Shown here one piece after another: positions 1-33,668 of a DNA stretch of 33,668 bases. The position numbers and the translations under genes are program-made. The notes beneath the pieces were generated by a model. That model searched no databases, had not been told where the DNA came from, and saw nothing but the letters and a program-made list of their open reading frames with translations. Each line of letters begins with the position of its first letter. Within the stretch, counting starts at the first letter, position 1. The DNA is from Pseudofrankia saprophytica. GTDB taxonomy: Bacteria > Actinomycetota > Actinomycetes > Frankiales > Frankiaceae. The stretch spans positions 6,407,020 to 6,440,687 of the forward strand of contig NZ_KI912266.1 in the NCBI RefSeq assembly GCF_000235425.2, given 5' to 3'.

Positions 1-325
1 CACGGCCTCGGCGCCGAAGTAGCGGGCGGCGCCGCGGACGGGCACGAGGCAGTCGCCGGGCTGGGTCACCTCGGCGACCGCGGCAACCACCGGCTCGAAC
101 AGCCGGGCGTCCCGCTCCGGGTCGGCGGCCAGCAGCCGCAGCTCGGGGGCAGCGCCCCTGGGCGTCTCGACGGCGCAGCCCGGGCAGCACGCCGGCGGCG
201 CGGGCGGCCGCGGTCACCGCCACGACCTGGTTCGCCTCGATGACGGCGGCGGGCTCCTCGGGACCGGCTCCCGCGGCCGTCGTCGGCCAGTCCGGGCAGT
301 GCAGGGCAAGCATCCGCACAGGCAT
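1..325 (-). CDS. imuB: ImuB, Y-family DNA polymerase-like subunit (3' part beyond window)
   Basis: Only the N-terminal ~108 residues are in the window; the gene continues past the left edge. The reading frame starts MPVRMLALHCPDWP and continues through a segment ending GLRRRDAQGRCPELRLLAAD and then DPERDARLFEPVVAAV, which I recognise as the start of actinobacterial ImuB. Bona fide Y-family polymerases have an acidic catalytic motif here (DxDAFF-like); this protein has HCPDWP instead. That fits ImuB, which serves as a clamp-binding hub for DnaE2 and is not itself a polymerase. The ATG follows directly on the TAG stop of imuA' (TAGATG), so the two are almost certainly translationally coupled. 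The upstream LexA box implies SOS induction. dnaE2 may lie further left but is not visible. Confidence 0.85.
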   Translation of the reverse strand, partial: MPVRMLALHCPDWPTTAAGAGPEEPAAVIEANQVVAVTAAARAAGVLPGLRRRDAQGRCPRAAAAGRRPGAGRPAVRAGGCRGRRGDPARRLPRARPRRRPLLRRRGR

Positions 326-1138
326 CTAGGCCGCCCTCTCGGCAGAGGACGGCCCTGGCGCGACCCGCGTCTCTCCGCCGGCTCGCGACCCGACGCCGGG
401 GTCTCGGGCGGCGGCAGCCAGGCTGGTGACGGGATCCGCGCCGGCGACGGTGAGCCAGCCATCGCGCGGGCGGGCCGCGGCGCCGCGGCCGGATACCCGG
501 ACCAGCAGCCGGGCGCCGCGGAGGTGGCCGTGCCCCTGGCCGACGCCGTGGAAGGAACGCTCCCCGGCGGCCAGGCGCAGGTCCGCGCCGTCCCATCCCT
601 CCCCGACCGGGACCAGCACACAGCCCCGCTCCCGGGCACGGGCCGTGAGCCGCCGGGCCGCGCTGGCCGTCCCGGCCGCCGCGCCCCGCGCCGGCGGGCG
701 GACCGCGACCACGTCCAGGGCGTCGATCAGCGCGGCGACGACCACCGGCCAGCGCGGCCCCGGTTCGGGGACCAGCACCAGCCGCTCCAGCGCGATCCCC
801 GCCTCGGCCGCCGCGAGCAGACCGAGCGTGGGGCAGCCGACCACCGCGCACCAGGCCCCGGCCCTGGACGGCTCGGCGAGCACGGTGAGCAGCAGCGCCG
901 CCGATCCCTCGACGGCCACCGTCGCCCCGCGCGGCAGCGCGCGCCGGGGCAGCAGCGCGGCCAGCGCCGCCGGCACCGGCAGCATCCGGTCCGGGTCGGT
1001 GAGGTCTGGCGGGTCGGCCCGGCCCTCCGGGCCGCTGGCGATCTCCCGCAGGTCCCGCAGCTCCCGCAGGTCCCGCAGCGCGGCCACCACCGGCTCGGCG
1101 AACCCGTGGGCGGGATCGGCCGCCCTGGCGGGCGCCAC
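326..1138 (-). CDS. imuA': ImuA'-like RecA-fold mutasome protein
   Basis: The protein is about 270 aa with a RecA-like core (PRGATVAVEGSAALLLTVLA, then GAWCAVVGCPTLGLLAAAEA and LERLVLVPEP), matching the actinobacterial ImuA' family that partners ImuB and DnaE2 in mutagenic translesion repair. The P-loop position reads EGSAALLL and lacks the GKT/GKS lysine, so ATP hydrolysis is doubtful; this is common in actinobacterial ImuA'. I chose the GTG at 1138 because it lies 2 bases past the stop of the upstream HEPN gene; the open frame runs further upstream but would overlap that gene by about 200 bases. The stop abuts the imuB ATG. The C-terminal ~60 residues are Gly/Ala/Arg-rich. Family assignment is from recognisable sequence; the exact role is inferred from the family. 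Confidence 0.8.
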   Translation of the reverse strand: MAPARAADPAHGFAEPVVAALRDLRELRDLREIASGPEGRADPPDLTDPDRMLPVPAALAALLPRRALPRGATVAVEGSAALLLTVLAEPSRAGAWCAVVGCPTLGLLAAAEAGIALERLVLVPEPGPRWPVVVAALIDALDVVAVRPPARGAAAGTASAARRLTARARERGCVLVPVGEGWDGADLRLAAGERSFHGVGQGHGHLRGARLLVRVSGRGAAARPRDGWLTVAGADPVTSLAAAARDPGVGSRAGGETRVAPGPSSAERAA

Positions 1139-1140
1139 GG

Positions 1141-1782
1141 CTATTCCGTCCCGGAACGGGCCGTCCCCGGCACCGTCCCGGTGAGCGCAGGCTGGGATGG
1201 CAGGCCGAGGACCTCCTCCACCACGCCGAGGAAGATCTCCACCTGCCGGACGAGGTCGTCGGCCTCGCGGGCGTTCACGACCGACAGCCCGGCCTCCGCC
1301 GCCGCCCGCCGCGGCGCGCCCGCGGCGAAGAAGTCCGCCCACTCGCCCAGCTCCGGGGCGACCTGGGCCAGCAGCCGCCAGGCGCTCACCGGCCGGCCGC
1401 GCCGGCCCGGCCGCGGCTTCGCCCGGGCCGCCAGCACGGCCGCGGCCACCCGGAGCGCGGCGAGGTGAGCGAGGGCATACCGCTCACCCGCCGGCCGGGC
1501 GAACGCCGCCTCGGCCAGCCCGTGCCGGGCCGCGGCCAGCAGGTCGTCCCGGGAACGGCGCGGCATCCCGGCCGCCGGGACCGCCACGCGGCGATCATCG
1601 GAGGAAACCTGTCCCACCCCCGAGGCAGACTGCGAGGACAACGGAGGCTGTGGAGGCCGCGGCGGCTGCGGGGGCCGATGGCGGACCGGGTGAAGGGTGG
1701 GCTGCTGGCACACGGGCTGCTGACGCATGGCTGGGCGCGGCGCTGGCTGAGCTGGCTGGTACGGAGTCGGCTGGCTGTTCAT
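1141..1782 (-). CDS. SAV_6107-family HEPN domain protein
   Basis: The protein is 213 aa. Residues 1-70 are Pro/Gln-rich and probably disordered. From about residue 75 there is an alpha-helical domain (SRDDLLAAARHGLAEAAF, ERYALAHLAALRVAAAVLAA, then VNAREADDLVRQVEIFLGVV) that I recognise as the actinobacterial SAV_6107-type HEPN domain. It carries an R-x4-H motif (R101 to H106, RYALAH), the signature of HEPN nucleases. The ATG at 1782 has a good ribosome site (GGAGGG, 7 bases away). It is the first gene of a three-gene unit with imuA' and imuB, 80-100 bases downstream of a perfect SOS box, so it should be LexA-controlled. The family has no established biochemical function that I know of; RNA cleavage in the SOS response is a hypothesis. 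Confidence 0.8.
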   Translation of the reverse strand: MNSQPTPYQPAQPAPRPAMRQQPVCQQPTLHPVRHRPPQPPRPPQPPLSSQSASGVGQVSSDDRRVAVPAAGMPRRSRDDLLAAARHGLAEAAFARPAGERYALAHLAALRVAAAVLAARAKPRPGRRGRPVSAWRLLAQVAPELGEWADFFAAGAPRRAAAEAGLSVVNAREADDLVRQVEIFLGVVEEVLGLPSQPALTGTVPGTARSGTE

Positions 1783-1862
1783 GTCCCACCCTCCGGTCTG
1801 GCGGCGTCCTTGCTGGCGTCGTCAGTGCTGACTGCGGGCTGACTGGCCGGCGCCCCACCCGT

Positions 1863-1886
1863 GTTCGAACACAAGTTCGAACACAA
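1863..1886. promoter_or_regulatory. LexA (SOS) box within a 12-base tandem repeat
   Basis: The 12-mer GTTCGAACACAA occurs twice in perfect tandem (1863-1874 and 1875-1886). The junction creates TCGAAC-ACAA-GTTCGA at 1865-1880, an exact match to the actinobacterial LexA consensus TCGAAC-N4-GTTCGA. It lies 83 bases upstream of the HEPN-imuA'-imuB unit on the minus strand and 38 bases upstream of the CrtA-like gene on the plus strand. The minus-strand operon is the expected target. Confidence 0.9.
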
Positions 1887-1917
1887 CTGAAGGTAGCCCG
1901 GCCGAGAGGAGGCGTCA

Positions 1918-2766
1918 ATGTCACCGGTCATGCCGTGTCGAGCCGTCGCGGCAGCCGGTCCGCACCCGGTTCCGCCGGCGAGTTTCCCTTGCGAGAAAGG
2001 CCTTCCCGCCGGTGCGACCGGCCCCCCGCCGCCGCTGGTCACCGTCGACCTGTGGCGGGTACCGACCCGGCGGGTCGGCGCGGCGCTGGTCCGGATGGCG
2101 CTGGGCGGGGCACGGCTACGCCGGGTCCCCGGGCTCACCTTCGCCAAGCTGGTCGGCACCGGCGCCCCCGGCGCCTTTGGCCCGCTGGACGCCGAGCCGC
2201 GCCGCTGGGGCCTGGTGGCCGTCTGGGACAGCGAGCGAGCGGCCGAGGCGTTCACGACCTGCGCCGTCGCGCGCTCCTGGGCCCACGCCGCCGAGGAGCA
2301 TCTCCACCTGCGGCTACGGCCCGTCGCCACCAGGGGTCGCTGGTCGGGCCGTGAGCCCTTCGGCCGCCTCGCCCCGGGACGCCGAGCCACCGAGGAGGCG
2401 CCTGGCGGCCCGGTGGCGGTCCTCACCCGCGCCCGGCTCGCGCCCAGGCACGCGGTCACCTTCTGGCGGGCCGCTCCCCCGGTCGCCGCGGACCTCGCCG
2501 CCCTGGCCGCCGACCCCACCGCCGGACCGTGGCTCGCGATCGGCATCGGAGAGGCCCCGATCGGCCTGCAGGGGACGTTCAGTGTCTGGCCGGACCTCAC
2601 CGCCGTCCGCGCGTTCGCCTATGGGCGCCCCGCGCACGCCGCCGCCGTCCGCCGCACCCCCGAGGTCGGCTGGTACGCCGAGGAGCTGTTCGCCCGCTTC
2701 GCGGTCCTCGACGCCCATGGCACCCTCGACGGGCGCGACCCCCTGCGTCCCGGCGGTGGTCGATGA
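1918..2766 (+). CDS. Spheroidene monooxygenase-like protein (CrtA family)
   Basis: The protein is 282 aa and matches the CrtA/spheroidene-monooxygenase-like family. The recognisable blocks are PGLTFAKLVGTG, RRWGLVAVWDSERAAEAF, GRWSGREPFG, then AIGIGEAPIGLQGTFSVWPD and GWYAEELFARFAVL near the C-terminus. Classical CrtA adds a keto group at C-2 of acyclic carotenoids, which suits the neighbouring CruF/CrtD-like genes. Homologues in actinobacteria are often annotated only by similarity, so the substrate is uncertain. The ATG at 1918 has a strong ribosome site (GAGAGGAGG, 6 bases away). The gene is divergent from the SOS operon and shares the short intergenic region with the LexA box. Its last 450 bases overlap, tail to tail, the open frame of the MFS transporter on the other strand. 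Confidence 0.75.
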   Translation: MSPVMPCRAVAAAGPHPVPPASFPCEKGLPAGATGPPPPLVTVDLWRVPTRRVGAALVRMALGGARLRRVPGLTFAKLVGTGAPGAFGPLDAEPRRWGLVAVWDSERAAEAFTTCAVARSWAHAAEEHLHLRLRPVATRGRWSGREPFGRLAPGRRATEEAPGGPVAVLTRARLAPRHAVTFWRAAPPVAADLAALAADPTAGPWLAIGIGEAPIGLQGTFSVWPDLTAVRAFAYGRPAHAAAVRRTPEVGWYAEELFARFAVLDAHGTLDGRDPLRPGGGR

Positions 2767-4134
2767 CCCCCGCCGGTCACGCGGACGCCCGTTCCGGGCG
2801 GTGGTGGTGGCGACTGGCCGGCGCAGCGCCACCCGGGCCAGAGCCAGAACGCAGACCCCGCCCAGTGCGCCCGCGGCCGCGATGACGAGGCCCGGGGCGA
2901 TGAAGGTGCCCGCCAGGCCGCCGAGCGCGGCGCCCGCGCCCTGCGCCGCCATCAGCCCGCTGGCCTGCAGGGTGAAGACGCGTCCGCGCGCCGCCGGGCT
3001 GGTGGCGGCGACGACCAGCGCGTCGAGCCCCTGGCCGAACGCGATGCCGGTTCCCGCCACCGCCAGCAGGACGGCGGCGACGGGGATGGTCGGCGTCGCG
3101 GCGAACGCGATCAGGGGAAGCTGCATCAGCAGGGCGAGCGGCAGGAGGAGAACGCGCCGCGCACGCGGAGGAAACCGCGAGACGACGACCTCACCCAGCA
3201 CGGCCCCCGCCGCGTTGCTGACGAACAGGACGCCCGCGCTCGACGCGGACGCGCCGGTGCGCACGGTGTAGGCGACGATCAGCGCCTCGGCGACGATGCC
3301 GAACGCGGCCGCCGTCCAGCCCAGCAGGACCAGCCAGCGCAGGGGCGAGGTCCCGGCCAGGTAGCGCAGGGCGGCCAGGGAGTCGCCGAGCATCGACCGG
3401 GCAGGCTCAGCCCTCTCACCGCCCTCGGCTCCCTCAGCCCTCGCGGCGCCCTCGGCCTTCTCGGCCCCTTCGGCTCCCTCGACGACCGGGCCGGCGTCTC
3501 CCCGGCGCCGGCCGCCCCTCTCGCCGGCCGGCGCGGGGGTGGCCGGCGACCGGAGTCTCAGCAGGGCCGCGGACGTGAGGAAGCTGGCCGTGTCCGCCGC
3601 CAGCAGCCAGGTCGGCCCCAGGACCCGTAGCGCGATGCTTCCCGCCGCCATGCCGGCGAGCAGCGCGGACTGGCTGATGGTGCGCAGCAACGACCTGCCC
3701 GTCGGGAAGGCGTCCGGGCCGAGGAAGATGGCGAGGCTCGCCGCCCGGGCGCCCTGGAAGACCGGCGCGACGGTCCCGATCACCAGCAGCAGGGCGAACA
3801 GCCCTGCGATCGGCAGCCCCGGGACGAGCATCGCGCCGACGCAGGCCGCGCTGATCAGGTCGCAGGCCACCAGCACCCGCCGGGCCGGGAAACGGTCCGC
3901 CACGGCGGAGAGCGCGGTCCCGCCGACGGCATACGGCAGGAACGAGAAGGTCAGGACCAGCGACGACAGGAACGCCGAGCCGGTGCGCTGGAACACCAGG
4001 ATGCTCAGCGCGACCTCGGCGGCGACCGTGCCGACCATGGACACCGCGTGCGCCCCGAACACAGCCCGCAGCCCCGGGGAACTCAGCAGCGCCCGATAGC
4101 CGGGGGGCAGTCCGGGCATTTCGGTCGCGGCCAT
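2314..4134 (-). CDS. MFS transporter with long antisense-overlapping C-terminal tail
   Basis: This is a major facilitator superfamily permease. Hydrophobic helices and loops follow the 12-TM plan: the first half (residues ~15-205) includes VFGAHAVSMVGTVAAEVAL and the A-like loop ADRFPARRVLVACD. A charged Glu/Gly/Ala-rich central loop contains EGAEGAEKAEGAARAEGAEG, and a second set of helices ends near LALARVALRRP. The transported substrate cannot be told; export of a drug or small metabolite is typical. The transporter fold ends at about base 2770; the frame then stays open for ~150 further polar residues that are exactly antisense to the CrtA-like gene. I chose the ATG at 4134 (MAATEMPG); an upstream ATG at 4179 and an internal one at 4119 are possible. 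Confidence 0.75.
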   Translation of the reverse strand: MAATEMPGLPPGYRALLSSPGLRAVFGAHAVSMVGTVAAEVALSILVFQRTGSAFLSSLVLTFSFLPYAVGGTALSAVADRFPARRVLVACDLISAACVGAMLVPGLPIAGLFALLLVIGTVAPVFQGARAASLAIFLGPDAFPTGRSLLRTISQSALLAGMAAGSIALRVLGPTWLLAADTASFLTSAALLRLRSPATPAPAGERGGRRRGDAGPVVEGAEGAEKAEGAARAEGAEGGERAEPARSMLGDSLAALRYLAGTSPLRWLVLLGWTAAAFGIVAEALIVAYTVRTGASASSAGVLFVSNAAGAVLGEVVVSRFPPRARRVLLLPLALLMQLPLIAFAATPTIPVAAVLLAVAGTGIAFGQGLDALVVAATSPAARGRVFTLQASGLMAAQGAGAALGGLAGTFIAPGLVIAAAGALGGVCVLALARVALRRPVATTTARNGRPRDRRGSSTTAGTQGVAPVEGAMGVEDREAGEQLLGVPADLGGAADGGGVRGAPIGERADGGEVRPDTERPLQADRGLSDADREPRSGGGVGGQGGEVRGDRGSGPPEGDRVPGREPGAGEDRHRAARRLLGGSASRGEAAEGLTARPATPGGDGP

Positions 4135-4190
4135 GGCGGAATCGTTCCACGCGCAATGTCGCACACCAGCCGAAATCAACTGCGACTGAG

Positions 4191-4200
4191 TAATCGATTA
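4191..4200. promoter_or_regulatory. Perfect 10-base palindrome in AT-rich divergent region
   Basis: TAATCGATTA is a perfect palindrome in a locally AT-rich patch of an otherwise ~73% GC sequence. It lies between the divergent MFS and GNAT genes. It could be an operator or part of a promoter; there is no direct evidence of a regulator. Confidence 0.35.
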
Positions 4201-4371
4201 ATGTCTCTCTGTCCTCTTCGTGGTCCGCTCCCCCCGTCGCCGGGCGCGCGACGGCACCGGCGGGTTATCGTCGACCTCCCGACTCCACGCCGAACCCTGG
4301 CTCACGGAGGCGCGAAGGACGAGCTTGTCGCGCTTCCTTCGGCCAGGCGCCCAACCCCTGCGAGGCGAGCC

Positions 4372-4995
4372 TTGGCGAGTGCCGACATCAGGCTGGTGCG
4401 CTGGACGCCCGCCCGCATGCGGGCCCGCCTCGACGAAGTGATCGCCGTCTACAAGGCCGCCTTCCTGGACGTCCACGAGGCCGATCCCGTGCGCGCCGCA
4501 CGCGACCGCATGACCCATGCCCGCCGGCACACCGAGCGGCGCGACCTGCGCGCCGTGGCCGCGCTGACCTCCGACGACGTCCTGGTCGGCATCACCTACG
4601 CGATGCCGGGCCAGGTCGGGCAGTGGTGGCACGACGTGGTGGCCTCGGCGCTGTCGCCGGCCGCCGCGGCGTACTGGCTGGAGGACTGCCTGGAGATCGT
4701 CGAGCTCCACGTCCTGCCGGACTACCAGGGCCAGGGCATCGGCCGCGAGCTGCTGCGCGAGCTGCTGCGCGACGTGCCGTACCGCACCGCGGCACTCTCG
4801 GCGCTGGAGCTCCCGGACAGCCGCGCCCGCCGGCTCTACACCAGCGAGGGATTCGCCCCGCTGCTGTCGAACTTCCGCTTCCCTGGCAGTTACACCCCCT
4901 ACGCGGTACTCGGCAAGGAGCTGCCGCCGCCGGCCTCCCGGCGCCGGCGCGGCGCTGTGACGGCCCGCTTCGGCCGTCCCGCCCGCGCACTGTAG
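4372..4995 (+). CDS. GNAT-family N-acetyltransferase
   Basis: The protein is about 207 aa from the start chosen here. The GNAT acetyl-CoA-binding motif A is clear: VELHVLPDYQGQGIGRELL gives the Q-G-Q-G-I-G loop. It is followed by a motif-B-like segment RTAALSALELPDSRARRLYT and the usual closing SEGFAPLLSNFRFPG. The acceptor substrate is unknown. The start is uncertain: the TTG at 4372 precedes the conserved region (ADIRLVRWTPARM) and has a weak GAGGCGAG site; an ATG at 4201 would add 57 residues of atypical sequence. It is followed 13 bases later by the cruF-like gene, so the two may be co-transcribed, although there is no obvious pathway link. Confidence 0.75.
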   Translation: MASADIRLVRWTPARMRARLDEVIAVYKAAFLDVHEADPVRAARDRMTHARRHTERRDLRAVAALTSDDVLVGITYAMPGQVGQWWHDVVASALSPAAAAYWLEDCLEIVELHVLPDYQGQGIGRELLRELLRDVPYRTAALSALELPDSRARRLYTSEGFAPLLSNFRFPGSYTPYAVLGKELPPPASRRRRGAVTARFGRPARAL

Positions 4996-5008
4996 GCGGG
5001 CCGCCCGC

Positions 5009-6022
5009 GTGGCCCACGGCTTCGGTGCCGCGGGCGGGTCGCCCCTGTCACCACCGGGGCCCCCGCCATCTCGGGGGGTACGGGTTCCGCCGTCGCGGGC
5101 CTGGGTGCCTTGGCTCGCGGCCGGGATGGTGGTCGCAGCCCAGATCCCCTACCCGCTGCTGCCGGCGGGCGGGCGCGGGCGGCTCTGGCTGACGGCCGCC
5201 CAGATCGTGGCGTTCTTCGTCGCCTCGGCGAGTCACGCGGCCCTGCGTCGCGGCTGGGTCTTCACCGCCGGATACCTGGTTCTCACGATTGGCCTCGGTT
5301 TCGCCGCCGAGGTGGTCGGCGTGCGCACCGGCTGGCCGTTCGGCCGCTACTCCTACACCGGCGGACTAGGCCCCGAGATCGTCGGCGTCCCGCTACTCAT
5401 CCTCCTCGGCTGGGCCATGATGACCTACCCGGCCCTGCTGTTCGCCCGTTGGCTGACACATCGCCAGGGGGACACACCGGGAACGCGCGGCCACGATGCG
5501 TTGACCGCGATCGCCGGTGGGGTGCTGCTTGCCGGATGGGACCTCTTTCTCGACCCTCGGATGGTCGCCGAGGGCTTCTGGGGATGGGCGCCCGGCGGCG
5601 GGCCGGCCCTCAACGGGATTCCGCTGACCAACGCCGTCGGGTGGCTGTGCGTCGGCACGGTCCTGGTGGCGCTCGTCGACCGGCTCCCTGACCCGACCCG
5701 TCGACGGGCGCCGGAGGACGGCCACCGGCTGGCGGGCGACGGCGTCCCGCTGCTGCTGCTCTGCTGGACCTACGGATCCTGGGTGTTCGCCTGCCTGGTC
5801 TTCTTCGGCCAGCTCACGGTCGCGCTCGCCGGCGGCGTCGGCATGGCCCTGCCGCTGTTGCCCGTCGCGTTCCTCGCCGCCGCGCGAGCCGTCCGCCGCC
5901 TGGCACATCAGCCTGTTCCCCCCAGGCCGGACGAACCGCGTGCCCCGCGGCGCGATCTGACCGACACCTCCACCGGCGCCGGGCCAGCAGGACCGCCGGC
6001 GCCGCCCAGGAAGCGCGGATGA
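5009..6022 (+). CDS. cruF: CruF-type carotenoid hydratase (DUF422 membrane protein)
   Basis: The protein is 337 aa and polytopic, with about seven hydrophobic segments between residues 30 and 300. It contains the family signature FAAEVVGVRTGWPFGRYSYT, then LGPEIVGVPLLILLGWAMM and LLAGWDLFLDPRMV. This is the carotenoid biosynthesis protein family that includes CruF, which hydrates the terminal double bond of acyclic ends (1',2'-hydratase in Deinococcus and cyanobacteria, and the bisanhydrobacterioruberin hydratase of haloarchaea). Acting on a lycopene-type end it would yield a tertiary hydroxyl. The first ~30 residues and the last ~40 are Pro/Arg-rich and may be cytosolic tails. A GTG start is used; a later start near residue 40 is possible. 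Its stop overlaps the glycosyltransferase start (ATGA), a typical coupled pair like cyanobacterial CruF/CruG. Confidence 0.85.
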   Translation: MAHGFGAAGGSPLSPPGPPPSRGVRVPPSRAWVPWLAAGMVVAAQIPYPLLPAGGRGRLWLTAAQIVAFFVASASHAALRRGWVFTAGYLVLTIGLGFAAEVVGVRTGWPFGRYSYTGGLGPEIVGVPLLILLGWAMMTYPALLFARWLTHRQGDTPGTRGHDALTAIAGGVLLAGWDLFLDPRMVAEGFWGWAPGGGPALNGIPLTNAVGWLCVGTVLVALVDRLPDPTRRRAPEDGHRLAGDGVPLLLLCWTYGSWVFACLVFFGQLTVALAGGVGMALPLLPVAFLAAARAVRRLAHQPVPPRPDEPRAPRRDLTDTSTGAGPAGPPAPPRKRG

Positions 6023-7191
6023 CAGCCAGGTGGACGGCCGCCAGGTGGACGACCGTCCGGGCCGCCGCACGCGCCGCGACCCGCGACGCCGTGCGCGCCG
6101 GGGCCGCGGGGGCGGTACTGGTCACGGCGCACACCGTCGTCAACACGCGGCTGTGGCGACGGCCTCCGCCGGCGCGGGCCGCCGCCGAACGGGTCTCCGT
6201 GCTGCTGCCCGCCCGCGACGAGGCGGTCGCGATCGGGCCGTGCCTGGCCGCCGTGCTAGCCGCCACCGGCGTCGACGACCTCGAGGTGATCGTCCACGAC
6301 GACGCCTCCACGGACGCCACCGCGGATCTCGTCGCCGCCGTCGCGGCCGTCGACCCGCGGGTGGTGCTCCAGCGCGGCCAGGGCCCGCCGGCCGGCTGGC
6401 TGGGCAAGACGCACGCCTGCGCCCGGGCGGCCGAGGCGGCGACCGGGAGCGTGCTGGTGTTCGTCGACGCTGACGTCACGCTCGCCCCGGACGGCCTCGC
6501 CCGGGCGGTCGCACTGTTGCGCGACGCCGGGCTGGACCTCGTCAGCCCGTACCCACGGCAGGAGGCGGTCGGCGTGGCGGAGCGACTGGTGCAGCCGCTG
6601 CTGCAGTGGTCGTTCCTGGCGTTGCTACCGCTGCGAGCGGCCGAGCGCTCGCCCCGCCCGTCGCTGTCGGCCGCGGGCGGGCAGCTGCTCTGCGTCGACG
6701 CGGCCGCCTACCGGCGCGCCGGCGGGCACGCGGCGGTGCGCGCCGAGGTGCTGGAGGACATCGCGTTGCTGCGGGCGGTCAAGCGGGCCGGCGGGCGCGG
6801 CGTCGTCGCCGACGGGACGCGGCTGGCCGCCACCCGGATGTACACCAGCGCCGCCGAGCTGCGCGACGGCTACGCCAAGTCGCTGTGGGCGGCCGGTGGC
6901 GGGCGGGTGATCGCCAGCGCTGGCCAGGTCGGGCTGCTCGGCTGGCTGTTCGTGCTGCCGGCCGTCGCGGCGTTGCGCGGGTCGCGTGCCGGCCTCGCCG
7001 GCTACCTCGCCGGGGTCGCCGGCCGGGCGGTCACCGCCCGCGCCACCGGCGGGCGCGCCTGGCCGGACGCCGCCGCGCACCCGTTGTCGATCTGCGCCCT
7101 CGGCTGGTTGACCGCGCTGTCCTGGTGGCGTCACCGCCGCGGCACCCTCAGCTGGAAGGGCCGCTTCCTCCCCGGACCCGACGGCCCCTGA
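6019..7191 (+). CDS. CruG-like family 2 glycosyltransferase for carotenoids
   Basis: The protein is 390 aa with an N-terminal hydrophobic segment, a GT-A domain and C-terminal membrane helices. The GT2 hallmarks are visible: VSVLLPARDEA at the start of the fold, EVIVHDDASTDATADL for the nucleotide-binding Asp pair, GKTHACARAA, and VLVFVDADVTLAPDGL containing the D-A-D metal site. Further on, EVLEDIALLRAVKRAGG supplies the E-D base region. It most likely transfers a sugar to the hydroxyl made by the CruF-like enzyme, as CruG does in cyanobacteria; the coupled ATGA overlap with cruF supports this. The sugar and exact hydroxyl cannot be read from sequence. After its stop there are 117 bases before the next gene in which I see no clear element. 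Confidence 0.8.
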   Translation: MTARWTAARWTTVRAAARAATRDAVRAGAAGAVLVTAHTVVNTRLWRRPPPARAAAERVSVLLPARDEAVAIGPCLAAVLAATGVDDLEVIVHDDASTDATADLVAAVAAVDPRVVLQRGQGPPAGWLGKTHACARAAEAATGSVLVFVDADVTLAPDGLARAVALLRDAGLDLVSPYPRQEAVGVAERLVQPLLQWSFLALLPLRAAERSPRPSLSAAGGQLLCVDAAAYRRAGGHAAVRAEVLEDIALLRAVKRAGGRGVVADGTRLAATRMYTSAAELRDGYAKSLWAAGGGRVIASAGQVGLLGWLFVLPAVAALRGSRAGLAGYLAGVAGRAVTARATGGRAWPDAAAHPLSICALGWLTALSWWRHRRGTLSWKGRFLPGPDGP

Positions 7192-7308
7192 CCCCACGGC
7201 CGGGAGCGGCGCCGCCCACGCGCGAGGTGAGCGAGGCACGGCGAGCGGCGGGCGGCGGCGGTCGCCGAAACCGGCGATCGCCATGATCGAGGTCAGTAGA
7301 GTCGGCGG

Positions 7309-8844
7309 ATGGCCAGGATCGTGGTGGTGGGCGCCGGGGTCGGCGGGCTCGCGGCGGCGGCCCGGCTGGCCGCCGCCGGGCACGTCGTCACGGTGTGCGA
7401 GCAGTCGTCCCAGATCGGCGGCAAGCTCGGCTGGTACAGCAGGGACGGCTTCTCCTTCGACACCGGCCCGTCGCTGCTGACCATGCCCGAGGTCTTCGAG
7501 GAGCTGTTCACCGCGACCGGCGGGCCGCCGCCGGCCGGGCTGGAGTTCCGCAGGCTCGACCCGATCGCCGCCTACCGGTTCGCCGACGGCTCCGGTTTCG
7601 CCGCCCGCGCCGGCGACGACGAGTTCCGCGCCGAGCTCGACGATGCCCTGCTCCCCGGCGCGGGCGAGCAGTGGGCCCGTTTCGACGCGCACGCGGCCAG
7701 GGTCTGGGAGATCACTCGGGACACGTTCCTCGGCCAGCCGATGTCCGCCGGCCGGCTGGCCCGCCTCGCCGGCCGCCACCCCGCCGGCATCACCGCGGTG
7801 GCCGCCGGATGGACCCTGCGGGGCCTGGCCGCCCGCCACCTCACCGACGAGCGGCTGCGGATGTTCGCCGAGCGCTACGCGACCTACACCGGCTCCGACC
7901 CGCGCCGCGCCCCCGCCGCGCTCGCCGTGATCGCGCACGTCGAGCGCCGCTACGGCGGCTGGTACCTCCCCGGCGGGCTCTTCCGGCTTGGCGAGGCGAT
8001 CGCCGAGCGGGCCGCTGAGCGCCGGGCCAGGATCCGGGTCGACGCCCCGGTCGTCACGATCACCAGGGAGCCGGGCGGCCGGGTCGACGGGGTGATGCTC
8101 GCGGACGGCGGCCGGCTGCCCGCGGATGTCGTGGTCGCGAACGCGGACGCGGCGACGGTGTTCGGCGGGCTGCTCGCCGGGGCTGGGGGCAGTGGGGCTG
8201 GGGGCAGTGGGGTGGGCCGCTGGCTCGCGCCCAGGCCGACGCCGTCGCTGTCCGGCTTCGTCCTGCTGCTCGCCCTCGGCCCGGACACCCGGCCCAGGGG
8301 TCCGTCGAGGCCGGGCCACCCGGGCCACCACACGGTGCTGTTCCCCGCCGACTACGACGCCGAGTTCGACGCCGTCTTCCGTGGCCGGCTGCCGACCGAC
8401 CCGACCGTGTACGTCAGCGCGCCGCCCGACCCGACACTCGCCCCGCCCGGCTGCGAGGCCTGGTTCGTGCTGGTCAACGCCCCGCCGCACGCGGCCCGGC
8501 CCGGCCCGGCGCGCGCCGGTGTCGACTGGGACCGGCCGGGGCTCGCCGCCTCCTACGCCGAGCGCGTCCTGGACCTGATGGCGGCCCGCGGCCTCGACGT
8601 CCGCCACCGGCTGCGCTGGTACGAGACGATCACGCCCGCCGACCTGGAGCGGCGCACCGGCGCGCCCGGTGGCTCGATCTACGGCACCTCGTCCAACGGC
8701 GCCAGGGCGGCCTTCCTACGCCCGTCGAACCGGACCTCGGTGCCCGGGCTGTTCCTCGTCGGCGGTTCCACCCATCCCGGCGGCGGCCTGCCGCTGGTCA
8801 CCATGTCCGCCCGCATCGTCGCCGACCTGGTCGGCCCCGCCTGA
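7309..8844 (+). CDS. Carotenoid desaturase, CrtI/CrtD family (likely 3,4-desaturase)
   Basis: This is a 511-aa FAD-dependent phytoene-desaturase-family enzyme. The N-terminal dinucleotide fold is IVVVGAGVGGLAAAARLA, followed by the FAD-contacting IGGKLGWYSRDGFSFDTGPS. The C-terminal family signature is VPGLFLVGGSTHPGGGLPLV. The STHPGGGLP version resembles CrtD (1-hydroxycarotenoid 3,4-desaturase) more than CrtI, which typically has T-x-P-G-x-G-V-P as in the second copy at 15729. With CruF next door, desaturation at the hydrated end is the most coherent role. The central insert around residues 285-305 is Gly/Ser-rich (GAGGSGAGGSG) and looks like a loop expansion. It is convergent with the cupin gene, only 18 bases away. 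Confidence 0.8.
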   Translation: MARIVVVGAGVGGLAAAARLAAAGHVVTVCEQSSQIGGKLGWYSRDGFSFDTGPSLLTMPEVFEELFTATGGPPPAGLEFRRLDPIAAYRFADGSGFAARAGDDEFRAELDDALLPGAGEQWARFDAHAARVWEITRDTFLGQPMSAGRLARLAGRHPAGITAVAAGWTLRGLAARHLTDERLRMFAERYATYTGSDPRRAPAALAVIAHVERRYGGWYLPGGLFRLGEAIAERAAERRARIRVDAPVVTITREPGGRVDGVMLADGGRLPADVVVANADAATVFGGLLAGAGGSGAGGSGVGRWLAPRPTPSLSGFVLLLALGPDTRPRGPSRPGHPGHHTVLFPADYDAEFDAVFRGRLPTDPTVYVSAPPDPTLAPPGCEAWFVLVNAPPHAARPGPARAGVDWDRPGLAASYAERVLDLMAARGLDVRHRLRWYETITPADLERRTGAPGGSIYGTSSNGARAAFLRPSNRTSVPGLFLVGGSTHPGGGLPLVTMSARIVADLVGPA

Positions 8845-8862
8845 GCCTCCCGCCCGGCCTGG

Positions 8863-9396
8863 TCAGCCGCCTGGGACGGGCTGGACGGGAAGGCCGGGGA
8901 CGAGGGGCGTGAGCTGCTCGATGTCGTGGCGAGCCCGGAGGGCGACGATCTCCGCCGGGTTGGGCGGCCCGCCGGCTGTCAGCAGCTCGCCCAGCTCGCG
9001 CATGTAGTGCTCGTGCCCGGACGGGGCGACCACGAACAGCATCCGGGCCGGCACCGAGCCGGGGTTCGCGAAGGCGTGCGGGCAGCCCGGCGGGACGTGC
9101 ATCAGGCTGCCGGGCCCGCCACGGGCGATCTTCCGACCGTCGGTGCCCTCCCAACGCTGCCAGTCCCCGGAGGTCCGGACGAGCGGCTCGAACGCGAGCA
9201 GGTCGAGCTCGCCGTCGAGGATGTAGAAGATCTCCTCGGCGGCGCCGTGCCGGTGCGCTCCGACGTCGAAGCCCGGCGGCACGTCGGCCTCGAACACCGA
9301 CCAGCGCGCCGAGACCTCGGCGCCGATCTTCAACGTCATCCCCGCCGACTGGAGGCGCCGGCCCGCGCCTGGCGGCAGGACAAGCCCATCGGTCAT
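8863..9396 (-). CDS. Cupin-domain protein
   Basis: The protein is 177 aa with a single cupin barrel. Cupin motif 1 is GAHRHGAAEEIFYILDGELD (metal ligands H48, H50 and a following Glu), and motif 2 is VPPGCPHAFANPG (H107). The N-terminal part (VLPPGAGRRLQSAGMTLKIG) and the size resemble small cupins annotated as quercetinase-like or cupin_2 proteins, but the substrate is unknown. The ATG overlaps the TGA of the NmrA-like gene upstream (ATGA at 9396-9393), so both are translated together. The pair probably works on one redox or detoxification substrate. The open frame extends further upstream, but that part lies inside the NmrA gene. Confidence 0.8.
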   Translation of the reverse strand: MTDGLVLPPGAGRRLQSAGMTLKIGAEVSARWSVFEADVPPGFDVGAHRHGAAEEIFYILDGELDLLAFEPLVRTSGDWQRWEGTDGRKIARGGPGSLMHVPPGCPHAFANPGSVPARMLFVVAPSGHEHYMRELGELLTAGGPPNPAEIVALRARHDIEQLTPLVPGLPVQPVPGG

Positions 9397-10310
9397 GCCG
9401 CCAGACCTCCATCGCGTGGTTCCCAGCCGGTGGCGTCGAGCCAGCCGGCCAGCGTCAGCAGGCCGGGGTGCAGCGCGCGCAGGGCGCCCAGGTCCGGCCG
9501 CTGGCTGGCACCGGCGTCGAGCCACGCGAACATCGCGGCGACGTTCTCGTCGAACGCGCGCACGTCGGCCAGCGGGGTCTGCCGGAAGAGCACAGGCTGG
9601 CGGGACGCGGCGGCGAACCGCTCGGCGATCTCCAGCCCGGTCAGGATGTCGCCGCCGATGACCGTCGGGCCGGCGGCGAACCGCTCCGGCTCGTCGAGAG
9701 CCATCGCCCCCAGCGCGCCGATGTCCCTGATGGAGATCGTGGACAGCCGGGTGGTCGGTCGGACCGCCAGGCTGACGGTGAGCGCGCCGTCGCGCGCCTG
9801 CGGCCGGGTGAACGAGGCGAAGTTCTCCATGAAGAACACCGGCCGCAGGATCGTCGTCGCGAGGCCGAGCCGCGCGAGGTGGGCCTCGATCCGGCTCTTG
9901 CTGTCGACGTGGGGAACACCGGTGGGGTCGACAGCGTCCGGGTCCGCTCCCGCGATCGAGCTGTAGACGAGGTGCTGGACGCCGACCTCGGCGGCCACCT
10001 CGCAGACCGCCTGGCCACGCCGCTGTTCGGCCGCCACGCCCGCGTCGGTCACCCGGGGGCCGGTCATCATGGTCAGCGCGAGGAAGACCGACGGCGTGTC
10101 GGTCATCGCCGCGCGCAGCGACGCGCGGTCGTCGAGGTCGCCGGTGACCAGCACCGCGCCGGCGTCCCGCAGCTCGCGCGCCGCCGGCCGGTCCGGGTCG
10201 CGGACCAGGGCGTGCACGGTCCGGCCTCGCTCCAGCAGGGCGCGCGCCACGGCGCCGCCTTGCTGGCCTGTCGCGCCGATCACCAGAATTGGTGGGGATC
10301 CATCCGTCAT
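9393..10310 (-). CDS. NmrA/HSCARG-family NAD(P)-binding protein
   Basis: The protein is 305 aa and belongs to the atypical short-chain dehydrogenase (NmrA/HSCARG) type. The nucleotide motif is ILVIGATGQQGGAVARALLE, with R41-like residues in ALVRDPDRPAAREL that prefer NADPH. The mid-region includes LVYSSIAGAD followed by SKSRIEAHLARLGLATTILR. These proteins either sense NADPH/NADP or reduce quinone-like substrates. The start is MTDGSPPILVIG, just before the Rossmann strand; the ORF opens 63 codons further upstream, but those run through the operator region and lack coding character. It is divergent from the MmyB-type regulator, whose probable operator sits between them. Confidence 0.85.
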   Translation of the reverse strand: MTDGSPPILVIGATGQQGGAVARALLERGRTVHALVRDPDRPAARELRDAGAVLVTGDLDDRASLRAAMTDTPSVFLALTMMTGPRVTDAGVAAEQRRGQAVCEVAAEVGVQHLVYSSIAGADPDAVDPTGVPHVDSKSRIEAHLARLGLATTILRPVFFMENFASFTRPQARDGALTVSLAVRPTTRLSTISIRDIGALGAMALDEPERFAAGPTVIGGDILTGLEIAERFAAASRQPVLFRQTPLADVRAFDENVAAMFAWLDAGASQRPDLGALRALHPGLLTLAGWLDATGWEPRDGGLAA

Positions 10311-10342
10311 GTGCGGAACGGTAGGTCTCTGGGCTGTTCTCA

Positions 10343-10368
10343 GCCTGGTGCGATTGCCACCAGGCAAT
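10343..10368. promoter_or_regulatory. Nested inverted repeats, candidate operator of MmyB-type regulator
   Basis: Two perfect inverted repeats overlap: GCCTGGTG-N7-CACCAGGC (10343-10365) and ATTGCC-ACCA-GGCAAT (10353-10368). They sit 33-58 bases upstream of the NmrA start and 90-120 bases upstream of the regulator start in the 149-base divergent gap, the normal place for an operator that controls both directions. Confidence 0.55.
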
Positions 10369-10459
10369 GGCGACAAAATGGCATCAGGCGGCGAGGACGT
10401 CGGCACAGCCGGCTCGGAGCAGAGTGGCAAAGGGGCCAGACATCTACGGGTGGTCATAG

Positions 10460-11386
10460 ATGACGACCGACGGGCCATCAGCCGATCAGGGGCAGTCACC
10501 GGCGGCGGCCCGACGTGCCGAGCTCGCCGTGTTCCTGCGCAGCCAGCGCGCGCGGCTGCGTCCGGCCGATGTCGGCCTGACGTCCGGCCACGGCCGGCGC
10601 CGCACCCCCGGCCTGCGCCGCGAGGAGGTCGCCGAGCTGGCAGGCATGTCCCTCACCTGGTACACCTGGCTGGAACAGGGCCGGCCGATCCCGGCGTCGG
10701 CCCAGATCGTCGACGCGCTCGGCCGCGCGCTGCGGCTGGATCCCGACCAGCATCGCCACCTGCGGGCGCTGGCCGACCTGCCGATGCCACCCGTGCCGAC
10801 CCCCGCCGAGACGGCGACACCCCGGCTGCGGCGCCTCGTCGACGCGGCCGCCCCGAACGCCGCTTCCCTCTATGACCGGCACTACGACTTCATCGCGTGG
10901 AACGACGCCTACGTCCGGCTGCGGCATGACCCGGGCTCGATGCCACCGCCGCGGCGCAACCTGCTGTGGATGATGTTCACCGATCCCGAGAACCGGCGGC
11001 GAATGGCGGGCTGGGAGCCGGCCGCGCGCGCGGTGCTCGGCCAGTTCCGCGCCGCCGCCGGCCGCCAGCCCGACGATCCGCGCTTCGCCGAGCTGGTCTC
11101 GGCGCTCACCGACGCCAGCCCCGAGTTCCGGCAGTGGTGGGCGAGCTACCCCGTGCGCGACTTCAGACCGGCGGCCATCGTGATCGACCACCCGATGGCT
11201 GGGCGGATCACCCTTGACCTGTTCCAGCTGCGGCCGGTCGAGCATCCGGACCTGCTCCTGGTCCTGCAGGTCCCGGCCGGCGCCGAGGACACCCGCCGCG
11301 CCCAGGCCGTTCTCGCGCCACCGGCCGCCCGGCGGTCCGACGGCGACGGCGACGGCGACGGACCAGCCTCTGACATGTCGGCATAA
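10460..11386 (+). CDS. XRE-type regulator with MmyB-like ligand-binding domain
   Basis: The protein is 308 aa. Residues ~20-100 form a helix-turn-helix domain (GLRREEVAELAGMSLTWYTW, then LEQGRPIPASAQIVDALGRA). Residues ~125-275 match the MmyB-type ligand-binding domain (YDFIAWNDAYVRL, RRNLLWMMFTDPENRRRMAG, FRQWWASYPVRDF), a PAS-like pocket reported to bind fatty acids in this family. The C-terminus carries an Asp-Gly repeat (DGDGDGDG) from a GGCGAC microsatellite. Such regulators commonly repress a divergently transcribed oxidoreductase, here the NmrA/cupin pair. The ATG at 10460 is reasonable; the conserved region starts soon after it. Confidence 0.85.
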   Translation: MTTDGPSADQGQSPAAARRAELAVFLRSQRARLRPADVGLTSGHGRRRTPGLRREEVAELAGMSLTWYTWLEQGRPIPASAQIVDALGRALRLDPDQHRHLRALADLPMPPVPTPAETATPRLRRLVDAAAPNAASLYDRHYDFIAWNDAYVRLRHDPGSMPPPRRNLLWMMFTDPENRRRMAGWEPAARAVLGQFRAAAGRQPDDPRFAELVSALTDASPEFRQWWASYPVRDFRPAAIVIDHPMAGRITLDLFQLRPVEHPDLLLVLQVPAGAEDTRRAQAVLAPPAARRSDGDGDGDGPASDMSA

Positions 11387-11439
11387 CGATCTCTGGGCGA
11401 CCGCGTGGGCGCCGTATGGTCAGCTGCCAGTGCCGAACG

Positions 11440-11462
11440 CCCGCCGGTCTCACATCGGCGGG
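11440..11462. terminator. Candidate hairpin terminator after the MmyB-type regulator
   Basis: CCCGCCG and CGGCGGG pair around a 9-base loop, 54 bases after the regulator stop. There is no T-run, as is usual for GC-rich actinomycetes. Confidence 0.4.
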
Positions 11463-11549
11463 TGGCCCACCGTGAGAGGACTTTCACGGGCCCGAGACCC
11501 GTAACGGTGCGTGCCGTAACCGAGTCGCAGTGCACTGGGCGTCGGCAGG

Positions 11550-11571
11550 GGCCACGCGACGGCGCGTGGCC
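11550..11571. promoter_or_regulatory. Hairpin in the globin 5' leader
   Basis: GGCCACGCG and CGCGTGGCC are perfect 9-base arms with loop ACGG, ending 30 bases before the globin ATG. Just upstream, CCGTAAC is repeated at 11499-11505 and 11514-11520 (15-base spacing). Either could be a regulator site, or the hairpin may act in the mRNA; the function is unknown. Confidence 0.4.
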
Positions 11572-11601
11572 CGACGAACGCCCACCCCAGAGCAGGAGAT
11601 C

Positions 11602-12021
11602 ATGAGCCCTGAGGAGATCCGGCTGGTCCAGGAGACGTTCGGCGCCGTCGCGCCGGCGTCCGACGCGGTCGCCGCGCTGTTCTACACCCGGCTGTTCGAG
11701 CTCGACCCCGCCCTGCGCGCGATGTTCCCGGCCGACCTGGCCGAGCAGCGCGGCAAGCTCATGAACATGCTGGCCGTGGCCGTTAACGGCCTGTCCCGGC
11801 TCGACTCGATCGTGCCGGCGGTGCGGTCGCTCGGCGTGCGGCACGCCGGCTACGGCGTCAGCGACGCGCACTACGACACGGTCGCCGCCGCGCTGCTGGC
11901 CACCCTCGCCGAGGGTCTCGGGGACGCCTTCACCCCGCCCGTGCGGGACGCCTGGACGAGCGCCTACACGCTGCTCGCCGACACGATGAAGAGCGCGGCC
12001 CACGAGGCGGCGGCCGCGTAG
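11602..12021 (+). CDS. Single-domain bacterial globin
   Basis: The protein is 139 aa with a globin fold of the flavohaemoglobin/Vitreoscilla type but no reductase domain. The key haem-pocket positions are present: Y28 in ALFYTRLFELDP (B10), F42 in AMFPADL (CD1), and H81 in GVRHAGYGV (proximal F8). The start of the protein (SPEEIRLVQETFGAV) is typical of the family. It is probably cytosolic and may bind O2 or NO; NO detoxification or oxygen buffering is common in this family. The ATG at 11602 has an AGGAG site 4-5 bases upstream; the frame is open 24 codons further, but without a ribosome site. It is convergent with the CDP-alcohol transferase gene. Confidence 0.85.
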   Translation: MSPEEIRLVQETFGAVAPASDAVAALFYTRLFELDPALRAMFPADLAEQRGKLMNMLAVAVNGLSRLDSIVPAVRSLGVRHAGYGVSDAHYDTVAAALLATLAEGLGDAFTPPVRDAWTSAYTLLADTMKSAAHEAAAA

Positions 12022-12067
12022 CGAGGGCCGGCCGGAGAACGAGAAGCCGGAGAAGGAGAAGAGGTCC

Positions 12068-12742
12068 TTAGCGGCCGCGCAGGACACGGTTGAGGACGGC
12101 GGTGAGCTGGCCGAGGCCGATGACGGCGACGGCCAGGGCGGCAGTGGCCGCGGCGACGGACGCCGGGCCGCGCAGCGACGGCAGGACGCCGGCGGCGAGT
12201 AGCCCCACGGCCGTGATGATCACACGGGTGGGCCGCTCCCCCACGGTGACGACGCCTATCTCGCCGAAGCCGGCGTTGCCGGCGCGGGCCCGGGTGTACT
12301 CCAACAGCCCCATGGCCGCGCCGGCGGCGACGGCGAGCCAGCCAGGCGCGCCCAGGAGCCACAGCGCTACCAGGTAGAGCACGTCGGCGACCCGGTCGGC
12401 CACCGAGTCCAGCACGAACCCGGTGGCGCTCACCCGGTCACGCAGGATGGCCACCGCGCCGTCGAGGTTGTCCAGCAGGCCGCTCACGGCCACGACGAGC
12501 GCCGCCAGCAGCGGCCACCGGCCACCGGCCACCGCGGCGGGCAGGGCGAGGGCCGGCATGGCCGCCGCGGCGGCCGTGACGGCGGCCGGTGGGGTCCTGG
12601 CGGCGGCCAGCGGCCGGGCCAACAGATAGGTCACGGTCAGCCAGCCGCGGACGAGCGCGTTACCCGTCGCCGGGTCGTAGCCACCGTGCGTCACAGCCCA
12701 TGCGGCGAAGTAGTCGATCCGTCCAGGCACGGGGGTACGCAC
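12068..12742 (-). CDS. CDP-alcohol phosphatidyltransferase family membrane protein
   Basis: The protein is 224 aa with about six hydrophobic segments. The family motif D-x2-D-G-x2-A-R-x8-G-x3-D-x3-D is seen at D91, D94-G95, A98, G108, D112 and D116 (segment DNLDGAVAILRDRVSATGFV and onward), but the canonical Arg after Ala is Ile99. The four acidic metal ligands are intact, so catalysis is plausible. The family joins CDP-activated diacylglycerol or alcohols to a second alcohol during phospholipid synthesis; the acceptor is not evident. The start is a GTG only 35 bases from the divergent small gene, so the promoters overlap. There are 46 bases with no notable element between it and the globin stop. 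Confidence 0.8.
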   Translation of the reverse strand: MRTPVPGRIDYFAAWAVTHGGYDPATGNALVRGWLTVTYLLARPLAAARTPPAAVTAAAAAMPALALPAAVAGGRWPLLAALVVAVSGLLDNLDGAVAILRDRVSATGFVLDSVADRVADVLYLVALWLLGAPGWLAVAAGAAMGLLEYTRARAGNAGFGEIGVVTVGERPTRVIITAVGLLAAGVLPSLRGPASVAAATAALAVAVIGLGQLTAVLNRVLRGR

Positions 12743-12777
12743 GCGGCCTATCGTCGCCTCCCCGTAGAGTGCCCCGC

Positions 12778-13026
12778 GTGAGCGAGCAGATTTCGGGCGT
12801 CGTCGAGAGCCTCGACGACCTTGACCCGGCCGAGTTCTTCAACACGAGCCGCGACCAGGTGATGCTCGCGGTCAAGATCACGCCCGTCTTCGGCACGCTC
12901 GACCTGAGCCTGGTGATGGCCGTCGTGGACGCCGCGAACGAGGCGGGGTTCGCCCTCGTCCGCGAGCAGCCCCTGCGCGACGAGTATCTGCTGTGCGTCT
13001 TCGACGCCTACGAGGAGCAGGACTGA
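12778..13026 (+). CDS. Small acidic protein of unknown function
   Basis: The protein is 82 aa from a GTG start (VSEQISGVVESLDDLDPAEF). It is strongly acidic at both ends and contains a hydrophobic central stretch (VMLAVKITPVFGTLDLSLVM) followed by AVVDAANEAGFALVRE and a C-terminal YLLCVFDAYEEQD. I do not recognise the family. The alternation of strands and helices suggests a small compact alpha/beta fold. The base composition is normal for the window and third-position GC is high, which supports real coding. It is divergent from the CDP-alcohol transferase and followed by a strong bidirectional terminator. Confidence 0.65.
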   Translation: MSEQISGVVESLDDLDPAEFFNTSRDQVMLAVKITPVFGTLDLSLVMAVVDAANEAGFALVREQPLRDEYLLCVFDAYEEQD

Positions 13027-13092
13027 ATCAGGCCACGACACCCGGCTTACAGGATTAGGCCGTGCGCGAGGCGTTCGGCACCAGAACGAGCA

Positions 13093-13128
13093 GGGCGGAG
13101 CAGCGCGCCGCGGCGCGCTGCTCCGCCC
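13093..13128. terminator. Strong bidirectional hairpin terminator
   Basis: Two perfect 17-base arms (13093-13109 and 13112-13128, starting GGGCGGAGCAGCGC) are separated by GC. AGAAC at 13083-13087 and GTTCT at 13129-13133 can extend the stem past a short bulge. It lies between the stops of the convergent small gene and metF. Confidence 0.8.
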
Positions 13129-13138
13129 GTTCTGCGTT

Positions 13139-14110
13139 CTAGCTGACGCCGCCGGAGTGGTCGGCGCCAGAGCGGCCGTGGTGGGCGCGGACGACCTGGC
13201 AGACCTCGCGGGTCGCGCTGGACCGGTTCAGGGTGATGAAGTGCAGGCCGGGTGCGCCGCCCGCGAGCAGCCGCTCGGACAGGTCGACGGCCACCTCGAT
13301 GCCGATCGCCCGCACCGCCGCCGGGTCGTCGGCCACGGCGTGCAGCCGCCCGACGAGGTCGGCGGGGAGCTCGGCGCCGGACAGCTGCGCCATCCGCTCG
13401 ATCTGCGCGACGTTGGTCACCGGCATGATGCCCGGGATGATCGGCGCATCGCAGCCGCGCGCGCGGACCCGTTCGACGAGCCGGAAGTAGTTGTCGGCGC
13501 TGAAGAAGAACTGGGTGATCGCGTAGTCGGCGCCGGCCCTGAACTTGCCGACCAGGAAGTCCGCGTCGCTGTCCGGGTCTGGCGAGCGGGGATGCTTGTC
13601 CGGGAAGGCAGCGACGCCGACGCAGAAGTCGCCGAGCGACTTCACCAGCTCGACCAGCTCGCTCGAGTAGCGCAGCCCTTCGGGGTGGGCGACCCAGTCC
13701 CCCTGCGGGTTGCCCGGCGGGTCGCCGCGCAGCGCCATCACGTTGCACACCCCGGCGCCGGCGTAGTTGCCGATCACCTGGCGCAGCTCGGCGACGGAGT
13801 GGTTCACCGCGGTCAGGTGGCCGATGGGCGTCAGCGTCGTGTCGGTGGCGATCTGCTCGGTGACCCGGATCGTGCCGTCGCGGGTGGACCCGCCGGCGCC
13901 GTAGGTCACGGAGACGAACGAGGGGTGCAGCGCCTCGATCTCGCGCAGCGCCCGCCACAGCGCGCGCTCGCCATCCGGTGTCTTGGGCGGGAAGAACTCG
14001 AACGAGTACGAGATCTCACCGGCGGCGAGGAAGTCCCGCACCGTCCTGGGCCGCTCCGTCTCAGGAGTCTGTGTCGTCCCAGGAGCCGGTGTCCTCGGAG
14101 GCAAGGTCAC
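13139..14110 (-). CDS. metF: Methylenetetrahydrofolate reductase
   Basis: The protein is about 323 aa and has a TIM-barrel FAD enzyme fold; it reduces 5,10-methylene-THF to 5-methyl-THF for methionine synthesis. Family blocks are clear: [20 protein letters not shown] with the catalytic Glu of [35 protein letters not shown], and [20 protein letters not shown] followed by [10 protein letters not shown]. The start is a GTG at 14110 with GGGGAG seven bases upstream; an ATG at 14134 is an alternative without a good ribosome site. The first ~25 residues are Pro/Thr-rich and not conserved. No folate or methionine neighbours are visible. Repeat copy A begins about 60-80 bases upstream of the start, so the promoter lies in or next to the repeat. 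Confidence 0.9.
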
Positions 14111-14193
14111 TGGAGCGCTCCCCACCGCTGTCATACCAAGGAGCGTAGCCGGGATACAGCCCACTCCCAGAACCGCCCCAAAGCTGTGTTGCT

Positions 14194-14413
14194 GGTTCGC
14201 TCCGTGCGGGCACGGCACTCCGGCCCCGTACTCGCTTCGCTCCCACGGGACCTCCGCGCCGCGGGGTTCCTGCCGGATCCGACGAAGTCGATCTGGGAGG
14301 TCCGCCTCCTCCGCTCACGTGCGCTGCGGCGACCTCCGCTGCGGCCCAACCCACGTCGCTTCACTCGTGGGCCGGGCCTCCGCGCAGGCGCGCCTCCGCG
14401 CCGCACGGTCACC
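14194..14413 (+). repeat. Modular GC-rich repeat, copy A
   Basis: Head GGTTCGCTCCGTGC, tail CACGGTCACC. It shares long stretches with copies B, C and D: the head hairpin CCGTGC-GG-GCACGG, the block CTCGCTTCGCTCCCACGGGA, CTCCGCTCACG, and a stem CCCACG-N10-CGTGGG (14350-14371) with loop TCGCTTCACT. Compared with the other copies it has about 40 extra bases near 14262-14303 containing a GAC-GAA-GTC hairpin. Together with the flanks it fills the gap between metF and the DUF4097-like gene; I see no other gene there. Confidence 0.8.
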
Positions 14414-14471
14414 TCTCACTTGACCGTTCAAGAGACCAGGTCAGGCCGGTGCCGGGGCCACATCCTGCAAC

Positions 14472-15173
14472 TCAGATCGGGCGGGTGCCGCCGGCGGCGG
14501 GGGTGCCGACGCGGACTGGGCCGCCGTGGCTGCGCACCAGGATGGCGCTTGGCGCGTCCGGGTCGGTGTCGACGTCGACGCGCGCCGGGCTCGCAGGGTC
14601 CGCGGACTCCACCTCGACGGCATAGCGGCCGTCCGGCAGCACGATGGTGATCGTCCCGGACCCGCCGGTGACCGCGAGCCGCCTCGGCTGGCCGGTGAAG
14701 TGCAGGCTGATGTCCCCGGCCGCGGCGCGCGCGGTGACCTCCGTCCCGGACAGCTCGCGCGCGGCGATCGTCGCCGTCTCGGTCACCAGCGCAAGGTCCC
14801 CCGCCGAGCCCCACATGCTGATCTCGCCGGCGCGCAGCTCGACGCGCGCCGGCGTCGCGCGCGGCAGCCGCAGCCGCAGCCGCGCCTCGCTCGTCTCGCC
14901 GTCCAGGCGCAGCGTCCCGTCGGCCACCGTGAGCCGGGGAAGGGCCTGGCCCACCCGGCGACGTACCGTCAGGTCGACCCGCGCGTCGGCCCGGTCGTCC
15001 TCGCCGATCTCGACTCGGCCGGCCATGAGTCGAACCTCGACGGCGCGTACCCCCTCGACCGTGCGCACGGCGGACACCGGCGGGCGGCGCAACAGCCGCA
15101 GCCCGCCGACCGCGAGCGCGAGGAACACGGCCGCGAGCACCACCACGAGCGCGTTGCCGACGGGACCGGACAC
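14472..15173 (-). CDS. Membrane-anchored DUF4097-like beta-repeat protein
   Basis: The protein is 233 aa. An N-terminal transmembrane segment (NALVVVLAAVFLALAVGGLR, residues ~6-26) is followed by Arg-Arg and then a long domain rich in short beta strands (VRAVEVRLMAGRVEIGED, ARVDLTVRRRV, VELRAGEISMWG, VTARAAAGDISLHF, GSGTITIVLPDGRYAVEVES). This periodic pattern resembles DUF4097-type putative adhesin or right-handed beta-helix domains; no catalytic motif is seen. The orientation (N-in or C-out) cannot be fixed. I chose the GTG at 15173 (GGAG, 7-8 bases upstream), immediately before the membrane segment. The gene lies between inverted copies A and B of the modular repeat. Confidence 0.65.
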   Translation of the reverse strand: MSGPVGNALVVVLAAVFLALAVGGLRLLRRPPVSAVRTVEGVRAVEVRLMAGRVEIGEDDRADARVDLTVRRRVGQALPRLTVADGTLRLDGETSEARLRLRLPRATPARVELRAGEISMWGSAGDLALVTETATIAARELSGTEVTARAAAGDISLHFTGQPRRLAVTGGSGTITIVLPDGRYAVEVESADPASPARVDVDTDPDAPSAILVRSHGGPVRVGTPAAGGTRPI

Positions 15174-15396
15174 GGGAATGCTCCACACAGGTATCAACGG
15201 GCATGTGCACGGACAGGACGGACGCATGGAGGCACGACGACCTCGGCTTGGTGACGTTACAGCGGCAAGCAACCGAGCTGGGAGCGAAGGCACACCTGTG
15301 CAGCGCCCCAGCCACGAGCGACGGGGTCCCTGCGGAATCGGCGAAGCCGATTCCGCAGGTCGTGCAAGCTCTCTACCAGCCCTGTGCTTCCGGGTT
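15174..15396. other. Gap without a gene, holding a repeat-tail fragment
   Basis: Upstream region of the DUF4097-like gene. It contains an isolated repeat-tail motif (GGTGACGTTAC at 15250-15260) and the perfect hairpin at 15329-15359. The open frames crossing it follow the repeat sequence and do not look like genes. Confidence 0.55.
15329..15359. repeat. Perfect 14-base hairpin with GAA loop
   Basis: The arms CCTGCGGAATCGGC and GCCGATTCCGCAGG close on a GAA triloop. The extra module in repeat copy A (CCTGCCGGATCCGACGAAGT and onward) has the same order of elements and the same GAA loop, so this hairpin looks like a separable module of the repeat family. It lacks a T-tract and is 187 bases from the nearest stop or start. 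Confidence 0.7.
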
Positions 15397-15709
15397 GGTG
15401 ACGTTCCAGCGCAAGGTGACCGTGCGGCGCGCAGGCGCGCCTCCGCGGAGGCCCGGCCCCGCGCGAAGCGACCTGCCCCGCAGGGATGGTTCCGGACCCG
15501 GTCGTCGTGGGTCGGTGACGTTCAGCGGTTGGTGACCGTGCTGGCGCGGAGGCGCGCCTCCGCGGAGGCCCGGCCCCGAGCGAAGCGAAGGGGTTGGGCC
15601 GCAGCGGAGGTCGCCGTAGCGCACGTGAGCGGAGGAGGACGGCGCGCGGAGGTCCCGTGGGAGCGAAGCGAGCACGGGGCCGGAGCGCGCCGCCCGCACG
15701 GAGCGAACC
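15397..15709 (-). repeat. Modular GC-rich repeat, copy B (with extra tail unit)
   Basis: Read on the minus strand from 15709: head GGTTCGCTCCGTGCGGGC, internal blocks shared with A, C and D, stem CCCC-N12-GGGG around the TCGCTTCGCT loop (15574-15593), GC-palindrome GGAGGCGCGCCTCC, and tail ending CGCTGAACGTCACC at 15514. A second partial unit follows (15397-15500) with the same tail (GGTGACGTTCCAGCGCAAGG on the plus strand). The head ends 19 bases before the crtI start, so the crtI ribosome site is directly outside the repeat. Confidence 0.8.
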
Positions 15710-15728
15710 ATGAAACAAAGGTGGCGGC

Positions 15729-17315
15729 GTGCGGACGGTGATCGGGCCGACGGACCATGTGGTGGTGGTCGGCGCGGGCCTGGGCGGACTGTCCGCCGCG
15801 CTGCGGCTGGCCGGAGCCGGCCGGCGGGTGACCGTGCTGGAGCGTGCCGACGTTCCCGGCGGGCGGGCCGGGGTATGGCGCGCCGGCGGCTACCAGTTCG
15901 ACACCGGCCCGACGGTGCTGACGATGCCGGACCTGATCGCCGACGCGTTCGCCGCCGTCGGCGAGGACCTCGCCGACTGGCTGACGCTGCGCCCCCTCGA
16001 CCCGATGTACCGGGCGCGCTTCGCCGACGGGTCGACGCTCGACCTGCGGGCCGACCCGGAGGCGACGGCCGCCGGCATCGAGGCGCTGTGCGGCCCGGCG
16101 GAGGCCGCCGGCTATCGGCGATTCGTGGAGCTGGTCAGCGCGATCTACCGGGCCGAGATGCGCGACTTCATCGACGCCCAGCTCGACTCGCCGCTGGCGC
16201 TGCTGCGCCCGTCGCTCGCGCGCCTGGCCGCGCTCGGGGCCTTCCGCCGGCTCGACCGGCTGGTCGGCGCCCACCTGCACGACCCGCGGACCCGCCGGCT
16301 GTTCTCGTTCCAGGCGATGTACGCCGGCCTGGCGCCCAGCCAGGCGCTCGGGGTCTACGCGGTGATCTCCTACATGGACTCGGTGGCGGGCGTGTTCCAC
16401 GCCGAGGGCGGCATGCACGCGGTGCCGGCGGCGATGGCGGCGGCGGCCGCCAAGCACGGCGTGACGCTGCGTTACAGCACCGCTGTCACCGGGGTGGAGG
16501 TCCGGGGCGGGCGGGCGGTGGCGGTGCGCACCGCCGACGGTGAGCGGATCGCCGCCGACGTGGTGGTGCTCAACCCCGACCTGCCGACCGCCTACCGGGA
16601 GCTGCTGCCGCCGGCCCTGACCCCGGCGCGGCTGGCCCGGCTGCGCTACTCGCCCTCGTGTTTCCTGCTGCTCGCGGGCGCGGGCGCCACCGCCCATCCG
16701 GACGCCGGCCGCCCGGAGGCCGCCGCCCAACACACGATCCACTTCGGCCACGCCTGGCGGCGGACGTTCGCCGAGATCATCGGGCGGGGCGAGCTGATGA
16801 CCGACCCGTCGTTCCTGGTCAGCGTCCCGTCGGTGACGCAGCCTGGGCTCGCGCCGGCGGGCGGGCACGCGTTCCACGTGCTGTTCCCGACGCCGAACAC
16901 GGTGGCCGGGGCGGGGCTGGACTGGTCGGTGATCGGTCCGCGCTACCGCGAGGAGGTCGTCGCGGCCCTGGAGAGCCGGGGATACCCGGGTTTTGGCGCT
17001 TCGGTGGCAGTGGAGTCGATCACCACACCGGCGGACTGGCAGGCGCGCGGGCTGACCGCTGGCGCGCCCTTCGCGGCGGCGCACACCTTCCGTCAGACCG
17101 GCCCGTTCCGGCCCGGAAACCTGGTTCCCGGCCTGGAGAACGTCGTGTTCACCGGCAGTGGCACCCGCCCGGGCGTCGGCGTGCCGATGGTGCTGATCTC
17201 CGGTCGACTGGCGGCGGAACGCATCATCGCGAGCCGCCACGCCCGGCTACTCCCGGCCGGTACGCCCATGTCCCTAACCGCCTTAAGAAACCGTAACCGC
17301 CTTAAGAATCCGTAA
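15729..17315 (+). CDS. crtI: Phytoene desaturase CrtI
   Basis: The protein is 528 aa and a flavoenzyme that introduces the desaturations converting phytoene towards lycopene. It has the N-terminal FAD motif HVVVVGAGLGGLSAALRLAG, then ADVPGGRAGVWRAGGYQFDT. Family blocks follow, including YAVISYMDSVAGVFHAEGGM with GGMHAVPAAM, and the C-terminal ENVVFTGSGTRPGVGVPMVL. The start is a GTG at 15729 with AAGGTGG 4-5 bases upstream, immediately after repeat copy B. The final ~14 residues come from a 19-base tandem duplication that includes a TTA codon. The moxR gene follows 73 bases later. A crt pathway needs CrtE, which is not in this window. Confidence 0.9.
   Translation: MRTVIGPTDHVVVVGAGLGGLSAALRLAGAGRRVTVLERADVPGGRAGVWRAGGYQFDTGPTVLTMPDLIADAFAAVGEDLADWLTLRPLDPMYRARFADGSTLDLRADPEATAAGIEALCGPAEAAGYRRFVELVSAIYRAEMRDFIDAQLDSPLALLRPSLARLAALGAFRRLDRLVGAHLHDPRTRRLFSFQAMYAGLAPSQALGVYAVISYMDSVAGVFHAEGGMHAVPAAMAAAAAKHGVTLRYSTAVTGVEVRGGRAVAVRTADGERIAADVVVLNPDLPTAYRELLPPALTPARLARLRYSPSCFLLLAGAGATAHPDAGRPEAAAQHTIHFGHAWRRTFAEIIGRGELMTDPSFLVSVPSVTQPGLAPAGGHAFHVLFPTPNTVAGAGLDWSVIGPRYREEVVAALESRGYPGFGASVAVESITTPADWQARGLTAGAPFAAAHTFRQTGPFRPGNLVPGLENVVFTGSGTRPGVGVPMVLISGRLAAERIIASRHARLLPAGTPMSLTALRNRNRLKNP
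17276..17313 (+). repeat. 19-base tandem duplication at the 3' end of crtI
   Basis: AACCGCCTTAAGAAACCGT (17276-17294) is followed directly by the same 19 bases with one change (17295-17313). Because 19 is not a multiple of three, the two copies are read in different frames and the second supplies the stop TAA. The embedded CTTAAG sites lie ~75-110 bases ahead of moxR and could be operator or promoter sequence. Confidence 0.85.
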
Positions 17316-17388
17316 ACAAACAGGACGAGCGTGGCTGGACCTCGGCTTTCCCCGCCGGTTTCCCGGCCCGGCTGGGAGAATGGGACCC

Positions 17389-18489
17389 ATGGAGGAACGG
17401 GCGGAGACGCTGGCCGCACCGGACACGACCAGCGATGCGGCACTGCTGGAACGTGCGCTGTTCGAGGTGAAGAAGGTCATCGTCGGCCAGGACCATATGG
17501 TCGAACGGATGCTGGTCGCGCTGCTGGCGCGCGGGCACTGCCTGCTCGAGGGCGTGCCCGGCGTGGCGAAGACGCTGGCCGTGCAGACGCTGGCCGACGT
17601 CGTGGGCGGCAGCTTCGTGCGCATCCAGTTCACCAACGACCTGGTCCCGTCCGACATCGTCGGAACCCGGGTCTACCGGGCCAGCCGGGAGACGTTCGAC
17701 ATCGAGCTCGGGCCGATCTTCGCGAACTTCGTCCTGGCCGACGAGATCAACCGGGCGCCGGCGAAGGTGCAGTCGGCGCTGCTGGAGGTCATGTCGGAGA
17801 AGCAGGTCTCGCTCGGCGGCGTCACCCATCGGCTGCCGGTCCCGTTCCTGGTGCTGGCCACCCAGAACCCGATCGAGTCCGAGGGTGTCTACCCGCTGCC
17901 CGAGGCGCAGCGCGACCGGTTCCTGATGAAGGTCAACGTCCCGTACCCCACGCCGGGCGAGGAGCTTGAGATCGTCCGGCGGATGGGGGTGCGCCCGCCG
18001 AGAGCGGACCGGGTGCTCGACCCGAAGACGCTGGTGCGCCTGCAGGAGCGAGCCGACGACGTCTTCGTCCACCACGCGATCATGGACTACGCCGTCCGTC
18101 TCGTGCTGGCGAGCCGCACCCCGGAAACCTACGGCCTGCCCGACCTCGCCGGCCTGCTCACCTACGGCGCGTCGCCACGCGCCTCGCTCGGCCTGATCGC
18201 CGCGGCGCGGGCGCTCGCGCTGCTGCGCGGGCGGGACTACGCCGTGCCGGACGACGTCCGCGCGGTCACGCTCGACGTCATGCCGCACCGGCTCGTGCTC
18301 TCCTACGACGCGCTGGCCGACGGCCTGAGCTCCGACGAGATCGCCGCCCGCATCGTCGCCGGCGTGCCTGCCCCGCAGGTCGCCCCCCGCCAGCAGCCGG
18401 GTGGGCGCGTCCCGGTCGGCGCCGGTCGCTGGTCCCCGAACGTCAGCAACGGCTTTCCCGAGTACCAGGACGAGGACCGGCCGGCATGA
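17389..18489 (+). CDS. MoxR-family AAA+ ATPase
   Basis: The protein is 366 aa, a MoxR-type AAA+ chaperone of the kind that works with VWA-domain partners to mature or insert metals or cofactors into proteins. Walker A is LLEGVPGVAKT, Walker B is FVLADEINRAP, sensor 1 is FLVLATQNPIESEGVYPLPE, and PEAQRDRFLMKV supplies the arginine-finger region. C-terminal AAA_lid helices follow, and then a short Pro/Gly tail. Start: the ATG at 17389 has GGGAG about 10 bases upstream; the ATG at 17380 is too close to that site. The stop overlaps the DUF58 start (ATGA). This gene set sits between crtI and crtB in the same direction. Confidence 0.9.
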   Translation: MEERAETLAAPDTTSDAALLERALFEVKKVIVGQDHMVERMLVALLARGHCLLEGVPGVAKTLAVQTLADVVGGSFVRIQFTNDLVPSDIVGTRVYRASRETFDIELGPIFANFVLADEINRAPAKVQSALLEVMSEKQVSLGGVTHRLPVPFLVLATQNPIESEGVYPLPEAQRDRFLMKVNVPYPTPGEELEIVRRMGVRPPRADRVLDPKTLVRLQERADDVFVHHAIMDYAVRLVLASRTPETYGLPDLAGLLTYGASPRASLGLIAAARALALLRGRDYAVPDDVRAVTLDVMPHRLVLSYDALADGLSSDEIAARIVAGVPAPQVAPRQQPGGRVPVGAGRWSPNVSNGFPEYQDEDRPA

Positions 18490-19865
18490 CCGATCCCCGG
18501 CGCCGCCCGGGCTGGCTGACTCCCCGTGGCGCGGTGATGTCCGCCCAAGGGGGCGGCCCTCCCCCCGTGCCCGGCGTCGGTCGGCCGTGGGCCGGGCCCT
18601 CCCCGGACCCGGACCTGGTGGCCGGGACGACCGGTCTCGCGCCGGCCGGGACCGGGGGCACCGCCGGCACGGGTGACGCGGCCGGCCGGGCGCACGCGCG
18701 GGCCACCGACCCCGTGGTCGAGCGGACGCTGCGCCACCTGGAGCTGACCGTGCTGCGCCGGCTCGACGGGCTGCTGCTCGGCGACTACCTCGGCATCCTT
18801 CCCGGCCAGGGCAGCGAGAAGGCCGAGAGCCGCGAGTACCAGTTCGGCGACGACGTCCGCAGGATGGACTGGGCGGTCACCGCCCGCACGACGGTCCCGC
18901 ACGTGCACGACCTGATCGCCGACCGCGAACTGGAGACCTGGGCACTGGTCGACCTGACCGCGAGCCAGAACTTCGGCAGCGCCCGCTGCGAGAAGCGCGA
19001 GCTCGCCATCGCCGCCACCGCCGCCGTCGGCTTCCTGACCGCGCGGACCGGCAACCGGATGGGGGCGATCGCGCTCACCGACACCGGCACCCGGCTGATC
19101 CCGGCGAGGCCCGGCCGCGCCGGCCTGCGCGCGCTGCTGCGCACACTGCTGTCCCTCGAGCCCGCCGCCTCCGCCGAGGCGCCGCGACCGGGCATGTTCG
19201 GGCGCCGCGCCCCTGGCGCCACCCGGACGGCCCGCGGCACCGGCCAGCCGCCGGCTCCCACCCACCAGCAGCCGCCCCCGACGCACCGTCCCAAGGCGCC
19301 AGGGAGCCCCCGGCCGGGCACCGACCTCGCGGCGGCGATCGAGGCGCTGCGCCGGCCCGTGCGCCGGCGCGGCCTGGTCGTCGTGATCTCCGACTTCCTG
19401 TCCGTCGACCTCGCCTGGGCGCGCCCGCTGCGGGCGCTCGGCGGCCGGCACGACGTGCTCGCCGTCGAGGTGGTCGACCCGCTGGAGCTGTCGCTGCCGA
19501 ACGTCGGGCCGCTCGCGGTCGTCGACCCGGAGACGGGCGAGCTGTTCGACCTGCCCACCCACTCCCGCCGCTTCCGCGAGCGCTACGAGGCGGCCGCGGC
19601 CAGCCACCGCGCCGAGGTGGCCGCGGCGCTGCGCGGCGCCGGCGCGGCGCACCTGCGGCTGCGCACCGACAAGGACTGGCTGATCGAGATCGCCCGGTAC
19701 GCGGCGGCGAGCCGGCGCGGGCAGGCCGCGCTGCGCGGCGCCGGGGGTGCCAGCGGCGCCCGGGGTGGGGGCGCCGCCAGGGCACGCGCCGCCAGGGAGA
19801 CGGCCCGCCAGCACCGCCCCGCGGCCACGGTCCGCCCGATCCGAACAGGCGGCACGACGACATGA
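18486..19865 (+). CDS. DUF58 domain protein (MoxR partner)
   Basis: The protein is 459 aa. The first ~75 residues are Gly/Pro/Thr-rich and probably flexible. The DUF58 signature REYQFGDDVRRMDWAVTART is at about 117-136, followed by ELETWALVDLTASQNFGS, which is the VWA-like metal-site strand with D-L-T-x-S instead of D-x-S-x-S. A second Pro/Ala/Gln-rich linker (about 235-280) separates the two halves of the domain, an unusual insertion. The C-terminal ~40 residues are Ala/Gly/Arg-rich. DUF58 proteins are regularly encoded with moxR and VWA genes. It overlaps both neighbours by four bases, so stoichiometric expression is likely. Confidence 0.85.
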   Translation: MTDPRRRPGWLTPRGAVMSAQGGGPPPVPGVGRPWAGPSPDPDLVAGTTGLAPAGTGGTAGTGDAAGRAHARATDPVVERTLRHLELTVLRRLDGLLLGDYLGILPGQGSEKAESREYQFGDDVRRMDWAVTARTTVPHVHDLIADRELETWALVDLTASQNFGSARCEKRELAIAATAAVGFLTARTGNRMGAIALTDTGTRLIPARPGRAGLRALLRTLLSLEPAASAEAPRPGMFGRRAPGATRTARGTGQPPAPTHQQPPPTHRPKAPGSPRPGTDLAAAIEALRRPVRRRGLVVVISDFLSVDLAWARPLRALGGRHDVLAVEVVDPLELSLPNVGPLAVVDPETGELFDLPTHSRRFRERYEAAAASHRAEVAAALRGAGAAHLRLRTDKDWLIEIARYAAASRRGQAALRGAGGASGARGGGAARARAARETARQHRPAATVRPIRTGGTTT

Positions 19866-20821
19866 GCTTCCTGTCCGCCCACTGGCTGTGGCTGCTGTTC
19901 GCCGTCGCGGCGCTGCTCGCCTGGCACATCGTCGCCTCGGTCCGCCGCCGCGGCTACGCGGCCCGGCTCGCGTCCGCCTCCACGCTCGCCTCGGTGCTGC
20001 CGATGCGGCCGCAGTGGTGGCGCCGGCACGTCCCGGCCGCGCTGATGCTGCTCGCGCTCACCGGGATGGTCTTCGCGCTCGCCCGCCCGGCCAAGGCACA
20101 GCGGGTGCCCCGGGAGCGGGCCACGATCATGCTCGCGATCGACGTGTCGAACTCGATGGCGGCCACCGACATCACCCCGAACCGCCTGGCCGCGGCCAAG
20201 CAGGGCGCCCAGGCGTTCGTCGACCAGCTGCCGCCGCGGATCAACCTGGGGCTGGTGTCCTTCTCCGGCAGCGCGGCGGTGCTGGTGCCGCCGACCACCG
20301 ACCGCGAGGCGATCCGCACGGCGATCAACGGCCTGCAGCTCGGCCCGGCGACCGCGATCGGCGAGGGTATCTACGCCTCGCTACAGGCGATCAGCAGCGC
20401 GGGCGAACGGCTGACGGAGGCCAGCCAGTCCCCGCCGCCGGCGGCGATCGTGCTGCTCTCCGACGGCGAGACGACCCGGGGCCGGCCCAACACCCAGGCC
20501 GGCCAGGCCGCCAAGGACGCGCACGTCCCCGTCGACACGATCGCCTACGGCACCGCCGGCGGCACGCTCGACGTCGGCGGGCAGCTGATCCCGGTACCGG
20601 TGAACGAGCCGGCACTGCGCCAGATCGCCGAGCAGACCGGCGGCTCGCACCACCGGGCCACCTCGGGCGACGAGCTCACCTCTGTGTACAAGGGCCTGGG
20701 CAGCTCGATCGGCTACCGCAAGGAGTTCCGCGAGATCACCCCGGCCTTCGTCGGCGCCAGCCTCGCGCTCGGCCTGGCCGCCGGCGCCCTGGGCCTCGCC
20801 TTCGGCCGCCGGCTCCCGTGA
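19862..20821 (+). CDS. VWA-domain membrane protein (MoxR partner)
   Basis: The protein is 319 aa. N-terminal helices at about 6-25 and 57-74 and a C-terminal helix (ASLALGLAAGALGLAFG) bracket a von Willebrand A domain. Its MIDAS site is intact: D94, S96 and S98 in MLAIDVSNSMAATD, with LLSDGETTRG supplying the later Asp. This is the BatA-like layout. It probably sits in the membrane with the VWA domain exposed on one face and is worked on by MoxR. The stop TGA overlaps the crtB start (GTGA), so a chaperone partner is coupled to phytoene synthase. Confidence 0.88.
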   Translation: MSFLSAHWLWLLFAVAALLAWHIVASVRRRGYAARLASASTLASVLPMRPQWWRRHVPAALMLLALTGMVFALARPAKAQRVPRERATIMLAIDVSNSMAATDITPNRLAAAKQGAQAFVDQLPPRINLGLVSFSGSAAVLVPPTTDREAIRTAINGLQLGPATAIGEGIYASLQAISSAGERLTEASQSPPPAAIVLLSDGETTRGRPNTQAGQAAKDAHVPVDTIAYGTAGGTLDVGGQLIPVPVNEPALRQIAEQTGGSHHRATSGDELTSVYKGLGSSIGYRKEFREITPAFVGASLALGLAAGALGLAFGRRLP

Positions 20822-21753
20822 CCGTTACCCAGGAAGCCGAGCTGGCCGCGATCGCAGCGGAGCCGGTACTGCGTCGCTCCTATGCCGCCGCCCGCCGGCT
20901 CAACGCCGAACACGGCCGCACCTACTATCTGGCCACCCTCATGCTCCCGGCCTGGAAACGGCCGTACGTGCACGCCCTCTACGGTTTCGCCCGGTATGCC
21001 GACGACATCGTCGACAGCCTGGACTCCCAGCTGCCCGCCGCCGACCGGGCCGCGTGGCTCGCCGACTGGGGCGGCCGCCTCGTCGACACGCTGCACCGCG
21101 GCGCTGACGCCACCGACGACTCGGTGCTGCCGGCCGTCATCCACACGATCCGCCGCTGGGACCTGCCCGTCGGCTACTTCGAGTCGTTCCTCACGTCGAT
21201 GGCGATGGATCTCACCGTCACCGGCTACGACACGTTCGACGACCTGATGACCTATGTCTACGGCTCGGGCACCGTCATCGGCCTGCAGATGCTGCCCGTC
21301 CTGGGGCCCTCCTCCCCCGCCGCCGCCCCGTACGCCGGCGACCTCGGCACCGCCTTCCAGCTGATCAACTTTCTGCGCGACGTCGGCGAGGACCTGCGCC
21401 GCGGCCGGGTCTACCTGCCGCGCGAGTCGATGGAGCTGTTCGGCGTCACCCGGGAGAAGCTCGCGACCGGCGTCGTTGACGGCGCCGTGCGCCGGCTGCT
21501 GCGCCACGAGATCGGCCGGGCGCGCGAGCTGCTGCGCGCCGCCACTCCAGGTATTCGGCTGTTGCACCCGACCTCGCGGGACTGCATGTGGACGGCGGCC
21601 CGCCTCTACGGCGGCATCCTCGACGAGATCGAGAAGGCGGACTACCAGGTGCTGTCCCGCCGGGTCGCGGTCGGCACGCCGCGCCGGCTCGCCGTCGCCG
21701 GCGGCGTGCTGGTGCGCAGCCGCGCTCGCCGCCTCGTGCCACGGCAGCGCTAG
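20818..21753 (+). CDS. crtB: Phytoene synthase CrtB
   Basis: The protein is 311 aa and condenses two geranylgeranyl diphosphates into phytoene, the first committed carotenoid step. Both Asp-rich Mg2+ sites are present: DDIVD at 62-66 (FARYADDIVDSLD) and the second in QLINFLRDVGEDLRRGRVYL (D188, D192). The SYAAARRLNAEHGRTYYLAT start region and the ARLYGGILDEIEKADYQV tail are typical of the family. The start is a GTG that overlaps the VWA stop by 4 bases; a longer frame runs upstream through the VWA gene and is not used. Together with crtI it forms the core of the second carotenoid arm. No GGPP synthase gene is in the window. Confidence 0.92.
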   Translation: MTVTQEAELAAIAAEPVLRRSYAAARRLNAEHGRTYYLATLMLPAWKRPYVHALYGFARYADDIVDSLDSQLPAADRAAWLADWGGRLVDTLHRGADATDDSVLPAVIHTIRRWDLPVGYFESFLTSMAMDLTVTGYDTFDDLMTYVYGSGTVIGLQMLPVLGPSSPAAAPYAGDLGTAFQLINFLRDVGEDLRRGRVYLPRESMELFGVTREKLATGVVDGAVRRLLRHEIGRARELLRAATPGIRLLHPTSRDCMWTAARLYGGILDEIEKADYQVLSRRVAVGTPRRLAVAGGVLVRSRARRLVPRQR

Positions 21754-21819
21754 AGCCCCTCACCGGAACGATCCCGACGATGACGCACAGGCGTCGACTC
21801 TGCCGCCGGGGTCGGCTGT

Positions 21820-21841
21820 ATCGTCTGTCGATCGTCTGTCG
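21820..21841 (+). repeat. Perfect 11-base tandem repeat upstream of serS
   Basis: ATCGTCTGTCG occurs twice head to tail, about one helical turn apart, in the 246-base gap between crtB and serS. It may be a regulator site for serS. No T-box or tRNA-like element was recognised in this gap. Confidence 0.6.
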
Positions 21842-21999
21842 CGCGCCATGGGCCTCGACGGGCGAGACACGCGAGACCCGGCTGATAGCGTGACCATGAA
21901 TCGACCTCACGTACCAGGTCGGACGGCCAGCCTGCCCGCAGCCGAGCATGCGCCGGGCGAAAGGCGGTCGGAACCTTTCATCGGGAACGACGGGACTTC

Positions 22000-23262
22000 A
22001 TGCTCGACAAGCGCTTCATCCGGGAGAACCCCGACGCCGTGAAGCAGGCGGTGGCCGTCAAGGGAATCGACCTCGACGTGGACGAGCTGCTCCAGCTCGA
22101 CCAGGACAACCGCAAGCTGCAGTTCGAGGTCGACACGGCGCAGGCCAGCCGCAAGTCCCGGTCCAAGGAGTTCGCCAAGGCCGACGCGGCCCGCAAGGCC
22201 GAGCTGCGGGCCGAGCAGGCCGACTTCGACAGGAAGCTGACCGAGCTGCGCGAGCAGCTGTCCGCGACCGGCGCCCGGCTGAACGAGCTGATGCTGGCGA
22301 CGCCGACCATCCCGTGGGAGGGCGCACCGGTCGGCCCGGACGAGTCCGCGAACACGGTCGTGCGCACCTGGGGCACCCGGCCCGAGTTCGACTTCGCTCC
22401 GCTCGACCACGTCGACCTCGCGGAGAAGCGCGGCTGGGCCGAGTTCGCTCGGGCGCGACGGGTCGCCGGTGAGCGCGCCTACGTGCTGTGTGGCGACGCG
22501 GTGCTGTTGGAGCGGGCGCTGCACTCGTACGCCCTCGACCTGCTGCACGGCCAAGGCTTCCGGTTGATGTCGGTGCCCTCGCTGGTCAAGGAGGCCCCAC
22601 TGGTCGGCACCGGCATGCTGCCGAAGGGCCGCGCCGAGATCTACGAGATCCCGGCCGACGACGCCTTCCTCGCCGGTACCGCCGAGGTATCGCTGGTCGG
22701 CCTGCATGCCGGCGAGATCCTCGACGCCGCGCGGCTGCCGATCCGGTACGCGGGCATCTCGCCGTGCTTCCGCCGGGAGATCGGCAGCGCGAGCCGGGAC
22801 GTGCGCGGGCTGCTGCGCGTCCACCAGTTCGAGAAGGTCGAGCAGTTCGTCATCTGCGCCAACGACCAGGACGAGTCGGACCGCTGGCACGCGGAGCTGC
22901 TCGGCACCGCCGAGTCGATCCTGCAAGCCCTGGGACTGGCCTACGAGGTCGTCGAGTGCGCCACCGGCGACATGGGCGTCGGCAAGTATCGGATGAACGA
23001 CATCAACACCTGGTTCCCGTCGCTCGGGATGTTCCGGGAGACGCACAGCTGCTCGTCGCTGAAGGACTGGCAGGCGCGGCGAGCGAACGTGCGCTACCGG
23101 ACCACGGATGGCGAGATCCACTTCGCGTACACCCTGAACAACACCGCTGTCGCCACCCCCCGGCTGCTGGCCGCCGTGCTGGAGAACTTCCAGACGGCCG
23201 ACGGCGCCCTGCGGGTACCCGAGGTGCTCCGCCCCTACCTGGGCGGCCGCGACACCCTGTGA
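22000..23262 (+). CDS. serS: Seryl-tRNA synthetase, Thermus-like subtype
   Basis: The protein is 420 aa and a class II synthetase that charges tRNA-Ser. Residues 1-100 form the tRNA-binding coiled-coil arm. The catalytic motifs are present: T-A-E at 227-229 in AGTAEVSLVGLHAGEIL, motif 2 at CFRREIGSASRDVRGLLRVH and QFEKVEQ, then ATGDMGVGKYRMNDI, ETHSCSSLKDWQARRANVRY, and motif 3 NNTAVATPRLLAAVLENFQ with R388. From memory this NNTA-ATPR motif 3 and the ETHSCS-DWQARRAN segment are those of Thermus thermophilus SerRS, whereas most actinobacterial SerRS read like GSGLAVGRT there. It may therefore be a second, laterally acquired or resistance-type SerRS; whether another serS exists elsewhere is unknown. 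The ATG has a GACGGGA-like site. Confidence 0.85.
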   Translation: MLDKRFIRENPDAVKQAVAVKGIDLDVDELLQLDQDNRKLQFEVDTAQASRKSRSKEFAKADAARKAELRAEQADFDRKLTELREQLSATGARLNELMLATPTIPWEGAPVGPDESANTVVRTWGTRPEFDFAPLDHVDLAEKRGWAEFARARRVAGERAYVLCGDAVLLERALHSYALDLLHGQGFRLMSVPSLVKEAPLVGTGMLPKGRAEIYEIPADDAFLAGTAEVSLVGLHAGEILDAARLPIRYAGISPCFRREIGSASRDVRGLLRVHQFEKVEQFVICANDQDESDRWHAELLGTAESILQALGLAYEVVECATGDMGVGKYRMNDINTWFPSLGMFRETHSCSSLKDWQARRANVRYRTTDGEIHFAYTLNNTAVATPRLLAAVLENFQTADGALRVPEVLRPYLGGRDTL

Positions 23263-23581
23263 GGCCGACCCGGGCTCCCGGCGTGAGGCTCTCCTGCCCC
23301 GCCGGGATTCCCGGCGAAGCGCCATCGCTCAATGATCGGAACGATGCCACGGATCCGGTAACTTCGCCGACGGGTACCGTCGGGCGGTCCGTGCCTCCAA
23401 GGTTTCGCTAAGGCGACCCCAAGGCAATGCTTAGCCGGATTCAACAGGCTTGGGCGGGTCGGCGAGCCGGGCGGGCCGAAGGGCATGCGGAAATGATCTT
23501 CTTTCGCGTGCCCGGCGGCCATGGTCACTCAGGGACGCGGACAGCAGCGGCAGGCGTGTGTAGGGCAGGGAGGCCCGGTCG
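23263..23581. other. Gap after serS with two hairpin-forming sites
   Basis: No gene is seen. CCGACGG-GTA-CCGTCGG at 23367-23383 is a perfect 7-base stem. GCTAAG (23407-23412) pairs with CTTAGC (23430-23435). The first could terminate serS, and the second lies 147 bases ahead of the cyclophilin GTG and could be an operator. A good ribosome site (AGGGAGG) lies just before the cyclophilin start. Confidence 0.5.
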
Positions 23582-24508
23582 GTGAGCAACTCGAAGACAC
23601 GGCGACGGCGCGAGCTGGAGATGGCCAGAGCGCAGCGGGCGGCGGAGCGGCGGCACGCCGCCCGTCGCCGACGGCAGCGGGTCATCACCATCGTCGCGGC
23701 CGCGCTCGTGGTCGTGCTCGGTGGCACGATCACGGCCGTCGTGCTGGCCACCACCGGTGGCGACGGCAGCCCCACCGCGAGCCCGACCCCGAGCGCGAGC
23801 GCGGCCGGCGCCACCACCAAGGTCGGCGACTGTGTCTACACCAAGGACACCTCCGGCCAGGCACCGGCGAAGGAGGTCTCGATGCCCGCCGCGGCGCCGG
23901 CCGTGAGCACCAAACCGGCGACGATGACCATCAACACGAACCTCGGCACGATGGTCGCGACTCTCGACCCGGCCAAGGCCCCGTGCACGGTGCACGCGCT
24001 GTACGCGCTGGTGCAGCAGAAGTACTTCGACGACACCCCGTGTCACCGGGAGACCTTCGGGCCCGAGGCCGGCATCTACGTGCTGCAGTGCGGCGACCCG
24101 ACCGGCACCGGCTCGGGCAGCCCCGGGTTCACCTACAAGAACGAGAACACCGCGGGCGTCAACTACAACCGCGGCGTGCTCGCCATGGCGAACGCCGGCG
24201 CCGACACCAACGGCAGCCAGTTCTTCATCAACTACGCCAACCCGAGCGAGGAGGGCGCCAAGGCCCTCGCCGGCGGCTACACCGTCTTCGGCCAGATCAC
24301 CCAGGGCCTGGACATCCTCGACAAGATCACCAGCCCGGGCGTCGACGAGGGCGGCTCGGACGGCGCCCCCGTCACCAAGCCCCAGATCACCTCGATCACG
24401 ATCGACCAGGAGCAGCCCGCGGCCGCCACCGGTTCCGCGTCGCCGGCTCCCACCACGAGCCCGGCCACGTCACCGACGCCGACCGCCACCGCCACTCCGT
24501 CGTCCTGA
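23582..24508 (+). CDS. Membrane-anchored cyclophilin-type peptidyl-prolyl isomerase
   Basis: The protein is 308 aa. Residues 1-33 are highly basic (RRRRELEMARAQRAAERRHA), followed by one transmembrane helix (VITIVAAALVVVLGGTITAV, 34-53), a Ser/Thr/Pro-rich linker, and a cyclophilin domain (~110-290). Recognisable segments are ATMTINTNLGTMVATLDP, YFDDTPCHRETFGPEAGIYV with LQCGDPTGTGSGSPG, and GVLAMANAGADTNGSQFFIN; the R and Q positions of the catalytic region are kept. The domain should therefore lie outside the membrane and isomerise proline bonds of exported proteins. The C-terminus is a Thr/Pro/Ala tail. The start is a GTG with AGGGAGG upstream. The domain order is that of the widespread actinobacterial extracytoplasmic cyclophilins. 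Confidence 0.88.
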   Translation: MSNSKTRRRRELEMARAQRAAERRHAARRRRQRVITIVAAALVVVLGGTITAVVLATTGGDGSPTASPTPSASAAGATTKVGDCVYTKDTSGQAPAKEVSMPAAAPAVSTKPATMTINTNLGTMVATLDPAKAPCTVHALYALVQQKYFDDTPCHRETFGPEAGIYVLQCGDPTGTGSGSPGFTYKNENTAGVNYNRGVLAMANAGADTNGSQFFINYANPSEEGAKALAGGYTVFGQITQGLDILDKITSPGVDEGGSDGAPVTKPQITSITIDQEQPAAATGSASPAPTTSPATSPTPTATATPSS

Positions 24509-24535
24509 CGGGACGGCGGGCCCGAAGTACCCAGG

Positions 24536-24567
24536 CCGGGGCTGACCTCCGCGGAGGTCAGCCCCGG
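24536..24567. terminator. Perfect 32-base palindromic terminator
   Basis: CCGGGGCTGACCTCCG is followed immediately by its exact reverse complement. It lies between the convergent stops of the cyclophilin (24508) and helicase (24586) genes and can work in both directions. Confidence 0.8.
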
Positions 24568-24585
24568 TGGCGTCTCACGGGTCCG

Positions 24586-26418
24586 CTAAGAGGCGTTCCA
24601 CTTCCGGATGGTGTCGATCCTGGTACGCAGCTGGGCGGCGGTGGCCTGGCCGCTGGGCGGCCCGCCGCAGGTGCGGCGAAGCTCGGCGTGGATCATGCCG
24701 TGGGGGCGGCCGGTGCGATGGTTGTTCGCCGCGACCAGCCGGTTGAGCTCCTTGCGCAGCTCGCCGATCACCTCGTGGACCGGGCGGCTGCCGTCCTCCT
24801 CCGCCGCCAGCGAGCCGACCTGGGCCGGCGGGGTGACGCCCGCCGCGATGTCCTTGGCCGCCTTGGACTTGCGGGCGCGCTCGGCGGCGAGCTGCGAGGC
24901 CTGGCGCTGGCGCAGCAGGGTGGTCACCTGGTCGGGCTCCAGCAGGCCGGGCAGGCCCAGGAAGTCCTCTTCCTCGGCCGAGCCCGCCGCGGCCGGCGCG
25001 CCGAACTCGCCGCCGTCGAAGATGACCCTGTCCAGCTCGGCGGAGGAGTCCAGCGCCGTGAACGGTGAGTCCGGCTTGTCGGTGGTGTCGCGGCGCCGGT
25101 TGGCCTCGCGCAACGCGTCGTCGTCGAACCCCTCCGGCTCGCGCAGCGGCTTGTCCAGCGCGTGGTCGCGCTGGACCTCCATCTGGCCGGCGAGATCGAG
25201 CAGTACGGGGACGCTGGGCAGGAACACCGACGCGGTCTCCGCCCGCCCGCGACCGCGCACGAACCGGCCGACGGCCTGCGCGAAGAACAACGGCGTCGCC
25301 ACCGACGTCGCGTAGACGCCGACCGCCAGCCGCGGCACGTCGACGCCCTCGCTGACCATCCGCACCGCGACCATCCAGCGGTCCGTCGAGCGGCGGAACG
25401 CCTCGATCCGGTCGCTGGCGGTCGGGTCGTCGGACAGCACGACCGTGGGCTCGGTGCCGCTGATCCGGCGCAGCAGCCCGGCGTAGGCGCGGGCGTTCGC
25501 GTGGTCGGTCGCGATCACGAGGCCGCCCGCGTCCGGCATGCCGCCGCGGCGGACCTGGGTGAGCCGCATGTCGGCCGCGGCGAGCACCGCGGGGATCCAG
25601 TTGCCCCGCGGGTCGAGCGCCGTGCGCCACGCGGCGGCCGTCTGCTCGTTGTTCAGCGGCTCGCCGAGCCGGGCGGACAGCTCGGCGCCGGCGCTGGTCC
25701 GCCAGCTCATCTCGCCCGAGTACGCGAGGAAGAGCACCGGGCGCACGACGCCGTCGCGCAGCGCCTCGGAGTAGCCGTAGGAGGAGTCCGCGACGCTGCG
25801 CGTCACCCCGTCCTGGCCCGGCAGGTAGGTGACGAACGGGATCGGGTTCACGTCGGAGCGAAAGGGCGTCCCCGTCAGCGCCAGGCGGCGGGTGGCCGGG
25901 CTGAACGCCTCCCGGGTCGCCTCGCCCCAGGACAGCGCGTCGCCAGCGTGGTGGATCTCGTCGAGGATCACCAACGTCCGCCGGGCCTTGGTGCGGGCAA
26001 AGTGCAGCGCCGGGTGCGCGGCCACCTGGGCGTAGGTGAGCACGACGCCGTCGTAGTCACGCGAGGTCGCGCCGGCGGAGTTGCGGAAGTTCGGGTCGAG
26101 GGAGATACCGGCGCCGGCGGCGGCGTCCGCCCACTGGCGCTTGAGGTGCTCGGTCGGCGCGACGACCGACACCGCCGTCACCACGCCGGCGGCGAGCAGC
26201 TCGGCGGCGGCCGTGAGGGCGAACGTCGTCTTGCCTGCTCCCGGCGTCGCGACCGCGAGGAAGTCGCGGCCACCCGCGGCCGAGGTCGCGCGGTAGCGCT
26301 CCAGCGCCACCCGCTGCCACTCCCGCAGCGGGCGTGCCTGGGTTCGCGGGGCGGGCACGGTCTGGGCCGCCTGCCGCGGTATCGGCCGGGTTGGCTCGGA
26401 TTGGTGGCGGACGTTCAC
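24586..26418 (-). CDS. DEAD/DEAH-box helicase (superfamily 2)
   Basis: The protein is about 610 aa. SF2 helicase motifs are in order: Q-like PLREWQRVALERY, Walker A VATPGAGKTTFAL, motif Ia VVAPTEHLKRQW, DExH motif LVILDEIHHAGD, motif III LALTGTPFRSD, motif V RMVSEGVDVPRLAVGVYAT and motif VI FAQAVGRFVRGRGR. A C-terminal region of ~150 residues, charged and Ala/Glu-rich, resembles that of actinobacterial helicases often annotated only as DEAD/DEAH helicases. The nucleic-acid substrate is unknown. The start is the GTG at 26418 (VNVRHQSEP); the frame continues upstream another 104 codons but with weak coding character. Convergent with the cyclophilin gene. Confidence 0.85.
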   Translation of the reverse strand: MNVRHQSEPTRPIPRQAAQTVPAPRTQARPLREWQRVALERYRATSAAGGRDFLAVATPGAGKTTFALTAAAELLAAGVVTAVSVVAPTEHLKRQWADAAAGAGISLDPNFRNSAGATSRDYDGVVLTYAQVAAHPALHFARTKARRTLVILDEIHHAGDALSWGEATREAFSPATRRLALTGTPFRSDVNPIPFVTYLPGQDGVTRSVADSSYGYSEALRDGVVRPVLFLAYSGEMSWRTSAGAELSARLGEPLNNEQTAAAWRTALDPRGNWIPAVLAAADMRLTQVRRGGMPDAGGLVIATDHANARAYAGLLRRISGTEPTVVLSDDPTASDRIEAFRRSTDRWMVAVRMVSEGVDVPRLAVGVYATSVATPLFFAQAVGRFVRGRGRAETASVFLPSVPVLLDLAGQMEVQRDHALDKPLREPEGFDDDALREANRRRDTTDKPDSPFTALDSSAELDRVIFDGGEFGAPAAAGSAEEEDFLGLPGLLEPDQVTTLLRQRQASQLAAERARKSKAAKDIAAGVTPPAQVGSLAAEEDGSRPVHEVIGELRKELNRLVAANNHRTGRPHGMIHAELRRTCGGPPSGQATAAQLRTRIDTIRKWNAS

Positions 26419-26916
26419 GGGCTCTGACTCTATGGGGCACCACCGACAACCGGCCGCCCCCGGGGCAGGCGCCGCGCCGGAGCCCACCCGTTCGAGGCCC
26501 GGCGGCGGCTGGCGGCCAGGCGGCGGCCGGCCGGGCGGGCGCGCCTCACGGTGCGCGGCAGGTGACCGGGCCGGCCCGACCTGCCCGCGGCGGACGCACG
26601 GGCCGTGACCGCACGGGCTGTGACCGGCGACGAAGTGGAGTGATCTGCACCACATCGGGCGCACGAGGATTTCCACAGCACGGTAGCCGGCACGAGCGTT
26701 GGTGACGACCATCTGCACGACAGGATGCACCTGCAGTCACGCTACGCCACGCTAAGGCCACAGCCCGAATACGTAGCGCCGAACGCGCGGCTACATTCTG
26801 TTTGCCGAAACCCAGGCCTGTACGTTCCGTGAACAATTCCGGAGCAGGTACTCGTGGACTCGCCTTTCCAAGCGGTTACGCTGATCGTGTCCATTGCCTG
26901 ACCTGGAGGTTGCGCG
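26419..26916. other. Divergent gap between helicase and XRE regulator
   Basis: No convincing gene. The stretch 26730-26880 is less GC-rich than its surroundings. GTAGC (26773-26777) and GCTAC (26790-26794) form a weak inverted repeat, and GTTC-CGT-GAAC at 26824-26834 is a short palindrome. Either could be a control site. The XRE gene has a good ribosome site (TGGAGG) just before its ATG. Confidence 0.5.
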
Positions 26917-28620
26917 ATGCCGGCACAAGTCGGGACCGAGGCTCGTCCCATTGCGACTGAACCGCGTCGCGTGCTGGCCGCGGACCGGGGCCGCGCCCCG
27001 GCTGCCCGAGGCGCCCACCCGGGTCAGGGCAACCGTGGCCAGAACACCGCCCTGCCGGGCGCGCCTGGCCAGCACACCGCGGGCCGCGGCGGGCACGGCC
27101 AGAGCGTTCACCACCAGCCCGACCGGTCACGCCCGGCCATCCACCCGGCCGATTCCGAGATGGACGCGGCGAGGCCGATGCCCGCGCGAACTCCGAATGG
27201 CCGGCTGCGGACCTGCCGGGAGGAGAAAGGCTGGTCCCAGGAACGGCTCGCCGTCGAGCTGCGACGTTTCGCGGTTCTGCACGAGGGCCGGGAGGCCGGC
27301 GTCACCGGCAACATGATCTGCAAGTGGGAAAAAGGCGACAAAAAGCCGAGCCTGCGTTACCAGCGGCTGTTGCGAGCCCTTTTCCACCGCTCATCGGCGG
27401 AGCTTGGATTCATCGACGACGACCCAACATCGAATGGGCCCACCGCAGGCATGGCCGCGGGAATTCTGGGTATAGCGGACGTCGTGGACCCGCACGTAGT
27501 GAACACCATGGCCACGAACAGCTCCGGAAACCATGTCGACCGCACGTCGTCGATTGTCCTGCGCACCGGCGAGGACGCTCGCGGCATTCCGGTCGAGCGG
27601 CGCGGATTCCTTCGGATGATGGCGGCCGGTGGGGTCGCCGTCGTCCCGGTCGGCGCCACCGTCGCCGCGACGGGAGCCGCCGACGAGGCGCCCTGGGACC
27701 GGCTCTCGGCGGCGCTTCGCCAGCGCAGCCCCGTCACCCCCGAGCTCGCCCAGCAGCTCAGCCAGCACACCGCCGGTCTTTTCGGCCTGGAAGAGCGGGT
27801 GCCCGCGCGCACGCTGCTGGGCCGCGTCGCCGGCCACCTGTGCACCCTCACCCAGCTGCTCGAGTCGACGACCCGCTCACCGATCCGGCGCGAACTCGCC
27901 AGCACCGCGGGCGAGACGGCGGCGCTCGCCGGCTGGCTCGCGTTCGACATGAACGACAACCCCTCGGCGCTCGCGTATTACCGGGTCGCCATCGAGGCCG
28001 CCAAGGAGGCCGACGACCCGGCGCTGTGGGCCTGCGTCCTCGGCTACGAGAGCTACCAGCCGGGCGCGGCCGGCCGCCCCGACCAGGCCTGCGCGCTGCT
28101 CGCCGAGGCGCAGCGCAGGATCGGGCGTGGCGCGAACCCACTGACCAGGTCGTGGCTCGCCGCCAGGGAGGCCGAGGAGCAGGCGGCGCGCGGCGACGGC
28201 CGCGCGGCGAGCGCCGCGATCGACCGGGCCCAGGAGGCGTTCGCGAAGGCCAACACGCCGGACCGGGTCTGGACTGGCTTCTTCGACCGCGGCCGCCTCG
28301 ACGGCCTGCGGGTGACCACCATGACGCGGCTGCGCCGCCCGACCGCCGCGTACGCGGCGGCGAGCGACGCGCTGCGCGCCGCCGGCCCCGCCGCCACCAA
28401 GAAGCGGTCCCTCCTGCTCGCCGACATCGCCGAGGTGCACATCCAGCGACGCGACATCGAGAGCTCCTGCCGGTTCGCGGCCGATGCCCTCGCCATCGTC
28501 GCGCAGACGGACTTCTCCCTCGGCCTCGGCCGTGTGCAGCGGGTCCGCGAGCGTCTCGCCCCGTGGCAGTCCACCGTCGCCGTCCGCGACCTCGACGAGC
28601 AGCTGCGCGCGCTCGTCTAA
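26917..28620 (+). CDS. XRE-family regulator with TPR-like C-terminus and internal twin-arginine segment
   Basis: The protein is 567 aa. Residues 1-80 are Gly/Gln/His/Pro-rich. An XRE helix-turn-helix spans about 95-158 (RLRTCREEKGWSQERLAVEL, then GNMICKWEKGDKKPSLRYQR). At 228-254 an RRGFLRMMAAGGVAVV segment combines a twin-arginine-like RRxFL motif with a hydrophobic stretch, like a Tat signal placed inside the protein. Residues 260-567 are helical repeats (ETAALAGWLAFDMNDNPSAL, AYYRVAIEAAKEADDP, LLLADIAEVHIQRRDIESSC) typical of actinomycete XRE-TPR regulators. The ligand is unknown. The ATG at 26917 has TGGAGG 7 bases upstream; a start at 27160 would remove the low-complexity part. The stop TAA is followed after two bases by repeat copy C. 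Confidence 0.8.
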   Translation: MPAQVGTEARPIATEPRRVLAADRGRAPAARGAHPGQGNRGQNTALPGAPGQHTAGRGGHGQSVHHQPDRSRPAIHPADSEMDAARPMPARTPNGRLRTCREEKGWSQERLAVELRRFAVLHEGREAGVTGNMICKWEKGDKKPSLRYQRLLRALFHRSSAELGFIDDDPTSNGPTAGMAAGILGIADVVDPHVVNTMATNSSGNHVDRTSSIVLRTGEDARGIPVERRGFLRMMAAGGVAVVPVGATVAATGAADEAPWDRLSAALRQRSPVTPELAQQLSQHTAGLFGLEERVPARTLLGRVAGHLCTLTQLLESTTRSPIRRELASTAGETAALAGWLAFDMNDNPSALAYYRVAIEAAKEADDPALWACVLGYESYQPGAAGRPDQACALLAEAQRRIGRGANPLTRSWLAAREAEEQAARGDGRAASAAIDRAQEAFAKANTPDRVWTGFFDRGRLDGLRVTTMTRLRRPTAAYAAASDALRAAGPAATKKRSLLLADIAEVHIQRRDIESSCRFAADALAIVAQTDFSLGLGRVQRVRERLAPWQSTVAVRDLDEQLRALV

Positions 28621-28622
28621 TT

Positions 28623-28820
28623 GGTTCGCTCCGTCCGGGCACGGCGCTCCGGCCCCGTACTCGCTTCGCTCCCACGGGACCTCCGCGCCGTGTCCTCCTC
28701 CGCTCACGGGCGCTCCGGCGACCTCGCTGCGGCCTCCCCACGTCGCTTCGCTCGTGGGGAAGCCTCCGCGAGGCGCGCCTCCGCGCCAGCGCGGTTGCGA
28801 TCCGCTGAACGTCACCAACC
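28623..28820 (+). repeat. Modular GC-rich repeat, copy C
   Basis: The head GGTTCGCTCCGTCCGGGCAC starts three bases after the XRE stop. It includes CTCGCTTCGCTCCCACGGGA and the stem CCCCACG-N10-CGTGGGG (28736-28759) around TCGCTTCGCT. The tail is CGCTGAACGTCACCAACC at 28803-28820. It faces copy D. Confidence 0.82.
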
Positions 28821-28840
28821 CGAAACCACAACGCTCGTAT

Positions 28841-28911
28841 GGACACGTCGCTTCGCTCGTGTGGCGGCTTTCACCCCTGTCTAGACACTCCACGAGCGCA
28901 GCGAAGTGTCC
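28841..28911. repeat. Long imperfect hairpin between repeats C and D
   Basis: Arms 28841-28864 (GGACACGTCGCTTCGCTCGT and on) and 28890-28911 pair with a few mismatches around a 25-base loop. The arm contains the same TCGCTTCGCT motif as the repeat modules. It could block read-through between the outward-lying genes. Confidence 0.6.
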
Positions 28912-28935
28912 CGACGGACAGGCCTGCTTCGGCTA

Positions 28936-29131
28936 CGTGACGTTCAGCGCAAGGTGACCGTGCGGGCGCGGAGGCGCGCCTCGCGGAGGCCCGACCCACG
29001 AGCGAAGCGAGGTGGGCCGGGCCGCAGCGAGGTCGCCGGAGCGCCCGTTCGCGGAGGAGGACGGCGCGCGGAGGTCCCTTGGGAGCGAAGCGAGTAACGG
29101 GCCGTAGCGCGCCGCCCGCACGGAGCGAACC
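28936..29131 (-). repeat. Modular GC-rich repeat, copy D
   Basis: Minus-strand copy with head GGTTCGCTCCGTGCGGGC at 29131 and tail near 28936 (CGTGACGTTCAGCGCAAGG on the plus strand). The stem CCCAC-N12-GTGGG (28995-29016) is present around the TCGCTTCGCT loop. It forms an inverted pair with copy C. Confidence 0.82.
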
Positions 29132-29163
29132 AGCAACAACCTTCCACCCCAACCCCGGAGCCT

Positions 29164-29209
29164 GCGAAGCGAGTACGGGCCGGAGCGTGCTGCCTGGACA
29201 CAGCGAACC
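29164..29209 (-). repeat. Head fragment of the modular repeat
   Basis: On the minus strand it reads GGTTCGCTGTG, then GCACGCTCCGGCCCGTACTC and GCTTCGC, i.e. a degraded head of the repeat, just upstream of copy D's head. The rest of the gap to 29368 is less GC-rich and I see nothing else in it. Confidence 0.65.
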
Positions 29210-29368
29210 AGAAATACAACCCAGCCCGTGGAAAAACCGGTCCGCCGGCGCCGGATACCGCATTCTTACCTGTCCGGCGGCAGCGCATCCCGACTCCGAC
29301 GCGGACTCACCGAGCTCCCATTGTGAACGGAGCCCGAGGCTGAAAGACCGAGCCCGGAAAATGAGCGT

Positions 29369-30583
29369 TCACACCGGATATGGATATTTCTCCGGGGATG
29401 AGGCCACCGCGCGGCGGGTGTGGAGGTCGTCGATGGTCGCCGCGTCGTAGCCGAGCTCGGTGAGAATCTCCCGGGTGTGTTCGCCGTACAGCGGTGCCGG
29501 GCGGTCCGGGCGGGTCGGGGTGTCGCTAAAGGTCATGAGGTTGCCGAACTGGCGAACCCGGCCGAGCAGCGAGTGCGTGTGCTCGGTGACCAGGCCAAGG
29601 CGCACCAGGTCCTCGTCGAACAGCAGGGTCTCGCCGTCGCGGGTGTCCGCGGAGATCTCGGCCGGCACCCCGGCCGCGTCGAGTGCACGTACCCAGGCCA
29701 GCGCCCGGTCCGCGCGGAAGGCCTCGGCGAGCAGCGCCGTGAGCTCGGCGCGGCGCTCTTCGCGGGCGGCCGGCGTGGCGAACCGCGGGTCGGCCGCGAG
29801 TTCGGCGAGGCCCAGCACCGCGCACAGCGCCTGCCAGTGCTCGGGGCGCACCGCGGCCAGCTGCAGCCAGCCGTCCCTCGTCTCGTACAGCCGGTAGAGG
29901 GCGCCGAGGCCGAGCTGCTCGCGGTCGAGCTCGCCACGCGGCGACGGGGTGCCGTCGGCGGCGAGCCAGGAGTCGGCGGTGTGCAGCATGCTGCCGTGCA
30001 GGATCGACGTCCACACCGACTGGCTCACCCCGGTGTTGGCGCGGTGGAACAGCGCGACCAGCACGCCGAAGACCGAGGGGATGGCGGCGGCGATGTCTCC
30101 GTGCCCGTAGCGGTACCACAGCGGCGGGTTGCCCGCGGGGACCGGACCCTGCTCCCATTCGATGCCGCTGGCCGCCTGGCCGAGCGGGTCGAGCCCGCCC
30201 AGGTGGGAGTACGGCCCGACCGGCCCGTACATGTACGTGTTGCAGTACAGGATGTCGGGTCGCACCGCCTTGCAGTGCTCGTGGCCGATGCCGAGCCGGT
30301 CGGCGATGCCCTTCTGCATGTTGTGGTGGACGACGTCGGCGGTCGCGACCAGCCGCAGCGCGACGTCCAGGCCCTCGGGCTTCTTCAGGTCGAGGGCGAT
30401 GTCCCGCTTGCCGCGCTGGCAGCCCAGGAACGGGCCGACGTTGTGGTGGCGCATGCCGTCGCCGTGGATCGACTCGACCTTGATGACCTCGGCGCCGAGG
30501 TCGGCCAGCAGCATCGGCCCGAACGGGCCTGCGAGGAACTGACCGAAGTCGATGACGCGAATACCCTCGAGTGGCCCGGGCAC
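29369..30583 (-). CDS. CaiB/BaiF-family CoA transferase (first of a pair)
   Basis: The protein is 404 aa and a class III CoA transferase. It opens with PLEGIRVIDFGQFLAGPFGP, then LADLGAEVIKVES, and RDIALDLKKPEGLDVALRLV, all hallmarks. The catalytic Asp is D132 in HLGGLDPLGQAASG, where the acyl anhydride is formed. The family moves CoA between carboxylic acids; the actual acids are not predictable. The start is a GTG one base after the stop of the second CoA-transferase gene (30585), so they are co-translated. Two different monomers encoded together may form a heterodimer, or act on successive substrates. The dienelactone hydrolase gene just upstream on the same strand fits a pathway for an organic acid. 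Confidence 0.88.
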   Translation of the reverse strand: MPGPLEGIRVIDFGQFLAGPFGPMLLADLGAEVIKVESIHGDGMRHHNVGPFLGCQRGKRDIALDLKKPEGLDVALRLVATADVVHHNMQKGIADRLGIGHEHCKAVRPDILYCNTYMYGPVGPYSHLGGLDPLGQAASGIEWEQGPVPAGNPPLWYRYGHGDIAAAIPSVFGVLVALFHRANTGVSQSVWTSILHGSMLHTADSWLAADGTPSPRGELDREQLGLGALYRLYETRDGWLQLAAVRPEHWQALCAVLGLAELAADPRFATPAAREERRAELTALLAEAFRADRALAWVRALDAAGVPAEISADTRDGETLLFDEDLVRLGLVTEHTHSLLGRVRQFGNLMTFSDTPTRPDRPAPLYGEHTREILTELGYDAATIDDLHTRRAVASSPEKYPYPV

Positions 30584-30584
30584 G

Positions 30585-31727
30585 TCAGATCACTCCCTTC
30601 GCGCGCAGGTCGGCGAGCTCGGCGGTGTCGTGGCCGAGCGCGCCGAGCACCTCGTCGGTGTGCGCCCCGGCCGCGGGGCGCGGGCCGGCCACCACGGCCG
30701 GGGTCGCCTCGAGGAAGACGACCGGGCCTACCTGGGTGGTGGCGCCGACCTCCGGGTCGACGACCTCGACCACCGATCCGGTGGCCAGCAGCTGCGGATG
30801 GCCGAACCGTTCGTGGGGCGGCCCGATCGGCTCGGCGTTGCGGCCGGCGGCGTGAAGCTCCTCGATCAGCTCGGCGCGGTCGCGGCGGGCGAACGCCGCT
30901 GCCTTCTTCGTCTCGTGCGCGGCCCGCTCGGCCGGCGACATCGCGAAGACGACGGCCGGTTCGACGTCCTCGATGCCGAGGATGTCACCTTCGGTGCGGG
31001 TCGGCTTCCCGCCGGTCACCATCGCCGCGTGGATCCACTCGCCGTTCGCGCACTCGTAGATGCCGGCCTGGTGGATGGAGGGGAACGAGTTCGGCAGGCC
31101 GTGCTGACCGGTGTCGGTCCAGTTCCAGTTCTGGGTGGTCAGCGACATCGCCCCCGCGAGCAGCGACACCTCGACCCGCTGGCCCCGGCCGGTGCGCTGC
31201 CGGGCGACGAGCGCACCCATGATCGCCACGGGGACGAGGTACGCCGCGCCGAGGCTCGCCACCGGGCTGTGCTGGAACACCGGCCCGGGGCGGTGACTGG
31301 GCACCTCCCAGTGCAGCCCGGCCCGGGCCGACACCAGCGCGTCGTAGCCGGACCGGTCCGCGAAGCGGCTACCGGTCGGCCAGGCCGGGACCGCGCAGTA
31401 GACCAGCCGGGGGAACTCGTCGCGCAGGTCGGCGTAGTCGAGCCCGAGGCGGGCCATCGTCCCGGCGGCGAACGCCTCCACCAGCACGTCCGCGGTGGCG
31501 AGCAGTTCCCGCAGCAACCGCGCCCCGTCGGCGCTTTTCAGGTCGAGCGTCACCGAGCGCCGGCTGCGGTCGTAGACCACCGACGCGGGCTCGGCCCGCC
31601 CGGGCCGGCCACCCGGCGGCTCGATCTTGATCACGTCGGCGCCGTGCTCGGCGAGCTGCAGCACGCCGAGCGGCCCAGCGATCCCACCGGTCAGGTCCAG
31701 CACTCGAACACCGTCAAGAGCCTGCAT
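30585..31727 (-). CDS. CaiB/BaiF-family CoA transferase (second of a pair)
   Basis: The protein is 380 aa and of the same class III family as its neighbour but clearly divergent. It has QALDGVRVLDLTGGIAGPLG, LAEHGADVIKIEPPGG and SVTLDLKSADGARLL. The catalytic Asp is D129 in RSGYDALVSARAGLHWE. In the centre is TQNWNWTDTGQHGLPNS, and after that come GIYECANGEWIHAAM and the typical C-terminal helical region. It is transcribed before the first copy at 29369 and overlaps it closely, indicating a matched pair. It is separated from the upstream hydrolase gene by 33 bases. It is more similar to alpha-methylacyl-CoA racemase/L-carnitine-type transferases than to formyl-CoA transferase, but I cannot name the substrate. 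Confidence 0.87.
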   Translation of the reverse strand: MQALDGVRVLDLTGGIAGPLGVLQLAEHGADVIKIEPPGGRPGRAEPASVVYDRSRRSVTLDLKSADGARLLRELLATADVLVEAFAAGTMARLGLDYADLRDEFPRLVYCAVPAWPTGSRFADRSGYDALVSARAGLHWEVPSHRPGPVFQHSPVASLGAAYLVPVAIMGALVARQRTGRGQRVEVSLLAGAMSLTTQNWNWTDTGQHGLPNSFPSIHQAGIYECANGEWIHAAMVTGGKPTRTEGDILGIEDVEPAVVFAMSPAERAAHETKKAAAFARRDRAELIEELHAAGRNAEPIGPPHERFGHPQLLATGSVVEVVDPEVGATTQVGPVVFLEATPAVVAGPRPAAGAHTDEVLGALGHDTAELADLRAKGVI

Positions 31728-31760
31728 GCGCCGCGCCTCGGCCTTCCGTCGAAGTGGTGG

Positions 31761-32507
31761 TCAGCTGCTCCGAGCCGGTCGCAGGTGCCGGTCGAGGAAC
31801 GTGGTGGCGTCCGCCCAGGCCGCGCGGTCCGCCGTCTCGTCCCGCATCGGGCCCCACGGCGAGCTGAACGCGTGGCCGGCGCCGGCGTAGAGGCGGACGT
31901 CGGCGTCGACGCCCCAGCGCTCGATACGGGCCCTCAGCTCGTCGAGCAGCGCCGGGGGCACGACCGGGTCTGCGTCGCCGTAGAGGAACAGCGCCGGGCA
32001 GGTGAGCTGCCAGAGCAGGTCCAGCGGGTGCACGGGCGTGCGCGGGCCGAGCTCGTGGAAGCGAGGCTGGCTCGGGTAGTACAGGACCGCGGCGGCCAGG
32101 TCACCTCGCCCGCAGGCGGCGAGCCAGGCCAGCGTTCCGCCCGTGCAGTACCCCCACACGGCGACCCGGCGCGGGTCGACGGCCGGGTGGGCGCGCAGGG
32201 CGTCGACGGCGCCGGCCAGGTCGCGCGCGCCGTGGGTGAAGTCGAGCCGGTCGACGTGCTCGCGGACCTCGGTGAAGTCGTCGTAGGCCTCGGTCCTGGC
32301 CGGCCCCTGGCCGCGGTAGTAGTCGGGGACCGTCGACGCGTAGCCCCGGTCGGCGAGCCGTCGCTGTATGCCTCGGATGAACGGGTTGATCCCGTAGGCC
32401 TCCGCCCCGAGGACGACGCCGGGGAACGGCCCTGAGCCGGCCGGCGTGACGACCTGTGACGCCGGGCCGGGCAGGAAGCGCCCCGCGGCCGCTAAGTCGG
32501 ACTCCAC
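31761..32507 (-). CDS. Dienelactone hydrolase-family protein
   Basis: The protein is 248 aa with an alpha/beta-hydrolase fold of the dienelactone hydrolase type, which uses Cys as nucleophile. The triad is visible: C121 in VAVWGYCTGGTLAW, an Asp (D180) in FLYGDADPVVP, and H212 in YAGAGHAFSS. It starts with VVTPAGSGPFPGVVLGAEAY, as usual for the family. The natural substrate may be a lactone or an ester of an aromatic or dicarboxylic acid; which one is unknown. The start is a GTG with AAGGTGG some 12 bases upstream. It is the first gene of a three-gene unit with the two CoA transferases, suggesting degradation or activation of an organic acid. Confidence 0.87.
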   Translation of the reverse strand: MESDLAAAGRFLPGPASQVVTPAGSGPFPGVVLGAEAYGINPFIRGIQRRLADRGYASTVPDYYRGQGPARTEAYDDFTEVREHVDRLDFTHGARDLAGAVDALRAHPAVDPRRVAVWGYCTGGTLAWLAACGRGDLAAAVLYYPSQPRFHELGPRTPVHPLDLLWQLTCPALFLYGDADPVVPPALLDELRARIERWGVDADVRLYAGAGHAFSSPWGPMRDETADRAAWADATTFLDRHLRPARSS

Positions 32508-32594
32508 CTCGATCGGCCCACCTTCAGGCTCGGTCCAGCAGTTTTGGTGGCAGTGTCGCGACGTGAATACTAGGTCCGTCCCGCCCGCTCTGTC

Positions 32595-32630
32595 TCTGGT
32601 TCGCTCCGTGCCCGCACGGCGCGAACCAGA
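32595..32630. terminator. Near-perfect hairpin abutting the RIS-ACT stop; mini form of the repeat head
   Basis: The arms TCTGGTTCGC-T-CCGTGC and GCACGG-C-GCGAACCAGA are separated by CC, so 16 base pairs form with one mismatch. It starts one base after the stop codon of the RIS-ACT gene (minus strand), the position of a terminator. The arm is the same GGTTCGCTCCGTGC that heads the modular repeats. Confidence 0.75.
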
Positions 32631-32631
32631 C

Positions 32632-33668
32632 TCACGCGGGCGGCTGGCAGGCGCGGAAGCAGTCGTAGACGCCGCCCACGGTGCGGACGGCGGCGAGGAC
32701 GGCGGCGAGCTGGTCCGGGCCGGTCACCTCGACGGTGAAGCGGGCATGGGCCACCCGGTCCTCCGACGTCGACGTCGACGCGGCGCGCAGGCCGGCGGCC
32801 GTCTCGGAGAGAACCTCCGTGATGTCGGCGAGCAGGCCGTACCGGTCGAAGGCCTCGACGCCGATCTCCGCGGGGAAGGTGTGCGTCTCCGGACATCGCC
32901 AGGACAGGACCTGTACCGGCTCCCTGACCGGGCCGGACGGTCCGGACGGCCGTGTGTTCGGGCATTCGGCGCGATGCAGCGTCACCGCGCTGTGGCCCGC
33001 GCTCTGGCTGGCGACGAAGCCGATGAGTCTGTCCCCGGGCAGCGGGAGGCAGCAGCGCGCGATCCGTACCGGTGCGGCGTCCGCCTGCCCCTCCAGTGAC
33101 GCCACGCCCGCCCAGGCCGGCGTCGGCCGCCTGCCCACCACGGAAGCGCTGGCCGACCGCGCCTGGCGGCCCCGGCGCGCGCCGGTCGCGGAGTCGGCGT
33201 CCGAGCCCTCCGGCGCCGGCCGTGCGCCGGCCGCGGCTTCGGTGACGCCCATACCAGCGGCGACGGCGGCGGCGGCGCTGGCGACGACCGCCGCCTTGGT
33301 GGCCGTCGAGCCGTCCGCATCCGCACCCCCACTCGTGCCGACGACGCCTGGGTCGGTCACCGGCGTCGGCGTCGGCGCGGACGGCTCGCCCGCGGCGGGC
33401 GGCGGGCCCGCGGCCCGGGATGCGGGCGGGGCGTGGTCCAGGGCGGCCGTACCAGCCCGGACGGGCTCTCGCCGCGGGTCGGCGGAGGGCTCGGCGACCG
33501 GGGCGGGGATGCCGGTGGTGGGCGTGGGGCTCTCCGGCCGGCCACTGGTCTCGGCGTCCGCCCCGGCCCCGGCGGGGGCGGTACGAGTGGCGGCCGGCGA
33601 GGCGGGGGCGGTGACGGCCGGGGCGGGCACATCCGGGCTTGGCGACGCATGGCCGGACGGGACCGTCG
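32632..33668 (-). CDS. RIS-ACT regulatory end of a RelA/SpoT-type protein, 5' part beyond window
   Basis: The reading frame is open to the right edge, so the N-terminus is missing. The C-terminal part is recognisable. A RIS (zinc-finger-like) domain covers about 32900-33066, with VRIARCCLPLPGDRLIGFVA and TLHRAECPNT supplying the C-C-H-C residues. An ACT domain covers about 32650-32880 (FPAEIGVEAFDRYGLLADIT, ending with TVGGVYDCFRA). These are the sensing and regulatory domains at the end of (p)ppGpp synthetase/hydrolases. Before them lie ~180 residues of Ala/Pro/Ser/Thr-rich sequence of low complexity with no TGS or catalytic features. It is either an unusually long linker in a complete RelA homologue or a stand-alone regulator; the part to the right decides. 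Confidence 0.7.
   Translation of the reverse strand, partial: TVPSGHASPSPDVPAPAVTAPASPAATRTAPAGAGADAETSGRPESPTPTTGIPAPVAEPSADPRREPVRAGTAALDHAPPASRAAGPPPAAGEPSAPTPTPVTDPGVVGTSGGADADGSTATKAAVVASAAAAVAAGMGVTEAAAGARPAPEGSDADSATGARRGRQARSASASVVGRRPTPAWAGVASLEGQADAAPVRIARCCLPLPGDRLIGFVASQSAGHSAVTLHRAECPNTRPSGPSGPVREPVQVLSWRCPETHTFPAEIGVEAFDRYGLLADITEVLSETAAGLRAASTSTSEDRVAHARFTVEVTGPDQLAAVLAAVRTVGGVYDCFRACQPPA

Follow-up and report, generated by a model that had tools for sequence, protein, structure and literature searches.

A dispersed family of paired hairpin repeats in Pseudofrankia, probably selected as a folded single strand

What are the hairpin-forming repeats that lie between the genes of this Pseudofrankia saprophytica locus, and are they kept as mobile DNA or as structured RNA? 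The window, the whole stretch of DNA analysed here, is 33,668 nt long. The original prediction described in it a family of modular repeats with a compensated stem, four long copies (A–D) plus fragments. We located copies in the window with a profile built from 145 full copies, which are the distinct copies without N among 188 full hits. The family is real: the search returned the four long copies (E 5e-56 to 9e-48) and three fragments, and the window also has a 32-nt mini-palindrome (Table 1). The head motif GGTTCGCTCCGTGC has 6 matches in the window at ≤2 mismatches (1.14 expected), a number that 1 of 100 shuffles also reached, and TCGCTTCGCTC has 12 matches at ≤1 mismatch (1.57 expected; 0 of 100 shuffles). 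The four motifs said to be shared are present but common only loosely: letter for letter, the head occurs in A, B and D, TCGCTTCGCT in A–D, GGAGGCGCGCCTCC only in B, and CGCTGAACGTCACC in B and C. The stems quoted for copies A–D were found exactly as written. Other parts of the description had to be revised. Copies C and D are the two arms of one 511-bp inverted-pair element rather than separate copies, the supposed single main stem is actually two covarying arms, and the strand that folds is complementary to the quoted one. The left edge of the 511-bp element lies 1 nt past the stop codon of the open reading frame (ORF) ending at 28620, and a second 511-bp element in this genome matches it at 87.4% identity over 516 aligned columns. 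Copy A has a diverged tail, and the head of copy B lies 18 nt upstream of the predicted start of ORF 15729-17315.

Table 1. Parts of the repeat family in the window (positions count from the first letter of the stretch)
Feature	Position	Strand	Description	Profile E
Copy A	14193-14432	+	single arm, head at 14193	8.6e-48
Structured strand of copy A		minus		
Inserted second hairpin module of copy A	~14262-14304			
Second tail-module repeat behind copy B	15242-15327	-	more diverged	7.9e-10
Nested second hairpin repeat	15320-15363	.	44 nt; sits where a tail module has its apical loop	
Tail-module repeat behind copy B	15390-15475	-		5.6e-16
Copy B	15507-15710	-	single arm, head at 15710	5e-56
Structured strand of copy B		plus		
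Arm 1 of copy B	15544-15622	+ (structured strand)	long imperfect hairpin, GNA/GNA internal loops, GCGAAGC apical loop	
Arm 2 of copy B	15636-15695	+ (structured strand)	hairpin, GGA/GGA internal loop, GCGAAGC apical loop	
Head of copy B on structured strand (GCCCGCACGGAGCGAACCA)	15692-15710	+	nearly invariant 3' end	
Complete inverted-pair element	28622-29132	.	511 bp, head to head; arms are copies C and D	
Copy C	28622-28825	+	left arm of the inverted pair	3.8e-55
Copy D	28927-29132	-	right arm of the inverted pair	6e-55
Head fragment adjoining copy D	29163-29210	-		4.6e-6
Mini-palindrome	32597-32628	.	32 nt, two heads (TGGTTCGCTCCGTGC ... GCGAACCA); reduced copy	

The P. saprophytica genome holds at least 77 matches to the family and 99 head sites at ≤1 mismatch, compared with 2 control sites. 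Strong matches were found in seven of the eight Pseudofrankia genomes searched and in none of 50 genomes outside the genus; the family is restricted to Pseudofrankia. No published description of the repeat was recognised in a search without the full text of Frankia papers, and we do not claim that it is absent from print. The unit that recurs at different sites is a head-to-head pair with a spacer, mostly 480–625 bp long. Among the fetched gaps there are 38 such pair elements, 35 of which end exactly in TGGTTCGCTC...GAGCGAACCA, and 263 of the 703 comparisons among them align over >80% of the shorter element. Some of these 263 compare matching sites in different species.

On each arm of a pair, the structured strand runs from tail to head and forms two long imperfect hairpins (arms 1 and 2 in Table 1); its 3' end is a 19-nt head that hardly varies. 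Covariation was assessed on 48 aligned copies from the P. saprophytica genome, which contributes 60 of the 145 copies; 10 longer than 218 nt were excluded and 2 of the remaining 50 were unused. The compensated structure was confirmed, with 98.8% of 2411 cells paired. Two-sided changes occur at 18 of 51 stem pairs, a level reached in none of 500 shuffles. The covariation score of 0.206 exceeds both the shuffled value (0.071; 0/500) and the slid controls (≤0.029), which supports the predicted selection for structure. In a separate ranking of 4680 column pairs by covariation, 13 of the top 20 are structure pairs; of the top five, four are structure pairs and the fifth adjoins one. The covarying pairs lie within single arms and not between mates. 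Similarity between mates (0.823, 37 pairs) is lower than between random copies of the same genome (0.849); each arm therefore folds on itself, and a long hairpin joining the two mates was ruled out on the same comparison.

The structure belongs mainly to one strand, read tail to head. RNAalifold gave −86.7 for this strand and −50.2 for its complement. Over 145 copies and the 43 pairs whose commonest type is Watson-Crick, exceptions to pairing comprised 160 G.U and 12 A.C cells, with 53 other mismatches; 20 pairs favour G.U and 5 favour A.C. One pair supplies 60 of the 160 G.U cells. Within the 48 copies from P. saprophytica the counts were 21 G.U and 8 A.C. Those from flank-matched copies were not used as a strand test because they include mostly-G.U pairs. 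Most loops obey a G-N-A rule with sheared G.A pairs. For arm 1, 144 of 145 copies have a GNA apical loop (GCGAAGC in 133), and for arm 2, 118 of 145 do (GCGAAGC in 115), which makes 262 of 290 loops; the arm 2 loop columns without GNA read GCCAGGC (20/145) or GCGACGT (7/145). The internal loop of arm 2 is GNA/GNA in all 145 copies, and for arm 1 the counts are at least 141 and at least 137 of 145. A separate set of 7-mer counts drew on all profile hits, overlapping loci included. The GCGAAGC fragment is described in PMC6582339 as an extraordinarily stable DNA hairpin.

We consider it probable that the repeat is a non-autonomous, REPIN/BIME-like interspersed intergenic element of Pseudofrankia, selected as a folded single strand that is more likely single-stranded DNA (ssDNA) than RNA. 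The alternative that survives best, though we regard it as unlikely, is a structured RNA, in which the tail-to-head strand would be transcribed and would act as a cis mRNA element (stability, termination or translation) or as a small-RNA family. The excess of G.U over A.C exceptions suits this explanation. So does the fold of copy B, which with RNA parameters yields the full two-arm consensus (z −5.0), whereas the DNA-parameter fold is less convincing (z −3.1) and departs from the consensus where the base of arm 1 opens into a different hairpin. We note that ssDNA is not proven, since G.U tolerance fits RNA equally, RNA parameters fold copy B better, and the DNA fold departs from the consensus. 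Gene proximity also speaks for RNA: 64 of 92 heads lie ≤13 nt from a stop codon (7% expected), and 27 of 69 lie ≤18 nt from a start. A simple model of a mobile element that does not choose its target leaves this closeness to stop codons unexplained.

Other findings weigh against the RNA explanation. Copies sit in 71 gaps between same-strand genes, and in the 54 with one orientation only (the 17 with both were excluded, and gaps matching between species were kept unmerged) the structured strand has the sense of the genes in 31 and the opposite sense in 23 (p = 0.34). The lack of a significant orientation bias makes a regulatory RNA acting in cis less likely. The presence of the repeat is also polymorphic at homologous gene pairs. 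Rfam searches at gathering score gave no match in the window or in 13 loci, and relaxed E-values added only five weak hits, far under the gathering scores; a group II intron or RT-mobilised RNA architecture was rejected on the gathering-score result. RNAs prefer GNRA or UNCG tetraloops, whereas the apical loops here are mostly GNA triloops. On gene placement more generally, tests of convergent and of divergent gaps against 417 element-free gaps (443 when duplicate entries from overlapping loci are included) gave p = 2e-6 and p = 0.04. The claim that copies sit only between genes nearly holds: among 168 units, derived from 178 head edges and including 7 without a neighbouring gene on the head side, 2 overlap a predicted gene by >60 nt. 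A replication-strand bias was considered and is not significant (76 head sites on one contig, split at dnaA, 1.41 Mb, and at a terminus taken to lie at 6.4 Mb; 45 vs 31 by sense, p = 0.14); the second contig was left out because its orientation is unknown.

The original prediction had allowed either mobile elements or structured regulatory RNAs. The non-autonomous mobile reading is favoured over a cis-acting regulatory RNA, given that copies are present at some sites and absent from others and that whole pairs recur from end to end at separate sites. The presence/absence polymorphism proposed as a check was thus found. From the foreign sites for which the P. saprophytica genome has no copy among the fetched loci, 20 candidates were prepared and 11 run, and all 11 were empty in P. 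saprophytica; three more empty sites were recognised by eye. At homologous gene pairs, a site can persist while its sequence turns over. No enzyme that would mobilise the element was identified, nor was a fresh insertion observed as it happened. The head sites of the P. saprophytica genome were listed and six long gaps read by eye; no transposase was noticed between heads, with not all head sites fetched or annotated. The Pfam model Y1_Tnp had no match in the seven element-bearing genomes, and on that ground RAYT/IS200 mobilisation and an IS200/IS605-type ssDNA element were rejected; its sole match among the eight genomes of the genus lies in the genome where no element was found. Reverse transcriptase (RT) genes occur in seven of the eight genomes, and an RT may mobilise the element in trans. 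Phages gave no sequence match, and plasmids gave one weak hit (66 nt, 77%) in a Rhodococcus plasmid and nothing else.

Somewhat less credible than a structured RNA is a classical MITE, which would derive from a DDE insertion sequence, depend on it for movement and be bounded by terminal inverted repeats starting TGGTTCGC. Like MITEs, the element is short, non-autonomous and intergenic with inverted ends, and both the exact ends of 35 of the 38 pair elements and the recurrence of whole elements at different sites fit this origin. However, the target duplications that the original prediction proposed to look for were not found at the 38 pair elements: the mean longest match was 1.42 at the edges (1.56 shuffled) and 3.18 up to 18 nt outside them (3.36 shuffled). 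An autonomous copy with the same ends was not noticed among the fetched loci read, in an unsystematic search. Nor do terminal repeats need internal covariation, which here keeps a structure on one strand.

Still more doubtful is a correction of the stems without selection, by which template switching in quasi-palindromes and gene conversion between copies would change both stem sides together. We compared 54 flank-matched copy pairs, some matched via repeat flanks, and used 28 of them (flank identity >85%, ≥110 nt) for similarity. Copies at matching sites reach a similarity of 0.861, scarcely above the 0.845 between random copies from different genomes. The counterpart at the same site ranked first in only 13 of 56 comparisons, a few of which had no more than 1–4 copies to compare with; copies therefore seem to exchange sequence. 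Between flank-matched copies, two-sided paired changes also outnumber every other class (219 of 418). Such correction is blind to strand, and G.U and A.C exceptions should therefore be equal, but they stand at 160 to 12 (20 pairs vs 5), and at 21 to 8 within P. saprophytica. It also does not predict the conserved GNA internal loops or the nearly invariant unpaired head. Correction of this kind can have helped to spread the changes.

We compared the repeat with known families. ERIC and bcr1-type repeats are structured, intergenic and 100–200 nt long with RNA-like folds, and by description the Pseudofrankia repeat is like them in these respects; the taxa are unrelated. In REPIN/BIME elements, REP sequences form inverted pairs that RAYT transposases mobilise. 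The Pseudofrankia family shares with them a high copy number, an intergenic location, inverted pairs with a spacer, mosaics and singlets. Two further likenesses are hairpins with compensatory changes, described for REPIN/BIME in PMC3116915, and termini close to genes: according to PMC3733652, REPIN/BIME termini adjoin coding regions and often provide the stop codon. The Pseudofrankia arms differ in being ~200 nt long rather than 20–40 and in folding on themselves and not with the mate, and a Y1/RAYT gene is present in none of the seven element-bearing genomes. The GTAG or CGTC tag that REP super-families carry at one end is absent from the Pseudofrankia head (TGGTTCGC, outer consensus CTGTGTTTC); the tail motif CGCTGAACGTCACC contains CGTC, and the tail end is not sharply defined.

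Under the favoured reading, a non-autonomous element selected as a folded single strand, the full element would be the head-to-head pair of ~200-nt arms with its spacer, and single arms, tandem tail modules and mini-palindromes would be reduced or rearranged copies. We infer that the folded strand, probably ssDNA exposed in replication or transposition, is recognised by a host or element protein. The head would be a processed 3' end, and selection would act on the capacity to be copied or converted. The mobiliser would not be a Y1/RAYT transposase visible to the Pfam model.

The loops also resemble those of actinobacterial telomeres. GCTXCGC is given as the central telomere motif in PMC7276702, PMC4513846 describes sheared G.A-loop hairpins in the 3' overhang of Streptomyces telomeres, and closure of the telomere hairpins by such loops is reported there and in PMC7205883. 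The Pseudofrankia elements carry the same loop idiom and polarity as Rhodococcus invertron ends: palindromes centred on GCTNCGC with GNA on the 3'-ending strand are present in the element, and the motif and polarity at two Rhodococcus ends. The Rhodococcus 5' strand read inward has GCTNCGC centres, so its 3'-ending strand has GCGNAGC (GNA) loops. One Rhodococcus plasmid end has GAGTCGCTTCGCTCCTC, and TCGCTTCGCTCC is common to it and the element. In the DNA-parameter fold, the two Rhodococcus ends show a GNA apical loop only once each, and GCTNCGC is absent from the one Streptomyces plasmid end read. Unlike telomeres, the Pseudofrankia copies are internal and dispersed on both contigs, not at linear-replicon ends. 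No Tap match passed the cut-off in eight genomes (five had HTH-level matches to NF047542), and a Tpg-candidate query, itself without a positive control, gave no match. Given the internal position of the copies and the lack of a Tap above the cut-off, we rejected filing the family as a telomere and kept the comparison as a likeness. It is a long shot that actinobacterial telomeres have in these elements small mobile relatives, or mimics of their function, in which the pair would resemble a tiny linear replicon, a telomere-type protein would bind the GNA-capped 3' hairpins, and spread would proceed through ssDNA without RAYT or DDE enzymes.

High-copy intergenic hairpin repeats of the REP type are explained by RAYT transposases, and the Pseudofrankia family occurs in genomes where no such gene was found. 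It is large and elaborately structured, mainly on one strand, with a simple loop code (G-N-A). Sites that persist while their sequence turns over offer a handle on ectopic conversion, and the inventory of swapped stems renders strand, arm structure and recognition rule directly testable. The family also connects repeats scattered through a genome with the type of hairpin seen at actinobacterial telomeres.

The hairpin repeats fold into two arms, mainly on one strand. We aligned 145 distinct full copies and, separately, 48 copies from the Pseudofrankia saprophytica genome. For the 145 copies, the consensus fold scored -86.7 on the strand running from tail to head, where it yields two arms, versus -50.2 on the complement. 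Among the 48 own-genome copies, standard pairs make up 98.8% of 2411 cells, 18 out of 51 pairs changed on both sides (10.2 in shuffles) and the covariation score was 0.206 (0.071 shuffled). None of 500 shuffles, which carry no correction for relatedness and were scored against a structure derived from the same sequences, attained the observed paired share, two-sided changes or covariation score. Sliding the partner by 1-3 columns reduced that score to ≤0.029. A structure-free G-test on 4680 column pairs ranked structure pairs first to fourth and placed 13 within the top 20. Stem alleles include CGGCGCGC/GCGCGCCG, CACGGCGC/GCGCCGTG and CACCGCGC/GCGCGGTG, and sequences of the inner stem are swapped entirely (e.g., GGTAGCCCG/CGGGCTGCC).

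If the structure is needed on one strand only, half-changed pairs are expected to be G.U on that strand, not A.C. Both a need for the two strands (cruciform) and neutral arm correction of one side of a stem by the other, which would itself produce covariation, predict equal numbers. Across the 145 copies, 43 pairs are most often Watson-Crick, and these hold 160 G.U, 12 A.C and 53 other mismatched cells; a single pair supplies 60 of the G.U cells, and the pair-by-pair tally favored G.U at 20 and A.C at 5. The own-genome alignment gave 21 G.U versus 8 A.C.

The loops point the same way as the G.U excess on the tail-to-head strand. GNA forms the apical loop of arm 1 in 144 of 145 copies (GCGAAGC in 133, GCGCAGC in 9) and that of arm 2 in 118 (GCGAAGC in 115), with GCCAGGC in 20 copies and GCGACGT in 7 as exceptions. 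GNA/GNA occupies the arm-2 internal loop in all 145 copies, and the two arm-1 internal loops in at least 141 and at least 137. On the structured strand of the profile hits, 36.8% of 1371 GC-NNN-GC 7-mers are GC-GNA-GC, versus 6.9% in the fetched loci overall. The GCGAAGC fragment is described as an extraordinarily stable DNA hairpin (PMC6582339), and the loops described for Streptomyces telomeres (GCA, GGA or GNA) contain sheared G.A pairs (PMC4513846, PMC7205883). This evidence favors, without proving, single-stranded DNA as the selected form. Under stock energy parameters, the z-score of copy B is -5.0 for RNA and -3.1 for DNA (complement: -3.7 and -2.1), and the DNA-parameter fold of copy B differs from the consensus at the arm 1 base.

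The arms recur as a two-arm unit. Head-to-head pairs occupy 38 gaps (417-1385 bp; 29 span 480-625 bp), and 263 of the 703 comparisons among them align over >80% of the shorter pair. These comparisons include matching sites across species and also different sites within one genome, such as loci L011 and L020 (89.3% over 552 columns) or the window's own pair and locus L005 (87.4% over 516 columns). The exact ends TGGTTCGCTC...GAGCGAACCA delimit 35 of the 38 pairs, flanked by a loose consensus, CTGTGTTTC. The original prediction had proposed looking for empty sites and target duplications. No direct duplication was found at the edges of the 38 pairs or ≤18 nt outside them. Presence/absence polymorphism was borne out by profile search: we picked 11 sites at which other species carry the element because the fetched loci showed no own-genome copy there, and all 11 lack it in P. 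saprophytica; the cleanest of them is a 7-nt gap versus 321 nt. Comparing homologous gene pairs across species, an occupied site is often common to both, and three sites are empty in one species. Identity at shared sites is 0.861 (28 pairs) versus 0.845 for random copies of different genomes, and the best match was the site's own counterpart in only 13 of 56 comparisons. Conversion or re-insertion thus seems to renew the sequence at sites that persist.

Profile search of the window recovered the four long copies originally described, a head fragment next to copy D and, behind copy B, two repeats of the tail module; the four motifs said to be shared do not all occur letter for letter in every copy. 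In the own genome (9.98 Mb, two contigs), scoring 40 of 200 candidate places gave at least 77 matches at E ≤ 0.001, and 99 head sites occur at ≤1 mismatch (2 for the reversed pattern). Copies are uneven along it: the stretch of C1 from 3.0 to 6.4 Mb makes up one third of the genome and has none of the matches listed at E ≤ 0.001; it contains 11 head sites out of the 99, some probably by chance. This element-poor third, not centered on dnaA (1.41 Mb on C1), is possibly a younger accessory region. An exact scan for TCCTCCTCCGCTCACGNGCGCT in 84,980 species genomes matched 69 stretches, a list that may omit records of the own genome; all lie within Pseudofrankia sp. BMG5.36, P. asymbiotica, 'Frankia nepalensis' CN7 and 'Frankia' sp. 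AgB1.9. Among 58 genomes searched, own included, 7 of the 8 in the genus gave strong matches; of the 50 outside it, 42 had none and 8 had a single match each (E about 1e-4 or weaker).

The claim that copies sit only between genes nearly held: among 168 units, 2 overlap a gene predicted by our codon-usage script by >60 nt. Convergent gaps are commoner with the element (39/123 versus 60/443 without; p = 1.2e-5) and divergent gaps rarer (13/123 versus 82/443; p = 0.04), with a similar result for 417 de-duplicated element-free gaps. Heads facing a stop codon lie ≤13 nt away in 64 of 92 cases (7.2% expected for insertion points uniform over gap bases), and those facing a start codon ≤18 nt away in 27 of 69; 7 units have no neighboring gene on the head side. 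Copies have a single orientation in 54 of 71 same-strand gaps, the structured strand running along the genes in 31 and against them in 23 (p = 0.34). This makes a function that depends on one orientation in mRNA less likely.

Smaller modules accompany the element. A ~44-nt hairpin repeat with core AATCGGCTTCGCCGATT (11 exact own-genome cores; reversed control 0) lies in GCTTCGC apical loops, whether of head hairpins, arm-1 hairpins or tail modules, and looks as though it inserts into these loops or takes their place. Copy A has an insertion of a related module, GACCTCCCAGATC ... GATCCGGCAGGAACCCC, near the base of arm 2, and locus L058 carries this insertion in both of its arms; similar pieces occur elsewhere in L096, L119 and L147. 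A further recurrent outer module, similar to GGTCGGGCGGGAAGGTTGTTGC, adjoins the head and often separates two heads in tandem.

Positions of element features (G000, own genome; C1, contig; L-numbers, fetched loci)
Feature	Position	Basis
Window	G000:C1:6407020-6440687	
Pair of copies C and D	window 28622-29132	
Mini-palindrome of two heads	window 32597-32628	
AATCGGCTTCGCCGATT hairpin repeat	window 15320-15363; L008, L039, L041, L062, L169, L119, L127, L030, L156	contexts read by eye
GACCTCCCAGATC ... GATCCGGCAGGAACCCC module, copy A	window ~14262-14304	
Four head-to-tail tail modules, period 89 bp, within one element	L058:1772-2125	
GGTCGGGCGGGAAGGTTGTTGC-like outer module	outside heads in L011, L026, L061, L104, L117, L125, L133 and others	

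We favor, with moderate confidence, a non-autonomous interspersed hairpin element that acts as a folded strand. The strand whose 3' end lies at the head would be recognized as hairpin DNA by a protein, and this form would serve to copy or exchange the pair. A search of the 7 element-bearing genomes yielded no Y1/RAYT transposase, no telomere protein Tap exceeded the cut-off in the 8 genomes of the genus, and a Tpg query, run without a positive control, had no match. An RNA route through a reverse transcriptase acting in trans is conceivable, with such genes in 7 of the 8 genus genomes. One 6.9-Mb relative (G002, C1) encodes six equal-scoring RVT_1 reverse transcriptases (135.2 bits, 448-aa frames). 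Arm correction is an improbable source of the covariation. Its standing rose slightly, and that of the folded-strand element fell a little, in view of the G.U/A.C asymmetry in the own genome, the exceptions among the loops and the loose sharing of motifs.

In architecture and life style the element resembles REPINs/BIMEs, whose hairpins likewise carry compensatory changes (PMC3116915) and which can provide stop codons from their ends (PMC3733652), but two REPIN features, a RAYT and pairing between mates, were not found, nor was the target duplication of MITEs. With Rhodococcus-type invertron telomeres, reported to have a central GCTXCGC motif (PMC7276702), it shares the loop code but not the telomeric position. 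A linear Rhodococcus plasmid end carries GAGTCGCTTCGCTCCTC with the element's polarity; GCTNCGC was absent from the single Streptomyces plasmid end examined. The head-hairpin stretch CCCGTACTCGCTTCGCTCCCA has exact 21-nt matches inside two Rhodococcus plasmids (H14, H15) at E 0.5, where chance is possible; dispersed GNA hairpins of this sort may be widespread among actinobacteria. From its likenesses and differences, we class the family as a variety of interspersed mobile hairpin repeats.
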